Positions 1 to 64,000 of a DNA stretch of 64,000 nucleotides are shown in pieces. The DNA comes from Cytophagaceae bacterium. Its GTDB lineage: Bacteria; Bacteroidota; Bacteroidia; Cytophagales; Spirosomataceae. Numbering within the stretch: position 1 is the stretch's first letter; each line of letters begins with the position of its first letter. Position numbers and translations under genes: made by a program. The stretch covers positions 248,001-312,000 of the forward strand of contig CANHGO010000001.1 of the NCBI GenBank assembly GCA_947460975.1. The letters run 5' to 3'. The notes under the pieces are model-generated. The model had not been told where the DNA came from. It saw only the letters and a program-made list of their open reading frames with translations, and did not search any database.

Positions 1-1277
1 AAAAAATTGATTCTGATCATTGGAAATTATTATTCGCCAGAAGGTTTCAGGAATCAAATACCCAGGAAGGAATTAGTCTATACATTCATCTGCCCTATTG
101 TGAAAGTCTATGTACATTTTGTGGCTGCAACAAACGCATTACAACCAATCATTCCGTTGAAAAAGAATACATAGATGCACTCATTCTAGAATGGAATTTG
201 TACAAAATTTTGATGGGGCAAAAACCCGTGATTCGAGAATTTCATATTGGCGGCGGAACGCCCACTTTTTTCTCTCCTGAAAATTTGAATCGTTTATTGG
301 CCGCCATATTTCAAGATTCCATCATTCCAGAAGCGCATGAATTTGGTTTTGAGGGACACCCAAATAATACGACTAAAGCGCATTTAAAAATGTTTAGGAA
401 TTGGGGATTTAATCGAGTCAGTTTTGGAATGCAGGATAGTAATTTAGAAGTCCAACAAATCATCAACCGAATTCAGCCGCTAAAAAATGTAAAAAGAGTC
501 GTTAAATGGGCTCGAGAGCTTGGATATGAATCCATTAATTTGGATTTAGTTTATGGATTACCTAGGCAAGATTTGCCAAAAATAACCAAGACCATTGAAG
601 ATGCCTTGGCCATCAGACCAGATCGAATTGCCTTTTATAGCTATGCTCATGTGCCCTGGACGAGCCGAGCCCAACGCCTATTTGATGAACGCGATTTACC
701 TAGTGCGAACCAAAAAATGGCACTTTACCAACAAGGTAAAAACATGTTTGGAGCAGCGGGGTATGTTGACATAGGCATGGATCACTTTGCCTTACCGAAT
801 GACCCAATGGCATTGGCCCATTCGGAGGGAAATCTGCACCGTAATTTCATGGGATATACCATTCAAAAAACAGGATTGCTCATGGGATTAGGTGTCTCAA
901 GCATCAGTGATATTTATTATGGCTTTGCCCAAAACAAAAAATCCATTAGCGAATATTTCGAGCAAATTGCCCATCAAGAATTAGCCATTTTTAAAGGGTA
1001 TTTTTTAACAAAGACTGACCAAAAAATGAGGCAGTATATCCTCGACATTGCATGCCAAGGACGAACCAATTTTAATGAAAATGATTTAGCCATTTTACAG
1101 GAATATACTTTTGGGGAATTAGAAGATTTGGCAAAAGATGGATTATTACACTTTGACCAACATGGAGTCGAACTCACTAAATTGGGAAAGCATTTTACAC
1201 GCAACGTTTGTAAAGCCTTTGACTTAAAACTACTAAGCTCTGAGGTTTTAGAAAAATCTTTCAGCCAGGCCATTTGA
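1..1277 (+). CDS. hemN: Oxygen-independent coproporphyrinogen III oxidase, 5' end cut by window
   Basis: Radical SAM enzyme of anaerobic heme synthesis that decarboxylates coproporphyrinogen III to protoporphyrinogen IX. The frame is open from base 3. An ATG at 198 is internal: the bases before it, in the same frame, encode the family's cluster-binding stretch (LYIHLPYC, then CESLCTFCGCNKRIT, about 81-150), with the CxxxCxxC-x-C pattern typical of HemN rather than HemW. Further on come the SAM-binding GGGTPT motif, LDLVYGLP, and MDHFALPNDPMALA followed by LHRNFMGYT, all HemN hallmarks. The C-terminal HemN domain is complete and the stop is at 1275-1277. The missing part is probably only a few dozen residues. 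The gene converges on the hydroxylase gene downstream. Confidence 0.95.
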   Translation, partial: KIDSDHWKLLFARRFQESNTQEGISLYIHLPYCESLCTFCGCNKRITTNHSVEKEYIDALILEWNLYKILMGQKPVIREFHIGGGTPTFFSPENLNRLLAAIFQDSIIPEAHEFGFEGHPNNTTKAHLKMFRNWGFNRVSFGMQDSNLEVQQIINRIQPLKNVKRVVKWARELGYESINLDLVYGLPRQDLPKITKTIEDALAIRPDRIAFYSYAHVPWTSRAQRLFDERDLPSANQKMALYQQGKNMFGAAGYVDIGMDHFALPNDPMALAHSEGNLHRNFMGYTIQKTGLLMGLGVSSISDIYYGFAQNKKSISEYFEQIAHQELAIFKGYFLTKTDQKMRQYILDIACQGRTNFNENDLAILQEYTFGELEDLAKDGLLHFDQHGVELTKLGKHFTRNVCKAFDLKLLSSEVLEKSFSQAI

Positions 1278-1371
1278 TTTTAAAAATTCAACCAATTGAT
1301 ATTAAATTTATTTTATCAGTTTACTTGTGCAAAAAAAGAAGGTATTTATTTGAATTTTAATAACTTAGCTA

Positions 1372-1404
1372 AGCTTTACTAACTTTTGAAAAGTTAGTAA
1401 AGCT
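1372..1404. terminator. Long perfect inverted repeat between convergent genes
   Basis: Two 16-base arms (1372-1387 and 1389-1404, starting AGCTTTACTAAC) are exact reverse complements around a single central base. It lies between the convergent hemN and sterol desaturase genes. There is no clear T-run on either side, so a bidirectional terminator is likely from position rather than proven by a classic rho-independent signature. Confidence 0.5.
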
Positions 1405-1461
1405 GGAGCTAAGAGTCATGAATTGTTTTAGAAATGATCCGAAAAAATGTTAGCTATTCAG

Positions 1462-2721
1462 TTATTTTGCCGGGCTCGAAACGAAACTTGATCTGCAAAA
1501 AGAAAATACAAAAAAAGTAGTGAGGGCAAAATAAACGACTAATGCCGGGGCAATCCAATTGGATACTTGGCTTGAGCCAAACCAATCGCCCGATTGGACA
1601 ATCCATAAAACGCAAGCCACATTTTTGATCGTCTCAAGGATCCAAACTTTTGAATTCCCATCCATTAAATCGGTCAGTGCATAAATATGCACAAATATAA
1701 ACGCACCATAAATAAAAATATTAGGTGTGCCTATGCTTGCAATATGGCTGTACAAATAAGACACAATTAAAAGAAGGCTAAAGAGTTGGCCCCATAAATA
1801 GTACCTAAGCGAAGGCGAAGCCTCTTTTTTATAATGTTCAAAATCGTAAACATCTTCAATTTTATATATGGGATACTCCTTAATGACATTTTCGGGGCGC
1901 CAACCTAAAGGCATGAACCAGATTCGCAATTTGTCTTTCCAGGAATTTGCATGCCAAGCATCTTGAATTAATGACCAAAGGTGTAAAAAATTAATTTTGA
2001 TTGGGTTCCAAGTTCTTACCGGTCTCGTTATTCCATATACGGCAGGAATATCATCTCTTTCTTCTTGGAATGTACCAAACATTCGATCCCAAAAAATAAA
2101 TATTTGGCCATAATTTTTATCTAAGTATTCAGGATTTATCGCGTGATGAACTCGGTGATGAGCCGGAGTCACAATGACATATTCAAGCCAACCCATCGTT
2201 TTAATATGACGCGTGTGGTACCACAACTGAGCAAATAAATGAAGCGGGGCCACCACGGCAATGACATTTTGAGGAACACCTAAGACAGCTGCTGGCAATA
2301 ATAAAAAAGTGAAAATTCGAACAAAAACCGAAATACTTTGCCTCAAGGCACAGGCTAAATTAAATTCCTCACTACTATGATGTACTAAGTGATTGTTCCA
2401 AAAAATATTAATGGTATGATTTAAGCGATGAACCCAATATCCGGAAAAATCAAGAGCCATAAATGCGATCAAATATAACAAGACACTTGACTGCACTTGA
2501 ATTAAATTAAAATGTTCTACGAGCCATGGATAGGATAAAATCCCAACACTAAGTCCCAAAACATCCTTAGTCGAATTGGTTACCCCTGAGCTTAAACTTG
2601 AAATCATGTCCAAGGTTTCCACCGTTTCAAATCCTTTATACCAACCGTACCACTTTTCAAATAGCACCAGAAATAAAAATAAAGGAGTCACAATAACTAA
2701 AATATTTCCGTAGGTTTCCAT
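1462..2721 (-). CDS. Sterol desaturase / fatty acid hydroxylase family membrane protein
   Basis: Integral membrane di-iron oxygenase of the fatty acid hydroxylase superfamily, 419 residues. The family's histidine clusters are visible: HRLNH and HLVHHSSEEFN in the first half, then HTRH and HHRVHHAINPEYLDKNYG. These bind the two irons on the cytoplasmic face. The HHSSEEFN and DKNYGQIFIFWDRMFGTF segments resemble the branch that contains alkylglycerol monooxygenase. About five to six hydrophobic helices precede and separate the clusters, and more follow at the C-terminus (IFIYGAFIFVHIYAL, ALVVYFALTTFFVF). The substrate cannot be named from sequence. It is a single gene, convergent with hemN, with its own candidate promoter upstream. 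Confidence 0.88.
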   Translation of the reverse strand: METYGNILVIVTPLFLFLVLFEKWYGWYKGFETVETLDMISSLSSGVTNSTKDVLGLSVGILSYPWLVEHFNLIQVQSSVLLYLIAFMALDFSGYWVHRLNHTINIFWNNHLVHHSSEEFNLACALRQSISVFVRIFTFLLLPAAVLGVPQNVIAVVAPLHLFAQLWYHTRHIKTMGWLEYVIVTPAHHRVHHAINPEYLDKNYGQIFIFWDRMFGTFQEERDDIPAVYGITRPVRTWNPIKINFLHLWSLIQDAWHANSWKDKLRIWFMPLGWRPENVIKEYPIYKIEDVYDFEHYKKEASPSLRYYLWGQLFSLLLIVSYLYSHIASIGTPNIFIYGAFIFVHIYALTDLMDGNSKVWILETIKNVACVLWIVQSGDWFGSSQVSNWIAPALVVYFALTTFFVFSFCRSSFVSSPAK

Positions 2722-2788
2722 CGCAATCGTTTACCGTAAAATCATTTAAAAGAATCGTAAATGTATAAAAAAAATACGCGTTTGAATG

Positions 2789-2796
2789 CAAAATTA
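2789..2796 (-). promoter_or_regulatory. Candidate -7 box of the hydroxylase gene
   Basis: On the minus strand this reads TAATTTTG, matching the Bacteroidota -7 consensus TAnnTTTG. It lies about 68 bases before the start codon at 2721. A -33 TTG is not well spaced, so the call rests on the -7 box alone. Confidence 0.4.
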
Positions 2797-2844
2797 AATT
2801 CGTTGCGTTTCATTTTTTCTACAAAGCTTATTCAACTCATTTAA

Positions 2845-4149
2845 ATGAGTCGATTAATGAAAAAATCGGCTAAATTTGAAATTCCTAAACCAAAAAAAAT
2901 GAAAAAAAGTCCCTACATCGTATTCATTATCTTATTGACTTTTTTCGTCATTTCATTTCTGTCCAACATCATAGGCCCGATTATTCCTGACATCATCACA
3001 GGTTTTCATTTAAGCCTAACGATGGTTTCCCTATTGCCCTTCGCTTTTTTCATTGCCTATGGATTTATGTCCATTCCGGCAGGTATAATGCTAGAAGTTT
3101 TCAATGAAAAGAAAGTTATGATGTTTGCTTTTTTACTATCCAGTTTAGGCTCTCTTTTGATCGTTATTTCTCCCAATTATATGTCGGCGATCGTCTCACT
3201 ATTTATGATTGGCTGCGGAATGGCCATGTTGCAAGTCGTGGTTAATCCCCTTCTTAGGACGGCAGGGGGAGAAGAAAATTATGCCAATTTTTCTGTTTGG
3301 GCCCAATTGATTTTTGGGTCTGCTTCGTATGTAAGCCCATTCGTTTATCAATCCTTTATTTTACAAAAAAAATTATCCGTCAATCAAACTGGTTGGTCTG
3401 CGACACTTTTCAAACAAATACCAGACGCGTTTCCATGGCTTTCCCTGTATGTTTTATTTATCGCCGTTAGCTTATTGATGGTTGTCATTATATATGCCTC
3501 AAAATTCCCGAAAGTCGACCTAGATGAAAGTGAAAAACCGGGTCCATTAGAGATTCATTTAACTTTATTAAAAAATAAATATGTGATTTTATATTTCATC
3601 GCCATGCTCTGTTATGTCGGCACGGAACAAGGAATATCGAATTGGATTTCGCAATTTTTATCCACCTATCATGGCGTAGATCCGCAGACCACAGGGGCAG
3701 ATACGATAGCCTATTTTTGGGGACTTATGACCGCTGGAGGTATTCTTGGATTAATTTTATTGAAAATTTTAGATAGCAGAATTGTACTTGTCACCTTCTC
3801 TTTTTTAGCCATTGCATCTTTAGCTCTTGCGCTTTTGGGCACAAAATCTATGGCATTATTAGCCTTTCCTTTGCTCGGTTTATTTCTTTCTGTGATGTTT
3901 CCCATTATATTTTCCCTAGCCTTAAATTCGTTCAAAGAAAATCATGGTTCCTTTTCTGGAATTTTGGTCACAGGGATCGTGGGAGGCGCCATTTTACCCT
4001 TTATCATTGGAGGAATTGGTGATATTTTTGGCTTAAAAATAGGCATGAGTGTTCTGTTCGTCACATTGCTCTATATTTTCAGCATCGGATTTTGGGCCAA
4101 ACCTCTTGTCAATAATAAACACCTGAATTTATTTAAGGAGAAAGTATAG
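2845..4149 (+). CDS. MFS transporter, sugar (FucP-like) type
   Basis: Twelve-helix major facilitator protein, up to 434 residues, inner membrane. The N-terminal half (FLSNIIGPIIPDIITGFHLSLTMVSLLPFAFFIAYGFMSIPAG) and GCGMAMLQVVVNPLLRTAGG resemble the fucose/glucose/galactose proton symporter branch, where the asparagine-proline pair of helix 4 is conserved. The C-terminal half contains YVGTEQGISNWISQFL, also typical of that branch. Two start codons are possible: 2845, or 2899 (MKKSPYIVFI), which begins directly before helix 1. The first would add an 18-residue lysine-rich tail. The gene stands alone, converging with one base of spacing on the dienelactone hydrolase gene. Confidence 0.85.
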   Translation: MSRLMKKSAKFEIPKPKKMKKSPYIVFIILLTFFVISFLSNIIGPIIPDIITGFHLSLTMVSLLPFAFFIAYGFMSIPAGIMLEVFNEKKVMMFAFLLSSLGSLLIVISPNYMSAIVSLFMIGCGMAMLQVVVNPLLRTAGGEENYANFSVWAQLIFGSASYVSPFVYQSFILQKKLSVNQTGWSATLFKQIPDAFPWLSLYVLFIAVSLLMVVIIYASKFPKVDLDESEKPGPLEIHLTLLKNKYVILYFIAMLCYVGTEQGISNWISQFLSTYHGVDPQTTGADTIAYFWGLMTAGGILGLILLKILDSRIVLVTFSFLAIASLALALLGTKSMALLAFPLLGLFLSVMFPIIFSLALNSFKENHGSFSGILVTGIVGGAILPFIIGGIGDIFGLKIGMSVLFVTLLYIFSIGFWAKPLVNNKHLNLFKEKV

Positions 4150-4150
4150 G

Positions 4151-5020
4151 CTAAATTTTAATATACTTTTTGAAGAAGTTCATGGTTCTCTCCCAGGCCA
4201 ATTTAGCCGTCGCTTCTTGGTAGCGAGCTGGGGACGAATCATTATTAAAGGCATGTTGGGCCCCTTCGTAAACAAACAATTGATAATCAATTTGATTATT
4301 TTTCAACGCGTTTTCATAGGCAGGGATACCCGCATTGATTCTTTCATCTAATCCTGCGTAATGCAACATCAATTTGGCTTTGATGTTGGGTACCAAAGCA
4401 GGGTCAATTTGACGGCCATAATACGGAACGCCTAAGGTTAATTTAGGATCCTTAGCTGCTAGATCGTTCACGATACCACCACCCCAACAAAAACCGATGC
4501 ATGCCGTTTTTTGATTACTATTTTTTAATGTTCGAAGGTAGCTTAAGCCGCTCATCATGTTTTCAAGATTTTGCTTGGCATCCAATTTCCCAATCAACGT
4601 TCGCCCTTCATCTTCATTCGTGGGCGTACCACCAAACTGGCTTAGTCCATCAATTCCTAAAGCAATAAAACCTTCCTTGGCAATTCGCCTTGTTACATCT
4701 TTAATATGTGGCGTCAAACCCCTATTTTCATGAATGACTAAAACAGCACCTAGGGGTTGCTTAGCGTTTTTGGGCTGCACTAAATATCCTTTGATGACGC
4801 CATTGGGTGATGGAAATTCAGCGGTAGAAAAATGTAGATCCGCATCATCTTCTGCGACAATTGCGCTAGCCGAATAACTTCCTTCCAAGGCTGGCAGAAT
4901 AGTATTTAAGGCTGCCACTCCACCAACTAGTTTTGTCAAGCGATTCAAAAATACCTCCCGACTTAATGGCTTATGTGTATATTCATCAAATAACTGAATG
5001 ATTTCCTGGTTGATTTTCAT
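4151..5020 (-). CDS. Dienelactone hydrolase family protein
   Basis: Alpha/beta hydrolase, 289 residues, related to carboxymethylenebutenolidase. The nucleophile elbow ACIGFCWGGG carries the family's cysteine, and GAQHAFNND carries the catalytic histidine. LVIHENRGLTPHIKDVTRR is the oxyanion-side signature of the family. The start at 5020 (MKINQEIIQLFDE) is chosen because an upstream in-frame ATG at 5119 would translate through the tRNA-Asp 3' fragment and terminator at 5053-5105. A short hydrophobic stretch follows about 20 residues in (VGGVAALNTILPAL), possibly an export signal. This was the gene directly downstream of tRNA-Asp before the 26.8-kb element inserted. Confidence 0.87.
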   Translation of the reverse strand: MKINQEIIQLFDEYTHKPLSREVFLNRLTKLVGGVAALNTILPALEGSYSASAIVAEDDADLHFSTAEFPSPNGVIKGYLVQPKNAKQPLGAVLVIHENRGLTPHIKDVTRRIAKEGFIALGIDGLSQFGGTPTNEDEGRTLIGKLDAKQNLENMMSGLSYLRTLKNSNQKTACIGFCWGGGIVNDLAAKDPKLTLGVPYYGRQIDPALVPNIKAKLMLHYAGLDERINAGIPAYENALKNNQIDYQLFVYEGAQHAFNNDSSPARYQEATAKLAWERTMNFFKKYIKI

Positions 5021-5052
5021 GTTGAATTTTGTTTTTTTTTCAAATCTAAGCA

Positions 5053-5105
5053 AAAAAAAGTCCCTGAAAATCAGAGACTTAAATTTTAGTTGGCGGTCCG
5101 GACGG
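5053..5105 (-). repeat. Left attachment site: copy of tRNA-Asp 3' end plus terminator
   Basis: This 53-base block matches 31852-31904 with one mismatch (T at 5085, C at 31884). Read on the minus strand it holds the last 15 bases of tRNA-Asp including CCA (5105 to 5091), followed by the tRNA's terminator hairpin (5080 to 5061) and a T-run. Homology stops sharply inside the T-stem at 5105/5106. A tRNA 3' fragment at the far end of a region that has a tyrosine integrase beside the intact tRNA is the standard signature of site-specific integration. Confidence 0.9.
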
Positions 5106-5501
5106 TGGGAATGAAACAAATCTGACTGAACTCAAATCGGACAAAAACGTCAAAATATAACAATATAGGTATTATATTGGTTAATCTAATTGTATCGAAA
5201 TTGTATCAAATCAGGTCGTTCTGCTTCGGTTTTAGCACCACCCTACCAGTCGAAAAGTGTTAACATCCATTTCATTTTAGGTACCGGTAACCTACATTAT
5301 CACAAAATATGTTTTTATTTGATTTAAAGACCATATTAGGGTCTTTTTTGCAGCAAATTGAGTCATTTTGATTGTTTTGCTTCACCAATGGGGCACAAAT
5401 TTCAACCGAGCGTTTAAATTAAACTAGCAAATGAGTCCGACCGCTTAATTTGAAGATATATCATCTATATAAATTAACGTAATGAAATAATTAGTATAAG
5501 A
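5106..5501. other. Left-end non-coding region of the element
   Basis: No gene is apparent. Visible items are a TAGCACC heptamer at 5233-5239 that recurs twice near the right end of the element, an imperfect inverted repeat at 5278-5294 (TAGGT, ACCGGTA, ACCTA), and a hairpin with T-run at 5326-5349. These could be integrase or excisionase sites, but the sequence alone does not show it. Confidence 0.5.
5326..5349 (+). terminator. Rho-independent terminator near the element's left end
   Basis: Stem AAAGACC (5326-5332) pairs with GGTCTTT (5340-5346) across a 7-base loop and runs into six T residues (5344-5349). The T-run is on the plus strand, although no plus-strand gene lies to its left inside the element. 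It may insulate the cargo from outside transcription entering from the left. Confidence 0.6.
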
Positions 5502-6236
5502 TTATAAATTTTGTTCTATTTTAATGGAAGCAATTTTCAAAGATTTTTTAATTTCTATTTCTTTACTTTTATTGCATCGATATTCTGGAAGAAATATGCT
5601 TAAGCCTGCAATCACCTTATTATTTTTGAAAATGGGAACAGCAAAACCTTTTACACCTCTTTCTTGCAAGTAAGTTGCAACAAATGCCTCTTCTTTTATT
5701 TTTGAAATTGCGTCATTTAGACCTTCCAAAGTTGATGCCTCTTTCCATATAGATGCATCGGGTAATCCATTTTGTTGTAAAAAACTTTTCCTTTCGCCTT
5801 CGCTAAGATAAGCAAATAGTATTCGGCCACTAGCCGATTCATAAACAGGTCTCTCAGTCTTTAGTTGTACTTGAATGTCACGATCAGAATGAACTGAATG
5901 TAATAAAATACGCTTTTGATTTCTAAGTACACCAATTAAACAAGTTTCATTAAGATTTTGGGTTAAATCTGCCATTGTACTACGTGAAGCGGCAATGAGC
6001 TCTTGCTCGTAATTTACTTCATTTGTTAACCTAAATGAAGATGGGCCTAATTTATATCCCTTTTTTTTACCAACATGTTCGACATATCCTTTACTTATTA
6101 GCGTATTAATAATATTAGATACTGTTGGCTGTTTCAAGTTTAAAATACTTGAAATTTCGGTAAGCGTCAGAGGTTGCCCCTTTGCTTGAGCAATTAATTC
6201 AAGAATTTCAAACGCTTTTAATAAAACTAAAACCAT
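5502..6236 (-). CDS. IclR family transcriptional regulator
   Basis: 244 residues. The N-terminal winged helix-turn-helix (about 1-65; LTLTEISSILNLKQPTVSNIINTLISKGYVE) is followed by the IclR effector domain (about 80-240; GRILFAYLSEGE, then RGVKGFAVPIFKNNKVIAGLSIFLP). IclR proteins usually bind a small metabolite, often a sugar acid or its lactone, and control adjacent catabolic genes. It diverges from susC with 208 bases between start codons, so it is the likely local regulator of the cargo operon. Bacteroidota sugar loci are more often controlled by hybrid two-component, SusR or ECF sigma/anti-sigma systems, so an IclR here is somewhat unusual. Confidence 0.9.
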   Translation of the reverse strand: MVLVLLKAFEILELIAQAKGQPLTLTEISSILNLKQPTVSNIINTLISKGYVEHVGKKKGYKLGPSSFRLTNEVNYEQELIAASRSTMADLTQNLNETCLIGVLRNQKRILLHSVHSDRDIQVQLKTERPVYESASGRILFAYLSEGERKSFLQQNGLPDASIWKEASTLEGLNDAISKIKEEAFVATYLQERGVKGFAVPIFKNNKVIAGLSIFLPEYRCNKSKEIEIKKSLKIASIKIEQNL

Positions 6237-6399
6237 TTACTTTATTATTATTGAAGTAAATGTAATTAATATTTTATTTTTAAAAAAATAGTTACCACCT
6301 ACAAATTAATAAAAGATCATCAATTTGTTTAATAGGGCCTATTATAGCACTATTATTAAAATAAATAAAAAAATAATTATATTTAAATAAAATGTTTAA

Positions 6400-6407
6400 T
6401 ACATTTG
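6400..6407 (+). promoter_or_regulatory. Candidate -7 box of the susCD promoter
   Basis: TACATTTG matches TAnnTTTG and lies 38 bases before the susC start at 6445. The surrounding 200 bases are very AT-rich. No well-placed TTG at -33 is visible, which would suit a promoter that needs an activator. Confidence 0.55.
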
Positions 6408-6444
6408 CATTGTAAAATAATTATTCAACAATAATAAAGTATTT

Positions 6445-9435
6445 ATGAAAACAAATAAATTTTCTACAACTTTTGCTTTATTAGTGGGCATTTACTTTTT
6501 ATGCTCTCTTAGCGCTAATGCACAAACCATTACAGGCTTAGTCAAAGATGCCGAAACAAACGAACCCTTACCTGGAGTAAGTATAACAGTCAAGGGTTCT
6601 TCTAAAGGCACATTGACGAATGTCAAAGGTGAGTTTTCCTTGAATATCCCTAATGAAAAAACATTATTGGTATTTTCATTTGTGGGATATATTGCAAAAG
6701 AAATTGAAGCGGGTAATACAACGAAATTAATAGTATCGTTGCAACAAGATTCTCAAGCTTTAGATGAGGTTGTTGTTGTTGGTTATGGAACAGTTAAAAA
6801 ATCTGATTTAACAGGTTCGTTGACTTCGGTTAAAGCAAAGGAAATCAATGCGTTTCCAACTACTAATGTGCTGCAGGCATTATCGGGTCGTGCCTCCGGT
6901 GTGCAGGTGATTCAAAATACAGGTTCGCCGGGCGGTGCTGTTAGTGTTAGAATTCGTGGAACCAACTCGGTGCAGGGCAGTAATGAACCTCTTTATGTAG
7001 TTGATGGATTTCCTTCTTCGGGAAGCAACCCAACTATATTAAATAATACGGATATCGAGTCTATTGAAATTTTAAAAGATGCCTCGGCTACTGCTATTTA
7101 TGGTTCACGAGGAGCAAATGGCGTCGTATTAATTACTACCAAACAGGGGAAGGCGGGAAAAGTGCAGGTAGATTACGAAGGGAGTTATAGCGTACAGACC
7201 TTAAGAAAAAATTTGGATTTAATGAATGCCAAAGAATATGCCACTTTTTATAACGAACAAGCCACAAATGATAAGGTAGCACCATATTTTACCCAAGCCC
7301 AAATAGATGGCTTCGGTGAAGGGTTCGATTGGCAAAATCTAATTTTTCGTAAAGCTCCCATGCAAACACACAACTTAACTGTCAGTGGAGGCAATGAAAA
7401 AACACGCTACTCAATTGGAGGAAGTATTTTTGGACAACAGGGGATAATAATCGGTAGCGATTACAACCGTTACTCACTTAGGGCTAATGTTAATACAGAA
7501 GTAAGTAAAAAATTCAGTGTCGCTTATGGGGCAACTTTAACTAATATTGCCAGCAGCCGGCAAAATAATGGGGGCAGTAACAGAGGTGGGTCAATGACAT
7601 CAGCAGCTATTTCAGCTCCACCCACACTTACACCATATAATGAGGATGGTACATTTAGGAATCTAGCTACCGCTTATCCTTTTATTTCAAATGTAATTAT
7701 AAACCCGCTCAACTTTACAAACGAACAAACAGACCAGGTAAATGCCAACCGTGTTTTAGCGAATTTGGCTTTAACGTTTAAGCCATTTGAAGGGCTGGCG
7801 ATCAAAATTGCAGGAGGTGTTGAAAATAGTGATGACCGAACCGACGGATATACCACCACCGCTTTTGTCAATTCGCAGGGCTCAGCCAGTGTTTCTACTT
7901 CGCAGGGAAGAAGTCTGTTGAGTGAAAATACAGTAAGTTATAACAAAATCTTCGGTAAGCACAGCCTGTCTTCGGTGTTGGGTTTTACCTACCAGGATTT
8001 TTTAAATACCTCTCTGGGAGGATCCGGGAATGGATTTCTCAGTAATGTGACAGAAACGGCAAATTTGAGTTCCGCAGGTATTCCAGGAATTCCGAGTTCA
8101 AGCTATTCATTAGCCAGAATTTTATCTGGCTTAGGTCGGGTGAATTATAGCTTTGATAACAAATACCTAGCTACAATGAGTTTTCGTGCTGATGGTTCAT
8201 CAAGATATAGCCCTGAAAATAAGTGGGGATATTTCCCTTCTGCAGCCTTGGCGTGGCGGATTTCGGAAGAGGATTTTCTGAAAGACAACGCACTCATATC
8301 TAATCTTAAATTAAGGTCAAGTTGGGGACAAACCGGAAGCCAGGCTATAAGTCCATATGCAACACTCAATAATCTACTATCAGGGAAAACTGTTTTTGGA
8401 GATGCCATTTACAATACGTTTGCACCTGGTACACGCCTTCCAGGCAATTTAAAATGGGAAACTACTGAACAGGCGGACATTGGTATTGATGCATCTTTTG
8501 TAAACAACCGATATCACCTTACTGTAGATTATTATATCAAAAATACCCGAGACCTTTTGAATACAGTGCAATTACCCGAGAGCTTTGGTTTTACGAGTAC
8601 GATAAGAAACGTTGGTGAAATCCAAAACAAAGGCTTAGAAATTACATTTGATGGCCGAGTATTTGATAAAGAATTTAAATGGGATATTGGAGCAAATATT
8701 TCGTTTAATCGTAATCAGGTAGTAAAATTATATAATGGATCAGATATTTTAGGTGGATCTATTTCTGTAACGCTTATTAGTGATAATCCCAATTTGCTTC
8801 GTGAGGGTCAACCCATGGGAGTATTTTATGGTTATGTAACGGACGGGTACACCAATTTGGGGAGGGAAAAGTATAAGGATTTAAACAATGATGGCTTAAT
8901 AAACCAATTTGATAAGACCATTATTGGCAATCCTAATCCCGATTTTATTTACGGGTTTAATTCTACCATGAGCTATAAAGGTTTGGAATTCATGTTTTTT
9001 TTGCAAGGCTCTCAAGGGAACGATTTAGTTAATGTTAGTTCAATTGGAAGTACCCTTGACTACGGTTTTGGCTTAAATATGCCTCGTGAGGTATTTTATA
9101 ACCATTGGACAGCATCAAATCCAACAGCAAAATATCCAATCATTTCAAGAGCAAATACGTATAACTTTTCAAACCGATTGGTAGAAGACGGCTCATACCT
9201 ACGATTACGTAATATACAATTGGCCTATACTCTACCCTTGAAAAAATGGGGAGTAAATTTACGTACTGCCCAAGTGTATGCCAGCGGCCAAAACCTATTT
9301 ACGATTACAAAGTATTCTTGGTGGGATCCCGAAACCAACTCACAGGGTGGAGCAAATTCCATTGGTCAGGGTATAGATCATTACAGCTATCCAACCTCTA
9401 AATCAATAACATTAGGACTTAGAATTGGATTTTAA
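6445..9435 (+). CDS. SusC/RagA-type TonB-linked outer membrane transporter
   Basis: 996 residues. A signal peptide (1-26, ending SANA) is followed by a carboxypeptidase-regulatory-like beta-sandwich (about 29-101; ITGLVKDAETNEPLPGVSITVKG). Then come the TonB box region DEVVVVGYGTVKKSDLTGS (107 onward), the plug domain (LQALSGRASGVQV, then IRGTNSV, PLYVVDG, IESIEILKDASATAIYGSRGANGVVLITTK), and a long 22-strand-type barrel ending in a terminal phenylalanine (GLRIGF). It imports oligosaccharides across the outer membrane using TonB energy, with the SusD encoded 55 bases downstream as its lid. It is the first gene of a co-directional cargo operon that runs to about 23.8 kb. Confidence 0.97.
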   Translation: MKTNKFSTTFALLVGIYFLCSLSANAQTITGLVKDAETNEPLPGVSITVKGSSKGTLTNVKGEFSLNIPNEKTLLVFSFVGYIAKEIEAGNTTKLIVSLQQDSQALDEVVVVGYGTVKKSDLTGSLTSVKAKEINAFPTTNVLQALSGRASGVQVIQNTGSPGGAVSVRIRGTNSVQGSNEPLYVVDGFPSSGSNPTILNNTDIESIEILKDASATAIYGSRGANGVVLITTKQGKAGKVQVDYEGSYSVQTLRKNLDLMNAKEYATFYNEQATNDKVAPYFTQAQIDGFGEGFDWQNLIFRKAPMQTHNLTVSGGNEKTRYSIGGSIFGQQGIIIGSDYNRYSLRANVNTEVSKKFSVAYGATLTNIASSRQNNGGSNRGGSMTSAAISAPPTLTPYNEDGTFRNLATAYPFISNVIINPLNFTNEQTDQVNANRVLANLALTFKPFEGLAIKIAGGVENSDDRTDGYTTTAFVNSQGSASVSTSQGRSLLSENTVSYNKIFGKHSLSSVLGFTYQDFLNTSLGGSGNGFLSNVTETANLSSAGIPGIPSSSYSLARILSGLGRVNYSFDNKYLATMSFRADGSSRYSPENKWGYFPSAALAWRISEEDFLKDNALISNLKLRSSWGQTGSQAISPYATLNNLLSGKTVFGDAIYNTFAPGTRLPGNLKWETTEQADIGIDASFVNNRYHLTVDYYIKNTRDLLNTVQLPESFGFTSTIRNVGEIQNKGLEITFDGRVFDKEFKWDIGANISFNRNQVVKLYNGSDILGGSISVTLISDNPNLLREGQPMGVFYGYVTDGYTNLGREKYKDLNNDGLINQFDKTIIGNPNPDFIYGFNSTMSYKGLEFMFFLQGSQGNDLVNVSSIGSTLDYGFGLNMPREVFYNHWTASNPTAKYPIISRANTYNFSNRLVEDGSYLRLRNIQLAYTLPLKKWGVNLRTAQVYASGQNLFTITKYSWWDPETNSQGGANSIGQGIDHYSYPTSKSITLGLRIGF

Positions 9436-9490
9436 TTTATTCTTAAATATTTTTTGTTGTTTGACACATTATTAAACTTTAACTAAAAAA

Positions 9491-10954
9491 ATGAAAAATA
9501 AATTTTTAGAAGCAGCTTTGGTTTCAATCATTCTTTGCGGACTTAATAGTTGTTCACAATTACTTGAAGAAGCCCCAAAAGCCATTGCAATAGAAACTTT
9601 CTATAATACGGCGGGAGAAGTAGAAACAGCAGTCAATGCTTCCTACCAGCAGCTACGTGCAGCGAATAATATAAGTGGACAGCTAGGGGCTCAGTTGGAA
9701 GCCTATACAGACTATAGTTATGGACGAGGAAGTTATCTGGTTTTGAGTGATTTCCAAGGCTTGAATAGTACTAATATTTCACGTACAGATGCCGGTTGGA
9801 CACTCCTTTATTTAGGTATACGAAATGCCAATTTAGTCATACAAAATGCCCCAAAAGGTTCCAGCATCAGCAAAGCAGATATTGACAAGTATGTATCCGA
9901 AGCAAAATTTTTGAGGGCATACCAGTATTTTTGGTTGGTGAGAAACTGGGGGGGCGTACCGTTACGAACGGAAGCTAATCTGAATGAGCCTAATATTAAA
10001 AGAAGCACAGTAGATGAGGTATATACGCTTATTATCAATGATTTAAAAGAAGCTGAAAGTAAGTTGCCCGATAGGTCGACACAAATAGGCAGAGCCACTA
10101 AATGGGCAGCCAAGGCAGCATTAGCGGAAGTTTATTTTACTCGAAATCAATATGCTGAAGCAAGGGATAAATCAAATGAAATAATAAAATCTAATCTTTT
10201 TTCTCTTGTGCCAGTTACAACAATTAGTGATTTTGATAAAATATTTGGTCCTACAGTTTCAACTACATCGGAAGAGATTTTTTATCTAAAAATGAGTAGA
10301 ATAGATGGCCAGGGAATGTATTTAGCTATGTTTGCTCAACATCCTGGTACAAAACTTCATGGAGCAGGGGGCTTTTTTGGACATCATTCGGATTCACAAA
10401 CTAATCCTATATATAAGAATTGGGATAATAATGATCTTAGAAAAGGGTATAACTGGATTAACTGGGATATCGGATTAGGAAAAAATTCAATGCTTTGTAA
10501 GAAATTTATTGACCCATTAGCCCCTACAGGTACTGCAGCAGGTTGTGATTTTCCAATTTATCGCTATTCCGATATCTTGTTGATGTTCGCTGAAGCGGCA
10601 TGTCGTGCAGGAAATAAGCCAACTTTAGAATCTGTTGAAGCCCTTAATCAGGTTCATAGAAGAGCATACGGAAAACCTGTATCCATTGCTTCTAATGTTG
10701 ATTTTAATTTGACTGATTATACAGCGGATTCTTTTAATGATTTGGTCTTGAATGAAAGGGGCTACGAAACCCAATATGAAGCAAAACGCTGGTTGGATTT
10801 AAAGCGTTTGGGAGTACCTAAATTAAAACAAGTTATAAAAGCTGCTACGGGTAAAGACATTGCAGACAAACATTTATTTTGGCCCATCCCCGTGGGGGAA
10901 TTGAATTTTAATACAGCACTTGATCCCAAAAAAGATCAAAATCCTGGGTATTAG
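9491..10954 (+). CDS. SusD/RagB-type surface glycan-binding lipoprotein
   Basis: 487 residues. The lipoprotein signal ends in LNSC, giving Cys21 as the lipidated residue. The N-terminal SusD-like domain (about 22-210) carries the TPR-like helices, including YVSEAKFLRAYQYFWLVRNWGGVPL, a strong family signature. The C-terminal RagB/SusD domain ends FWPIPVGELNFNTALDPKKDQNPGY, again typical. It caps the SusC barrel and binds the glycan on the cell surface. The sugar specificity cannot be read from sequence. A REP-like palindrome follows. Confidence 0.97.
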   Translation: MKNKFLEAALVSIILCGLNSCSQLLEEAPKAIAIETFYNTAGEVETAVNASYQQLRAANNISGQLGAQLEAYTDYSYGRGSYLVLSDFQGLNSTNISRTDAGWTLLYLGIRNANLVIQNAPKGSSISKADIDKYVSEAKFLRAYQYFWLVRNWGGVPLRTEANLNEPNIKRSTVDEVYTLIINDLKEAESKLPDRSTQIGRATKWAAKAALAEVYFTRNQYAEARDKSNEIIKSNLFSLVPVTTISDFDKIFGPTVSTTSEEIFYLKMSRIDGQGMYLAMFAQHPGTKLHGAGGFFGHHSDSQTNPIYKNWDNNDLRKGYNWINWDIGLGKNSMLCKKFIDPLAPTGTAAGCDFPIYRYSDILLMFAEAACRAGNKPTLESVEALNQVHRRAYGKPVSIASNVDFNLTDYTADSFNDLVLNERGYETQYEAKRWLDLKRLGVPKLKQVIKAATGKDIADKHLFWPIPVGELNFNTALDPKKDQNPGY

Positions 10955-10985
10955 GTTTTCTGTCATTCCAAGGAAAAGCGTTTTG

Positions 10986-11044
10986 TCATGCTGACGAAGC
11001 AAGCATCTAAATCAATTGCAAAGATGCTTCCTTCGTCAGCATGA
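10986..11044. repeat. REP-like palindrome after susD
   Basis: Two 23-base arms (10986-11008 and 11022-11044) are complementary with a single mismatch around a 13-base loop. The outer ends read TCATGCTGACGAAG and CTTCGTCAGCATGA. Palindromes of this kind are known as dispersed repeats in Bacteroidota genomes, though only one copy is in this window. It separates susD from the next genes and could attenuate read-through. Confidence 0.7.
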
Positions 11045-11098
11045 TAAAGATAGTTATCAAAAATAAAAACGGACAAAATACTGAGGGGGTACTTCTTA

Positions 11099-11453
11099 TG
11101 AAAGTTCTAAAAATTGACATAAAAAATAAAACATTTCTATCTTACTATATTCGTTTTTCTACTCTTTTCTTTTTACAGCATAGCACAATTCCTTATGCTG
11201 AAATCTGATAATTTATTAACCGACCTACGCCAAGTAGATTGGCAATATATCGCAGTTGCTTCAACTGAAAAACCTTCAAAAGAGCAAATATTAGCGAGGA
11301 ATGATTGGAAATCCATTAAAGTAGGCAATTGTGGGATACCCGCAAAGTCGAAATCATCAAAAAGAATATTCTATAAAAACAGAAAATAAAATTTTAAATT
11401 ACATACTGCCTGATGTAGATAAAGACATCGCAATCAAGGCAATTTTAAAGTAA
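11099..11453 (+). pseudogene. Internally deleted relic of a DUF5060-type glycoside hydrolase
   Basis: The remains of a second copy of the gene at 13640. A signal-peptide-like stretch ends FYSIAQ, but its ATG at 11099 is in another frame. From 11195 the text NLLTDLRQVDWQYIAV, then ILARNDWKSIKVGN, matches AILDLRNSQWVFV, then VIKARKDWSPVKVG of the intact paralog (residues 37-73). It then jumps: in a second frame WDTRKVEIIKK matches the C-terminal WDTSKGEILRKVNIEST, and in a third frame LNYILPDVDKDIAIKAILK with stop 11451-11453 matches the paralog's last residues (LKIDYIKTDVAFKAILQ). So about 2.2 kb of the middle is missing and at least three frame changes are present. Not functional. Confidence 0.8.
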
Positions 11454-11459
11454 AAAACT

Positions 11460-12455
11460 ATGCGTCCAGCTCTTGATTTATTTTTTCCCCCAACGGATGA
11501 ACAACTCCGATTTGCCAAGCAAATTGGCGTAGATGATGTTGTTTTGTTTACGACCAGTATTGAAAAAGTGGAAGAATTGTCTTTCAAAAACTTAATCGCC
11601 ATCCGCAATCGGGTGGAAGATGCGGGTTTAAATCTTTTTTCCATTGAAACACTACCTGCCCATTTCAACGATAAAATTATGCTCGGTAAAGCGGGTAAAA
11701 TGGAGCAAATTAAGCAATATCAAGAAATAATTGACAATATTGGTCGGGCAGGGATTCGCCACCACAGCTATAATTGGATGCCCACAGGCGTTTGGCGAAC
11801 AACGTATTCAAACCGCCTGCGAGGAGGTGCAAAAGGTATTGCTTTTGATGAAAAAGATATCACAAATGCCCCATTGAGTTTTGATAGGGCATATGAAGAA
11901 GAGGAAATTTGGGATAATTATTCGCTGTTTATTACAGAAATAATGCCTGTTGCCGAAGCGATTAATGTCAAAGTTTCAGTTCATCCTAATGACCCGCCTA
12001 TTCCGAATGTGGGCGGTGTGGCACAGCTTTTCAGAAACCAAGAAAATTTTGATAGAGCGATGAATATTTATCCTTCGGAGCATCATGGATTGACTTTTTG
12101 CTTAGGTGGTTGGTCGGCTATGGGGCGTGGAAAAGACATAGAAACGGTCATTCGGCATTATGGTTCAAAAATCCATTATGTCCATTTTCAATCAAGTAAT
12201 GGTACAGTTCCTTATTTCGCTGAAAACTTCGTGGATAAAGCAGATTACAATCCTTTTGGTGTAATGAAAGCTTTAAAAGAAATTGATTTTCAAGGTATTA
12301 TGATACCAGGACACGTACCCCAGTTAGACGGTGACTCCGAGTGGCGAAATACCTATACTGTTGCAAATCCTCGCTATGTGCACCCAATGGGCGGGCATCA
12401 AGCAAGGGCTTATACGATTGGTTTTATAAAAGGATTAATAGCAGCCATCGAATAA
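11460..12455 (+). CDS. UxuA-type mannonate dehydratase family protein (first copy)
   Basis: 331 residues, TIM-barrel metal-dependent dehydratase. Family motifs are HPNDPP (175-180), HGLTFCLGG (209-217) and HYVHFQ (239-244). UxuA converts D-mannonate to 2-keto-3-deoxygluconate in glucuronate catabolism. This protein is clearly shorter than the enterobacterial enzyme (about 394) and diverges from a second copy at 22847, so the actual aldonate substrate is open. It starts 6 bases after the relic's stop, and its own stop (12453-12455) shares one base with the next gene's ATG, indicating translational coupling. It probably acts in the cytoplasm as the dehydration step after lactone opening. Confidence 0.85.
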   Translation: MRPALDLFFPPTDEQLRFAKQIGVDDVVLFTTSIEKVEELSFKNLIAIRNRVEDAGLNLFSIETLPAHFNDKIMLGKAGKMEQIKQYQEIIDNIGRAGIRHHSYNWMPTGVWRTTYSNRLRGGAKGIAFDEKDITNAPLSFDRAYEEEEIWDNYSLFITEIMPVAEAINVKVSVHPNDPPIPNVGGVAQLFRNQENFDRAMNIYPSEHHGLTFCLGGWSAMGRGKDIETVIRHYGSKIHYVHFQSSNGTVPYFAENFVDKADYNPFGVMKALKEIDFQGIMIPGHVPQLDGDSEWRNTYTVANPRYVHPMGGHQARAYTIGFIKGLIAAIE

Positions 12456-13579
12456 TGAAAACATTAAAAGGCATTACTTGGAACCATACCAGAGGCTACG
12501 CTCCCTTGGCGGTTACCGCCAAGATTTGGAATGACTTTCATCCTAATGTAGAAATACAATGGGAGGTGCGTTCACTTTGGTCTTTTGGCGAAGAGCGCTT
12601 AGAAAACTTAGTAAAAGACTATGATTTATTACTCATTGACCATCCATTTATCGGAACGGCTGCCAAATTAGGGCTTTTTATTCCTTTTGACAAATACTTA
12701 ACAATCAATGAGTTAGATACATTTAAGCAAGATAGTGTCGGTTTTTCACATAAGAGTTATCAGTACAATGGGCATCAATGGGCATTGGCAGTAGACACCG
12801 CTGCCCAAGTATCAGTGGCGAGAATTGATTTATTTAAAAAGCAAAATTTAGCCTTACCCAAAAGTTGGGAAGAAGTCATTGCATTGGCAAAAGAAACAGG
12901 TAAAGTAGCGATGCCCTTAGCACCAATGGGTTTATTGGGTTCATTTTTTACCTTATATGCCAATCAATTTGGAAAGCCTTTTACACCAGAAGATACCTGG
13001 AATATTGAAAGGGGGAAGGGTGTTCAAGTCCTCAATCAATTGAAAAATTTATTTCAATTGATTGATAAAGATTTGATTACAAAATATCCCGTTGAGTTGC
13101 TTAATAGCATGGCTCAAACCAACGATATTTTGTATATGCCCATTTGTTACGGCTACGCAAATTATGGTATGGAAGGTTATGCTAAAAACAAACTCTCTTT
13201 TGGTGCTTTACCAAGCGAAAATACTGAGGGGGGGACTTTGGGTGGTGTCGGTATCGCAGTATCAGCCCATTCGCAACATATTGAAACGGCTGTTGAATAT
13301 TGTTCATGGATTGCTGGGCGAGAATGTCAAAACACTGTTTATGCGTTGAGTGGCGGGCAACCTGCCGTGAAGTCGGCTTGGCAAAACCCATTGTTGAACC
13401 AATTGACCAATAATTTTTATAAAAATTCGCTTGAAACGGTTGAAAAAGCTTTCGTTCGCCCTCGATTTGATGGATTTCATCACTTTCAAACACAAGCGGC
13501 AGGTATGCTAAAAGACTATTTATTGAATGGTTCAAAACCTGAAACGGTCATAGAAACCATGAAAAATATATTTAAATGA
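12455..13579 (+). CDS. Family 1 extracellular solute-binding protein homolog without export signal
   Basis: 374 residues with the fold pattern of sugar ABC-transporter binding proteins (MalE/UgpB type): an N-terminal lobe (MKTLKGITWNHTRGYAPLAVTAKIW), the LPKSWEEVIALAKET hinge motif, and a C-terminal lobe with GGVGIAVSAHSQHIETAVEYCSWIAG. The start is fixed at 12455 by the one-base overlap with the dehydratase stop and by homology beginning immediately. An upstream in-frame ATG at 12341 lies inside the dehydratase gene. There is no signal peptide or lipobox, and no ABC permease or ATPase in the element. It may be a cytoplasmic sugar-acid-binding or carrier protein. Function unknown. Confidence 0.8.
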   Translation: MKTLKGITWNHTRGYAPLAVTAKIWNDFHPNVEIQWEVRSLWSFGEERLENLVKDYDLLLIDHPFIGTAAKLGLFIPFDKYLTINELDTFKQDSVGFSHKSYQYNGHQWALAVDTAAQVSVARIDLFKKQNLALPKSWEEVIALAKETGKVAMPLAPMGLLGSFFTLYANQFGKPFTPEDTWNIERGKGVQVLNQLKNLFQLIDKDLITKYPVELLNSMAQTNDILYMPICYGYANYGMEGYAKNKLSFGALPSENTEGGTLGGVGIAVSAHSQHIETAVEYCSWIAGRECQNTVYALSGGQPAVKSAWQNPLLNQLTNNFYKNSLETVEKAFVRPRFDGFHHFQTQAAGMLKDYLLNGSKPETVIETMKNIFK

Positions 13580-13639
13580 TGAAATTATCATTCCTTTTTC
13601 TTACAAATATTAAAAAAATCAAAACTAAACGTTACTAAA

Positions 13640-16084
13640 ATGAAACACCTAAAAAGTTCTTTGTTTTCTCTTTTGCTTATTCTTTTTGTTGGTTTAGCCC
13701 ATGGACAAACAAATCTGCCTGAATTACAAACTTTTCAGGTGAGTAAGGCTATTTTGGATTTACGAAATTCTCAATGGGTGTTCGTACACGATACAACCAA
13801 TAAGTCTTCTCTTGAAGTCATAAAAGCCCGTAAGGATTGGTCTCCGGTTAAAGTTGGAAGAAGTTGGGATTTTGTAGGGCATTCTGAATTACGTGTAGGC
13901 ATGGTTTGGGTAAAAACTAGGGTATTTGTACCCAAAGAGCTAAAAGGCAATACCATCTCGTTTTTTTGTACCCTTATCGGAGGGGGTGCCGATCTTTTCG
14001 TCAACGGACAGCAAACAGGTGAGCATATTCAATATTATTGGGGTAATTGTTTCCCGGGTTCTGCCAAAATAGAGGTTAGTAATTTCATACGATTTGGTCA
14101 GGAAAACGAAATAATGGTCCGCTGTGATAACAAAGGTGCTGTACGCTCAATCGGTCTCTTAGGACTGGTAGGCCTTCAGAGAACAGTTCCGTATGTGCGT
14201 AATTCCAACGGGGGGGTAGTTACTTTGGGTAACACAGAAGGGCAATTTAGTGTTTTTTTACACTATGCAGATGCCGTACTTTCGGTAGGCAATACTACTA
14301 AATTTAGTTCTGAGGAATTGTCCTGCATGCAAATTCCAGACTACAGTTTGCGTGAAGATGAGATGATTTGTGTGGTTCCATCTGATCAGGTTGATGCTTC
14401 GAAACTTGAGAAAGTTGATCTTTCATTGATGTTCTTTACTTCCGACAACCGACCAGTAACTATTAAATGCGAAAAACTTCCCGTGAGTTTAGATCAATAT
14501 CAATTGATGACTCTGCCCTTACAGGTAACCGCAAAATATACTAATCCATTTGAAGAAAAGGATATAGACGTTACAGCCGATATAGTGACCCCCTCAGGAA
14601 AGATTGAGACGATTCATGGTTTTTTCGCACAAGATTACAAAACGGTAAGTATAGGTGAGTTCGAAGAAATATTGCTTCCTGTTAAGGGTTTGGGAACACC
14701 CTGGCGAATCAATTACCGTCCTCGTGAAGTTGGTACCTATAAGGTACAGCTAAATGCAAAAGATCAATCAGGGGCGGCCACCTTTTATGCAGGCAGTTTC
14801 GATGTCGTACCAAAAGCTGAAAAAGGATTCCTCCGGGTAAGTAAAAAAGAACCTCGTTTTTTTGAGTATGACAACGGAGATAGTTTCTATGCAACCGGAC
14901 CAAGCGGATGGTTTCGTAACCAGGAGAACTGGATGTTTGGCGGAAATACACGCTGGATACCAGTTGAACAGTTAAATAAATACTATGATCGCAAAGGTGA
15001 AAATCGTTCTTCATTTGAATACCTGGCGAGATGGCACTTCGGTTCAATGTATCTTAAAGGTGGTAAAATAGATAACTATGTCATGTGGAAACTCGATGCT
15101 GCGGTACGTGCAATGGAAAAAAACGGGGTACATTGGATTACTTATGGAAAACCAGCCTCCGGTCGAGTCTATTTCAATAACATTAAGTGGGGTATGGAAA
15201 CAACCAGTTTGCAAACTCAGATTATCCGGCAAAACGGGTTGCCTACATTAGGTGAACTGGGATTTGAGCAGGGTGGTCGGATTGAGTTATATCATTTTGT
15301 AAGCAGGCTTGCTGATAGTCCTGCTATTTGGTTGTGGAATTGTTCCGAGGAGGATGGTTTTTTCAATCCAGATGTACTTCCTTACCACTCATATATCCGG
15401 TCATTGGATGTTTATAAGCATCCACACGGCGTGAGCGAGGGAGAAGACGGCATTAAATATGGCGGCGATGCGATTGTTTTAGAAGGTTGGTACAACACTC
15501 CTTACGAAAAACTTTTACCCAGATATTTGCCATTGACAAAATTTCAATCTCCGATTCTGGAAATTGAGGGAAGCGTAAATACCTATGACGATTTATACAA
15601 TATGAAGGGTGAAAGGATTAAGTTGATAGAAAACGGGTATCATAATCACCTATGGCTCTGTTTGTTTATGAAAATGGCTGGAGGCGGCACAGACTGGTTT
15701 AATGTAGAACTGGATGCCAATAATCTCCTGTTTCATGCAAAGTCAATCAGTAAATACCTTGATGGCGAAAGCCTTACCAAAACCCTTTGGCAAATGGCAA
15801 AGCCTGAAGTGTCAGATACCGTTCTGGATGCTTTTGCACTTACATCAGAGAACAAAACAATGGCCTGGATTATCAGGCCCCCATCTAAAAGGCAGACAGA
15901 GGTCGCAACACCAGCAGTTATAAATATTCCGGTAGAAAAAAACGGTAAGTTCTTAGTTGAATTCTGGGATACCTCAAAAGGTGAAATTCTCCGAAAAGTC
16001 AATATTGAATCCACTGGTAAAATGATACAATTAAAGATAGATTACATAAAAACCGATGTAGCCTTTAAAGCTATACTACAGTAA
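13640..16084 (+). CDS. Putative secreted glycoside hydrolase with DUF5060 domain
   Basis: 814 residues. Signal peptide 1-22, then a GH2-like galactose-binding beta-sandwich (about 38-180; VKTRVFVPKELKGNTISFF, ADLFVNGQQTGEH). Next is an immunoglobulin-like DUF5060 module (about 288-395), followed by a TIM-barrel-like domain opening with RFFEYDNGDSFYATGPSGWF. Acidic residues in barrel-strand-like contexts are E570/E571 (WLWNCSEEDG) and E641/E643 (ILEIEGS). These are candidate acid/base and nucleophile by position, not proof. It would act in the periplasm or at the surface on oligosaccharides handled by SusCD. A deleted relic of a paralog lies at 11099-11453. The CAZy family is not assignable by eye. 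Confidence 0.75.
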   Translation: MKHLKSSLFSLLLILFVGLAHGQTNLPELQTFQVSKAILDLRNSQWVFVHDTTNKSSLEVIKARKDWSPVKVGRSWDFVGHSELRVGMVWVKTRVFVPKELKGNTISFFCTLIGGGADLFVNGQQTGEHIQYYWGNCFPGSAKIEVSNFIRFGQENEIMVRCDNKGAVRSIGLLGLVGLQRTVPYVRNSNGGVVTLGNTEGQFSVFLHYADAVLSVGNTTKFSSEELSCMQIPDYSLREDEMICVVPSDQVDASKLEKVDLSLMFFTSDNRPVTIKCEKLPVSLDQYQLMTLPLQVTAKYTNPFEEKDIDVTADIVTPSGKIETIHGFFAQDYKTVSIGEFEEILLPVKGLGTPWRINYRPREVGTYKVQLNAKDQSGAATFYAGSFDVVPKAEKGFLRVSKKEPRFFEYDNGDSFYATGPSGWFRNQENWMFGGNTRWIPVEQLNKYYDRKGENRSSFEYLARWHFGSMYLKGGKIDNYVMWKLDAAVRAMEKNGVHWITYGKPASGRVYFNNIKWGMETTSLQTQIIRQNGLPTLGELGFEQGGRIELYHFVSRLADSPAIWLWNCSEEDGFFNPDVLPYHSYIRSLDVYKHPHGVSEGEDGIKYGGDAIVLEGWYNTPYEKLLPRYLPLTKFQSPILEIEGSVNTYDDLYNMKGERIKLIENGYHNHLWLCLFMKMAGGGTDWFNVELDANNLLFHAKSISKYLDGESLTKTLWQMAKPEVSDTVLDAFALTSENKTMAWIIRPPSKRQTEVATPAVINIPVEKNGKFLVEFWDTSKGEILRKVNIESTGKMIQLKIDYIKTDVAFKAILQ

Positions 16085-16219
16085 TAACAATATGAAATGG
16101 TTATTATCATAATTGCAAATGAAACAGAATCGAGGTATTTTCATTGAGAAAAATTAAAAATACATATTTCAGATTATTTTATTCTGGTAAAAAATTGGAA
16201 ATAATAGAACTTTTATGAT

Positions 16220-16996
16220 ATGAAAAAAATAGCTCTGGTTACTGGAGGCTCTCGCGGAATTGGAAAAGCAATTGCTCTTGAATTGGGAGAAAAGGGAATT
16301 GACATTATTATAAATTATGTTCGAAATAAAGAAGATGCTGAGATTGTCGTCGACGAATTGACTAAAATGGGCAGAAGAGCCTGTTCCATACAAGCTGATA
16401 TGGGTAGTGTTGACGATGTATTACGGTTGGGTGAACTCGCTTGGAAAAGCTATGGCAGAATCGATTACCTGATTAACAATGCCGGCATTTCTCATACCAA
16501 ACACATTCTCGACTGCACTCTCGAAGATTTCGAATCGTTGAATAATGTCAACTTTCGTGGGACTTTCCTGCTGTCGCAATTTATTGCCCGAAAAATGGTT
16601 GAATGCCAAATTCAAGGAAGTATTTATACCCTGACCTCCATTAACGCGATACTGCCAGGTGTAGGGAAAGCGCTTTATGGCGCAACGAAAGGAGCTTTAG
16701 AAACAATGATGAAAGGTATGGCATTAGACCTGTCACCGCATAGCATCAATATCAATACGCTTGCAGTTGGAGCTATTGAAACAGATATGACCGCAGCAGT
16801 AATTAAAGATCAGGATTTTCTGAAACGGGTTGAAGCCGGAATACCTTTAAGCAGATTGGGCAAACCGGAAGAGGTAGCCAGAGTTGTTGTTGCACTTCTT
16901 ACAACCGGAACTTATATGACAGGAAGTACCATAACCATCGATGGCGGATGGTTAATTAAGAATGGTCATGCAATTCCTTATAAATACAACATATAA
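16220..16996 (+). CDS. Short-chain dehydrogenase/reductase
   Basis: 258 residues, classical SDR. The cofactor motif TGGSRGIG is at 8-15, NNAG at 86-89, and the catalytic Ser140, Tyr153 and Lys157 (YGATK) are all present. The C-terminal GSTITIDGGW is also typical. After the first beta strand the sequence reads NYVRNKEDAE, which leaves NAD versus NADP preference open. In this operon it is the obvious candidate for oxidising the sugar to its lactone, or a hydroxyl to a ketone, before the SMP-30 lactonase and UxuA-type dehydratases. That role is inferred from context. Confidence 0.9.
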   Translation: MKKIALVTGGSRGIGKAIALELGEKGIDIIINYVRNKEDAEIVVDELTKMGRRACSIQADMGSVDDVLRLGELAWKSYGRIDYLINNAGISHTKHILDCTLEDFESLNNVNFRGTFLLSQFIARKMVECQIQGSIYTLTSINAILPGVGKALYGATKGALETMMKGMALDLSPHSININTLAVGAIETDMTAAVIKDQDFLKRVEAGIPLSRLGKPEEVARVVVALLTTGTYMTGSTITIDGGWLIKNGHAIPYKYNI

Positions 16997-17073
16997 CACT
17001 TTGGAAATATTATTAGAATGCTTCGGTGTTCTATTTATTAAAATTCAAAAAACTTAAAATAAATAACTTGCAA

Positions 17074-19899
17074 ATGAAAAGAATACTAATTTTTCTTCTG
17101 TTGATAGCACAATCGACTTTTGCTCAACCCGCAAAAAATCTATGGCAACCTTACCGCATTACGGAAAGAGTTGGGGGACAGCATATTGAACTCTCGGGCG
17201 ATGGCTGGGAACTTTCCCACACTGATAGTCCAATAGAAAATATTAAGGCCCCGAGAAAGGATGCATTTATAACTTCCATTCCGAATTCTGTTCATTGGTC
17301 TTATTTTAAAGCAGGAAAACTGCCACATCCCTATAAAAATAAAAACTCCATCAAGTACAAATTCATGGATGAAAAGGTTTGGTATTATAAAAAGACCTTT
17401 AAAATGCCCCAAAAAAACTCCGAAGACCTGGCATTTTTATGTTTTGAGGGACTAGATTATTTCTCAAAAGTATGGGTAAATAATACTCTTATGGGTGTTC
17501 ATGAGGGAATGTTTGGGGGTCCCACAATTGAAATAAGTAAATTTCTAAAGGAGGACAACGAAATACTGATAGAGGTTAGAGCAGGAAACTGGGGAAATAA
17601 AGGTACTGATTTCGAAAGCCTGCCCAAAACTGCGGTAGGTGAACCGGATTTTTCAAAGAGGATAGGTTTTAATCCTCGGGCAACGGGTAAAATCATTAAA
17701 CCCTGGGTGATTTCAGGGGGTTCTGGTGGCGAAGCATTTTTCAGTGTTGGAATGTGGCAAGGGGTTAGGATTGAAATTGTTCCTGATTTTCATTTGGAAA
17801 GGCCATATCTGACAACGAAATCCATTAAAGGTAATAATGCTCAACTTCATCTTTCCTGCGAGGTTTTCGCAAAAGCTCATTCACTTCAACAGCAACTGCA
17901 CCCATGGTACAATGCGCAAATAAATCATCCTAATGAAAAGGGAAGTAAATATCAGCCAATTGAAGAGAAATTAACTGTTTCAGTTGAGTTAATGGATGGT
18001 AAAAAAATCATTTTTAAAAAGGAAATTCCCTTGAAGTTATACCAAGGAAGAAATTGGATTGAGCAGGATTTGGTTTTGCCCAACCCTAAGCTTTGGAATC
18101 CAAATGGACTTGGCGATGCACATTTATACAAAGTGAGATTGACGCTTATAAAATCGGATGAAAAAATAGATCATATAGCTTTTGATTATGGTATTCGTAC
18201 CATTGAAAGAGTAGCGACTGCAGGTCCTCGGACATTTGACCGCTGGGAGAATTGGCAATTTGTCATCAACGGGGAAAAGATTTTTGTAAAAGGGATGAAC
18301 TTCACACCTCAGGATATTTTATTAGATTTAACCGAAGAACGTTATCGTTGGACATTAGAAGCCGCCAAAAAAATGGGGGTCCAGCTCGTTCGAATTTGGG
18401 GCGGAGGTTTGTTAGAAACCGATCATTTTTACAAAATATGCAATGAATTGGGAATCATGGTTTGGCAGGATTTCCCAATAGGAAACCAAGATACTCCTGA
18501 TTATCCGCAAGATGTTTGGGAGGCTCAGGTGGTTCAAAATATCCTTCGATTACGTAATCACCCGTCATTGGCGGTATGGTGTGGAGGAAATGAATTCAAT
18601 CCATACTCGTTTGGGAATGCGGCTTCAATGGGAATTCTTGAGCGAAATCTTGACGTATTTGATAAATCCCGTTTTTATGTACGTACTACGCCAGACGATG
18701 GTGCAATGCATTCCTACCCTGATATGGACCCCACTTGGTATAATCGTAGTTATAAATACGAAGCCTGGGTTTCAGAAACAGGAATGCACTCAATTCCTGA
18801 GGCCAATGTTTTTAAAGAAACGGTGGACAATAAGGAGTTTTGGGGTCTCGGTAAAATGTGGGATAAGAATTTTGGGGAAACACATCCTGAGTTCATTCAT
18901 CATTTTACGGAGTATGGACCAGGTAGAGTCCCTCGAATGTTAAGTAGGGCATCACATATTTCTGATGTAACTGACCCTACGTTGGAAACTATTTCAGAAG
19001 CTACACAAATTGGCGCAGGAGAATTTTATCAGATTTTTTCTGAAAAAACTCAAGGGAATTACCCGATCACTTCAGGCTTAATGCCTTGGGTTTTCAAGCG
19101 CCATTGGCCAGTGATTGCTATCCAACTCATGGATTGGTTTGGACATGCCGCCGCTCCTTATTATTTTCTCAAACGGACATATGAACCTACTCACATTGCC
19201 ATAGATTTACAAAGACTACTTTGGAAATCGGGTGAAAGTATAGGATTAGATATCAAAGTTACTAATTCGCAGCCTAATAAAATGGCAGGAAAAGCCTCAA
19301 TTACTGTTTTTGATGACACTTTTAATCTACTTGCGAAACAGGAAAAGCCTGTCATTATTGAGGGAGGAGCAACTGTTAGAGACTTGAAAATGGATAATTT
19401 TTCAATCGGCAAAACCTATAAAGACCGTTTTTTATTTATTGTAGCGGAATTAAAGGATAAATCTGGAAAGTTGGTTTCTCGCTCTTATTATTTTCCAAGA
19501 GTTTTGTCTATAATGGATGATAAGCCTTTTTATAATAAATATACAACTGAACCCATTAACTGGATTACCTTAGAAAAAGGGCCTTTTTTAAAGCCAATTG
19601 TCCAAAAAACAAACACTAATGTGACCTTAAAGATTATCGAATCTAAAATTGTAGGAAAAGATCGCAGCAAAGTAAAAGTTTTGGTTAAGAACATTGGTAA
19701 AGTGCCTGCTTTTATGACTAAAATAGACATCACGGGTACGAAGCGTGCCGTTACTGCTAGCGATAATTACGATTGGCTCGCAGCAGGCGAAAGCCGTGAA
19801 ATAACGATCGATGTTCTATGGCGAGAACCTGAAAATAAACAAAATGCAAGTGTTGAATTTTCGGCTTGGAATGCTCAAAAAGTAGAAGTGAAATTATGA
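17074..19899 (+). CDS. Glycoside hydrolase family 2, beta-mannosidase-like
   Basis: 941 residues from 17074. An upstream in-frame ATG at 17026 only adds residues ahead of a clear signal peptide (MKRILIFLLLIAQSTFA). Order: sugar-binding jelly roll (about 20-250, including WYYKKTFKMP), Ig-like sandwich (about 280-380), TIM barrel (INGEKIFVKGMNFTPQDILL onward) and C-terminal sandwiches. Acid/base Glu507 sits in WCGGNEFNP and the nucleophile Glu568 in WVSETGMHS, both classic clan GH-A positions. VRIWGGGLLETDHFYKICNELGIMVWQDF is the GH2 barrel signature closest to beta-mannosidases and exo-glucosaminidases. It trims sugars in the periplasm for the downstream importer. The stop overlaps the next ATG by four bases. 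Confidence 0.9.
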   Translation: MKRILIFLLLIAQSTFAQPAKNLWQPYRITERVGGQHIELSGDGWELSHTDSPIENIKAPRKDAFITSIPNSVHWSYFKAGKLPHPYKNKNSIKYKFMDEKVWYYKKTFKMPQKNSEDLAFLCFEGLDYFSKVWVNNTLMGVHEGMFGGPTIEISKFLKEDNEILIEVRAGNWGNKGTDFESLPKTAVGEPDFSKRIGFNPRATGKIIKPWVISGGSGGEAFFSVGMWQGVRIEIVPDFHLERPYLTTKSIKGNNAQLHLSCEVFAKAHSLQQQLHPWYNAQINHPNEKGSKYQPIEEKLTVSVELMDGKKIIFKKEIPLKLYQGRNWIEQDLVLPNPKLWNPNGLGDAHLYKVRLTLIKSDEKIDHIAFDYGIRTIERVATAGPRTFDRWENWQFVINGEKIFVKGMNFTPQDILLDLTEERYRWTLEAAKKMGVQLVRIWGGGLLETDHFYKICNELGIMVWQDFPIGNQDTPDYPQDVWEAQVVQNILRLRNHPSLAVWCGGNEFNPYSFGNAASMGILERNLDVFDKSRFYVRTTPDDGAMHSYPDMDPTWYNRSYKYEAWVSETGMHSIPEANVFKETVDNKEFWGLGKMWDKNFGETHPEFIHHFTEYGPGRVPRMLSRASHISDVTDPTLETISEATQIGAGEFYQIFSEKTQGNYPITSGLMPWVFKRHWPVIAIQLMDWFGHAAAPYYFLKRTYEPTHIAIDLQRLLWKSGESIGLDIKVTNSQPNKMAGKASITVFDDTFNLLAKQEKPVIIEGGATVRDLKMDNFSIGKTYKDRFLFIVAELKDKSGKLVSRSYYFPRVLSIMDDKPFYNKYTTEPINWITLEKGPFLKPIVQKTNTNVTLKIIESKIVGKDRSKVKVLVKNIGKVPAFMTKIDITGTKRAVTASDNYDWLAAGESREITIDVLWREPENKQNASVEFSAWNAQKVEVKL

Positions 19900-21173
19900 C
19901 AAGTCAAAATTTATTAAACACTAATCACAAGTCTGGTATTCAATGGGAGATGTTGATTTTACTTTGGCTCGCTTTTTTTCTAAATCAAGCTGATCGACAG
20001 ATTTTTAATGTTGTACTACCACTTATCAGAAAAGATTTAGGATTGACTGATGCCGAATTAGGATTAATCGCTTCAGCTTTGATTTGGACTTATGGATTAC
20101 TTGTTCCAATTGCAGGATTTATAGGAGATATATTTTCAAAAAGAAATATTATTGGCTTTGCTTTGTTATTTTGGTCAATCTCTACACTGTCAACCGGCAT
20201 GTGTACAACTCTTTTACAGTTTATTTTAATTAGAGGGGTTGCTACTGGTGGAGGGGAAGCTTTTTATGCACCTGCGGCCAATGCTCTTTTGGGGCAAAAA
20301 TATCCACAAAATCGAGCCTTTGTTTTATCCATTCACCAAACAGGTATTTATGCTGGTACGGTTTTTAGCGGGCTTGTTGCGGGTTATGTTGGCGAGGTTT
20401 ATGGTTGGAAAAATTCCTTTTTCCTGTTTGGCGGTTTTGGAATTTTATTGGCTTTTTTTATTTTTAAAAGGTTGCAAAAAGACACTAATCAAACGATTAA
20501 TCAAGAAGTACCCAAAATTTCTACCATTGGAAAGATTAGAGAAATTAGAAACACGGCCTTGGTTATAGGACGAAAGCCCACGTTTTGGTTTTTGACCTTA
20601 GGTTTTGGTTGTATGGTATTTGTACATGTTGGTTATTTGACATGGATGCCATCGTTTTTAGTAGAAAAATTTGAATTATCCGTGACAAATGCAGGCTTCT
20701 CCTCACTATTTTATCATCATTTAGGTGCATTTTTTGGTGTACTTTCGGGAGCCAAAATAGCAGACTATTACGCAAAACGGAGCCCTAAAAGTCGTTTAAT
20801 TGTGCAATCGTTGGGTTTATTGATAGGAGCGCCTTTCATATATTGGATGAGTATTAGTACTAGTCTTACTACAGTATATATTGCATTATTTTTCTTTGGA
20901 TTCTTTAGAGGGTGGTATGACTCTAATATAGTAGCCTCATTGTATGAGATTGTTCCTATGAAATTACGTTCAACATCTTATGGTTTAATGCTCTCATGTG
21001 CATTTTATATAGGGTCTTCCTCTCCGTTAATTTTGGGCATTTTAAAACCTAGGTTTGGTTTATCAACAAGCCTCTCATACTTATCATTTTTTTATATTTT
21101 GGGTGCTTTTTTAATTGGAATTGGTGCATTTGTGTTTTTTAACAGGGATAAGGAAAATTTAGTTAATACTTAA
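19896..21173 (+). CDS. MFS transporter, anion:cation symporter (hexuronate-type)
   Basis: 425 residues from 19896, twelve helices. The start is set by the ATGA overlap with the GH2 stop; a frame open from 19866 would add ten residues encoded inside GH2. The NQADRQIFNVVLPLIRKDLGLTDAELGLIASA opening and GDIFSKRN loop match the family that contains hexuronate, galactonate and phthalate proton symporters. GVATGGGEAFYAPAANALLGQ is the helix 4 signature region. It likely carries the sugar acid or monosaccharide released by the two glycosidases across the inner membrane. This would explain why the locus needs no ABC permease despite encoding a binding protein. Confidence 0.87.
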   Translation: MTSQNLLNTNHKSGIQWEMLILLWLAFFLNQADRQIFNVVLPLIRKDLGLTDAELGLIASALIWTYGLLVPIAGFIGDIFSKRNIIGFALLFWSISTLSTGMCTTLLQFILIRGVATGGGEAFYAPAANALLGQKYPQNRAFVLSIHQTGIYAGTVFSGLVAGYVGEVYGWKNSFFLFGGFGILLAFFIFKRLQKDTNQTINQEVPKISTIGKIREIRNTALVIGRKPTFWFLTLGFGCMVFVHVGYLTWMPSFLVEKFELSVTNAGFSSLFYHHLGAFFGVLSGAKIADYYAKRSPKSRLIVQSLGLLIGAPFIYWMSISTSLTTVYIALFFFGFFRGWYDSNIVASLYEIVPMKLRSTSYGLMLSCAFYIGSSSPLILGILKPRFGLSTSLSYLSFFYILGAFLIGIGAFVFFNRDKENLVNT

Positions 21174-21218
21174 TTCCCATGAATAGATGTGACAAAACCT
21201 GTATTATTTTAATTTTTT

Positions 21219-22052
21219 ATGACTTTGAATAACAATAAGATTAATATATTATCATCTAATCTAAGTTTTCCTGAGGGGCCTGCTTTTGCGCCAGACGGAA
21301 GCCTCTGGGCCGTGGAATTAAAGGGTGAATGTCTTATTCAGCTTAAGGAAGGTCAGTTAATTCGACATCATGTAAGTGGAAACCCAAATGGCATTGCAAT
21401 TGACAGCCAAGGCCGGATCTGGTTTTGCGATGCAAAAAAGAACGCTATTAGACGTTTTGATCCTCGGACTCAAATAGATGTGATTGTTATTAACGAAATA
21501 GATGGTGTGGAACTTAAAAATCCCAACGATTTAGCTTTTGATGCAGTTGGAAATTTGGTTTTTACTTGTCCGGGCAATTCTCGACAAGAACCTACAGGTT
21601 ATGTTTGCGTACTAAAAACGGATGGAACTATTAAGAAAATTTCGACAGGTAAATATTTCCCTAATGGTCTCGCTTTTAGTGCCGATGGAAAATCATTAGT
21701 TATTGCAGAAACCTATAAGCATCGCCTATGGAAAGGTGAATGGGATTCAAAAAAGTGTGAATGGAAAAATTCCAAAATATGGTGTGATATAGGAGGGCCT
21801 GATGGCCCTGGTGGACCCGATGGAATGGCTTTCGCTGAGAATGGTGATCTTTATGTAGCTGTTTATGGCACAGCTTCGGTGCGCGTTGTGAGCCCCAATG
21901 GTACTGTTATTAAACAAATAAACCTGGGGAGTCAAAATCCCACGAATTGTGCTTTTGATCCTTCGGGAAAATTAGGTTTGGTCATTACAGAAGCCGAAAA
22001 AGGGCAAATTTTAAGTGTAAATTCAGAATATAAAGGAATAATTAACGGTTAA
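21219..22052 (+). CDS. SMP-30/gluconolactonase family lactonase
   Basis: 277 residues, six-bladed beta-propeller hydrolase. Family landmarks are the metal-ligand glutamate in SFPEGPAFAPDGSLWAVEL near the N-terminus, the asparagine/aspartate pair in NPNDLAFDAVGNLVFTCP, and the aspartate in GGPDGMAFAENGDLYVAVYG. No signal peptide, so cytoplasmic. SMP-30 enzymes open aldonolactones to aldonates using one divalent metal. Placed between a sugar-acid transporter and an aldolase/dehydratase pair, it fits the lactone-opening step after the SDR dehydrogenase. Confidence 0.9.
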   Translation: MTLNNNKINILSSNLSFPEGPAFAPDGSLWAVELKGECLIQLKEGQLIRHHVSGNPNGIAIDSQGRIWFCDAKKNAIRRFDPRTQIDVIVINEIDGVELKNPNDLAFDAVGNLVFTCPGNSRQEPTGYVCVLKTDGTIKKISTGKYFPNGLAFSADGKSLVIAETYKHRLWKGEWDSKKCEWKNSKIWCDIGGPDGPGGPDGMAFAENGDLYVAVYGTASVRVVSPNGTVIKQINLGSQNPTNCAFDPSGKLGLVITEAEKGQILSVNSEYKGIING

Positions 22053-22066
22053 AAAAATAAAAAATT

Positions 22067-22837
22067 ATGGAAAACAAAAAAAGTGAAAATAAAAAAGCCT
22101 CAGACCAATTTCGTAAAGAAGTAGGCATGATGAATCTTGAAAACCTCATAGCCGAGAGAGAGACGATATCAAACACAGAATTTCCAATTCCGAATAAAGA
22201 ACTCCTACATCGTTTTGAACAACTTTACACGGGTGCTGTAAATGATGTACTAAGAGAATTTTGTTTTTTAAATCAAGCACTACCAAACAGAATTGTTCCA
22301 TTAAGGGAGTACAAAACTGTTGCAGGATTTGCCTTTACGGTAAAAAGTGCTCCAAACGCAAAAATTACCGGCGAAATGGAGTTCCGTTCCCAAATGCTTG
22401 ATGAAATGCACGAAGATTCATTTATATTATGGGATACAAGTAAAGATGAAAAAGCAACACTTTGGGGCGGTGTAATGACCGCTACAGCCAAGAGTAAAAA
22501 AGTTAAAGCAGCATGTATTGACGGAGGCATTAGGGACACCTTTCAGATTTTAGAAGCTGATTTTCCTGTTTTTTACAAATATAGACTTTCAAATGGTAGT
22601 TTGGGAAGATGCTTGATTACTCACTTTCAAACCGTTTTACAAATTGATGATGTAACCATCAAGCCAGGTGATATTATTTTAGGGGATATTGATGGAGTAT
22701 TGGTTGTACCAAGAGATATTGCTTATGAAGTTTTAATTCGTGCTGAAGAAATCAAAGAGAACGAAAAGAAAATTTTCAGTTGGGTACACGCAGGAGATTC
22801 GATTCAAACAATTGCAGAACGAGGTGGGTACTTTTAA
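22067..22837 (+). CDS. RraA-like protein, candidate 2-keto acid aldolase
   Basis: 256 residues of the RraA / HMG-CHA aldolase superfamily. The active-site stretch WGGVMTATAKSKKVKAACIDGGIRDTFQI has the family's G-G...A and D-G-x-x-R-D residues, and GDIILGDIDGVLVVPRD is the second signature. It has an N-terminal extension of about 45 charged residues compared with the usual 160-220 residue members. True RraA inhibits RNase E. Members inside catabolic operons are usually metal-dependent class II aldolases cleaving 4-hydroxy-2-oxo acids to pyruvate. That is the more sensible reading here, giving a non-phosphorylative cleavage of a keto-deoxy sugar acid. It lies 14 bases after the lactonase gene. 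Confidence 0.8.
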   Translation: MENKKSENKKASDQFRKEVGMMNLENLIAERETISNTEFPIPNKELLHRFEQLYTGAVNDVLREFCFLNQALPNRIVPLREYKTVAGFAFTVKSAPNAKITGEMEFRSQMLDEMHEDSFILWDTSKDEKATLWGGVMTATAKSKKVKAACIDGGIRDTFQILEADFPVFYKYRLSNGSLGRCLITHFQTVLQIDDVTIKPGDIILGDIDGVLVVPRDIAYEVLIRAEEIKENEKKIFSWVHAGDSIQTIAERGGYF

Positions 22838-22846
22838 CAAATAAAT

Positions 22847-23815
22847 ATGAAATTATCTTTCTTATTTTTTGGAAATAAACCAGATGAAAAATGGCAGTTG
22901 TGCCGTCAGATGGGGATTGATTATGCCATCGCAAAAATAGCTCCTGAACTAACAAATGAGCCTTCCATTGATCATATGGATTCATTATCAAGGTCTAAAG
23001 CTATATACGAGGAAAATGGGTTTAAATTAATCGGTTTAGAAGGTGACCAATTCGATATGCACCGCATAAAATTGGGGTTACCTGGTCGTGAAGCGGATGT
23101 AGAAAAATATTGCCGCATGTTAGAAAATATGGGGCAACTCGGTATTAATCTATTATGCTATAATTTTATGGCAACAGGGTGGCACCGGACTCATGTAAAT
23201 TTACCAGAACGTGGAGGAGCCTTAGTAACTGGTTTTTCATTTGAATCATCTAAAAAAGAGCCTAATTCACCTTGGGGAACATTTAGCGAATCCCAAATTT
23301 GGGAAAATTATCAGTGGTTTATTGAACATATTATGCCAGTGGCTGAGGCGAACGGAGTAAAAATGGCACTTCATCCAGACGATCCTCCTATTAGTCCTGT
23401 ACTTGGAATTGCCCGTATCTTTACTTCCAGTGAAGCCATTGAAAAAGCGCTGTCCTTTTCATCTAGTCCTTCTCATGGATTAACATTTTGCCAAGGAAGC
23501 TACGTTACCATGGGAGAAGATATTGAGAAAATTGCTACAAAATGGAAGGACAAGATAAATTTCATTCATATCCGTGATGTGGTGGGTTCACCTGTGGAGT
23601 TTAGGGAAACATTTCATGATAATGGGCCAACCGACATGGCTAAAATGATGCGTTTGTATAATTCATTCGACTTAAATATCCCTATTAGATCTGATCACGT
23701 TCCCACCATGGCTGGGGAAAGCAATGAGCATTTTGGATATGAAATGAAAGGTAATTTATTTGGCATCGGATACATAAAAGGATTAATGGATGCTTGCAGC
23801 AAATCTTCAAATTAA
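22847..23815 (+). CDS. UxuA-type mannonate dehydratase family protein (second copy)
   Basis: 322 residues, paralog of the gene at 11460 but far from identical. Shared motifs are HPDDPP (176-181) and HGLTFCQG (210-217), followed by FIHIRD and, near the end, IRSDHVPTMAGE. The two copies probably act on different epimers or at different steps. It starts 9 bases after the RraA-like gene and is the last gene of the cargo operon. A strong terminator follows about 230 bases later. Confidence 0.85.
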   Translation: MKLSFLFFGNKPDEKWQLCRQMGIDYAIAKIAPELTNEPSIDHMDSLSRSKAIYEENGFKLIGLEGDQFDMHRIKLGLPGREADVEKYCRMLENMGQLGINLLCYNFMATGWHRTHVNLPERGGALVTGFSFESSKKEPNSPWGTFSESQIWENYQWFIEHIMPVAEANGVKMALHPDDPPISPVLGIARIFTSSEAIEKALSFSSSPSHGLTFCQGSYVTMGEDIEKIATKWKDKINFIHIRDVVGSPVEFRETFHDNGPTDMAKMMRLYNSFDLNIPIRSDHVPTMAGESNEHFGYEMKGNLFGIGYIKGLMDACSKSSN

Positions 23816-24046
23816 GAAAAAAGTCATTATTTTATTACTCATAGAGTTAAGAATATTACTTTAATAATTTGAATATAATGAGTAGAATTTTTGGTTTGTT
23901 TTTAGGAGTAATTTAAAATAGAAAGGGTATTGGTGAATAAGTTTACTAAGTTAAATATTGAAAGATTCATAAATAGAGTGGTTTAAATAAAGGGTTACAT
24001 TCAAATTAAATCATGTTTGATTTGTTTTTGATTTCAGGAATTAATT

Positions 24047-24076
24047 ACCTCCCAAGAGATTCATGGGAGGTTTTTT
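24047..24076 (+). terminator. Terminator closing the cargo operon
   Basis: ACCTCCCA (24047-24054) pairs with TGGGAGGT (24064-24071) across a 9-base loop, followed by six T residues. A clear rho-independent terminator for plus-strand transcription coming from the UxuA-type gene. Confidence 0.85.
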
Positions 24077-24337
24077 GTTTTATAGGTACAAAACTGAGGC
24101 ATAACCAATAAAAGGGCTAAAATCCAATAATTTGATTTGAGGTCGATTCGAGATACATTGCCTCAAAGTATTCGAAGAAGTGTCTGAATAACTTGAATTT
24201 ATAGATTTTTTACAGAAATTTTTTTTTTGAGATTTTAAGTTATAGACTCTCCTGGGGATTTTTGGCAGAAATTTTATTTCTCAAAAGGGATTGAAGGTAC
24301 TTTTTGACCCTTTTTTCTCTTAATATGTTTCGGATAC

Positions 24338-24384
24338 GGCGCCCCCGCAGGGCTCTCCTGCCCCTGATCCTCCTCGTGATCAGG
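24338..24384. repeat. Cluster of GC-rich palindromes
   Basis: Three adjacent elements in otherwise AT-rich DNA: GGCGCC (24338-24343), GCAGG/CCTGC with a 5-base loop (24347-24361), and CCTGATC/GATCAGG with an 8-base loop (24363-24384). They lie 125 bases beyond the 3' end of the serine recombinase gene. No T-run follows. They could be a recombination site, a transfer origin or a structured RNA. None is shown. Confidence 0.5.
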
Positions 24385-24508
24385 ATCTATTATATACTGG
24401 ATTTCCAATCAATAGAGTAGACTAATGTACCTGTGATTATAGGTTTTGACCTTATTCTTATTTCAATATTCAATCCAGTTTTGTTTTCAAAAAAGATCGT
24501 CATGCACC

Positions 24509-25186
24509 TTATTTAATCAAACCAAGTTTTAGTGCGGTCTTCTTTACTTTCATAATGGTAGTTAATGACTTTTTATCGGTTAGACCTGAAATTTGTCGAA
24601 TACTAAGGTTTCGCTTGAGGAGTTTGACAACATCCTTATGATTTGATAAAAAGTCTTCGTCTGAGACTACCTGTCCTTTTTTTCGTCCTACCTTTCCTCC
24701 ATTTGCCAAGTAATTTCTATAACCAGATTGAAACCTAACTTTTGTTGTCTCTGCCTCCATGGTCGCTACACTGGCTAAAATCTGAACCATGAACATCGTC
24801 ATAGGATTAACACTTTTATCGGGGTTGAGTGTTTCAAGGTTATAGTTTTGAATATAAAGGGACACTTTTCTGTCGATAAAGGTTTGAATGACTGATAGTC
24901 CCTGTAACACTGACCTTGAAATACGAGATAGCTCGCTGGTTAGTACCTTATCAATTTGAATATGGCCATCAATCCCATTATCAATGTCATATAAGAGTTG
25001 ATTCAGCACCGGTCTATCCTCATTCTTCTTGAATCCGCTGATTTTCTCCTCATAGATGCCTACCAAATTGTAGCCGAGCCTATTGGCGTATTCTTTTAGT
25101 TCATTAGTTTGTCGGTCTGTATTCTGCCGGTCACCTGTTGAGGATACCCTTGAAAAGATGACCACGTTCAGTTGTTTGCGTTCCAT
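24509..25186 (-). CDS. Serine recombinase (resolvase/invertase family)
   Basis: 225 residues. The catalytic domain begins VVIFSRVSSTGDRQNTDRQ, with the nucleophile Ser15 in the RVS motif and Arg13 beside it. SELSRISRS carries the conserved R/S positions, and the long E-helix region (MVQILASVATMEAETTKVRFQSGYR) follows. A small C-terminal helix-turn-helix (LLKRNLSIRQISGLTDKKSLTTIMKVKK) binds DNA. The size fits small resolvases and invertases rather than large integrases. It may resolve dimers of the excised element or invert a segment. It is transcribed away from the rest of the core. Confidence 0.92.
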   Translation of the reverse strand: MERKQLNVVIFSRVSSTGDRQNTDRQTNELKEYANRLGYNLVGIYEEKISGFKKNEDRPVLNQLLYDIDNGIDGHIQIDKVLTSELSRISRSVLQGLSVIQTFIDRKVSLYIQNYNLETLNPDKSVNPMTMFMVQILASVATMEAETTKVRFQSGYRNYLANGGKVGRKKGQVVSDEDFLSNHKDVVKLLKRNLSIRQISGLTDKKSLTTIMKVKKTALKLGLIK

Positions 25187-25274
25187 ATTATTTCTTTGAA
25201 TTGATATGGGCTAAAATACAGCGCATAATTGACCTGCCGGAGCAATCTTCAAAGAATTTAATGGAACACTTATT

Positions 25275-25472
25275 TTATTGGAACGTATTACGACGAAAGA
25301 AGTCATTTAATAAATCACTAGCACGTAATCTTAACTTAAATTCTTCTTTATGTAATTTCCTCCATTTGACTGCAGATGGGTCCTTGGAAGTTATGAGTAA
25401 GTTGAACTCCTGATTTGATAATGTGGAAAGAGTCTTGTTTTTAACTAGTGGTTTAAATTCTTCAGATTTCAT
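25275..25472 (-). CDS. Small hypothetical protein upstream of serine recombinase
   Basis: 65 residues, no family recognised. Mostly charged and helical (EEFKPLVKNKTL, then WRKLHKEEFKLRLRASDLLNDFF), which has the look of a real small soluble protein. It lies 88 bases ahead of the recombinase gene on the same strand, so the two may be co-transcribed. An overlapping plus-strand frame (25201-25413) is less plausible in composition. Confidence 0.5.
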   Translation of the reverse strand: MKSEEFKPLVKNKTLSTLSNQEFNLLITSKDPSAVKWRKLHKEEFKLRLRASDLLNDFFRRNTFQ

Positions 25473-25647
25473 TTAATATGGATTGAGTTTCACGAATGGG
25501 TCAATTCCCACCTAGTTAAATTACGACTAATTTGGGGTGATTTTAATATAAGAATTGGGGATTTTAGGTATTTCAGCCCAATTACACTAAGGCTGTATTT
25601 TGGAATTCAATCTGTAACAGGTTTACGATAAAAAATATTTTTAATTA

Positions 25648-25670
25648 GTACTTGCATTTTAAAAAAGTAC
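25648..25670. promoter_or_regulatory. Candidate operator, GTACTT-N11-AAGTAC (copy 1)
   Basis: A perfect 6-base inverted repeat with an 11-base spacer. It overlaps the -33 TTG (25652-25654) of the promoter before the 25708 gene. An identical arrangement recurs at 26590-26612. Its placement over the promoter suggests a repressor site. Confidence 0.5.
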
Positions 25671-25674
25671 CACT

Positions 25675-25682
25675 TATATTTG
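25675..25682 (+). promoter_or_regulatory. -7 box of promoter for the 25708 gene
   Basis: TATATTTG matches TAnnTTTG, with TTG at 25652-25654 twenty bases upstream. One of the best matches to the Bacteroidota vegetative promoter in the window, 26 bases ahead of the start codon. Confidence 0.7.
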
Positions 25683-25707
25683 CATCATCAAAATCAAAAT
25701 ATGCGTT

Positions 25708-26562
25708 ATGAATTTAACAGATTTCATTCAAATCGGTTCTGTAATTAAAAAAACTGCTCAAAAAAAGAACGAAATTTCTGATCAATCAAGCAATGATCAT
25801 GAAGAATTTTTAGGGAACAATAAGGACTTTGATTTCATAAATTCAAAAACTTTAGAGGTCTTGAAATTTAAAACGGGACTACGATTTTTTGACCATAAGA
25901 ATTCAAAGAACGATAGCAAAAGCATCATTGATTTTCTAAGTAATGAAAAAAACGATAGCTGGGGTATATTTTCGAACATAAGAAAAGATATGGAGCAGGA
26001 ATATTTCTCACTCAAAATTGTGTTGGAAAATTTCAGAGAATTACCCATTGACATGATACAAACAAAACCATACGAATGTTGTCAAATATGGAATTCCTTA
26101 TTAATCAGATTTCAAAATATATGTCATGTCTTAAGTCCAACAATCCACTTGGGAATGTCGAAAGGTAAGTATGCTATGGCATCTGTCTTTTGGGTAAACC
26201 CTAATGGCGAAACAAGCGTGAAGTATTCAAGAACATTTGGCAATCACGATAGCTTAGCTGGGCAAAACGCAGAAAAAAATGCTGAAAGTCAATTGCAAGC
26301 ATTGATGACAAAAATTTTAGCAAAAGAAACTAACTATAAGTTAACTGCTGAGAAAAGTGTAATGTCCAAGCCTTCAGATTTTATAGTTATAAAAGAGTCC
26401 ACAACCGGGGAAATTCTAGAGGAATGGTGGGTAGATATGAAACTCTACAAAGACACAAAAAACAAAAAAGGACAGAGTTCCGGTGCCATCAAGACTTTCA
26501 TGAGTCTGGAACTATGGGAAACCTATAAAGAAGAATATCAATTACTAAATAAAGAGGCATAG
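25708..26562 (+). CDS. Hypothetical protein in element core
   Basis: 284 residues, family not recognised. The N-terminal third is rich in Lys, Asp and Asn and looks soluble (MNLTDFIQIGSVIKKTAQKKNE). The middle has YECCQIWNSLLIRFQNICHVLSPTIHLGMSKGKYAMASVFWVNPNG. The C-terminal third resembles an alpha/beta domain (FIVIKESTTGEILEEWWVDMKLYKDT). No membrane helix or signal. It has its own strong promoter and is flanked on both sides by the same inverted repeat, so it may be a regulated accessory gene of the element. A defence, immunity or replication-control role is possible but unsupported. Confidence 0.7.
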   Translation: MNLTDFIQIGSVIKKTAQKKNEISDQSSNDHEEFLGNNKDFDFINSKTLEVLKFKTGLRFFDHKNSKNDSKSIIDFLSNEKNDSWGIFSNIRKDMEQEYFSLKIVLENFRELPIDMIQTKPYECCQIWNSLLIRFQNICHVLSPTIHLGMSKGKYAMASVFWVNPNGETSVKYSRTFGNHDSLAGQNAEKNAESQLQALMTKILAKETNYKLTAEKSVMSKPSDFIVIKESTTGEILEEWWVDMKLYKDTKNKKGQSSGAIKTFMSLELWETYKEEYQLLNKEA

Positions 26563-26589
26563 TGTCACCTCTTTTTTTGCCCAAAATTA

Positions 26590-26612
26590 GTACTTGGAAA
26601 AAATTAAAGTAC
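26590..26612. promoter_or_regulatory. Candidate operator, GTACTT-N11-AAGTAC (copy 2)
   Basis: Same perfect arms and same 11-base spacer as 25648-25670; even the preceding TTA is shared. It lies 28 bases after the stop of the 25708 gene and about 170 bases before the next gene. No good -7 box follows this copy. Confidence 0.45.
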
Positions 26613-26779
26613 TTTTATAAAAATGAAGAATTCGAATATTTCCAGTTTAAGATCCGGTCGTTCACCACCCTAAAAGGTTTCTATCTCTCTGCTCCAAATT
26701 AATGGGAAAGGGGAAAGGAAGTGTGCCTTAAGCAAACCAATTCACATAATGTGGTTTGGAAATTTTAAAATAAAAAACA

Positions 26780-27532
26780 ATGAAATTATTTAATTTTAGT
26801 TCGAATCCCGAAAATAGGTTCAAGGTGGTAAAATATTTCCCTACGCTTGATATGATTAAAAAAGACCTCCTTAATATGTACAATAATAATTGGGGATATT
26901 GTGATACTTTAAGACAAGTTATTGAGGACGATTTTGAAGGCGAAGACCTAAAAAAATTGATTTTAAACGATAATGCTACCATTAACATCTTAAATGAATT
27001 AACGAAAAAATCGTTTACAGATTTTAACCACCATTATGGTATTCAAAATATCGAAACTGGGGAATTAATCAATAGATTTTATAAGAAAATCTTTTCATAT
27101 CATCCAGACCAAGGTTATGTACTTTTTGAACAAGACTCTGAGCGTGATTTTGCAACTGATGGAGCGGACCCCATATTTAGATTAGTTTCTTTGAAAACAG
27201 GTAAAGAATTTGAAGAGGTTTTTGTTGATAAGAAATTTACTTCAGGTATTAGAGATTTGAAATTCATATCTTATGAAATCCCTGATAGCTTTGATTACTA
27301 TGAGATTAATCCATTTACAGAGAAGGTTGAATCAGCAAGTATTCCAATCCCATTAAATCAGAATGGTCAATGGGATTTAGAAATAGCTACTGGTAAATCA
27401 AATTTGGCATACAAGTATTATAATATCGAATGGGTAGATTTTGGTCAACCTTACTTTGAAACCGACTTATTTAAAGCATACTTAAAATTAAGCCCAGATT
27501 TAAAGCGTATTAGTCCTTATTATGAAAATTAG
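26780..27532 (+). CDS. Unknown-family protein, tandem copy 1
   Basis: 250 residues, not recognised. It is a clear paralog of the gene at 27768. Shared signatures are NPENRFKV, PTLDMIK, IQNIETGELINRFY paired with LQNIETGELINRFY, FSYHP, QGYxL, FRLVSLKxGKEF, and near the end NIEWVxFGQPxFETDxFK and PDLxxIxPY. The GLQNIETGELINRFYNG-like centre suggests a compact beta-rich domain. No signal peptide or membrane helix. After its stop, with one base between, lies a seven-codon copy of the start of the polymerase-like gene (27534-27557). This shows how the duplication arose. Confidence 0.75.
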   Translation: MKLFNFSSNPENRFKVVKYFPTLDMIKKDLLNMYNNNWGYCDTLRQVIEDDFEGEDLKKLILNDNATINILNELTKKSFTDFNHHYGIQNIETGELINRFYKKIFSYHPDQGYVLFEQDSERDFATDGADPIFRLVSLKTGKEFEEVFVDKKFTSGIRDLKFISYEIPDSFDYYEINPFTEKVESASIPIPLNQNGQWDLEIATGKSNLAYKYYNIEWVDFGQPYFETDLFKAYLKLSPDLKRISPYYEN

Positions 27533-27533
27533 A

Positions 27534-27557
27534 ATGCGACTAATCGTTCCAGCTTAA
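27534..27557 (+). pseudogene. Seven-codon fragment of the polymerase-like gene
   Basis: Reads Met-Arg-Leu-Ile-Val-Pro-Ala-stop, against Met-Lys-Leu-Ile-Val-Pro-Ala-Ser at 28525. Fifteen of sixteen bases after codon 2 are identical (CTAATCGT, C/T, CCAGCTT). The one-base spacer to the preceding stop is the same as in the intact arrangement at 28523-28525. It is a duplication scar, not a gene. Confidence 0.8.
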
Positions 27558-27630
27558 GAAGATTGCTAGTCATTGGTGACTAAATCGGTTGAATTAAAGG
27601 TTGGTAAAGTTCATTCGTGACATTGCAGTA

Positions 27631-27662
27631 ACATCTTCTTGTGGCCACAAGGTTTTAGATGT
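27631..27662. repeat. Nested palindrome between the tandem paralogs
   Basis: A perfect 14-base palindrome, CTTGTGGCCACAAG (27638-27651), is enclosed by outer arms ACATCT (27631-27636) and AGATGT (27657-27662). No T-run follows. It could be a dimeric protein site or form a cruciform. The rest of 27533-27767 has no gene. Confidence 0.55.
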
Positions 27663-27767
27663 CATCCCAACACCATTTTTCGCATACATCCCTATCCAGT
27701 TAGTTGGGCAGGTAAGGTGAGGTATGTATTTTTTAAACCGCGGGGAAACTCGCTAAATTAAACATAT

Positions 27768-28523
27768 ATGGAAACGTATAATTATCAGCAAAATCCTGAA
27801 AACAGGTTTAAAGTAATTTATTATCATCCAACCTTGGATATGATAAAAGATGAACTAAGAGTTACACATTCTCAAAATCTAGGATACAACTGGGTTTTAA
27901 ATGAAATTTTATCAAAAGATTTTCAAACGGATAATTTGGAATCAATTATTGAAGCTCCTTTAGGTGTTTTTCATATTCTAAAAAGGACAAAAGATTATAT
28001 TAATTCATACCTCGATTTAAGATGTGGTTTACAAAACATTGAAACCGGGGAATTAATTAATAGATTTTATAATGGCGTTTTCTCATATCACCCTAACCAA
28101 GGTTATGCGCTTTTGGGTCAAATGCGGGATAGGGATTATTTGAATGAAGGATGCAACCCAACATTTCGATTAGTATCTCTAAAATCAGGTAAAGAATTTG
28201 ATGAACACTTTTTTGATAGGAAATATACCACCGCAATCAATGATTACAAATTTTACTCTTGTGTTGATCATACCCAATATAAAGGTTTCGATTATTTTGA
28301 AATCGACCCTTTATCAGAAGAACTAAAAGGAATTGAAAATCCTAATAAGGATCCTCATGATTGGCCTGATTATAAAATCGCCAATGGCCGGTCGAGAGAG
28401 TTTAGCAGATATTTTAATATTGAATGGGTACATTTTGGTCAACCATTTTTTGAAACAGATGTCTTTAAAGAATGTCTAGAAAAGTATCCTGACCTTATAG
28501 GCATAACACCATACGATTACTAA
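27768..28523 (+). CDS. Unknown-family protein, tandem copy 2
   Basis: 251 residues, paralog of the 26780 gene at nearly equal length, with the same conserved blocks (NPENRFKV at the N-terminus, NIETGELINRFY in the centre, FETDVFKECLEKYPDL at the C-terminus). The regions between blocks have diverged strongly (for example VESASIPIPLNQNGQW versus LKGIENPNKDPHDW), so both copies have probably been under selection. The stop is followed by one base and then the ATG of the polymerase-like gene, so the two are probably co-translated. Function unknown. Confidence 0.78.
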   Translation: METYNYQQNPENRFKVIYYHPTLDMIKDELRVTHSQNLGYNWVLNEILSKDFQTDNLESIIEAPLGVFHILKRTKDYINSYLDLRCGLQNIETGELINRFYNGVFSYHPNQGYALLGQMRDRDYLNEGCNPTFRLVSLKSGKEFDEHFFDRKYTTAINDYKFYSCVDHTQYKGFDYFEIDPLSEELKGIENPNKDPHDWPDYKIANGRSREFSRYFNIEWVHFGQPFFETDVFKECLEKYPDLIGITPYDY

Positions 28524-28524
28524 A

Positions 28525-30186
28525 ATGAAGCTAATCGTCCCAGCTTCGGTGGATGTAAAGTCAAAGGTGTCAGGGTTAAATCTCTCTGACACCTTATCAA
28601 AAAACCTGAAACACAGGATTTACTATATCCTGTCGCGCATCGTTGTTCACGATGATAATATGGAGTTCTATGAGGATAATGACTACTATAGAACAATGTG
28701 TTCTGAGAACATGAAGGATATTTTGGGTCCAAGGTATTACCGGCACGCCATGAACTTATTGATGGATACGGATGACCCAGTCATTGAATGTAACCAATCA
28801 TATCAAACCGGCAAGTATTGTAAGAGTTATCGTCTAACTGACAAGTATAATACCGGCGAGGTTGAATACCGGACATTACCCGATGATTTGGATATGGTCA
28901 ATCGAATTAAGAAATCACGACCATCCTATCGGGAAGGATTGGCCATGATGGATAAGTATGACTTCCTGATTAACCAGTTTGATAAACATCGATTATCCGT
29001 TGACCTCAGTGTGTTTGAATACATAACCAATATGTATCGGCAACTTAAGGAGCGGGTAATTAGGGACAATAAGTATCAATTGATGGTCATTCATAATTTG
29101 ATTGGCCGGTGGTTGAACATATTGGATAGATTACACGATGGGGACCTAAATTCAATGGTTTCAGGGAAAAATCATCGTTTAAACTCTTTGTTTACGCAAA
29201 TTCCTAAAAATCTACGACCGTGGATATTATGTGATGGGAAGTCACTTATAGGAGTTGATTTAAAGGCATGTCAACCATATCTGTTGGCGTCGGTAATGAA
29301 GGATGAGTTCTATTCCTTTAGCACTGAAGGATATAATCTTAAAACAATCTATCCATCATTATATCAGGATTTGTATGACAGGAACATGGTTCAAGGTATA
29401 TGGGATAAAGGAAATAATTGGGTTGTAAGTAGTACTGGATATACTTCAAACTATGTTATTAATAATACATTAACAATTAGTAATAATAATATATCTAATA
29501 CTACAAGTACTATAAAATATTCTCCATTTATGTGGTGCCATTTTTTCGAACCTACAGAGATTAAGAATATTCAAGAATACCAATCAATACCATTCAAAGA
29601 GGACTATTACACCTTCGTTATTAAGACCAATTCCAATAAGGAGATAACACCGGAGGAAATGGAGAAAGAAAGGACATCCTTCAAAAAGAGTACCATGTAT
29701 ATTCTGTTTGATGGTAACCAATCAAGACGGAAGAATAATCCAAAGGTCAAGTACATGAACCAATGTTACCCTGGGGTTAATAAATGGTTGGAGTTGGCAC
29801 TTGAACAAATTGGTGGTAAAGAGTTATCGTATATCCTTCAGCGGTCGGAGAGTTACTTCCTTTTGAACAAGGTTTCAAGACGATTTAGCCATGAAAATCC
29901 GAACGCGCCGATATTCACGATACATGATGGTCTGTTTACCCATGAGGAATATGTTGACCATTTACAATCTTTGATATCAGACACCGGATTAGACCTAACA
30001 GGTATTTTACCCGGAGTAAAGATTGAGTATCCCAGAATCGAAATAATCCCATCCATTGAAGATGTTAATAACCACTGGAAGAAGGTCAAATGGGTTACGA
30101 ATCAAAAACGATTTGACGAGAAAAAGAGAAGTGTTTTTCAGTCAAATATTGACAGGGCATTAAAGTTTATTAGCACCATCAATTAA
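28525..30186 (+). CDS. Putative divergent family A polymerase-like protein
   Basis: 553 residues, not matched to a named family by eye, but three blocks in the right order resemble family A DNA polymerases or T7-type RNA polymerases. Motif A is GVDLKACQPYLLA with Asp245. Motif B is an O-helix-like R-x3-K...YxLxxG stretch (Arg383 to Gly397, ERTSFKKSTMYILFDG), followed by CYPGVNKWLE, as in Pol I. Motif C is FTIHDGLFT with His467-Asp468. No exonuclease domain precedes it; residues 1-200 are helical and charged. An Asn/Ser/Thr-rich insertion at about 296-332 is encoded by unusually AT-rich DNA. It is probably the element's replication protein. The assignment is inference from motifs. Confidence 0.6.
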   Translation: MKLIVPASVDVKSKVSGLNLSDTLSKNLKHRIYYILSRIVVHDDNMEFYEDNDYYRTMCSENMKDILGPRYYRHAMNLLMDTDDPVIECNQSYQTGKYCKSYRLTDKYNTGEVEYRTLPDDLDMVNRIKKSRPSYREGLAMMDKYDFLINQFDKHRLSVDLSVFEYITNMYRQLKERVIRDNKYQLMVIHNLIGRWLNILDRLHDGDLNSMVSGKNHRLNSLFTQIPKNLRPWILCDGKSLIGVDLKACQPYLLASVMKDEFYSFSTEGYNLKTIYPSLYQDLYDRNMVQGIWDKGNNWVVSSTGYTSNYVINNTLTISNNNISNTTSTIKYSPFMWCHFFEPTEIKNIQEYQSIPFKEDYYTFVIKTNSNKEITPEEMEKERTSFKKSTMYILFDGNQSRRKNNPKVKYMNQCYPGVNKWLELALEQIGGKELSYILQRSESYFLLNKVSRRFSHENPNAPIFTIHDGLFTHEEYVDHLQSLISDTGLDLTGILPGVKIEYPRIEIIPSIEDVNNHWKKVKWVTNQKRFDEKKRSVFQSNIDRALKFISTIN

Positions 30187-30191
30187 CATGC

Positions 30192-30226
30192 GGCGCCACT
30201 GAACTGGAAGCAATATCTTTGGCGCC
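30192..30226. repeat. Paired GGCGCC sites before the excisionase-like gene
   Basis: GGCGCC at 30192-30197 and again at 30221-30226, 23 bases apart, in an AT-rich 57-base gap. The same hexamer is present at 24338-24343. Each site is self-complementary and the pair could form a stem. They may be binding sites for the HTH protein that follows. Confidence 0.35.
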
Positions 30227-30243
30227 TTCAAACTAAAAATCTA

Positions 30244-30534
30244 ATGATTGAAAATAGAAAACCAGTATATATAATTGATGGTGAGGATTTAGAATCCCTA
30301 CTACGAGACATAGTAAAAAGCGAGTTTGCCGTCTTGGAGAATAAATTAAGATCCCCTCCAAGAATATTAACTCGTGAAGAAGCAGGTCAAAAAATTGGTG
30401 TATCTAAGAATACGGTTAGTCAGTATATCAAACGTGGCCTTATTCCAAATCGAGGAATTGGACACAAGATTTTGATTCTTGAAAGTGATTTAGAAACTAT
30501 TCCTACAAAGTACAAGCATAATTATTACAAATAG
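30244..30534 (+). CDS. Excisionase-like helix-turn-helix protein
   Basis: 96 residues. A MerR/excisionase-type HTH occupies about residues 40-88 (ILTREEAGQKIGVSKNTVSQYIKRGLIPNRGIGHKILI), preceded by a short acidic helix. Proteins of this size immediately upstream of a tyrosine integrase usually act as recombination directionality factors, bending DNA to favour excision, or as local repressors. The stop is followed by two bases and then the integrase ATG, so the pair is one transcriptional unit. Confidence 0.8.
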   Translation: MIENRKPVYIIDGEDLESLLRDIVKSEFAVLENKLRSPPRILTREEAGQKIGVSKNTVSQYIKRGLIPNRGIGHKILILESDLETIPTKYKHNYYK

Positions 30535-30536
30535 AA

Positions 30537-31802
30537 ATGGTCTCATACTATATCAGAGATAAGAAAGCGAAGTCTGGTTCAATCCGTTGCTGCGTCCAAC
30601 CCAAGGGTCAGAAGAGATTCAGTTTTACTGTTGCTAATAGTAAAATTGAACTCTCTGAGTGGGGTATTGGTCAAATGAAAACAGGGAAGGGAAAGCAATC
30701 CAATAGCCAGGTTCAAAACAGGTTAAATAGGCTACGTGAATTAACCGAGAACTTCTACTCTGAATATTACAATACGTATAATAGCTCACCTACTCAAGAG
30801 ATCTATTTAGAATTTTTGCGGTCCAACATGTCAAATGAGGAATTCTTCTCCAAACCAGATAAGGTTAAATTATTGGACTTAATTGAAAGAATTACATTAA
30901 GAAGAACGGCCGGAAAAGAATTAAACAAGGGTCAAGAATTCAGTTATGCAACAATAGAATCTTACAATTCACTCATTCTGTCAATTAGAGAATTTCAGAT
31001 TTACAAACGGAAGCTACACTTCTTTTTAGAGGAGTGGCTACGAATGGACTTGATTGAGGAGTTTGAACATTTCCTTACCAACAATCGACAGATGTCGCTG
31101 AACACCATACACAATAGACTTAAAGTATTAAAAGCCTTTCTTCAGGTAGGGGTAAATGAGGATTTAATCCCATTCAATCCTTTCAAGAAGTTCAAAAAGG
31201 TACTTTATACAGAGGATTCAGATGTTGTGGTATTCACAAAACAGGAACTAAATGAGCTAGAGGCTCTCGACTTCTCTGACAACCATTATTATGACAGAAT
31301 CCGAGACCAATATCTATTGTATTTGTGGTCTGGCGTCCGCAAGAGTGACTTAAAAAACCTTGTTAAGGTAATCAATCCATCCACTAAAGTTTATACCTTC
31401 AGAGCTGAAAAAACAGGTGAAGTATGTCAAATTCCTTCGTTCGATACCCTCAGAAGACTTGGGGAGAAATATAAGTACGACTTCCCGGATCCTTATAGCG
31501 ACACAATTATATTAAGAGAAATTAAAGTAATATGTCAAAAAATACCATCTATGCATATCACAATAGAAAAGAAGTTTACGAGAGGAGGTAAAAAGGTTCG
31601 TGAGTACTTTAAAAAACATCAAATGATTGTTATTCACACTGCCAGAAGAACGTTGGCTACTCTATTAGTTGATGCTGGTCTACCCTATCATCAAGTAATG
31701 AAAATTACTGGACACAAGAAGTTGACAACCCTTCAAAAATACATCAAAAGTGAAGCAGATGTGGATGGAATGTTAGCGGTAGGAAATGGGTTGTTGAAAT
31801 GA
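30537..31802 (+). CDS. Tyrosine integrase of the tRNA-Asp element
   Basis: 421 residues. N-terminal arm-binding domain (about 1-85), core-binding SAM-like domain (about 110-215; TIESYNSLILSIREFQIYKRKLHF, then MSLNTIHNRLKVLKAFLQ), and catalytic domain from about 225. The full active-site set is present: Arg268 (SGVR), Lys292, His367-x-x-Arg370 (HTARRTLAT), His393 (TGHKK) and Tyr402 (LQKYIK). The architecture is the Bacteroidota phage/ICE integrase type. The gene ends 49 bases from the right att repeat and 87 bases from the tRNA it targets. Intact and presumably active. Confidence 0.95.
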   Translation: MVSYYIRDKKAKSGSIRCCVQPKGQKRFSFTVANSKIELSEWGIGQMKTGKGKQSNSQVQNRLNRLRELTENFYSEYYNTYNSSPTQEIYLEFLRSNMSNEEFFSKPDKVKLLDLIERITLRRTAGKELNKGQEFSYATIESYNSLILSIREFQIYKRKLHFFLEEWLRMDLIEEFEHFLTNNRQMSLNTIHNRLKVLKAFLQVGVNEDLIPFNPFKKFKKVLYTEDSDVVVFTKQELNELEALDFSDNHYYDRIRDQYLLYLWSGVRKSDLKNLVKVINPSTKVYTFRAEKTGEVCQIPSFDTLRRLGEKYKYDFPDPYSDTIILREIKVICQKIPSMHITIEKKFTRGGKKVREYFKKHQMIVIHTARRTLATLLVDAGLPYHQVMKITGHKKLTTLQKYIKSEADVDGMLAVGNGLLK

Positions 31803-31826
31803 AAAATAGCTATGAAATCCCATTTG

Positions 31827-31845
31827 TAGCACCCCATTTAGCACC
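31827..31845. repeat. Two TAGCACC heptamers beside the right att site
   Basis: TAGCACC at 31827-31833 and 31839-31845, offset by 12 bases, 7 bases from the att repeat. A third copy lies near the left end (5233-5239). Short repeats flanking the core on both sides are what arm-type integrase sites look like, but seven bases is little evidence. Confidence 0.35.
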
Positions 31846-31851
31846 GGGCAT

Positions 31852-31879
31852 AAAAAAAGTCCCTGAAAATCAGAGACTT
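31852..31879 (-). terminator. tRNA-Asp terminator
   Basis: On the minus strand AAGTCTCTGA pairs with TCAGGGACTT (one G-U pair) across a three-base loop and runs into seven T residues, directly downstream of the tRNA. The same hairpin is present at 5053-5080 in the left att copy. Confidence 0.88.
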
Positions 31880-31904
31880 AAATCTTAGTTGGCGGTCCGG
31901 ACGG
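31852..31904 (-). repeat. Right attachment site within tRNA-Asp and its terminator
   Basis: Partner of 5053-5105 with one mismatch. It covers the tRNA 3' end including the CCA (31890-31904) and the terminator hairpin beyond. The crossover point must lie within this block. The element carries its own copy of the tRNA 3' end and terminator, so integration leaves a working tRNA gene. Confidence 0.9.
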
Positions 31905-31966
31905 GACTCGAACCCGCGACCCCATGCGTGACAGGCATGTATTCTAACCAACTGAACTACCGGACC
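31890..31966 (-). tRNA. tRNA-Asp (anticodon GTC), CCA encoded
   Basis: Minus strand. Acceptor stem GGTCCGG pairs with CCGGACC, followed by discriminator G and genomic CCA (31892-31890). The D-arm is AGTTGGTTA-type, the anticodon stem is CATGC/GCATG with loop CTGTCAC, giving GTC, and the T-arm is CGGGTTCGAGTCCCG. All cloverleaf stems pair. It is the integration target of the 26.8-kb element. Confidence 0.97.
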
Positions 31967-31983
31967 TTTTTAAATTGGTGGCA

Positions 31984-32013
31984 CAAAATTAGGCATTTTC
32001 TGCTTTCAAACAA
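31984..32013 (-). promoter_or_regulatory. Promoter of tRNA-Asp
   Basis: On the minus strand: TTG (32013-32011), 19 bases, then TAATTTTG (31991-31984), a full match to the Bacteroidota consensus. The predicted start is about 10 bases before the tRNA 5' end. Confidence 0.7.
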
Positions 32014-32021
32014 TACCTTTG
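32014..32021 (+). promoter_or_regulatory. -7 box of the dinB promoter
   Basis: TACCTTTG matches TAnnTTTG, 19 bases before the dinB start. It abuts the -33 element of the divergent tRNA promoter, so the two promoters are back to back. Confidence 0.55.
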
Positions 32022-32040
32022 TGGAAAATTTATTGAAATA

Positions 32041-32568
32041 ATGAGACTACCCGAGCCTTTTGAATACCCAAACTCAAGCTATTTCGCTGAATACCTGAAC
32101 TTTGGGCCTGACGACCATTTGCTCGATATCTTGAAAAGCCAACATACAAACCTGCTCGAAATCTGCCAGAAATTGACGAAAGGCCAAGAAACCTTTGCCT
32201 ATGCCCCTGGTAAATGGAGCATCCAACAACTCCTAGGTCATATCATAGATACTGAACGCGTTTTTAGCTACCGAGCCCTCGCTATTTCCCGAGGAGAAAG
32301 ACAAGCACTTCCGAGTTTTGATGAAAACGAATATTTACTTCATGCGCAATATGAATCTCAGGATTTTGCCGATATTTTGACACAATATCGCCATGTTCGT
32401 CAAGCGACGATAAGCCTAATTGAATCCTTTAGCACGAACCAAGCGAACCAATTAGGTAACGCCAATGGCCAGTCGGTCAGCGCTCGTGCATTATCTTGGA
32501 TGATTGCGGGCCACGAAAAGCATCACATTCAGGTAATTAAGGAGCGTTATTTAATCCAAAATCCCTAA
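32041..32568 (+). CDS. DinB family protein
   Basis: 175 residues, four-helix-bundle DinB/YfiT-like metalloprotein. The metal-binding histidines are seen in LGHIIDTERVFSYRALAISRGE and AGHEKHHIQVIKERY. WSIQQLLGHI and the final HxxHH-like helix are family hallmarks. In other bacteria, members are thiol-dependent hydrolases or transferases; the substrate here is unknown. It lies 21 bases upstream of dapF and is probably co-transcribed with it. Confidence 0.9.
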   Translation: MRLPEPFEYPNSSYFAEYLNFGPDDHLLDILKSQHTNLLEICQKLTKGQETFAYAPGKWSIQQLLGHIIDTERVFSYRALAISRGERQALPSFDENEYLLHAQYESQDFADILTQYRHVRQATISLIESFSTNQANQLGNANGQSVSARALSWMIAGHEKHHIQVIKERYLIQNP

Positions 32569-32589
32569 ATTGCCGCGCAATTAAAAATT

Positions 32590-33366
32590 ATGCAATTCTA
32601 TAAATACCAAGGTACCGGAAATGACTTCATCATCATTGATGATCGAAATGAGCTTTTTGATCTCAGTAAAGAGGCTATCGCGCATTTATGCCAAAGAAGA
32701 TTTGGGATAGGGGCTGATGGACTCATGCTATTGCAAAATGCAAAAGGATATGATTTCAAAATGGTGTACTATAATTCCGATGGGACGATTGGCACCATGT
32801 GTGGCAATGGAGGCCGTTGCCTAGTTAGATTTGCAGCTGACCTACAGATCATCCAAGAGAAAGCCAGTTTTATTGCCGTTGACGGTCCTCACACGGCGCT
32901 CGTTGGCGAAGACAAAATTTCCTTACAAATGATGGATGTGCACACGATAGACCAACATGGTGATGATTTTTTCACCGATACGGGTTCCCCGCACTTTGTG
33001 AGATTCGTTAAGCAAGTTCAATTTTATGATGTAAAAAATATAGGGGCAACTGTTCGATATTCTGAAGCATACGAACCTATCCAAGGAACAAATGCCAATT
33101 TTGTCGAGAAAGTCAATGCGGACACCATCTTTGTCAGAACCTACGAACGTGGAGTAGAGGATGAAACTTATTCATGTGGAACAGGAGTTACCGCAGCAGC
33201 TTTGATATCAAATGTATTTCAGGGCATGAAAAGTCCCGTTCAAATTAAAACATTAGGAGGCGAATTAGCTGTTTCATTCGAAGGAAATCCACAAGATGGG
33301 TTCAGTGAAATATTCTTAATAGGACCAGCCGTACAAGTTTTCAAAGGGGAATTTACATCCCATTGA
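32590..33366 (+). CDS. dapF: Diaminopimelate epimerase
   Basis: 258 residues. Interconverts LL- and meso-diaminopimelate for peptidoglycan and lysine synthesis in the cytoplasm. The two catalytic cysteines are in place: Cys71 in MCGNGGRC and Cys195 in SCGTGVTAAA. The N-terminal YQGTGNDFIIID and RFGIGADG motifs are also diagnostic. Slightly shorter than the usual 270-280 residues. The 3' end overlaps the convergent membrane protein gene by 14 bases, so no terminator separates them. Confidence 0.95.
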   Translation: MQFYKYQGTGNDFIIIDDRNELFDLSKEAIAHLCQRRFGIGADGLMLLQNAKGYDFKMVYYNSDGTIGTMCGNGGRCLVRFAADLQIIQEKASFIAVDGPHTALVGEDKISLQMMDVHTIDQHGDDFFTDTGSPHFVRFVKQVQFYDVKNIGATVRYSEAYEPIQGTNANFVEKVNADTIFVRTYERGVEDETYSCGTGVTAAALISNVFQGMKSPVQIKTLGGELAVSFEGNPQDGFSEIFLIGPAVQVFKGEFTSH

Positions 33367-35125
33367 CGCTGAAGTTTGGTGTTACGCCTACCAATGAGGC
33401 CACACCATCTTCTACCTTAAAGATTTTTGCCACATAACGGTCGTCAGGTAAATAAATAAATGGGACCGTTCCGCTCAAATTTCTTAAATAAATTCCATCC
33501 CAGTGCGTAAACTGCTTTCTGCGGTCAATTTCCCTCCAATACATGTTAAACACCCAGTTTTGATGTTGGGCATTTTCAAATACCAAATAATACCCATCGG
33601 AGCCATGTAAAATCCTACCCTTGACTTTTAAACCGGTGTATGAAAAATGTGCTGAATTTATATCAAATTCAAACTCCCCTAAATTAAATTTATTTGATCC
33701 CCGTAAGGTATCATATTTATTTTGTTGGATTACTCGAGAAATTTCAGCTAAATCAGGGTCCAGAGCATATATTTGATGACTAAAAGTCAAATGAATGGCG
33801 TCATTTACATACTTAACTGAACTTGGTAAAATAGCCGTAAAATTCACAATAGGCTTACCTAATTGACTTAAATTTTTTAATGTAGGTGCTGAAAGATCAA
33901 TCTTTTTATTGGCAGAGTCCGCAAAGAAATAATGCTCTCGTTTTTGAATCGAATGTTTAATCACCGAACCCGAAGTCATATTTGTGAAATTGACTAAGTC
34001 AATTAAGTGGTTAACGTAAGAAAAAAAGAAAAATGATACGATGAATCCGATGATAACAACTTTGAATTTACGATAAATCAAATTGTCAAAAAACAATATA
34101 TACAACAACAAAATCAAGGTTGTATTAATCGCATACCGACTTTCAAAAACATTTGAAATGGGCATGTTGGCTCTTGCCATGGAGTATATGCCGACCGTAC
34201 ACAACAAAAAAATAAACAGAGATAACTTAAAGCTATAATCTTTCTGATCCTGAAAAAAATCCTTCCGATTGATCCAAAACTTATAGGTAAAAGTAAAGAA
34301 AACAATTACCCCAATAGTTATACAAACAGGTTCCATCCAAACAGATCCCGACTCAAAAAATGAAGATGCAAATGCCCCCCAATAAGCAAAAAAATTACCC
34401 AGAATCCCCTTAAATAAAAATATATTGCTTAGTAAATTTCCTCGCTGAACGGGATGCTCGTAATTATATATATACAAGAAAAAAAAGAACACACCCGATA
34501 AAAACCATAAGATACGATACAATTTAAGGTACCTAAAAATCAAAGGCGCTGCAGCAATGTAAACGATAAATCCATTCCCACTTGAAAATAAAGCAACAAA
34601 TGCAATAAAATTAGCCAAGAGAAAAGATTTGATCCCTCCTTGAGAGTAGTCCAAAACACAAAGTGTCGATACAATTAAAAAGACAACAACATTATGTTGG
34701 AGTGCCGATACAGGCCAATATAAATTATGGAAATAAGCGAGATTGAAAAGTGTAAACGAAATGGGAATGATTAACCATTCAGGATGCCGATAACGCTTTA
34801 GTATTTTGTATAAAATTATCAGGATTCCTAAGCTGGAAAGGCCACCGATTAAATTTAAATAGAAGAAATTAATATGTCCCAATATGGCAAACTGGGCAAC
34901 ACTAACAATCGAAAGAAATAATTCCCTATGTTCATTAGATTGTGCAAAGAGCAATAAAAATTTATCTAACCAGCTCTCCTGAGAATGAAAAAAATGAATG
35001 ACTAAACCGACAATGACGCTCCAATCATCAGCAAATGGGGCGTTTATTCCATATTTAAAATAAAACCCATAATAAAAAATACATGGCAACAAGGCTACTA
35101 AAAAATATTTAAAATATTTATCCAT
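33353..35125 (-). CDS. Polytopic membrane protein, possible GT-C-type glycosyltransferase
   Basis: 590 residues. About ten to twelve hydrophobic helices fill residues 5-390, followed by a soluble C-terminal region of about 200 residues. After helix 1 comes the loop NAPFADDWSVI. An acidic pair in the first extracytoplasmic loop is the signature of GT-C lipid-linked-sugar transferases, so that fold is possible. No family was identified with certainty. It lies downstream of, but 345 bases from, a methyltransferase gene on the same strand, which would fit a small cell-surface glycan neighbourhood. Confidence 0.6.
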   Translation of the reverse strand: MDKYFKYFLVALLPCIFYYGFYFKYGINAPFADDWSVIVGLVIHFFHSQESWLDKFLLLFAQSNEHRELFLSIVSVAQFAILGHINFFYLNLIGGLSSLGILIILYKILKRYRHPEWLIIPISFTLFNLAYFHNLYWPVSALQHNVVVFLIVSTLCVLDYSQGGIKSFLLANFIAFVALFSSGNGFIVYIAAAPLIFRYLKLYRILWFLSGVFFFFLYIYNYEHPVQRGNLLSNIFLFKGILGNFFAYWGAFASSFFESGSVWMEPVCITIGVIVFFTFTYKFWINRKDFFQDQKDYSFKLSLFIFLLCTVGIYSMARANMPISNVFESRYAINTTLILLLYILFFDNLIYRKFKVVIIGFIVSFFFFSYVNHLIDLVNFTNMTSGSVIKHSIQKREHYFFADSANKKIDLSAPTLKNLSQLGKPIVNFTAILPSSVKYVNDAIHLTFSHQIYALDPDLAEISRVIQQNKYDTLRGSNKFNLGEFEFDINSAHFSYTGLKVKGRILHGSDGYYLVFENAQHQNWVFNMYWREIDRRKQFTHWDGIYLRNLSGTVPFIYLPDDRYVAKIFKVEDGVASLVGVTPNFSVNGM

Positions 35126-35470
35126 CTAGTGTTTGAGTATCCTAATAAACTATTATCCTAAATAATTTTGTTAAAGAAAATTTAAAAAAAATTAATTCCC
35201 AAATTGTCAATCTCTACCGAAAATTCAATCTGTTAGTGCAGAAGCTAATGAATTGCTGAAATGTCGATAGTCACTCATTTGAGAAAATAAAAACAAAAAT
35301 GTTACCATCAGCTCCTCCTAACTATTGAAAAATCGGATACAAACATCATTTATTTACCACTAATCTGCATCAAATGGCGCATTAATCACAAATAAAAAAA
35401 TGATAATAAAAATAAATTTAAGTCACCTAATTTTCATTATGTATATTTTTTAGAACCGTATCTATGTTAT
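35126..35470. other. AT-rich intergenic region
   Basis: 345 bases without a gene or clear promoter, terminator or repeat that I can support. Confidence 0.5.
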
Positions 35471-36217
35471 TTACTTTTGCCAAATCCCCATGATAGAAAC
35501 ACCAAATGGAAAATGAATCCTCCTTTTGATAAAAACTTTTTCACTCCTAAAAATTTTATTAAAAAGTTTAGCCAACAAAGCGTTTGGAACAACATCAAAA
35601 TCAGAATTTGTCTTACTTCTTTTTATAAAACCCGGTACAATTCGATCAAAAAACCGAATAGTAAAAATTGGAATTGACAGGGGAAAATTAAAATAAGAAA
35701 CATATTTCTGTGTCAAAACATTTGAAAACAAAGAATGAATTTCTGAAATTACATAGCGCTTTATATGATGATTTATCAAATCATGCTGAGACCAAAGACT
35801 CATAAAGGCGGGTACTGTAATAAAGACAAATCCATCTTTCTTACAAACTCGAATTAATTCTGATGCTGCCAAACGGTCGTTTTCAACATGCTCGATCACA
35901 TCAAATGAACAGACTAAATCAAAAGTTTCATCCGGAAATTTTAAATCTAAAATTGATCCAATTTGAATGTCGATATCAATTTTACTTTTGGTGAAATTGA
36001 TACAATCTTCATCGTATTCAATGGAAGTAACTTCTCCAAAATTCGCCAGTAGCTCACTCGTCGCACCCGTGGCCACTCCCACATTTATGATTTTTAATGG
36101 TTCCCCTTTTTGAAGATAAAGTTCCTTCACTTGAGAGCGAATAATTTCATTCCTAGCTAAAAACCACCAATGGTTTCGTTCTAATTCAAAATAAACTTTG
36201 TAGTAATTACTATCCAT
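35471..36217 (-). CDS. Class I SAM-dependent methyltransferase
   Basis: 248 residues, Rossmann-like methyltransferase. Motif I is INVGVATGATSELLANFG (a variant of E/DxGxGxG), the acidic end of strand 2 is SIEYD, and motif IV is FDLVCSFDVIEHVEND. The N-terminal YFELERNHWWFLARNEIIRS is common in Bacteroidota methyltransferases linked to surface glycan or O-antigen genes. The C-terminal part has a hydrophobic stretch (YFNFPLSIPIFTIRFFDRIVP). Substrate unknown. Confidence 0.85.
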   Translation of the reverse strand: MDSNYYKVYFELERNHWWFLARNEIIRSQVKELYLQKGEPLKIINVGVATGATSELLANFGEVTSIEYDEDCINFTKSKIDIDIQIGSILDLKFPDETFDLVCSFDVIEHVENDRLAASELIRVCKKDGFVFITVPAFMSLWSQHDLINHHIKRYVISEIHSLFSNVLTQKYVSYFNFPLSIPIFTIRFFDRIVPGFIKRSKTNSDFDVVPNALLAKLFNKIFRSEKVFIKRRIHFPFGVSIMGIWQK

Positions 36218-36367
36218 TATAAACGTACCATTCCAATTGATTTAATCAATTAACTGAATGCATGAGCATTATCTAAAAATGTCTAACGATTAAATCGCGG
36301 TTTTTTTTCATCAATTTCGAAAATAAAATTATAACATAATTCGCACCTTTTAAAACCAATTAAAAAT

Positions 36368-36375
36368 TATCTTTG
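36368..36375 (+). promoter_or_regulatory. -7 box of the phosphohexomutase promoter
   Basis: TATCTTTG matches TAnnTTTG, 40 bases ahead of the ATG at 36415. A TTG that could be mistaken for a start codon (36373) is part of this box. Confidence 0.65.
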
Positions 36376-36414
36376 CAAATTCATTTTCATCAAAATTTAT
36401 CCCGGATATTTTTA

Positions 36415-38169
36415 ATGTCAACCACATTCGACGCAACCACCCAAAAAAATATAGACCAATGGTTATCAGGCCCTTACGATGATACCACTAAGTCAACGTT
36501 ACAGAGTTTGATTGACCGAAAGGAAATAACCACCTTGACTGATTCATTTTATAAATCACTTGAGTTTGGAACCGGAGGGATGCGCGGTGAAATGGGCGTG
36601 GGATCCAATCGAATGAATCGATACACCGTGGGGGCAGCCACCCAAGGCTTTGCCAATTACCTCAATAAATGCCTGCCAAACCAGAAAATCAAAGTAGCCA
36701 TCGCGCACGATTCACGAAATAATTCACCTGAATTTACTCAAATCTGTGCCGATATATTTTCTGCCAATAACATCGAGGTTTTTCTTTTTCCAGCTTTGAG
36801 GCCCACTCCCCAACTATCTTTTACCGTCAGGGAATTAGGTTGCCAAGCAGGTTTAGTCATTACCGCATCTCACAACCCAAAAGAATATAACGGATATAAA
36901 GCCTATTGGTCCGACGGATCACAGGTAGTCGCCCCACACGATAAAAATATAGTGGCCGAAGTAAACGCCATTCAAAGCATTAACGAAATTAAGTTTGAAG
37001 GAAATTCAAGCCTAATCCATTTTTTAGATGAAAAAATAGACGAGGCCTACCTGAACACAATACTGACCAATTGCCGCCAACCCGAAGTGATTAAACGCCA
37101 AAAAGATCTAAAAATCGTTTTTTCACCCATACACGGCACCGGAATTACCTTAGTTCCTAAAGCACTTTCTTTATTAGGTTTTGAGCAAGTAAGCATTGTG
37201 GAGGAACAAGCAATTCCCGATGGTAATTTTCCCACCGTTATTTATCCAAACCCAGAGGAAAAAGAAGCGATGACCTTGGCATTAAACAAAGCGAAAGAAA
37301 TTGACGCCGACTTAGTCATCGCCACGGATCCAGATGCCGACCGAGTAGGAGCCGCAGTCAAAAGTCCGTCGGGCGAGTGGCAACTTCTGAACGGAAACCA
37401 AATGGCTAGTTTGATTCTTTACTACCTATTAAAAGTGGATCAATCCGCAGGCCGACTCACCGGAAAAGAATTTGTGGCAAAAACCATTGTAACGACAGAT
37501 TTGATTGATAAAATGTGTGCCAACTACGGTGTCACTTGCTACAATACGTTGACAGGATTTAAGTACATAGCCCAAGTCATTCGTGAACTGGAAGGCAAAG
37601 AAAAGTTCATCGGCGGAGGGGAAGAATCTTATGGGTATTTAATCGGCGATGCAGTCCGCGACAAGGATGCCGTGGCTTCCTGTGCCATGATCGCAGAATT
37701 AACCGCCTATGCAAAAGATCAAGGCCTCTCCCTTTTCGACTTCCTGGCAGAAATGTACATGGAAAATAATTTCTATTACGAAGGACTTATCTCATTAACA
37801 AAAAAAGGAAAAGCGGGTGCGGATGAAATCAAACAAATGATGGAGAATCTTCGATCAAATGTTCCCGCCACCGTGGCAGGTAGTAAACCCGTGCAGGTTT
37901 TAGATTACGAGGGATTGAAATCGACCAACTTAATAACGGGTGAAATTACGGCCATCCCAACGGGCTTAGGAATAGAGGCGTCGAACGTTATTCAATTAAT
38001 TTTAGCAGATGGCTCCAAAGTATCAGCAAGACCTTCCGGCACTGAACCCAAAATAAAATTCTATGTTTCTGTGAATTCAGAACTAAAATCAGCAACTGAT
38101 TTTGATCACACTTTTCAAGAATTAAAAAATAAAGTAGCTAGAATCCAGGAAGATTTAGGTTTAAATTAA
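36415..38169 (+). CDS. Phospho-sugar mutase (phosphoglucomutase/phosphomannomutase family)
   Basis: 584 residues. Moves the phosphate between C1 and C6 of hexose phosphates. The phosphoserine is Ser152 in VITASHNPKEYNGYK; the metal-binding loop TDPDADRVG gives Asp305, Asp307 and Asp309; the sugar-binding loop GGGEESYG and the C-terminal phosphate-binding RPSGTEPKIKFY complete the four domains. Residues just after the start (about 39-58) include the GTGGMRGEMGVGSNRMN loop typical of the PgcA-like branch. The start at 36415 is preferred over an upstream TTG that lies inside the promoter. It ends three bases from the convergent xylanase gene. Confidence 0.93.
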   Translation: MSTTFDATTQKNIDQWLSGPYDDTTKSTLQSLIDRKEITTLTDSFYKSLEFGTGGMRGEMGVGSNRMNRYTVGAATQGFANYLNKCLPNQKIKVAIAHDSRNNSPEFTQICADIFSANNIEVFLFPALRPTPQLSFTVRELGCQAGLVITASHNPKEYNGYKAYWSDGSQVVAPHDKNIVAEVNAIQSINEIKFEGNSSLIHFLDEKIDEAYLNTILTNCRQPEVIKRQKDLKIVFSPIHGTGITLVPKALSLLGFEQVSIVEEQAIPDGNFPTVIYPNPEEKEAMTLALNKAKEIDADLVIATDPDADRVGAAVKSPSGEWQLLNGNQMASLILYYLLKVDQSAGRLTGKEFVAKTIVTTDLIDKMCANYGVTCYNTLTGFKYIAQVIRELEGKEKFIGGGEESYGYLIGDAVRDKDAVASCAMIAELTAYAKDQGLSLFDFLAEMYMENNFYYEGLISLTKKGKAGADEIKQMMENLRSNVPATVAGSKPVQVLDYEGLKSTNLITGEITAIPTGLGIEASNVIQLILADGSKVSARPSGTEPKIKFYVSVNSELKSATDFDHTFQELKNKVARIQEDLGLN

Positions 38170-38172
38170 ACC

Positions 38173-39207
38173 CTATTTAAGCGTTTGGTATAAAACTTTA
38201 TAGGCCGGTTTGCGCGCATATGAATCGTCGAACAATAAGGGGTTTTCCTTAGGACGTTTAAAATAGCCTCTTAGCCAAGAATCTTTATCGCCCACATTCC
38301 AAAAAGTGATGCCATATTGTTGGCCTAATGGAATCGATTTAAATGAATTAAACAACAACAGAAATTTATTTAACTGCTCATCTTTAGCCTCGTCGTCATA
38401 CACAAAATCAGGATTGTTTTTGGGATTGACCGCCACATCTAATTCGGAAAAGTGGATGCTTAATCCCGTCGCTGCCGACTTCGTAATAACCTCCAAAATC
38501 GCCTCATTTTTTGAGTTAATATTCACATGCATTTGCAATCCCAATCCATCAATGGGTACATTTCGTTTCTTGAAATCCGCAACCAAATCGAGAATTGCCT
38601 GCATCTTTTTGGGCTTCCCATCTTGTCCATAATCATTGTAAAAAAGTATGACATTGGGGTCAGCTTCACGCGCCCAAAGAAAACTTTTAGCGATATAATC
38701 AGGAATATGATCCGACCAGATCGTAGGACGCAAACTACCATCATCTAAAAAAGCTTCGTTCACAACATCCCAACCGGCCACCTTGCCTTTGTAATGGGAC
38801 ACCACTGTTTGAATGTGATTTTTTAACATATTTTCCCAGGCTACCTGATCTCCCTGAAAATCCTTCATCCACTGAGGAACTTGGTTGTGCCAAACAAGCG
38901 TATGGCCATGAATTCGTTGTTTCCTATTTTTTGCAAAGGCAACAATTTCATCCCCTAAAACAAAATCAAAACGATCAGCCCCAGGATGCACATTCATCAT
39001 TTTCATGTGATTTTCAGCAGTCACACTCGAAAATTCAGAACCTGTACGTTCCCGATACGTAACATTTTCGTCCAATAAACGAGGGTTAACAGAAGCACCT
39101 AATGGGAATGTCAAGACATCTTTTAGAAAAACTGGGGGAACAGATTGACTCTGAGCAAAAATGAGTTGGGAGATCGCCAACAGAAAAAAAGTGTATAGAA
39201 TTTTCAT
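38173..39207 (-). CDS. Endo-1,4-beta-xylanase, glycoside hydrolase family 10
   Basis: 344 residues, secreted; the start at 39207 gives a clean signal peptide (MKILYTFFLLAISQLIFAQ). An ATG 36 bases upstream would add charged residues before it. GH10 landmarks: HGHTLVWHNQVPQW, the acid/base Glu151 in WDVVNEAF, YNDYG, GLGLQMHV, the nucleophile Glu255 in IHFSELDV, and FWNVGDKDSWL near the end. A single catalytic domain with no carbohydrate-binding module. It hydrolyses xylan backbones in the periplasm or outside the cell. It has no SusCD neighbours. Confidence 0.94.
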   Translation of the reverse strand: MKILYTFFLLAISQLIFAQSQSVPPVFLKDVLTFPLGASVNPRLLDENVTYRERTGSEFSSVTAENHMKMMNVHPGADRFDFVLGDEIVAFAKNRKQRIHGHTLVWHNQVPQWMKDFQGDQVAWENMLKNHIQTVVSHYKGKVAGWDVVNEAFLDDGSLRPTIWSDHIPDYIAKSFLWAREADPNVILFYNDYGQDGKPKKMQAILDLVADFKKRNVPIDGLGLQMHVNINSKNEAILEVITKSAATGLSIHFSELDVAVNPKNNPDFVYDDEAKDEQLNKFLLLFNSFKSIPLGQQYGITFWNVGDKDSWLRGYFKRPKENPLLFDDSYARKPAYKVLYQTLK

Positions 39208-39290
39208 AGAAAAAGGTTTTCGCAAGATAAAAAATACATGCATATAAAACGCAAAAAATAGACCCGATTTATATTTTATAAAATTTAAGG

Positions 39291-39298
39291 TATCTTTA
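39291..39298 (+). promoter_or_regulatory. Weak -7 box before the DUF1080 gene
   Basis: TATCTTTA, one base off TAnnTTTG, 30 bases before the start codon at 39329. No TTG at a good distance upstream. Confidence 0.35.
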
Positions 39299-39328
39299 AA
39301 AATTAATTTAAACTACTCCATTTACTCC

Positions 39329-41128
39329 ATGAAAAAATTACGGTGGACCCTTGTCCTCTTACTCCCTTTTGCAATTCATGCGCAAAGTACCATTTCATTT
39401 TCAGACCTTTCATTTTGGAAAAATACGGGAAAAAGCAATTGGCAAATCGCATCCGATGCACAAGCCGACCTCAACAAACCCGAAGTCCTTAGCATTCAGA
39501 CGGGTACTGGCATATTAGTCAATTTACCCAATAAAGAAAATAGGTCAAATTTGGTCTCCAACAAAGAATACGGGGATTTTGACGCTACTTTCGAGTTCAT
39601 GATGGCGACTCATTCCAACTCAGGCTTTTACCTTCAAGGTCGCTATGAACTCCAACTCATGGATTCTTGGGGGGTAAAAAACCCAAATACAGGAGACTGT
39701 GGAGGTATTTACAAACGCAGAAAATTTAATCCTAAAGAATATTTATACGAAGGACATGCCCCAAGAGTCAACGCATGCCTAGCACCCGGACTTTGGCAAA
39801 AAATGGAAGTTTCCTTCCAAGCACCACGCTTCGATGCGCAAGGAAAAAAAATCGCAAATGCTAAAGTAATTTCTGTCAAATTAAATGGAGTGATCATTCA
39901 TGAAAATGTGGAATTGACGGGGCCAACAGGAGGTCCTATTTCTGAAACAGAAGTGGCAAAAGGACCTTTCATGATTCAAGGTGACCATGGTGCAGTCGCA
40001 TTTAGAAATTTGACAGTGACTGATTTAGGCTCATCTGCGGCTTTGATGGCACCCATCAACTACCAAGTTTATTATGGCAATTTTAAATCCATCCAAGAGT
40101 TTATCACTAAAAAACCAGACGCTAGCGGGGTTACCGAAAAATTAACTTGGGATGTAAGCGCCAAGCCTTTTCATTATGCCGAAATATTTAAAACAAGTTT
40201 AACTATACCGAAAGCAGGCAAGCATCAAATTGAATTTGAAATTGCAGGCAAACATTGGATTTCAATCAATGGCAAAGAAATTTTCAAGGAAGAAAACGAA
40301 GAAAATAACCGACGCAAAACGCAAGTTATTGATCTACCCGAAGGGAAAGTTGACCTACAAATCACCCTCATAAAAACCAAAAAGAGCGTCGATAACAAAC
40401 TGGGTTTTTGGATAAAAGGTCCGGAATTTAGAACAACGGCCTACCATAGTTTAGGCTCCTACTTAGGATCTTCTTCCGATGACCCCATCTTATTAGACGC
40501 CAAAGAACCGATGGTTTTCAGATCTTTTGTCGACTTGATGAAAAACGGAAAAAGAGGTAGAAGAATGGCACATGCGGTAAACGTCGGTAATCCTTCAAAC
40601 TTACATTATACCTACGATTTAGAAAATGGCTCCATCGCGCAAATCTGGAAGGGTGATTTCTTAAATACGACACCGATGTGGGATAGCCGAGGGGATGGTT
40701 CTTCAAGGCCAAGAGGCGCAGTTCTTTACCTACCAAATGTTCCTCTTATCGTTCAACCCGAGCATTTAAATTCATTGGAAGACCAACCCGATCCTTCATC
40801 AAATTTTAAAACAAAAGGATATTTGTTGGATGACCAGGATTTGCCAACTTTCCTATACGAATTAGCTGGATCTGAAGTGGAAGACAAAATCCGCATCGTA
40901 GAGAATAAATATTTAGAAAGAAATCTCAATATCAAAAAACCTGCTGCCGGACAAAAAGTTAGAATTGGCATGTCTTCTGAAATAAAAGAAGTGGGAGAAA
41001 ACTTATATGCCTTAGATGGTAAATCCTATTACATTAAGGCCGTGGGCGCAAGCATCGAAGGCGTTGGGTTCAATAAAGTTTTGACGCTTCCAGCCACAGA
41101 AAAAGTTCAATATTCAATCCTTTGGTAA
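39329..41128 (+). CDS. DUF1080 (3-keto-disaccharide hydrolase) protein with PA14-like domain
   Basis: 599 residues with a signal peptide (1-18, ending AIHA). The N-terminal DUF1080 jelly roll spans about 20-230 (FDATFEFMMATHSNSGFYLQGRYELQLMDSWG, then GPFMIQGDHGAVAFRNLTV), a fold that binds or cleaves 3-keto-glycosides. A PA14-like beta-sandwich follows (about 250-365; HYAEIFKTSLTIPKAGKHQIEFEIAGKHWISINGKEIF). The last 230 residues (AHAVNVGNPSNLHYTYDLENGSIAQIWKGDF) have no family I can name but are common beside cytochrome-c beta-propeller proteins, as here. Probably periplasmic. Confidence 0.85.
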   Translation: MKKLRWTLVLLLPFAIHAQSTISFSDLSFWKNTGKSNWQIASDAQADLNKPEVLSIQTGTGILVNLPNKENRSNLVSNKEYGDFDATFEFMMATHSNSGFYLQGRYELQLMDSWGVKNPNTGDCGGIYKRRKFNPKEYLYEGHAPRVNACLAPGLWQKMEVSFQAPRFDAQGKKIANAKVISVKLNGVIIHENVELTGPTGGPISETEVAKGPFMIQGDHGAVAFRNLTVTDLGSSAALMAPINYQVYYGNFKSIQEFITKKPDASGVTEKLTWDVSAKPFHYAEIFKTSLTIPKAGKHQIEFEIAGKHWISINGKEIFKEENEENNRRKTQVIDLPEGKVDLQITLIKTKKSVDNKLGFWIKGPEFRTTAYHSLGSYLGSSSDDPILLDAKEPMVFRSFVDLMKNGKRGRRMAHAVNVGNPSNLHYTYDLENGSIAQIWKGDFLNTTPMWDSRGDGSSRPRGAVLYLPNVPLIVQPEHLNSLEDQPDPSSNFKTKGYLLDDQDLPTFLYELAGSEVEDKIRIVENKYLERNLNIKKPAAGQKVRIGMSSEIKEVGENLYALDGKSYYIKAVGASIEGVGFNKVLTLPATEKVQYSILW

Positions 41129-41145
41129 TCTTAGAATTTAAAGAA

Positions 41146-43068
41146 ATGAAAAATATATTTTTAACCTTATTATTAGCGGGCATTTCAACAATGATTTTTG
41201 CCCAAAATCCAGTAGAAAGCGATTATTATAAAATCGCCCGCATCCCAGCTCCTGAAGGATTAGTTTTGGAAGTAGGAGGTTTAGCCTTGTTGCCCAACGG
41301 TGATGTCGCCGTTTCTACGAGAAGAGGAGATGTTTACATCATCGAAAACCCCAATAGCGCACGACCAAATTTCAGAAAATTTGCATCAGGTTTGCATGAA
41401 ATTTTGGGTTTAACCTATTTAGATGGTTTCTTATATTGTGCACAAAGAGGTGAATTAACTAGACTAGTAGACAAAAATGGAGATGGAAAAGCGGAGCGCT
41501 ATGAAACTGTTTACTCTTGGCCTATTTCAGGTCATTACCACGAATATTCCTACGGACCTAAAGTGGGACCTGATGGCTCATTTTATGTGACGGGTAACGT
41601 TGGTTTTGGTAACACCGATTGGTGGGCAGGGAAATCATTAGTTCCTTGGCGTGGTTGGGCGATGAAAATTAGCCCCGATGGAAAAATGGAGCCTTTTGCA
41701 GCGGGAATGCGTTCTCCGTGTGGCCTTGGAATGATCAATGGAGAATTATTCTATGGCGATAACCAAGGGGATTGGCAAGGTTCAGGATTCATTTCTCACA
41801 TAGAAAAAGGAAATTTCATGGGACATCCCGCGTCTTTAAAGTGGGCAGACCGACCAGAGTCTCCGGTGAAAATGAGGAAAGAAATGGTGTTTGAAAAAGT
41901 AGACCCAAGAGATAATCCGCTCGTTAAACCCGAATATGTCGAGAATGAGGCTAAGCCGATGACCACCATTTATGAAATGGGCAAAGCACTTCCAAATCTT
42001 GGCATTAAATCCCCAGCTGTTTGGTTGCCACATGGCGTTTTAGGTATATCTACCTCCGAGATCATTCCGGATGAAACGAATGGAGCTTTTGGTCCATTTT
42101 CGGGTCAATTGTTTGTTGGCGATCAAGGAATGTCCAAAATTGCCCGTGTATTTTTGGAAAAAATAAATGGCCGATTCCAAGGAGCTTCGTTCGAATTTGT
42201 ATCTGGATTTAGGTCAGGGGTACTTAGGATGGCTTTTGGCTCCGATAAAAATCTATTTGTGGGTGGAACAAATCGCGGTTGGGGTTCCATTGGAAAAGAA
42301 GATTTTGGCCTAGAGCGTTTGGTTTACTCAGGAAAAACTCCTTTTGAAATGAAAGCTGTTCGCGCTATGCCCGACGGATTTGAAATTGAGTTTACACTTC
42401 CGGTCAATAAAAAATTAGCCTCAGATGTAAACAACTATGATGTCAGCAGCTACATCTACAAATATCATCCTGTTTATGGTAGCCCGATGGTCAACCAAAA
42501 AGAAAATCCTGTTCGCGGTGCACAAGTTTCCGAAGATGGACTTAAGGTAAGAATTGTTGTTGACGGCCTTAGAGAAGGTTACATCCACACCATCAAGCCC
42601 GAAGGAATCTTATCTAATGGGGATGCAATACCTCTATTGCATGGTTCCGCTTTTTATACTTTAAATTCAATACCGACTGGACCTAAAGCCAATATTCCGT
42701 TAGTAACTCCTAAAACCAAAGCGGCCAAAGAGAAAATAGATGCGGGTAAGGAAGCTAATACTCCTGATAATCAAACTAAAGAAGCAGGTCCCAAAATCAC
42801 CAAAACGCAAATCATTTCGGATAAGGAAGCGCAAGCACTTTTGACGAAACACACGTGCTTAGCTTGTCATAAAGTAAAAGAAAGAGCGGTGGGTCCAGCT
42901 TACACAGATGTGGCGAAACGAAATTATACCAATGCTCAAATTGAAGCGTTAATCATTGCGCCTAAACCATCGAATTGGCCTGATTATGCTACACCTATGC
43001 CTCCGATGAGCCATGTTCCTAGAGCGGATGTTAAAAAACTAGCAGCTTGGATTAACGCACAGAAATAA
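41146..43068 (+). CDS. Periplasmic beta-propeller protein fused to cytochrome c
   Basis: 640 residues. The start at 41146 gives a signal peptide (MKNIFLTLLLAGISTMIFAQ). Residues about 25-420 form a sorbosone/glucose dehydrogenase-like propeller (LALLPNGDVAVSTRRGDVYIIEN, then KVGPDGSFYVTGN). A linker rich in Lys and Pro follows, then a C-terminal monoheme cytochrome c (Cys571-x-x-Cys574-His575, CLACHKVKERAVGPAY, with a likely axial Met in PMPPMSHV). Such fusions oxidise sugars or other alcohols and pass electrons to the respiratory chain. It starts 17 bases after the DUF1080 gene and is surely in the same operon. Confidence 0.85.
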   Translation: MKNIFLTLLLAGISTMIFAQNPVESDYYKIARIPAPEGLVLEVGGLALLPNGDVAVSTRRGDVYIIENPNSARPNFRKFASGLHEILGLTYLDGFLYCAQRGELTRLVDKNGDGKAERYETVYSWPISGHYHEYSYGPKVGPDGSFYVTGNVGFGNTDWWAGKSLVPWRGWAMKISPDGKMEPFAAGMRSPCGLGMINGELFYGDNQGDWQGSGFISHIEKGNFMGHPASLKWADRPESPVKMRKEMVFEKVDPRDNPLVKPEYVENEAKPMTTIYEMGKALPNLGIKSPAVWLPHGVLGISTSEIIPDETNGAFGPFSGQLFVGDQGMSKIARVFLEKINGRFQGASFEFVSGFRSGVLRMAFGSDKNLFVGGTNRGWGSIGKEDFGLERLVYSGKTPFEMKAVRAMPDGFEIEFTLPVNKKLASDVNNYDVSSYIYKYHPVYGSPMVNQKENPVRGAQVSEDGLKVRIVVDGLREGYIHTIKPEGILSNGDAIPLLHGSAFYTLNSIPTGPKANIPLVTPKTKAAKEKIDAGKEANTPDNQTKEAGPKITKTQIISDKEAQALLTKHTCLACHKVKERAVGPAYTDVAKRNYTNAQIEALIIAPKPSNWPDYATPMPPMSHVPRADVKKLAAWINAQK

Positions 43069-43077
43069 AAAATGGAT

Positions 43078-43110
43078 TAAGAAGAACGTGAAATTTCCAC
43101 GTTCTTCTTA
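43078..43110. terminator. Bidirectional terminator between convergent operons
   Basis: Perfect 13-base arms (43078-43090 and 43098-43110) around a 7-base loop. T-rich bases follow on the plus strand and a six-T run on the minus strand. The aldehyde dehydrogenase stop codon (43110-43108) is part of the stem. Confidence 0.88.
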
Positions 43111-44472
43111 TTTTCTTAAATGATACGCCTTAGGTTTTGTGAAGTTCCTTAAACCTACCTGTGACAGCGTAGAGCCAAAACCCGAATGACCCCGACCACT
43201 CCAAGGCAAAGCGGCACTCACTCGATCACAACAATTCCAATATCCTGACCCTGCATTTATTTGTGCTAAAATGACCTCGGCTCTTTGTTGGCCCGCCGAA
43301 TAAACCCCGGCTGTCAGCCCATAGGAAGTATCATTCATCAAAGCAACTGCCTCCGCGTCATTTTCAACCCGCATAATTCCAATGATGGGACCAAAACTTT
43401 CTTCTCGCATCACCGCCATATCATGGGTTACATTCACAAGCACCGTAGGTTCAAAATAATTGCCTTTTCGGTCTACACGCTTCCCTCCTACTAAAACCTG
43501 AGCTCCTTTTGTAAGCGCATCCGCGACTTGATTTTCAAGAATTGCCAATTGAGCACTACGGCTTAACACGGTAATATAGACGCCATCTTCCGTAGGCGAT
43601 CCCATTTTCCACGAACGCACTTCGGCTACAAAAGCCTCCACAAATGCATCATAAATGGCGGATTGTACATAAATACGCTCCACGGAACAGCAACTTTGCC
43701 CATTGTTATAAAAGGCGCCGTCCGCAATTCCGGCCGCCGCACCTGCTACATCCACGACATCGTCTGCTACATACACGGGATCTTTCCCACCTAATTCCAG
43801 AATGCATGGAACCATTTTTTTGGACACATGCTCATAAATTTTTTGACCCGTTTGATAAGATCCTGTGAAATAATATCCGTCAAAAGGCATGTCCAATAAA
43901 GCCCTTCCCACATCGCCCTCCCCGATGGCCACTTGGAATACGTCCGCCGGCACCCCAGCCTCCACTAAATATTTACCTATCTGAAGGCCAGTTAATGTGG
44001 CATACTCAGAGGGTTTGTACATAACCGCGTTTCCAGCCAATAAGGCGGGTACAAAAATATTGACTCCTACATTATAGGGATAATTCCAAGCTGAGATATT
44101 GCAAATAATCCCCAAGGGTTCGTGGACAATTTTTTCTGTCATCTGGTCAGAAACTGACATGATCTCCTCCGACAAATATTGAGTCGCGTGTTGCGCTAAC
44201 CATATAGCCTTTCCCCCTGCCCCATTGATTTCATTTCTACTTTGCTGCAAAGGTTTGCCCATTTCAGACGTCAAAATAGAAGCTAATTCTTCCATGTTTT
44301 CCTTGAGCAAAGTCACAAATTTCTCCAAAATTTCCGCACGTTTTTGTATCGGAACGGCTGCCCATTGCTTCGCTGATGTTTGCAATCTTTCAAATTTCAA
44401 AGCTAAACTTGCTTGGTTATCTTCTTGGATTGTGGCGATAATTTCTTCTGTGGCGGGATTGATAATATTCAT
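43108..44472 (-). CDS. Aldehyde dehydrogenase (gamma-glutamylation operon)
   Basis: 454 residues, NAD(P)-dependent. Catalytic Cys261 (NNGQSC) and general-base Glu226 (ILELGGKDP) are present, with the cofactor stretch ISAWNYPYNV and VMYKPSEYA. Related to succinate-semialdehyde-type dehydrogenases. It is the last gene of the five-gene minus-strand operon. There it would oxidise the gamma-glutamylated amino aldehyde made by the iron alcohol dehydrogenase. It lies three bases downstream of the hydrolase gene. Confidence 0.93.
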   Translation of the reverse strand: MNIINPATEEIIATIQEDNQASLALKFERLQTSAKQWAAVPIQKRAEILEKFVTLLKENMEELASILTSEMGKPLQQSRNEINGAGGKAIWLAQHATQYLSEEIMSVSDQMTEKIVHEPLGIICNISAWNYPYNVGVNIFVPALLAGNAVMYKPSEYATLTGLQIGKYLVEAGVPADVFQVAIGEGDVGRALLDMPFDGYYFTGSYQTGQKIYEHVSKKMVPCILELGGKDPVYVADDVVDVAGAAAGIADGAFYNNGQSCCSVERIYVQSAIYDAFVEAFVAEVRSWKMGSPTEDGVYITVLSRSAQLAILENQVADALTKGAQVLVGGKRVDRKGNYFEPTVLVNVTHDMAVMREESFGPIIGIMRVENDAEAVALMNDTSYGLTAGVYSAGQQRAEVILAQINAGSGYWNCCDRVSAALPWSGRGHSGFGSTLSQVGLRNFTKPKAYHLRK

Positions 44473-44475
44473 ACC

Positions 44476-45162
44476 TTAATTTTTAAGCATTGCGTCAATA
44501 AAAGCGCTGCGTATATTTTGAGAAAAAGCTAAGTTGGATGAGGGAATTTGTATCCGTTCTGGGTGCCACTGGACGGCCAATAAAAACGGTTTATTCGCCT
44601 CTTTATATTCAATGGCCTCCACTACCCCGTCTTCCGAAAAAGCGGAAACTGTAAGTCCTTCGGCGATTTGGTCTAATCCTTGGTGATGAGCCGAGTTGAC
44701 AAAACCTTGTTGGACCCCAGCAATTTGGGCTAATAGTGTTCCCGGCTTGACCTCGATTTTATGTTCTCTATCGCCATCAGGTCCTTTGCGATGATTTGTA
44801 AAACCATTTTCCTGAAGGTCCTGAATCAAATTTCCACCCAAAGCTATATTGACCAATTGGAGCCCACGGCAAATAGCTAAAACGGGTTTATTTTGTTGGC
44901 GCGCATATTCAAAAACCTGCATTTCAAAAAAATCTCTCAACTCATTAAACACGGTTGTATTCGGATAATCTACTCGATCATTTTGGTAAAAATCCGGGTG
45001 GATATCAATGCCCCCGGTCAAAACAAAACCATCGCAAGAATCAAAATCCTGTGTATTTTTTTGTTCATAAGAAAGTAATACAACCTCCACACCTTCACCA
45101 GAAATCCAATTTGGATAATTTTGAAAATTGGTATCAGAAGTGGTTACTCCAATTCGTTTCAT
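44476..45162 (-). CDS. Gamma-glutamyl-amine hydrolase (PuuD-like class I amidotransferase)
   Basis: 228 residues. Class I glutamine amidotransferase fold with nucleophile Cys98 (LAICRGLQLVN) and the His200/Glu202 pair (VQWHPE). FVLTGGIDIHPDFY and VNSAHHQGLDQ are typical of gamma-glutamyl-GABA hydrolases. In putrescine catabolism it releases glutamate from gamma-glutamyl-GABA. Here it would release the final product of the operon from its glutamyl tag. Three to four bases separate it from both neighbours. Confidence 0.9.
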   Translation of the reverse strand: MKRIGVTTSDTNFQNYPNWISGEGVEVVLLSYEQKNTQDFDSCDGFVLTGGIDIHPDFYQNDRVDYPNTTVFNELRDFFEMQVFEYARQQNKPVLAICRGLQLVNIALGGNLIQDLQENGFTNHRKGPDGDREHKIEVKPGTLLAQIAGVQQGFVNSAHHQGLDQIAEGLTVSAFSEDGVVEAIEYKEANKPFLLAVQWHPERIQIPSSNLAFSQNIRSAFIDAMLKN

Positions 45163-45165
45163 ATC

Positions 45166-46314
45166 CTACAAAGCCTCTGCATATAAAGCTCTGAAATCTG
45201 CTTGGGATACAGGCTTAGGGTTATTGGGATGCGCAAAATCTGCGAAAGCCAATGCCGCCAAAGTATCTAAATGCTCCTCTTTCACCTGAATTTCTCTGAG
45301 TCGATGAGGAATTCCTACCTGTGAATTCAGGTCAAAAAGAAATTGAACCACCGACTCCCCTGTTTCCGACTTCAATCCTAATGCTTGCGCCATGCGAGCA
45401 AAGCGATCCTCAAATCCAGCGATGTTAAACCGCATGCCATAAGGGATATTGACCGCGTTAGCTAAGCCATGGTGCGTATCTAATAAAGAAGAAAGCGGAT
45501 GAGCTAAAGAATGAACCACCCCTAACCCTTTTTGGAAAGCGATGGCGCCCATCATGGAGGCCAACAACATTTTGGACCTAGCATTTAAATCCGGCTGACG
45601 TACCGCATCCACTAAAGATTCAGACACTAGGCGCATCCCTTCTAAAGCAATTCCATCACACATCGGATGATAATTTTTGGCCAAATAAGCCTCCATATTG
45701 TGAGTCAAAGCATCCATTCCGGTGGCTGCCGTAACAAATGCAGGCAATTCCATGGTCAAAAGTGGATCAGCAAAAACAATTTTTGCTAATAGCTTCGGGG
45801 AAAATAAAATCTTTTTTTGATGCGTTTCATCATCCGCAATAATCGCCGATCTACCAACTTCGCTTCCCGTTCCAGAGGTTGTCGGAATGGTGATAAAATG
45901 GGGCACATCGTTGGTGACATAGACATCTCCGCCAATCAAATCATCATAGATAAACAAATCCTCCCGATGATTTACTTGGAGTACAATCGCCCGGGCAACA
46001 TCCAAAGCCGCCCCACCGCCAATTCCAATCAAACAATCGCGATGCGTGGCATCCCAAACAGCTGTTCCTGCATAGACATCTGACTTAACCGGATTTTTAT
46101 GTATGGAAGAAAAGACTTCCAACGATACCCCAGCAGCTCGTAAATCGACACAAATGTTTTTAAAAAACGGAAGTTCCGCAATCACCGGATCGGTGACGAT
46201 CAACGGTTTTGAGAAACTCTGATTTTTTAAATAGGGTGCTAATTCTTTGACAGCACCTGCCCCAAACCGAATGATGGTTGGAAAATTAAATTGTCTTACT
46301 TGATTAAAATCCAT
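45166..46314 (-). CDS. Iron-containing alcohol dehydrogenase
   Basis: 382 residues, group III alcohol dehydrogenase. Nucleotide-binding GIGGGAALDVAR and IPTTSGTGSEVGRSAII, and the metal-binding region (ATGMDALTHNMEAYL, HSLAHPLSSLLDTHHGLANAVNIPYGM) supplying Asp and His ligands. In an operon otherwise matching the Puu pathway it takes the place of the FAD amine oxidase PuuB. That implies the glutamylated substrate carries a primary alcohol rather than a second amine. One base from the upstream gene. Confidence 0.92.
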   Translation of the reverse strand: MDFNQVRQFNFPTIIRFGAGAVKELAPYLKNQSFSKPLIVTDPVIAELPFFKNICVDLRAAGVSLEVFSSIHKNPVKSDVYAGTAVWDATHRDCLIGIGGGAALDVARAIVLQVNHREDLFIYDDLIGGDVYVTNDVPHFITIPTTSGTGSEVGRSAIIADDETHQKKILFSPKLLAKIVFADPLLTMELPAFVTAATGMDALTHNMEAYLAKNYHPMCDGIALEGMRLVSESLVDAVRQPDLNARSKMLLASMMGAIAFQKGLGVVHSLAHPLSSLLDTHHGLANAVNIPYGMRFNIAGFEDRFARMAQALGLKSETGESVVQFLFDLNSQVGIPHRLREIQVKEEHLDTLAALAFADFAHPNNPKPVSQADFRALYAEAL

Positions 46315-46315
46315 C

Positions 46316-47674
46316 TTAAATTATTTCAAAATATCGTCTTTTTTCCCAATCGCTCACTACTCGGCCATACTGCTGCCATTCCCATTCCCTAGATGCCACA
46401 AAATGGCTTACAAACTCCTCGCCAAATAATTCTTTGGCAATCGGCGATTGCTTCATAGCTTCCGTCGCCTTCTGCAAATTACCCGGTAAACGACCATGCG
46501 ATTCATCGGCATAGCCATTTCCTACCGTCGGTTCTTGCAAAGCTAATTGATGTTGGATCCCATACAAACCACTAGCCAAACAAGCAGCCATTGCTAAAAA
46601 TGGATTTACGTCTGAACCCACGACCCGAGTTTCTAATCGGGTTGCTTTTTTACTCCCTGGCAACGCGCGCAAAGCGACCGTTCGGTTATCCACAGCCCAA
46701 GTCAAAGTGGTGGGAGCCCAAGCACCTTCCACTAATCGCTTATATGAATTGATGGTGGGTGCTAGCATAGGTAAAATGACAGGCAAACAATGTAGTTGGC
46801 CTGCGATATAATGCCGCATCGTTTGACTCATTCCCTGCACATCTTTTTCGTCATAAAATAAATTTTTGGCCGCATCTTTATCCCAAAGACTTTGATGTAC
46901 GTGACCACTGCAACCCGGCAAATTTTCATCCCATTTAGCCATAAAAGTGGCCATGATTCCTTGCTTATACGCCAACTCTTTCACGGAAGACTTAAACAAA
47001 ACAGCGCGATCAGCCGCTTCCAAGATACCCGAATAAGCAATCGCCGCTTCATAAACTCCTGGGCCTGTTTCGGTATGCAAACCTTCTAAGGGAATCCCAA
47101 AAGAACTTAGATCTGAAAACAAGGATTTGAAAAAATCGTTACGTAAAGTGCTTCTCAAAATGGAGTAACCAAACATCCCTGGGCTCAATGGCTTTAGGTT
47201 TTGGAAATTTTTATCGTTGACGGATGCAGGTGTTTCTTCAAAATTAAACCACTCAAACTCTTGACTAAAAAATGGGGTAAATCCCATTTTTTGCGCTTGG
47301 TCAATCACCTTTTTCAATAGATTTCGAGGACAAACAGCCGCGCTATTTTTTGGCGAATCGATTAATTCACAAAGAAAAAAGGGAACATTGTTTTCCCAAG
47401 GAATCATTCTAAAGGAAGATAAGTCGACGCGGGCTGGAGCATCTGGATAGCCAGAATGCCAACCGGTATACTGGGAATTTTCGTAGGCCACGTCCGCCAT
47501 GTCCCAACCAAAAACCACGTTGCAAAATCCCATTTCAGATTGGACAACGGACAAAAACTTTTCGGTGCTGATATATTTTCCACGCAATACTCCGTCGATA
47601 TCGACAATTGCAACTTTAACTCGTTGGTCTGGATGCTCCCGCACATAATCAAGTATTTGATTTTCAGTCATCAT
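46316..47674 (-). CDS. Glutamine synthetase-like gamma-glutamylamine ligase (PuuA type)
   Basis: 452 residues, glutamine-synthetase fold. The N-terminal beta-grasp (VKVAIVDIDGVLRGKYIS) and catalytic domain motifs FSQEFEWFNFE, HTETGPGVYEAAI, GCSGHVHQSLWD, NRTVALRALPGSKKATRLETRVVGSDVNPFLAMAACLASG are those of the PuuA/GlnA4 branch rather than of housekeeping GlnA. It would use ATP to join glutamate to an amine. The start overlaps the permease stop by four bases, so its substrate is probably what the permease imports. Confidence 0.9.
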   Translation of the reverse strand: MMTENQILDYVREHPDQRVKVAIVDIDGVLRGKYISTEKFLSVVQSEMGFCNVVFGWDMADVAYENSQYTGWHSGYPDAPARVDLSSFRMIPWENNVPFFLCELIDSPKNSAAVCPRNLLKKVIDQAQKMGFTPFFSQEFEWFNFEETPASVNDKNFQNLKPLSPGMFGYSILRSTLRNDFFKSLFSDLSSFGIPLEGLHTETGPGVYEAAIAYSGILEAADRAVLFKSSVKELAYKQGIMATFMAKWDENLPGCSGHVHQSLWDKDAAKNLFYDEKDVQGMSQTMRHYIAGQLHCLPVILPMLAPTINSYKRLVEGAWAPTTLTWAVDNRTVALRALPGSKKATRLETRVVGSDVNPFLAMAACLASGLYGIQHQLALQEPTVGNGYADESHGRLPGNLQKATEAMKQSPIAKELFGEEFVSHFVASREWEWQQYGRVVSDWEKRRYFEII

Positions 47675-49014
47675 AAAACAGGTTTTTTTGGAACAAACAA
47701 TTTAAAAAGAAGGAAGCAAATAAGGATGATCCCTGCGTAAATAAAAAACAAATTTAAGTTATTGTAAGCGATTAAAAAGAAGGATCCGCCAGAGATTATT
47801 AAAGCACAAATCGGGGTCCACGGATACAAAGGCACAGAAAAAGGCCTGGGCAAAAGCGGTTCATTTTTTCGCAATCGAAGCAAAGAAAGCATGGCAATAA
47901 AATAAAGCGTCAAGGCTCCCATCACCGAAATCGTAATAATTTCAGCTGTTTTATTGGTCAATAACGCCAGGATACCGATTCCCATATTGAACAAAAGGGC
48001 GTTGGTTGGCGTCAAAAATGTAGGATGTAATTTTCCTAAAAATCGGGGAGCAAAACCTTTAAAACCAAACTCATAGGTGGATCTACCTGCCGCCAAAATC
48101 AATCCATGAAAAGAGGCGACTAAACCGAAAAGTCCCACGGTTAAAAGCAAATGAAATAATAAGGATTTAGCTCCAACAATTTGACCCATGGCCAACGGAA
48201 GTGGAGAGTCAGAAGTTTCCCCAGATAGGCCATTTTTAAAAACAATCGCTTCCCAACCGCCCACGCCTATCGCTGCGACAAATACCAATACACATAAAAT
48301 CACGAGGGTGAAAAGTGCTGAACCAAAACCTCTTTGAATATCTTTTTGAGGTTTTTCAGCCTCCTCGGCTACATTGGCCAAACCTTCAATGCCTAAGAAA
48401 AACCAAATGGCAAAAGGTAAAGCGGCAACTACGCCAAACCAACCATTAGGCCACGCATTTTGCTGCATATTAGCCCATTTAAAATGAGGCAGGGTAACCC
48501 CGGCAAAAATTAAAATTTCCACCACGGCGATAATGGTAATCCATAATTCAAAAGTTGCCGCGGCTTTTACCCCATACATATTTAATCCGGTGAAAATAAA
48601 ATAGGCCGATAAGGAAATCCACAAAATAGGAATATCAGGAAAAAATATATTAAAATATGCCCCGATGCCAAAAGCAATCGCAGGTGGTGCAAAAATAAAT
48701 TCAATCATTTGGGCGATGCCTGCAATGAATCCCACATGATCCCCAAAGGCTTTATTGGCATAATCAAAAACCCCACCGGCCTTCGGAATCGCACAGGCTA
48801 ATTCCGCATATGAAAAACTAAAGCAGGCGTATAAGACGATGATGACCGCCGTGGCGATCGCAAGTCCAAGGGTCCCGCCTTCCTTTAAACCTAGGTTCCA
48901 ACCGAAATACATACCGGAAATCACATAGCCCACCCCGAGTCCCCATAACATCAAAGGACTAAGTACTTTTTTCAAATGTGCTTGATTGTCACTTTCGCTT
49001 GAATTATCTTGCAT
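47671..49014 (-). CDS. APC family permease, ethanolamine-permease-like
   Basis: 447 residues, twelve helices. The first helix region, LGVGYVISGMYFGWNLGLKEGGTLG, and SYAELACAIPKAGGVFDYANKAFG match the ethanolamine permease (Eat) group of the amino acid/polyamine/organocation family. EGLANVAEEAEKPQKDIQRG is the conserved cytoplasmic loop. First gene of the operon, with a candidate promoter just upstream. Substrate identity is inferred from family resemblance and the downstream enzymes. Confidence 0.85.
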   Translation of the reverse strand: MQDNSSESDNQAHLKKVLSPLMLWGLGVGYVISGMYFGWNLGLKEGGTLGLAIATAVIIVLYACFSFSYAELACAIPKAGGVFDYANKAFGDHVGFIAGIAQMIEFIFAPPAIAFGIGAYFNIFFPDIPILWISLSAYFIFTGLNMYGVKAAATFELWITIIAVVEILIFAGVTLPHFKWANMQQNAWPNGWFGVVAALPFAIWFFLGIEGLANVAEEAEKPQKDIQRGFGSALFTLVILCVLVFVAAIGVGGWEAIVFKNGLSGETSDSPLPLAMGQIVGAKSLLFHLLLTVGLFGLVASFHGLILAAGRSTYEFGFKGFAPRFLGKLHPTFLTPTNALLFNMGIGILALLTNKTAEIITISVMGALTLYFIAMLSLLRLRKNEPLLPRPFSVPLYPWTPICALIISGGSFFLIAYNNLNLFFIYAGIILICFLLFKLFVPKKPVL

Positions 49015-49052
49015 TCAAAAGGAATTTGTACGTGGGTTTGTCGAATAAAAGT

Positions 49053-49060
49053 CAAAAATA
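49053..49060 (-). promoter_or_regulatory. Candidate -7 box of the permease operon
   Basis: On the minus strand TATTTTTG, matching TAnnTTTG, 38 bases before the permease start at 49014. No well-spaced TTG seen. Confidence 0.45.
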
Positions 49061-49168
49061 AAAATCATCAAGACCTTTCGTTCTTTAAAAACGAATTTAA
49101 ATAAATATTAAAGAATTGAATGCATTTTTAGCAAAATCAAACCTAATTCCTTCAAAATAAATTTTAAA

Positions 49169-49501
49169 ATGAAATCAGAAAAACTCATAGAGGACACATT
49201 TGTTGATTGGTTAGAATTAGGAGACGGAATAAGAAGGAAAGTAATGGCACAAAATGAATCCATGATGATCGTGAAAGTGGGTTTTGACCAACATGCCATT
49301 GGGACTTTGCACCATCATCCACATACCCAAGCGTCCTATGTTTCAAAAGGTAAATTTGAAATTTCGATTGGAGCGGAAAAGTCGATTTTAGAGGCGGGCG
49401 ATGTTTATTTTGTACCGAGCGGTGAAGTGCATGGGGCCGTTTGTTTAGAGCAGGGGGAGTTGATCGACGTATTTAGCCCTAGGCGTGATGATTTCCTGTA
49501 A
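49169..49501 (+). CDS. Cupin domain protein
   Basis: 110 residues, single small beta-barrel. The two cupin motifs are HHHPHTQASYVSKGKFEISIG (with the metal-binding histidines and glutamate) and GDVYFVPSGEVHGAVCLEQG. Similar small cupins sense or isomerise small metabolites. It diverges from the permease operon (154 bases between starts) and could be related to it, but nothing proves that. Confidence 0.88.
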   Translation: MKSEKLIEDTFVDWLELGDGIRRKVMAQNESMMIVKVGFDQHAIGTLHHHPHTQASYVSKGKFEISIGAEKSILEAGDVYFVPSGEVHGAVCLEQGELIDVFSPRRDDFL

Positions 49502-49554
49502 AAGATTGAACTTTTTTCAGCTAATAGAGTTTATAAATTTAATTTCCGCTAAGT

Positions 49555-50466
49555 ATGTCAGAAAAAATCATTGAAATAAAATCCATCGCTAAAAAATTTG
49601 GCTTGTTTGAAGCAGTCAAAGATGTGAGTTTTCACGTCAACCAAGGTGATGTTTTTGGATTTTTAGGGCCCAATGGAGCAGGTAAAAGCACTACGATTCG
49701 ATGTATGCTATCCCTCATCAAACCCGACTCAGGAAGTATAGAGATCTTTGGGAAATCCATTTTCACGCATCGAAATGAGATTTTATCACGGACCGGCAGC
49801 ATCATTGAAAAACCCGATTTTTATAAATACCTATCCGCATATAAAAATTTAGAAATTTTTTCCAGGCTTTCACGCGTGTCCATAGGCAAAAAAGAAATTT
49901 ACAACATGCTCGATTTTGTGGGACTAGGGGGCAGAGAACAAGATAAATTTTCAAGTTTCTCCCATGGAATGAAACAAAGGTTAGGAATCGCGCAGACATT
50001 ATTACACAATCCAGATCTAATCGTTTTAGATGAACCCACTACCGGTTTAGATCCTCAGGGAATCATAGACATCCGGAATTTAATCCTTCGATTAAAAAAC
50101 GAACAGCATAAAACCGTTATACTTTCCTCGCATAATTTGGCCGAAATAGAAATCATTTGTAACCGAATGGTGATTATCAACAAAGGAGTTTCAGTGGTAG
50201 AAGGTGACGTAAAGGCATTAATGAACAATGAAGATTTAGTGGTTAGGTTGGAACTCTCCGACAAGGATAAATCAAAAGCACTGATTTTATCTCAATATCC
50301 CAACATACAAATAACGGACATCAATGAGACGAGCATTGAATTACCGATGGAAAAATCTAAGATTAGTGAGTTAAACAAAGACCTTGTCCAAGCGGGAATT
50401 GGCATTTTTTCGATCGAAGCCAAACGAAAATTAGAGGATTATTTCATTAAAATGGTCAACGCATGA
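49555..50466 (+). CDS. ABC transporter ATP-binding protein
   Basis: 303 residues. Walker A GPNGAGKST (38-46), signature variant FSHGMKQRLG, Walker B LIVLDEP and the following TTGLDPQG D-loop, then the switch histidine in LSSHN. The C-terminal 80 residues form the extra domain seen in exporters of the CcmA/NatA/BcrA group. The stop overlaps the permease start by four bases. Confidence 0.94.
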   Translation: MSEKIIEIKSIAKKFGLFEAVKDVSFHVNQGDVFGFLGPNGAGKSTTIRCMLSLIKPDSGSIEIFGKSIFTHRNEILSRTGSIIEKPDFYKYLSAYKNLEIFSRLSRVSIGKKEIYNMLDFVGLGGREQDKFSSFSHGMKQRLGIAQTLLHNPDLIVLDEPTTGLDPQGIIDIRNLILRLKNEQHKTVILSSHNLAEIEIICNRMVIINKGVSVVEGDVKALMNNEDLVVRLELSDKDKSKALILSQYPNIQITDINETSIELPMEKSKISELNKDLVQAGIGIFSIEAKRKLEDYFIKMVNA

Positions 50467-51308
50467 TTTTCATCAAAAGCATATACAATGAGGTTATTAA
50501 AATCGCACTTAAACCCAGAAGCTATTTGGGGATTGCGGCGATTACCGTGTTAGTGGGCGTCATTTTATTTGCGCTAAAATCAGACGGAATGTCCATCATT
50601 TCATTTGTCACTTCCTCATTCGAACAGACCTTAAGTTTTGAGGGAAATGTGTTAAATGGGAACTTAGTTGCCTTCATCATTTTACAAATGCTAATCGTCC
50701 AAATTCCATTATTAATCGCACTCGTGACGGGCGATTTAGTATCTGGAGAAGCCGCCATGGGAACCATTCGCTTGCTTTTAACTCAGCCTATTTCCAGGAC
50801 TCAACTGCTCCTTTCGAAATTTATGGCCGGTGGAATTTATACGTTAATTGTCATTGTTTGGCTGGGATTTATGTCGGTCATCATGGGGAAAGTGCTTTTT
50901 GGCACCGGAGACTTAATGGTTTTAAACAGTGACGGTTTGGTGATTTTACAGGAGGCAGATGTCAATTGGCGTTATCTCGGTGGATTTTTAGTCGCTTTTT
51001 TAGCCTTGTTTACTGTCAGTTCCTTGTCCATTTGCCTGTCATGTTTTACGGATAATTCGATAGGACCCATCGTGACGACCATGTCCATTATTTTGTTGTT
51101 TACGATCATTGGAACCCTAGATGTTCATGTATTTGATTCTGTCAGGCCATTTTTACTGACCACTCACATGGCCTCATGGCGTTCATTTTTTGAAGACCCC
51201 TTGCCGATTCAAGACATCAAAAACTCAATCTTAATTTTACTCATTCACAATATTTTGTTGATTTCTATTTCGATTTATGTATTCAATAAAAAAGATATAA
51301 CCGCATGA
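50463..51308 (+). CDS. ABC-2 type transporter permease
   Basis: 281 residues, six hydrophobic helices, of the NosY/ABC-2 type. The ALVTGDLVSGEAAMGTIRLLLTQPISRTQLLLSKFMAGGIYTL segment is the family's conserved cytoplasmic loop. Works with the ATPase encoded just upstream. The cargo is unknown. It overlaps the next gene by four bases. Confidence 0.9.
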   Translation: MIFIKSIYNEVIKIALKPRSYLGIAAITVLVGVILFALKSDGMSIISFVTSSFEQTLSFEGNVLNGNLVAFIILQMLIVQIPLLIALVTGDLVSGEAAMGTIRLLLTQPISRTQLLLSKFMAGGIYTLIVIVWLGFMSVIMGKVLFGTGDLMVLNSDGLVILQEADVNWRYLGGFLVAFLALFTVSSLSICLSCFTDNSIGPIVTTMSIILLFTIIGTLDVHVFDSVRPFLLTTHMASWRSFFEDPLPIQDIKNSILILLIHNILLISISIYVFNKKDITA

Positions 51309-51961
51309 TGCTCCGACTATTTATATTGCTTTGTGTGTCTAATATGGTTTCGGGACAAGATGCCAACAAAACCGTCGCATCTGTCATTAGCCAAATGAAC
51401 CGCGTCAAAAACTATACCGTAGACGCAAAAATCAAATCCGATATTCCTTTAATTAAAATTCTACCCGTGAAAGCTAAAATAGAATTTAAACAGCCGGATG
51501 AGATCAAAATGAAAACACAAGGGATTGCTATTTTACCTAAAAAAGGCTTCACGGACTTGGCGATTATGTTGAAAAACAAATCGAGTTACACGGCAATTTT
51601 TACGGGTTACGAGGTAGTTCAAAAAATCAAAACCGAATCCATTACCTTGTTGCCCAGCAATGACGCTGGTGAAATCGTGTTAGCTAAAATATGGGTCAAT
51701 CCTGGCGAAGCATTGATTTTGAAATCACAAATTACCACTCGAACGAATGGGACCGTGGTGGCAGATTACCTGTATGGAAAACAAAAAGAATTTGGCTTAC
51801 CGGATGAGTTAACCTTCTCCGTGGATGTAAAAAAGTTCAAAATTCCCAAAGGCGTTGTCGTAGATATCAACCGGACTAAAACGGCCGAGGAACCCAAAAA
51901 TCAGGGAAAAATGGGCACGATCCATATTCAGTTTTCCAACTACAGCATCAACTCTTTATGA
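51305..51961 (+). CDS. LolA-like periplasmic protein
   Basis: 218 residues with a signal peptide (about 1-17, ending VSG). The remainder has the LolA/LolB half-barrel pattern: VASVISQMNRVKNYTVDAKIKSDIP, then KAKIEFKQPDEIKMKT and DLAIMLKN. Members shuttle or sense lipids or lipoproteins. Coupled by a four-base overlap to the ABC permease gene, suggesting a shared export or lipid-handling task. Its 3' end overlaps the convergent isomerase gene by six bases. Confidence 0.7.
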   Translation: MMLRLFILLCVSNMVSGQDANKTVASVISQMNRVKNYTVDAKIKSDIPLIKILPVKAKIEFKQPDEIKMKTQGIAILPKKGFTDLAIMLKNKSSYTAIFTGYEVVQKIKTESITLLPSNDAGEIVLAKIWVNPGEALILKSQITTRTNGTVVADYLYGKQKEFGLPDELTFSVDVKKFKIPKGVVVDINRTKTAEEPKNQGKMGTIHIQFSNYSINSL

Positions 51962-52882
51962 GGCTATAGCCTTTCTAAGCAGTTCCACACTTTTGCGAAC
52001 ACCTGTGGACGCGGCTTCTTTCCCTTCAAATTCGATGGAAATGTAGCCTTGGTAATTTACGTTTTTTAAGATTTGAATGATGCGTTTGTAGTCAAGTTCA
52101 AGAGAATACCATTCGCCTCCTCCATAATACGTTTTTGCCTGAACAAAGCTTGTTTTCGAAGCAATTTTCTCCAATTTATCATAGGGCTCTTCCAAGAAAT
52201 TCCCGGTATCCATCAGTAGACCCAGCCATGGAGAATTAACCGTTTCGTGTATTTTCAACATTCCTTCCGGAGTGGAACCTAGACCCCAGTGATTTTCCAA
52301 GGCGAGTAAAACACCACATTCTTCGGCTTTAGCCAGGCATTGTTGGATCCCATCCACACACCATTTATATCCATCTGCTTCCGTGTAACCCGGCAAAATA
52401 GGCTCAATACCCCTGTTTTTCATCAAATCATCAAACGATTTGATCGTATTCCAGCGACCTGTATTTAAGCGCAGGCAAGGAATTCCCATTTTATAGGCTA
52501 ATTCAATGCAATGAATCGTATGATCCACATGCTTTTTCAATTCGGCCTTATCTGGAGTAACAAAACCCTGATGGATCGACAAACAAGTCAAGGCGATGCC
52601 GTTCAAAAATGCATGTTTTTTAATATTTTGCATATAGGCATTATCCTCACTTTTCATTTGTCGGTGTAAAATATCTATCCCTTCTAAACCCAAAGCAGCC
52701 GCATCGTCGATCACCTTTTCAATCGGAAATTGTTCCCCCTTAAAGTGCCAATATGAATAACTGGAAACACTTAATTTTATTTTGGGGCTTAGAGCTGGTT
52801 TAGCGATGATTGGATTCGCTCCAGAAATAGATGTCAAGCCTGAGGCCAAAAGAGAAGATTGAAGAAAGTCGCGTCTTTGCAT
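51956..52882 (-). CDS. Tat-exported sugar phosphate isomerase/epimerase-like TIM barrel
   Basis: 308 residues. The twin-arginine signal MQRRDFLQSSLLASG is at the N-terminus. The AP endonuclease family 2 / xylose isomerase-like barrel follows: GLEGIDILHRQ, LALENHWGLG, LLMDTGNF and GYISIEFEGKE carry the family's metal-binding Glu, Asp and His positions. Such exported members are abundant in Bacteroidota and are often linked to keto-sugar or inositol metabolism. A single gene. Confidence 0.88.
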   Translation of the reverse strand: MQRRDFLQSSLLASGLTSISGANPIIAKPALSPKIKLSVSSYSYWHFKGEQFPIEKVIDDAAALGLEGIDILHRQMKSEDNAYMQNIKKHAFLNGIALTCLSIHQGFVTPDKAELKKHVDHTIHCIELAYKMGIPCLRLNTGRWNTIKSFDDLMKNRGIEPILPGYTEADGYKWCVDGIQQCLAKAEECGVLLALENHWGLGSTPEGMLKIHETVNSPWLGLLMDTGNFLEEPYDKLEKIASKTSFVQAKTYYGGGEWYSLELDYKRIIQILKNVNYQGYISIEFEGKEAASTGVRKSVELLRKAIAS

Positions 52883-52929
52883 GTGAATAAGTTTTGAAAA
52901 TCTAAGTTAAATAAATAATTGGATTCTCT

Positions 52930-52937
52930 TATATTTG
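52930..52937 (+). promoter_or_regulatory. -7 box before the PhyH-like gene
   Basis: TATATTTG matches TAnnTTTG, 24 bases before the ATG at 52962. An in-frame TTG at 52935 is part of this box and so is not the start codon. Confidence 0.6.
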
Positions 52938-52961
52938 GAAATTATTCAAAATAAAATTGAT

Positions 52962-53909
52962 ATGTCTCAAATGAATTTACCATGGGTCGAATCCCCATTT
53001 TTTTCGGATATCATTAAAACTAAAAATATATCTGAAGAGGATAAAAAAATAGCTTCGGAATATTATGAAAATGGCTTCATTGTCATTAACAATATTTTTT
53101 CAAATGAGTTAATCGATAAAGTCAAATCAGAAATGAATGAAAAAGGATTTAATGAAAATTTCCCGATTCAGACTTTCCGAAATAATATTCGAATCCAAGA
53201 TTTATGGCAATATTCAGATGCTGTTAAAGAATTAGCTTGTCACCCTAAAATCATGGACACGCTAAAAATGTTATACGAAAGAGAGCCTGTTCCCTTTCAA
53301 ACGCTAAATTTTAAAGTTGGGACCCAACAAAAAGCACATTCCGACACCTTACATTTCAGTTCCTTACCCGCAAGATATATGTGTGGTGTATGGGTCGCGC
53401 TAGAAGATATTACGGAGGACAATGGGCCTTTGTTTTATTATCCTGGTTCACACCGAAATCCAGAATACAATTTTTCTGATTTTAAAAATACAACCGAGGA
53501 TACCTCCTATGAAAACTACCCAGAGTATGAGACTTTTATGGAAGATTTAATGGAAAAGAGCTCCTACAAAAAGAAAAAGTTTTTGGCTAAAAAAGGAGAT
53601 GTACTGATTTGGTCTTCAAATATTATTCATGGAGGAAGTCCGGTAGAAGACCCTCAAAGCACCAGGTATTCACAGGTGACTCATTATTATTTCGAGAACT
53701 GCATTTATTACACACCGATGTTATCCAATATGGTGACCAAAGAATTGTTTATTAGACGAAATTTAGTTGACATTAAAACAGGTAAAATAGTCGAACAAAA
53801 CTTTAATGGAAATGTTGCGCAGTTAGTTCGAACAAGAGGAAGTTTATACGCGATCAACAATCACATTAAACTACCCAAAATTCTAAGGTTCTTAGCAAGT
53901 AAACTTTAA
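52962..53909 (+). CDS. Phytanoyl-CoA dioxygenase (PhyH) family protein
   Basis: 315 residues. Fe(II)/2-oxoglutarate oxygenase barrel: the His-x-Asp ligands are in KAHSDTLHF, the distal His in SNIIHGGSP, and the 2-oxoglutarate-binding Arg probably in STRYSQVTHYY. GVWVALEDITEDNGPLFYYPGSH is the family signature. Bacterial members hydroxylate diverse small molecules. The start at 52962 is preferred because the upstream TTG lies within the promoter. The stop shares one base with the next gene's ATG. Confidence 0.87.
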   Translation: MSQMNLPWVESPFFSDIIKTKNISEEDKKIASEYYENGFIVINNIFSNELIDKVKSEMNEKGFNENFPIQTFRNNIRIQDLWQYSDAVKELACHPKIMDTLKMLYEREPVPFQTLNFKVGTQQKAHSDTLHFSSLPARYMCGVWVALEDITEDNGPLFYYPGSHRNPEYNFSDFKNTTEDTSYENYPEYETFMEDLMEKSSYKKKKFLAKKGDVLIWSSNIIHGGSPVEDPQSTRYSQVTHYYFENCIYYTPMLSNMVTKELFIRRNLVDIKTGKIVEQNFNGNVAQLVRTRGSLYAINNHIKLPKILRFLASKL

Positions 53910-54334
53910 TGAAAAAAATAGCCCTATTCGTTCTCTTATCAACCCAATTTTCTTTTGCCCAAACATCAGAAAAAGCTGAAGTCCAACAAGTAATCACGCG
54001 CTTTTTTGACGCATTAAGTGTGACCAATATTCCCCAAATGAAAGCAGAGGTTTCTGATGATTTTATGCTCCTAGAAAATGGAGAAATATGGACGATTGAC
54101 ACACTTGCCAACAAAATATCTCGACCCAAACCTGAAGGGTATTTAAGGCAAAATTCATTTGATTTTCTCTCGACTAAAATAGACAAGAATCGCGCGTATG
54201 TTTATTACAAAAACAAAGCAGAGATAAGCTCAAAAACTAGAAACGCCACCATAAAATGGCTTGAATCAGCTATTTTGCGAAAAGAAAAAGGTCGCTGGCG
54301 AATGGAATTCATGCACTCAACTCCTATGAAATAA
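53909..54334 (+). CDS. Secreted NTF2-like (SnoaL/DUF4440-type) protein
   Basis: 141 residues with a signal peptide (MKKIALFVLLSTQFSFAQ). The rest is a cone-shaped NTF2-like fold: VQQVITRFFDALSVTNIPQMKAEVSDDFMLLENGEIW, then a beta sheet ending KGRWRMEFMHSTPM. No specific function can be read. One-base overlap with the oxygenase gene and two bases before the sulfatase gene make a three-gene operon. Confidence 0.78.
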   Translation: MKKIALFVLLSTQFSFAQTSEKAEVQQVITRFFDALSVTNIPQMKAEVSDDFMLLENGEIWTIDTLANKISRPKPEGYLRQNSFDFLSTKIDKNRAYVYYKNKAEISSKTRNATIKWLESAILRKEKGRWRMEFMHSTPMK

Positions 54335-54336
54335 GG

Positions 54337-55842
54337 ATGAAAAAAATACTATTGATCGGCTTATTTTTATCCAGTTTTCCACTGTTCGCCCAAAAAACAA
54401 AACCAAAAAATTTTCTCATCTTTTTAGTCGATGATCTAGGTTGGCAAGATTTATCTCTCCCATTTGCCGACAACAAAACACCGTGGAATTCCCTATATCG
54501 AACGCCAAATTTGGAAAAATTAGCCACCCGAGGAGTGAAGTTTACGCATGCGTATGCCAATCAAAACTGTACTCCTACCCGCGTTTCCTTACTTACGGGA
54601 ATGAATGCCCTTTCGCATAAAGTAACTTCCTGGACTTTCCAAAAAGACAAAAACCCAGATGAAGGTGGTGATCCCAAATTTCAAGTACCCGCTTGGAATA
54701 TGAATGGATTAAGTCCACATGAGAATAAAAATAGCATTCATGCCACGAGCATAGCTACCCTACTGGCAGAAAATGGATACGCAACCATTCATGCAGGAAA
54801 AGCACATTTTGGCGCCTATGGAAGTCCCGGTGAGAATCCGAAATTGCACGGGTTTCAAATTAATATTGGGGGTTCAGCAGCAGGCCAACCCGCTAGTTAT
54901 TCAGGGCTACAAAATTTTGGAAATAATACCACTGGGGGTCCAAGCGATATTCGAGCTGTGCCTAATTTAAATCGCTTTTGGGGAAAAGATATTCATCTGA
55001 CTGAGGCTTTAACACAAGAAACAATGCGCGTGATGGATTCGGTTTTAACCCAACCAAAACCCTTCTTTTTATTATTTTCAAACTATGCGGTTCACACACC
55101 TATCCAACCTGATAAGCGATTTGTCCAGCATTATTATGACCTCGGAATCGATAGTACTGAAGCCAAATACGCCTCCATGGTGGAAGGAATGGACAAAAGT
55201 TTAGGTGACTGGATCTATTATTTAGATGAAAAGAAACTAACAGAAAATACCGTGATCATCTTCCTTTCTGATAATGGAGGATTAACCGATGTGGGCAGGG
55301 GAAAGAAAGGAAGAAATACCTATAACACCCCATTGAGAAGTGGAAAAACCTCAGGCTACGAAGGGGGATTGCGCATTCCTTTTGTGGTATCAGGCCTGGG
55401 AAAAAAAGGAAGCGTCAATCATGAGAATGTTATAGTAGATGATGTTTTTCCAAGTATACTCCAGTTAACCAACATTAAGCCTACAGGTAAAATCCAGCAT
55501 GTCGACGGAAATTCACTGCTCCCCATCATTCAAGGAAAAGGCTCCAATAAGATCCGATATTTTACTTGGCATTATCCTCACATGCGAACCAACGGATCAC
55601 CAGATATCCAACCTTTCAGCGCTATTAGACAAGGAGACTGGAAACTTATATTTTTCCATAAAGACCAACATTTTGAATTGTATAATACCCGCACCGACCT
55701 ATCTGAGAAAAATAATTTATTTACCTCTCTTCCAGAAAAAGGCCAATTTTTAGCCAAAAAATTAGGGGAAAAACTGAGAAATACGGATTCAAAAATGCTG
55801 ATCGACAAGGAAAAACAAAAGGAAATTATTTATCCATTTTAA
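54337..55842 (+). CDS. Secreted type I sulfatase
   Basis: 501 residues with a signal peptide (1-18). Metal ligands in FLVDDLGWQD (Asp32, Asp33) and the modification site NQNCTPTR, where Cys78 would become formylglycine (CxPxR). FLSDNGGLTDVGRGKKGRNTYNTPLRSGK carries the second Asp-Asn metal pair and the active-site Lys, and RIPFVVSGLG is typical. It removes sulfate esters from polysaccharides or small molecules. The maturase gene is not in this window. Confidence 0.93.
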   Translation: MKKILLIGLFLSSFPLFAQKTKPKNFLIFLVDDLGWQDLSLPFADNKTPWNSLYRTPNLEKLATRGVKFTHAYANQNCTPTRVSLLTGMNALSHKVTSWTFQKDKNPDEGGDPKFQVPAWNMNGLSPHENKNSIHATSIATLLAENGYATIHAGKAHFGAYGSPGENPKLHGFQINIGGSAAGQPASYSGLQNFGNNTTGGPSDIRAVPNLNRFWGKDIHLTEALTQETMRVMDSVLTQPKPFFLLFSNYAVHTPIQPDKRFVQHYYDLGIDSTEAKYASMVEGMDKSLGDWIYYLDEKKLTENTVIIFLSDNGGLTDVGRGKKGRNTYNTPLRSGKTSGYEGGLRIPFVVSGLGKKGSVNHENVIVDDVFPSILQLTNIKPTGKIQHVDGNSLLPIIQGKGSNKIRYFTWHYPHMRTNGSPDIQPFSAIRQGDWKLIFFHKDQHFELYNTRTDLSEKNNLFTSLPEKGQFLAKKLGEKLRNTDSKMLIDKEKQKEIIYPF

Positions 55843-55875
55843 TTTCAATTGATCAAAAAACGGCAATATTTTACG

Positions 55876-55883
55876 TATTTTTG
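55876..55883 (+). promoter_or_regulatory. -7 box of the VOC/DUF4954 operon
   Basis: TATTTTTG matches TAnnTTTG; a TTG lies at 55849-55851, 24 bases upstream, rather far. It falls inside a CGGCAA/TTGCCG inverted repeat (55861-55886) that may also help terminate the sulfatase transcript. Confidence 0.5.
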
Positions 55884-55892
55884 CCGAAACAA

Positions 55893-55955
55893 TCTGCCAA
55901 AAACTCCTTTAAAAACTTATCGTGATATAAGCACGAGCCTTTAGATTTTGGCAGA
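55893..55955 (+). ncRNA. Structured 5' leader of the VOC/DUF4954 operon (candidate)
   Basis: Perfect 10-base arms TCTGCCAAAA (55893-55902) and TTTTGGCAGA (55946-55955) enclose a 43-base insert. Inside, CTTAT (55916-55920) and ATAAG (55927-55931) form a second stem. Its loop bases CGTG (55921-55924) could pair with CACG just beyond (55932-55935), a possible pseudoknot. The predicted transcript begins only a few bases before the outer arm, and the first gene starts 15 bases after it. It may be a cis-regulatory RNA. No known class is recognised. Confidence 0.4.
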
Positions 55956-55970
55956 CAACGATCAATCTTC

Positions 55971-56366
55971 ATGATAAATTTAGGAATCAGCTCCGTGCAC
56001 CACATTGCCATCATTTGCAGTGACTATACTATTTCAAAAACATTCTATACCGAAAAATTAGGCCTTAGCATAGTTCGAGAAGTGTACCGGGAAGCCAGAG
56101 ATTCCTATAAATTAGATTTGGCGCTCGGCGAACAATACATCATCGAACTGTTTTCATTTCCAAATCCACCCACTAGACCTTCCCGGCCTGAAGCTTGTGG
56201 ATTAAGGCATTTGGCATTCCAAGTAAAAAATATCGAAGAAACGGTGCGCCAATTGACCGCCGTAAATATCGATTCAGAACCCATTCGTATCGATGAATTC
56301 ACGGGTAAAAAATTTACTTTCATCGCTGATCCTGATGATTTACCCATTGAATTTTATGAAATATGA
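55971..56366 (+). CDS. VOC family glyoxalase-like protein (YaeR/SMU1112c type)
   Basis: 131 residues, single vicinal-oxygen-chelate module. Metal ligands are suggested by VHHIAIICSDY (His), YIIELFSFPNPP (Glu), LRHLAFQV (His) and PIEFYEI (Glu). PPTRPSRPEACGLRHLAF is the signature of the YaeR branch, whose substrate is unknown. It overlaps the DUF4954 gene by four bases. Confidence 0.9.
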   Translation: MINLGISSVHHIAIICSDYTISKTFYTEKLGLSIVREVYREARDSYKLDLALGEQYIIELFSFPNPPTRPSRPEACGLRHLAFQVKNIEETVRQLTAVNIDSEPIRIDEFTGKKFTFIADPDDLPIEFYEI

Positions 56367-58552
56367 ATCGAATAGATAAAAAGCCATTAACCGATCTAGG
56401 ATATAATTTTGTCCCTGCCGAGTTTTTAAAAAATGGGCAATCCGAGTTTAATCATCGGTTAAAAAATATCAATACCCTAGAATTTCGCGCCTTAACAGAA
56501 AGAGAAATCGGAATATTAGAAGCTAATTTAAATCAAGCCGAAAGCTGGAAAGATATCCATGTTAAAGAAGGATTTAATCCATATTTGGTTAAAAATTGTC
56601 GGTTTTTTGGCATTAATCGAATCGGTATTTTAGAAAGTTGTTACCTCGAATTCAAAAACCTTCGAATGCCCGTAGGTCTGTACAATAGCACCTTGATTTC
56701 GTGTGATTTTGGAGACAATATAGCCATAGACCGAGTGAACCTACTTTCACATTATCAAGTGGGTAACGAAGTCATGATTCTTCAAGTCAATGAATTAGCG
56801 ACTACGTCAACCGCCAAATTTGGGAATGGAATTGTAAAAGATGGTGAAGATGAACGCATTCGAATATGGCTGGAATTAGGCAATGAAAATGGAGGCAGAA
56901 AAGTGGTTCCGTTTGTTGGCATGCGTCCAGCTGACGCCTATTTATGGATGCAAGATCGAGAAGATTCCGAATTGCAGCAGAAGTATTTTGAGATGACAAA
57001 AGCTGAATTTTCTAGCGAGCGTGGTTTCTATGGACAAATTGGCGACCGCACGGTGATAAAAAATACGGGCATCATTAAAGACGTCAACATGGGTTCCGAC
57101 ACCTACATCAAAGGGGCCAATAAATTAAAGAACCTAACTATTTTATCTTTCCCGCACGCCTCCACACAAATTGGCGAAGGCTGTGAAATTGTCAATGGAA
57201 TCATTCATGAAGGTTGCCGCATTTTTTATGGCGTCAAAGCCGTGCGATTTATATTAGAAGCGCATTCACAGTTGAAATATGGCGCCCGACTAATCAATTC
57301 ATTCTTAGGGAGCAACTCAACTATTTCATGTTGCGAAGTATTAAACTCCCTAATTTTTCCAGCGCACGAACAGCATCACAACAATTCATTTTTATGTGCA
57401 TCTGTAGTCAAAGGCCAAAGCAATATGGCAGCTGGCGCCACGTTGGGATCCAACCATAATTCGAGAGGAGCCGATGGTGAATTGCAAGCGGGCCGAGGAT
57501 TTTGGCCAGGCTTGGCCGTTGCGCTAAAGCATAACTCCAAATTCGCATCTTTCAACTTAATTTCAAAGGGAAATTACCCGGCTGAAATCCACAATCCCAT
57601 GCCCTTTTCTTTGTTGGGCAACGATGAAGCCACCGGAGGATTATTAATTATTGCCGGATATTGGTTTCAATACAATATGTATGCCCTGGCTAGAAATGCT
57701 TGGAAATTCGACAAAAGGGATGTGCGCACCGACAAAAATATGTTGCTAGAATATGATTTCTTAGCGCCAGATACGGTTTCTGAAATTTTAGAAGGAATTA
57801 AACTGATGGAGTTTTGGGTGGGAAATACATTGGAGCCTAATTTCTCCAAAGAAAAATCCATGGCCTTAGGAAAATCGTGGCTATTAAATCCTGAAAACGC
57901 TAGTAATCCCTTGCCTATTTACGTGGAGAATATTGAAAATTCCAAACGCAAAACAAGGGTTGCCAAATGCCACCAAGCCTATCAAATTTTCAATGATTTA
58001 TTATGCTACCATGCGGCCAAAGAATGGCTCGCAACCATGGAAAGAAATCCAGATAAAGCACCGCTAGACCTTTTAAATATAACCCTTAGAAATGCCACTG
58101 CGATACAAAAATGGGATAATATCGGGGGGCAAATTATCCCGGCTGGCGTTGTATCCGATTTGAAAAACAACATTAAATCAGGGCAAATAAATCGCTGGTC
58201 ACAGGTACATGACGTGTATGAAAAACAAGCATCACTTTACTATGATCAAAAATTTGAAAATGCTCTCAATGGATTCATGCAAGTGATCAATGAGCCCATA
58301 AACAACCCAGAATTTATGGAAAAGTGGCTTGGGAAAGCAGTGGAAATATCAAATTTTTTAACCGCTGGAATAGAAAATTCTAGGGCAAAAGATTTTAAAG
58401 ACCCCTTCCGACTAGCCATGTTTGGCAGTGAAAAAGAAATGGAAAAGGTGATTGGATCCATTCATGAAAATGAATTTATCTCGGATGCAAAAGAAAAATC
58501 CAAAACCTTCCATACGAAAATAAAGGAATTAATATCGAGCATAAAAAAATAG
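56363..58552 (+). CDS. DUF4954 family protein with left-handed beta-helix
   Basis: 729 residues. The central part has hexapeptide-like repeats expected of a left-handed parallel beta-helix (IGEGCEIVNGIIHEGCRIFYGVKAVRFIL, then GARLINSFLGSNSTISCCEVLNS), as in acyl- and nucleotidyl-transferases. The N-terminus (PLTDLGYNFVPAEFL, INTLEFRALTEREIGILE) and the alpha-helical C-terminal third match the DUF4954 family of Bacteroidota. Biochemical role unknown; a sugar-nucleotide-type acyltransferase is a guess from the fold. The stop codon is embedded in the terminator stem. Confidence 0.85.
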   Translation: MNRIDKKPLTDLGYNFVPAEFLKNGQSEFNHRLKNINTLEFRALTEREIGILEANLNQAESWKDIHVKEGFNPYLVKNCRFFGINRIGILESCYLEFKNLRMPVGLYNSTLISCDFGDNIAIDRVNLLSHYQVGNEVMILQVNELATTSTAKFGNGIVKDGEDERIRIWLELGNENGGRKVVPFVGMRPADAYLWMQDREDSELQQKYFEMTKAEFSSERGFYGQIGDRTVIKNTGIIKDVNMGSDTYIKGANKLKNLTILSFPHASTQIGEGCEIVNGIIHEGCRIFYGVKAVRFILEAHSQLKYGARLINSFLGSNSTISCCEVLNSLIFPAHEQHHNNSFLCASVVKGQSNMAAGATLGSNHNSRGADGELQAGRGFWPGLAVALKHNSKFASFNLISKGNYPAEIHNPMPFSLLGNDEATGGLLIIAGYWFQYNMYALARNAWKFDKRDVRTDKNMLLEYDFLAPDTVSEILEGIKLMEFWVGNTLEPNFSKEKSMALGKSWLLNPENASNPLPIYVENIENSKRKTRVAKCHQAYQIFNDLLCYHAAKEWLATMERNPDKAPLDLLNITLRNATAIQKWDNIGGQIIPAGVVSDLKNNIKSGQINRWSQVHDVYEKQASLYYDQKFENALNGFMQVINEPINNPEFMEKWLGKAVEISNFLTAGIENSRAKDFKDPFRLAMFGSEKEMEKVIGSIHENEFISDAKEKSKTFHTKIKELISSIKK

Positions 58553-58580
58553 CGTTTGACCAATTTCTCATCAAACGCTA
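58550..58580. terminator. Bidirectional terminator between DUF4954 and M28 genes
   Basis: TAGCGTTTGA (58550-58559) pairs with TCAAACGCTA (58571-58580) across an 11-base loop. On the minus strand it runs into seven T residues, so it chiefly ends the M28 transcript. The plus-strand stop codon of DUF4954 forms the first bases of the stem. Confidence 0.88.
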
Positions 58581-58601
58581 TCCATTTAAAAGCGAAAATA
58601 T

Positions 58602-60200
58602 TTAAGGTTTATTTGAATCTACCTTTAAACGTTCATTGCGATTCGTGATGTCCCAAGCCATATAAAATACCAATCGGCCTATTTTCTGCACTTGGTCAAA
58701 ATCAATTTTTTCCACATCGTCTGTTGGCTGATGATAATCCTCATGAACCCCGTTAAAGAAAAACGCTACAGGTATTTTTTTCTTAGCGAAATTGTAGTGG
58801 TCAGAACGGTAATAAAAACGATTTGGGTCATTGGGATCATTAAAGGTAAAATCTAAATCCAAGCCCATATGTTGTTTATTTTGCTCCAAAAGCACGTCAT
58901 GCAATTGAGATGACAACTTATCCGAACCGATCACATAAATATAATCTGGTTTCCCTTCATGCCCCTCATCTCGGCGACCCGTCATGTCGATATTTAAATC
59001 ACAAACAGTATTTTCCAATGGGAACAAAGGGTGATTGGAGTAATATTCAGAACCCAACAATCCCTTTTCTTCCCCAGTCACCGTCATAAACAAAATACTT
59101 CTACGCGGTTTGTTACCAGCTGCCGCAGCCCGACCAAATGCCTCCGCAACCTGCATCACCGTAACAGTACCTGAACCATCATCATTCGCTCCATTATTAA
59201 TTTTTCCATCGGCCGAAACGCCAATATGATCATAGTGTGCTGTAATTACGACAACCTCCTCTTTTTTATCAGTACCCTCTAAAAAACCAACTACATTATA
59301 TGTGTCAACTGGCTTTTCCGTTCTTTCAATCGTTAAACTGACAGGCGCTGGCTTAAACTTAGCGGTTAATGATTTTTTCTGGCGTACCAAATCTGATTTA
59401 AAAGCTAATAAATCAGCTTCCGATATTCCTAAAATTTCAGCGGCAACCATGGAAGAAACCATTAAAACAGGCGCTTCATTCGCTACAGATGCCTGATCAG
59501 TAAAGACCATTCGCTCATTACCAAATCGCTGCATCATGATTTGTCGTTGACGCATCTCATTACCAAAATCTTTATCAGACTTAGCTGAAATTAAGATCAG
59601 CCCTTTGGCTCCAGCCGCTTGTGATCGTTTTAATTTTTCTTTCCAACCATCTCCTTTTCCAAAAATAGAAGGATCCTTTGTACCAGACAAGACATAATTC
59701 CCAGATTCATCTTTAGCCTCCCCTTCAAATGCGATCACCACAGACCCTTTAGCTTTTAATTGGCTAAAATCGGTATAGGCACCTTGCTCAACTCCAAAGC
59801 CAGCAAAAACTACGGGTAATTTTGTATTGGCAACCACAGGGGCTAAAGCAGTAGCCATAAATTGGCTCATGTATTCATAATTTTTTCCACGAGAAGAAAA
59901 TGAAACATTGGACCATGAACGATTCGCCAGCCCTACTTTTTGGAAATAACTTCCTTGCACGGGCGCTAAACCTACTTTCTTAAAATGATCAGCAATGTAA
60001 TTCGCTGCCACTTTTTGTTCGGCTGAACCTGTATTTCGACCTTTTAAGCTATCAGAAGCTAAAAATGTCAAGTGTTTTTTTAAATCTTCAGCCTTGATAT
60101 TATATGCAAAGGGTACTGGATTTCCTTGGGCCAACACAATTGTTGGAATTAATTTAGCCACTAAAATCAGGGCTAAAACATAGTTTGTTGATTTTTTCAT
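58602..60200 (-). CDS. Secreted M28 family zinc peptidase
   Basis: 532 residues. The start at 60200 (MKKSTNYVLALILVAKL) gives a signal peptide; an ATG four codons upstream is possible. A protease-associated (PA) domain is inserted at about 110-260 (VVFAGFGVEQGAYTDFSQLKAKGSVVIAFEG). The M28 zinc site follows: ITAHYDHIG (His, Asp), NNGANDDGSGT (bridging Asp), TGEEKGLLGSEYY (catalytic and ligand Glu), NIDMTGR (Asp) and YHQPTDDVEKIDF (His). An aminopeptidase acting in the periplasm or outside the cell. Confidence 0.92.
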   Translation of the reverse strand: MKKSTNYVLALILVAKLIPTIVLAQGNPVPFAYNIKAEDLKKHLTFLASDSLKGRNTGSAEQKVAANYIADHFKKVGLAPVQGSYFQKVGLANRSWSNVSFSSRGKNYEYMSQFMATALAPVVANTKLPVVFAGFGVEQGAYTDFSQLKAKGSVVIAFEGEAKDESGNYVLSGTKDPSIFGKGDGWKEKLKRSQAAGAKGLILISAKSDKDFGNEMRQRQIMMQRFGNERMVFTDQASVANEAPVLMVSSMVAAEILGISEADLLAFKSDLVRQKKSLTAKFKPAPVSLTIERTEKPVDTYNVVGFLEGTDKKEEVVVITAHYDHIGVSADGKINNGANDDGSGTVTVMQVAEAFGRAAAAGNKPRRSILFMTVTGEEKGLLGSEYYSNHPLFPLENTVCDLNIDMTGRRDEGHEGKPDYIYVIGSDKLSSQLHDVLLEQNKQHMGLDLDFTFNDPNDPNRFYYRSDHYNFAKKKIPVAFFFNGVHEDYHQPTDDVEKIDFDQVQKIGRLVFYMAWDITNRNERLKVDSNKP

Positions 60201-60263
60201 TTTGTAAAACATTTTTTAGGAAGGCGAAGTTAACAATTGAAAAATAAATCGCTAAAAAAAGAT

Positions 60264-60271
60264 TATTTTTG
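60264..60271 (+). promoter_or_regulatory. -7 box of gcvP
   Basis: TATTTTTG matches TAnnTTTG, 33 bases before the ATG at 60305; TTG at 60237-60239 lies 24 bases upstream. An in-frame TTG at 60269 is part of the box and not a start. Confidence 0.55.
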
Positions 60272-60304
60272 TCAAGTTTTTCAACAAAATTCCTGCAATC
60301 AACT

Positions 60305-63184
60305 ATGCACCCAAATTTCAAATACCGAGAAGATTTTTCATTGAGACATAATAATTCAAATCAAGAAGATGTGAATGCCATGTTAAAGACCATTGGGGTC
60401 GATAGCCTTGCGACGCTCATCAATCAAACTGTCCCTGCTAAAATCCGATTGGAACGCGAATTACGTTTATCAAATCCGAAAACTGAGTTTGAGTTTTTAA
60501 GGGATTTTAAACAAATCATGGGGCAAAATAAAATATTTAAAAGTCATATAGGTTTAGGTTATTATGACACCATTACCCCCACGGTTGTTCTAAGGAATAT
60601 CTTAGAAAATCCGGCATGGTACACGGCTTACACGCCCTACCAAGCAGAAATTGCCCAAGGGAGATTGGAGATGTTATTAAATTACCAAACATTGATCATC
60701 GACCTAACCGGCATGGAATTAGCCAATGCCTCTTTGTTGGACGAAGGAACCGCCGCGGCAGAAGCGATGACGATGTTATTTGGTCAAAAATCATCGGATA
60801 AGGGCGATGCATTTTTTGTTTCTTTCCTTTGTTTACCTCAAACCATTGACGTATTAAAAACCCGTGCTGAACCTATCGGAATAGAAATTATCGTGGGCGA
60901 TCACCAATCGGTCGATGTAACAGAAACGAAATTTTTTGGAATGTTGTTGCAATATCCAGCGGCCAATGGCGAAGTTTTTGATTATAAAAATTTAGTGGAT
61001 GCGGCGAAAGAAAACGATGTCCAAGTGGTCGTAGCAGCGGATCTATTAGCTTTAACTTTATTAACTCCTCCGGGAGAATGGGGCGCGGATGTTGTGGTGG
61101 GTTGTTCCCAACGATTTGGAGTACCTATGGGATTTGGCGGACCGCATGCCGCATTTTTTGCCACAAAAGAAAAATATAAAAGAAGTATTCCGGGAAGGAT
61201 CATTGGCGTCTCCGTAGATACAGAAGGAAATCGCGCGTTAAGAATGGCCTTGCAAACGCGCGAGCAACATATCCGTAGAGAAAAAGCTACGTCCAATATT
61301 TGTACGGCCCAAGTACTTTTATCCATCATGGCAGCGGCCTACGCCATTTACCATGGACCCGAAGGATTAAAGAATATTGCCGAAAAAATTTACGGTTTGA
61401 CGGAATTGTTGGCCGCCGGACTTAAAAAATTAGGTTTTACCTTAGAAAATACTCAGCATTTTGACACCTTAACGGTTCAGACTGGAGAATTAACGGAAGA
61501 AATTAGAGCCTATGCCGAGGAAGCCCAAAGAAACTTTAGGTACTTTAAAAATGACCCGAGCAAATTGAGCATCAACCTGGACGAAACAAGTTCAGAAGAT
61601 GATGTGGTCGCTATTTTAGCCTTTTTCCAAAGAGCCAAAAACCATGGCATTGGAGGCGATGAATTAACGGTAGCTTGGCAAATTCCTGCATCCTTAACTC
61701 GCAAGAGCTCATTCATGACGCATGAAGTATTTCATAAATACCATTCTGAACATGGGATGTTGCGTTATTTAAAGTCCTTAGAATCCAAAGATTTGTCCAT
61801 GGTGCATTCCATGATTTCACTGGGTTCATGTACAATGAAATTGAACGCAACGACTGAAATGATTCCGGTGACTTGGCCCGAACTTGGAAAAATTCATCCA
61901 TTTGCGCCAGGGGATCAGACGCGCGGGTACCAACGATTAATCATGGAATTAAACGATTGGTTATGTGAAATTACCCGTTTTTCGGCTATGTCGATGCAAC
62001 CAAATTCGGGAGCACAAGGAGAATATGCGGGTTTGATGGTTATTCGGGCTTATCATGCCTCAAGAGGTGATTCTCATCGAAATATTGCGCTAATTCCTTC
62101 TTCAGCCCATGGAACGAATCCAGCTTCGGCGGTAATGGCGGGCATGAAAGTTATTGTGACTGCTTGTGATGCCCATGGCAATATAGATGTAGCCGATTTG
62201 CGCGCGAAGGCGGAGGAACACAAAGATTCTTTGGCTTGCTTAATGGTCACTTATCCGAGTACCCACGGCGTTTTTGAAGAATCCATACAAGAAATTTGCC
62301 AAATGATTCATGATTTTGGCGGACAAGTTTACATGGATGGGGCCAATATGAACGCTCAGGTAGGATTAACTTCCCCGGCGACGATCGGTGCCGATGTATG
62401 TCATCTAAATTTACATAAGACTTTTTGTATTCCACACGGAGGCGGTGGTCCTGGAATGGGGCCTATCGGCGTAGCCAAGCAATTGGTTCCCTTTTTACCT
62501 GGCCACGTAATGACTGATTCAGTGGCCACAGAAGCACATGGAGCTGTTTCGGCCGCGCCAGTAGGATCTGCCAGTATTTTAGCGATCTCTTATGCATATA
62601 TTGCCATGATGGGAGGAGAAGGATTGACAAGAGCTACGGAAACGGCCATTTTAAATGCAAATTATATCAAAGCACGTTTGGAAAAAGAATTCCCTATTCT
62701 ATACACGGGTTCTCAAGGCCGTTGCGCGCATGAAATGATTGTCGATTGCAGACCCTTTAAAATTTCTGCCGGTGTAGAGGCGGAAGACATTGCGAAGCGA
62801 TTAATGGATTATGGATTCCATGCGCCTACCCTATCATTTCCTGTGGCTGGAACATTGATGATCGAACCGACAGAATCTGAAAATAAAGATGAATTGGATC
62901 GTTTTTGTGATGCCTTATTGAGCATCCGTGAAGAAATCAGAGAAGTGGAAAATGGAAGCGCCGACAAGCTAAATAATGTGCTGAAAAATGCGCCACATAC
63001 CCAAAACATTGTTTTAATCGGTGAGTGGACTCGTCCATATACGAGAGAAAAGGCAGTTTTCCCGTTGCCTTATGTGAAGTCGACGAAATTCTGGCCCACC
63101 GTCTCTCGAATAGATTCAGCCTATGGGGATCGTAATTTGGTTTGTGCCTGCGAGCCGATTTCGAGTTACGTAGAAAACGCATAA
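60305..63184 (+). CDS. gcvP: Glycine dehydrogenase (decarboxylating), glycine cleavage P-protein
   Basis: 959 residues, the single-chain form (both halves fused). Decarboxylates glycine with PLP and passes the aminomethyl group to the lipoyl H-protein. The PLP lysine is Lys705 in [24 protein letters not shown]. Other signatures are [31 protein letters not shown], and [19 protein letters not shown]. Starting at 60305 ([16 protein letters not shown]) gives the usual N-terminus. The gene stands alone; gcvT and gcvH are not in the window. Confidence 0.97.
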
Positions 63185-63271
63185 ATTCGGATTCATTTAA
63201 TCTTCGTTCATTGCCTTAAGTTTAGGCATTTATGATTTTAATTGTCTTTTGTAAAATTTAATTTAGTATGC

Positions 63272-63303
63272 TTGCATAACACTTTAAATTTTATTTATAT
63301 TTA
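63272..63303 (+). promoter_or_regulatory. Candidate promoter of the 3-hydroxyacyl-CoA dehydrogenase gene
   Basis: TTG (63272-63274), 21 bases, then TATATTTA (63296-63303), one base off TAnnTTTG, 84 bases before the start codon. Confidence 0.35.
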
Positions 63304-63387
63304 CTTCTTGGCTTTTAAAAACGATTATTCTTTGAAAACCAATAAGAGTTAACCCAATTAAACTGTTAAAAACAAAAATCATTTCGA

Positions 63388-64000
63388 ATGAATCGTTCAA
63401 TTAAAAAAGTAGCCATACTAGGCTCAGGAATTATGGGCTCACGTATAGCCTGTCATTTCGCCAATATTGGAGTGCAGGTACTTCTTTTAGACATAGCGCC
63501 AAAAGAATTGAATGCAGAAGAAGAAGCGAAGGGTTTATCTCTTGAAAGCCCTTTGGTGAAGAATAGGATTGTAAATCTTGCATTCCAACAAACATTAAAA
63601 ACGAAACCTGCTTCTCTATATCAAGCAGGGTTTGCGGCGAATATTCAATTAGGAAATTTTGATGATAATTTATCCGGAATCGCAGATGCCGACTGGATTA
63701 TGGAGGTGGTTGTGGAGAATTTGGCCATCAAAAAATCTTTGTATGATCGCGTGGAGCAATTCAGAAAAGATGGAACTTTAATTACATCCAATACTTCTGG
63801 AATACCGATTCATTTAATGGCGGAAGGTCGTTCAGCTGATTTTCAAGCACATTTTTGTGGTACACACTTCTTTAATCCTCCCCGTTATTTACGTTTATTA
63901 GAAATCATCCCGACCCCCAAAACGGATTCATCAGTGGTTGAATTTTTATTGGCCTACGGCGAAACGCAGTTGGGCAAAACAACCGTCTTATGTAAGGATA
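63388..64000 (+). CDS. 3-hydroxyacyl-CoA dehydrogenase, 3' end beyond window
   Basis: The first 204 codons are visible (ATG at 63388), open to the window edge. The N-terminal NAD-binding motif VAILGSGIMGSRIACHFANIGVQVLLLDI (GxGxMG) is followed by IADADWIMEVVVENLAIKKSLYDRVE and ITSNTSGIPIHLMAEG, then the catalytic region AHFCGTHFFNPPRYLRLLEIIPT. These are the signatures of the beta-oxidation dehydrogenase, with the family's catalytic histidine in GTHFFNP. Whether it is fused to an enoyl-CoA hydratase domain, as is common in Bacteroidota, cannot be seen. Confidence 0.92.
   Translation, partial: MNRSIKKVAILGSGIMGSRIACHFANIGVQVLLLDIAPKELNAEEEAKGLSLESPLVKNRIVNLAFQQTLKTKPASLYQAGFAANIQLGNFDDNLSGIADADWIMEVVVENLAIKKSLYDRVEQFRKDGTLITSNTSGIPIHLMAEGRSADFQAHFCGTHFFNPPRYLRLLEIIPTPKTDSSVVEFLLAYGETQLGKTTVLCKD

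Follow-up and report, generated by a model that had tools for sequence, protein, structure and literature searches.

A 26.8-kb integrative element in the tRNA-Asp gene of an Aquirufa MAG carries a SusCD locus and a candidate TV-Pol-like polymerase

The window analysed here is a 64-kb stretch of DNA (CANHGO010000001.1, positions 248,001–312,000 of the forward strand, assembly GCA_947460975.1; coordinates below are those of the window) from a MAG of the genus Aquirufa. It contains an integrative element of 26.8 kb (unit length 26,799 bases) inserted in a tRNA-Asp gene, and a single 639-kb contig spans the element and both flanks. The only tRNA found by ARAGORN and Rfam within 4000–33000 is an intact tRNA-Asp(GTC), the integration target, at 31890–31966 on the minus strand. 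Direct 53-base repeats with one mismatch lie, as originally predicted, at 5053–5105 (attR, the distal copy) and 31852–31904 (attL, the tRNA-proximal copy); their predicted identity as the tRNA-Asp 3′ end plus its terminator also holds, with a terminator-like hairpin at 31857–31879 (minus strand) inside the repeat. A random sequence of 64 kb would, by arithmetic, contain about 4 × 10^−21 such pairs. The element thus has the layout of a tRNA-integrating island, with an integrase beside the intact tRNA and a direct repeat of the tRNA 3′ end at the far side. Its right end (the ‘right arm’) occupies 5106–5243 and its left end (the ‘left arm’) 31813–31851, the latter also found beside tRNA-Asp in other genomes of the genus. 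The chromosomal flanks hold a dienelactone hydrolase gene (4151–5017, minus strand; named from a first reading of the sequence), which attR adjoins, and, on the far side of tRNA-Asp, a putatively DinB-like gene (32041–32568, plus strand). Across 24000–32100, terminators (5 found, 4.8 expected) and promoters occur at chance level. Measured against the right flank, which serves as its own reference, the 4-mer distance is 0.16–0.30 for the element, 0.11–0.17 for the right flank and 0.156 for the left flank.

Relatives of the same genus show the site without the element. In genomes G030 and G010, tRNA-Asp and its terminator are joined to the dienelactone hydrolase gene with nothing in between, precisely the empty site that had been predicted, with 577/593 and 549/592 identities, respectively, across the joined flanks; G009 has a near-empty site with 137 extra bases. 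Because of these direct joins, neither of the two circumstances named in the original prediction as speaking against it applies, namely the same genes fixed in all relatives without empty sites, or a tRNA duplication unrelated to the integrase. Such a duplication is further rejected because only the 3′ end of the tRNA is repeated. A composite of two tandem islands in the window was likewise rejected, because the element has no internal copy of the core or arms: the 16-base core, at up to four mismatches, has no third copy within the element, and the arms have no second one, BLAST returning only short chance-level pieces.

The metabolic cargo of about 19 kb forms a polysaccharide utilization locus, with a SusC–SusD pair, an IclR-family regulator and a GH2 carbohydrate-active enzyme; the regulator, hydrolase, transporter and catabolic genes anticipated around SusCD are all present. 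The regulator (5502–6236, minus strand; family match) is followed, all on the plus strand, by SusC (6445–9435; TIGR04056, 898 bits), SusD (9491–10954; SusD_RagB), a first UxuA-like TIM barrel (11460–12455), a solute-binding-protein fold (12455–13579), an 814-aa protein with a DUF5060 domain that is a candidate glycoside hydrolase (13640–16084), an SDR dehydrogenase (16220–16996), a GH2-family enzyme with GH2 domains (17026–19899), an MFS transporter (19866–21173; best NCBIfam match the D-galactonate transporter subfamily, below cut-off), an SMP-30/gluconolactonase-like protein (21219–22052), an RraA-like/aldolase protein (22067–22837) and a second UxuA-like protein above the PRK03906 cut-off (22847–23815). 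The first UxuA-like protein, solute-binding protein, dehydrogenase, SMP-30-like and RraA-like proteins are assigned by family match. The locus perhaps serves a uronic-acid-containing glycan.

The cargo appears to come from elsewhere. Its marker, the solute-binding protein, occurs in 1 of 59 genomes, and the 36 other genus genomes covered by that search all lack it. Among the matches listed from 198 genomes, full-length relatives of the 814-aa protein are found only in G052 and G139; seven other genus genomes give weak partial matches (E 1.6e-4 or worse), and ten are not named in that listing. G052, of another genus, carries a locus resembling the cargo, whose gene content is the same and whose gene order is almost unchanged; seven of its proteins are 53–74% identical to those of the cargo, the 814-aa relative 35%, IclR 34% and the RraA-like protein 29%. 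We infer from this distribution that the cargo was acquired from outside the genus.

Between the cargo and the tRNA lies the recombination and replication core that had been proposed, comprising an integrase, a serine recombinase and a candidate TV-Pol-like A-family polymerase. The 421-aa tyrosine integrase (30537–31802, plus strand; Phage_integrase 2.2e-10) is intact, as foreseen: its frame is open, and R268, H367/R370-371, H393 and Y402, which we take to be its catalytic residues, are in place. The expected excisionase candidate is the adjacent 96-aa HTH protein (30244–30534, plus strand), which matches HTH_17 (8.5e-10) and a PHROG excisionase/regulator family (3.2e-7), with an NCBIfam excisionase domain match (3.8e-4) under its cut-off. 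A small 225-aa serine recombinase/resolvase is encoded at 24509–25186 on the minus strand. Three orphan proteins are encoded on the plus strand: H284 (25708–26562), H250 (26780–27532) and H251 (27768–28523), the last directly upstream of the polymerase gene and 47% identical to H250. At E 0.001, neither H284 nor H251 has a match in the other 98 genomes searched, the H251 search recovering only itself and H250. In a single pairwise comparison, H284 is 24% identical (E 1e-5) to a protein of 244 aa encoded next to the G018 polymerase, and by eye its C-terminus is suspected to be nuclease-like. No relative turned up when viral sequences were scanned with A2, H251, A7 and A8, and a repeat search of 23816–28530 found no convincing iteron origin.

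The core does not look conjugative, in keeping with the original reading. Scans with Pfam and PHROGs (8 ORFs each) and with NCBIfam and PADLOC (7 each) found no relaxase, T4SS, capsid, packaging, terminase or portal family, and those with Pfam, PHROGs and NCBIfam found no helicase family. A conjugative or mobilizable element (ICE/IME) was rejected on the absence of relaxase and T4SS families from these scans, and a prophage on the absence of capsid, packaging and structural families. PHROGs matches in the core are to invertase/integrase/transposase, integrase and, for the 96-aa protein, HTH-type families, including one weak terminase small-subunit match (0.0056) to its HTH.

The 553-aa protein encoded at 28525–30186 (plus strand) is taken for a TV-Pol-like A-family polymerase and is a candidate primase-polymerase. 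This assignment rests on residues, a model and the gene neighbourhood, published members being known here by description (PMC2579912), and the superfamily A motifs (conserved Arg, motif A Asp, RxxxK and motif C Asp) are assigned after the same descriptions. The catalytic residues expected of superfamily A are present. An alignment of 25 sequences is invariant at R218, R231, D245, Y362, K387, Q439, E442, H467 and D468; R218, D245, K387, H467 and D468 are invariant in all three alignments (12, 25 and 21 sequences). In the 21-sequence alignment, R231 drops out of the conserved columns, and R383, the arginine of RxxxK, is conserved at 90% in that alignment only, not in the 12- or 25-sequence ones.

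An AlphaFold model of the polymerase (pLDDT 84.1, pTM 0.81) has an A-family polymerase fold as judged by structure search, whereas profile tests are negative. Of its 575 PDB matches at E up to 10, the best 50 all belong to A-family polymerases, theta and nu being counted as such, with probability 0.95–1.00; the best E is 2e-3, none reaching 0.001, and TM-scores are 0.22–0.35. An AF2 model built from 6 sequences was poor (pLDDT 49.8) and was not used. In the model, the N-terminus consists of helices and several strands; the TV-Pol transposon subset has an all-helical N-terminal domain. When 25 relatives were searched with Pfam, DNA_pol_A was missing from the families listed (25 of 29), and one relative matched RNA_pol at 0.003; hhalign against the host PolA was non-significant (probability 1.1%), and the polymerase profile, compared with PDB sequences, produced only two chance-like matches (E up to 1). 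The window polymerase had no match in a plasmid search and a single weak partial match among phages; in IMG/VR, 26 viral loci carry distant TV-Pol-like genes. The element also has a resolvase and an integrase near the polymerase, as TV-Pol genes do with a resolvase or lambda-type integrase. A sugar locus is not what this polymerase usually travels with. We inspected 18 further TV-Pol loci, each from a different one of the 52 genomes with a match, in stretches of 20 kb (17 loci) or 60 kb (one locus); 17 of them have no SusC match, and L151 has a partial one about 5–6 kb from the polymerase.

Related islands occupy the same site across the genus; counts of absence are soft, since the completeness of the G000 MAG is 62.6% and many of the relatives, too, are known from incomplete MAGs. 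A sister element lies in the tRNA-Asp of G018 (contig named A. aurantiipilula 15D-MOB), with integrase, HTH protein and polymerase 84%, 83% and 56% identical to those of the window and with restriction-modification genes as cargo. The right end is found, whole or partial, in 16/38 genus genomes, counting the element’s own genome and, with short pieces only, G014, G017, G020, G025 and G033; the right arm and its preceding 16 bases are 85–98% identical over 149–156 bases in ten other genus genomes. The left end lies beside tRNA-Asp in 10 genomes, own included, a count that covers 28 of the 38, among them G022 with only 5 bases to inspect and G001 and G023, which show it despite being cut by a contig end, and that excludes remnants in G009 and G034. 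An integrase of at least 80% identity is present in 3/38 genomes, one of them a 136-aa open frame, in a search at E 1e-30 that short fragments escape. Such fragments occur at the tRNA-Asp site of G016, G018, G023 and G034, and integrases of 30–34% identity lie elsewhere in five further genomes. In G007 and G033, element ends are present without a close integrase between them, and distant integrases (34%) are encoded elsewhere in both genomes. Junctions of left arm, core and right arm in G023 and G002 are on contigs and look like tandem arrays; G016 and G020, unlike G007 and G018, have the native-type terminator in both att copies. The ends are common to islands of different content, and their recurrence beside different cargo suggests interchangeable islands in the genus, some without an integrase.

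Our preferred explanation, to which we give a probability of about 0.78, is that the unit belongs to a family of Aquirufa islands and integrates by means of its own integrase, with no conjugation genes that can be recognised. The tyrosine integrase would join the tRNA-Asp 3′-end core of the element to the chromosomal tRNA-Asp, a reaction to which the observed site, ends and empty sites point; integration would keep the tRNA intact and place the 53-base copy at the distal boundary. The other core proteins have probable roles: the HTH protein in directing excision, the serine recombinase in resolving multimers, and the polymerase in priming or copying element DNA after excision or on entry, as CCPol of SCCmec does together with a partner protein. 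No means of passing from cell to cell is evident among the genes; transformation, transduction or a helper element would be needed for that.

Three other readings bear on this explanation. We consider it unlikely that the island is decayed or immobile, inserted once and holding its cargo by selection without further movement: most same-site islands inspected do lack a close integrase, and integrase fragments lie at the site in four genomes, but in the window the core ORFs are open, the presumed catalytic residues are present, the att copies differ by a single base and the cargo marker is confined to this genome within the genus set searched. That transfer or packaging genes of a mobilizable element or phage satellite hide among unrecognised proteins such as H250, H251 and H284 strikes us as quite unlikely. 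The matchless H251 and H284 and the viral loci with distant TV-Pol-like genes would fit it; the core scans, the lack of a plasmid match and the lone weak phage match of the polymerase do not. Action of the polymerase against incoming DNA, as reported for the ICETh2 primase-polymerase of Thermus, rather than in replication of the element, also seems improbable. It would suit the restriction genes of the G018 sister element, whereas the HTH gene and integrase stay beside the polymerase across genera, even with a different integrase (G104, polymerase 83% identical), and CCPol-MP is described as working as a primase (PMC7581432).

Beyond the mobile element that we favour, a wider picture may be sketched tentatively, and we hold it to be somewhat doubtful: tRNA-Asp could be a genus-wide exchange port, at which a rare autonomous element (integrase, HTH protein, TV-Pol-like primase-polymerase and serine recombinase) would supply recombination, and perhaps replication, in trans to integrase-less islands sharing left ends of about 70 bases and right ends of about 150 bases. 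Species could then swap cassettes, such as the SusCD locus, a ROK/SIS/EamA sugar cassette, a molybdopterin oxidoreductase cassette and restriction systems, without conjugation genes. If islands with shared ends are indeed mobilised in trans, one tRNA gene would be a plug-in port for the metabolism of a genus. The element links a polymerase family that has received little study to a sharply bounded unit for which empty sites are known and whose metabolic cargo is large. It is also a manageable system for asking how sugar-utilisation loci travel between Bacteroidota on elements that lack conjugation genes; because a named strain, A. aurantiipilula 15D-MOB, has a sister element, the question of mobility is testable.

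Several known systems resemble parts of this arrangement. TV-Pol, as described by Iyer, Abhiman and Aravind in 2008 (PMC2579912), is an A-family-like polymerase of 400–600 residues near a γδ resolvase or lambda-type integrase and restriction-modification genes, with Bacteroidetes members listed. Our element shares the polymerase and recombinases with those mobile elements as there described, but has a defined tRNA site, empty sites, genus-wide ends and a 19-kb metabolic cargo, and no helicase family was found. CCPol-MP of SCCmec and the PolA-SSB primases likewise pair, in the published accounts, an A-family polymerase with a site-specific recombinase on a chromosomal integrative element (PMC7581432, PMC10061031), whereas the recombinases here are a tyrosine integrase and a small serine recombinase, and the helicase gene described beside PolA-SSB polymerases is absent from our core scans; the PolA-SSB survey speaks of Bacillota, its main text having no word beginning with Bacteroid- (PMC10061031). 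The ssrA islands of Dehalococcoides, as reported, use a serine integrase, DsiB, number 15 members without an integration module among them, and have no transfer mechanism of their own (PMC3146451). They resemble the Aquirufa islands in their single RNA gene, common repeat, varied metabolic cargo, tandem arrangement, integrase-less members and want of an evident transfer mechanism; they differ in lineage and cargo, the element described here having a tyrosine integrase and a TV-Pol-like core. ImmeDB, as described, counts 47 loci with both SusC and SusD on mobile elements of gut species (PMC6907783); ours is such a locus in an Aquirufa host, on an element at tRNA-Asp that has a TV-Pol-like core. 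Each of the three ingredients, TV-Pol elements, the carriage of polysaccharide loci by mobile elements and families of islands at RNA genes, is thus already known from these sources, and what is new is their combination.

The repeats bounding the element (5053-31904) lie where the original prediction placed them, at 5053-5105 and 31852-31904, and are direct copies of 53 bases with one mismatch. The repeat contains the 3′ end of tRNA-Asp and a terminator-like hairpin; apart from the tRNA-Asp gene itself (31890-31966, minus strand), no tRNA was found in the window, and Rfam concurs for positions 4000-33000. No second copies of the att core (the 16-base part of the repeat) or of the element-end sequences are present inside the element, which is therefore a single unit of 26,799 bases. 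Its tetranucleotide content differs from that of the right flank, the flank itself serving as the reference.

The element's own genome (1.5 Mb, 62.6% complete, 9 contigs) has relatives in the same genus with an empty tRNA-Asp site, so the check proposed earlier is passed. The flanks outside the element, joined and used as a query, match genomes G030 and G010 at 577 of 593 and 549 of 592 identities, and in both the dienelactone hydrolase gene (4151-5017 in the window) runs directly into the terminator and then tRNA-Asp. In G009, both flanks are matched with 137 extra bases between them, part of which resembles the left end of the element (31813-31851). Contig C3 of G010 carries a second flank copy with the att core and the right end (5106-5243), and this genome may therefore mix strains or hold a duplication. 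Its two dienelactone hydrolase loci (L207 and L221) differ in that one has the empty tRNA-Asp and the other the element right end.

The cargo encodes an IclR regulator, SusC, SusD, a protein of solute-binding fold and an MFS transporter, together with two UxuA-like enzymes, a DUF5060 protein, an SDR dehydrogenase, a GH2 enzyme and SMP-30-like and RraA-like proteins. Judged by these family names, many of them assigned below equivalog cut-offs, the enzymes may serve a uronic-acid or aldonate route. Of 59 genomes searched, a set without G052 and G139, one has the solute-binding protein, and the 36 other genomes of the genus in that set lack it; the 814-residue DUF5060 protein (13640-16084) has full-length relatives, among 198 genomes, only in G052 and G139. 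In G052, from another genus of the family, one run holds IclR, SusC, SusD, UxuA-like, solute-binding, SDR, GH2, MFS and RraA-like genes and the relative of the 814-residue protein, with seven proteins 53-74% identical to the cargo, three 29-35% identical and the 814-residue gene at a different position. From this distribution, we infer that the cargo was acquired from outside the genus. The cargo matches include no ABC permease family to accompany the solute-binding protein (12455-13579), inspection by eye shows no obvious signal peptide in it, and both G052 and G139 retain a relative in their similar loci.

Element ends recur at this tRNA gene across the genus. Of 28 genomes compared at this site, 10 have the left end adjoining tRNA-Asp, and the right end, whole or partial, occurs in 16 of 38 (E 1e-10 or better), both counts including the window's genome; the right end extends over at least 149 query bases at no less than 85% identity in 11 of the 38. 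An integrase at least 80% identical is present in three of 38, once as a fragment, and five more genomes have integrases 30-34% identical, located elsewhere. The island of G018 carries MmeI-like and Mrr-like restriction genes and a methyltransferase, and that of G007 carries AraC, molybdopterin oxidoreductase and cupin genes. The island of G033 (L059 1-4140, on a contig that begins inside the right end) is another sugar-type cassette, with SIS, EamA, ROK and weak CBM9-like genes between element ends and no integrase. On the G023 contig, DpnII-type restriction genes lie just ahead of an att copy and may belong to an island. The dienelactone hydrolase flank is joined to this right end in G029, G014 and G017 as well, the likeness of G029 to the window ending after about 154 bases. 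Junctions of left end, core and right end, of the kind expected in tandem arrays, occur in G023 and G002.

In G018 and G007, the element-type terminator is on the tRNA-proximal side and another type at the far end, which places the crossover within the tRNA 3′ end. Both att copies of G016 and G020 have this other type; empty sites in the window's clade have the element type, perhaps left over from previous cycles or else native to that clade. In G018 (L051 1575-1649) and G005 (L055 19367-19441), where tRNA-Asp adjoins the element-type terminator, its 3′ end has lost the encoded CCA. The boldest reading, to which we give a probability of about 0.35, is that tRNA-Asp is an exchange port for islands mobilised in trans.

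From the tRNA inward, the core encodes the 421-residue integrase, a 96-residue HTH protein, a 553-residue protein, the paralogous orphans H251 and H250, a further orphan, H284, and a small serine recombinase on the opposite strand. When its ORFs were scanned against Pfam, PHROGs, NCBIfam and PADLOC, no family of relaxases, secretion proteins, capsids or helicases was matched, which supports the earlier view that this core does not look conjugative. The HTH protein matches mad1 in PADLOC (1.8e-6, residues 42-84) and, weakly, a PHROG terminase small subunit (0.0056), both of which we read as the common HTH fold.

The 553-residue protein (28525-30186) itself has no match in the same four collections. 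R218, R231, D245, Y362, K387, Q439, E442, H467 and D468 are invariant in 25 sequences; when viral relatives are included, R218, D245, Y362, K387, E442, H467 and D468 remain so, with R383 and Q439 at 90%. With residues assigned to motifs here, the pattern fits the TV-Pol signature of a conserved arginine, RxxxK and two catalytic aspartates (PMC2579912). When a structure predicted from 21 sequences (pLDDT 84.1, pTM 0.81) was compared with the PDB, the best 50 of 575 chains with E up to 10 consisted solely of A-family polymerases, with a best E of 2e-3, none at 0.001, probabilities of 0.95-1.00 and TM of 0.22-0.35. Residues and model make it a likely TV-Pol-like A-family polymerase, despite negative results from a PDB sequence search, Pfam on relatives and hhalign against PolA.

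Among 390 genomes of the order, 52 have a member of this family (profile search, E 1e-8 or better), and a more distant branch has relatives in 26 IMG/VR viral loci (L162-L187, query A6). In G104, from another genus of the family, the polymerase is 83% identical to that of the window and the HTH protein and integrase differ, the set of serine recombinase, 148-residue protein, polymerase, HTH protein and integrase being retained. The window's own genome has a second integrase, HTH and TV-Pol-like set beside tRNA-Glu (L069 8336-14824, contig C5), which also includes a methyltransferase and a serine recombinase sharing 68% identity with that of the window; its 148-residue protein appears by eye similar to that of G104. 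Small, mutually unlike proteins lie directly upstream of several TV-Pol-like genes, whose starts they touch or overlap (L069 11553-11999, L073 1712-2233, window 27768-28523), and are possible polymerase partners.

The proposed mechanism starts from what is observed: the site, the ends, the empty sites, an open integrase frame and the cargo. Excision would be aided by the HTH protein, the polymerase would prime or replicate the element, the serine recombinase would resolve multimers, and passage between cells would rely on transformation, transduction or a helper. The polymerase role is supported by SCCmec, on which CCPol and its partner MP are described as making primers (PMC7581432). The polymerase could instead act against incoming DNA, as reported for the ICETh2 primase-polymerase, which limited transformation with element replication unaffected (PMC7693054); we regard this as a serious though less probable alternative to priming or replication.

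A literature search covering top-ranked results and few subscription journals found neither a TV-Pol element joined with a polysaccharide locus nor such tRNA-Asp islands in Aquirufa. TV-Pol elements with a resolvase and an integrase were described in 2008 (PMC2579912), and polysaccharide loci are known on mobile elements, with 47 in ImmeDB (PMC6907783). In Dehalococcoides, a family of islands occupies one RNA gene, and some of them lack an integration module (PMC3146451). Each of these components is known, and their combination in Aquirufa appears to be new.
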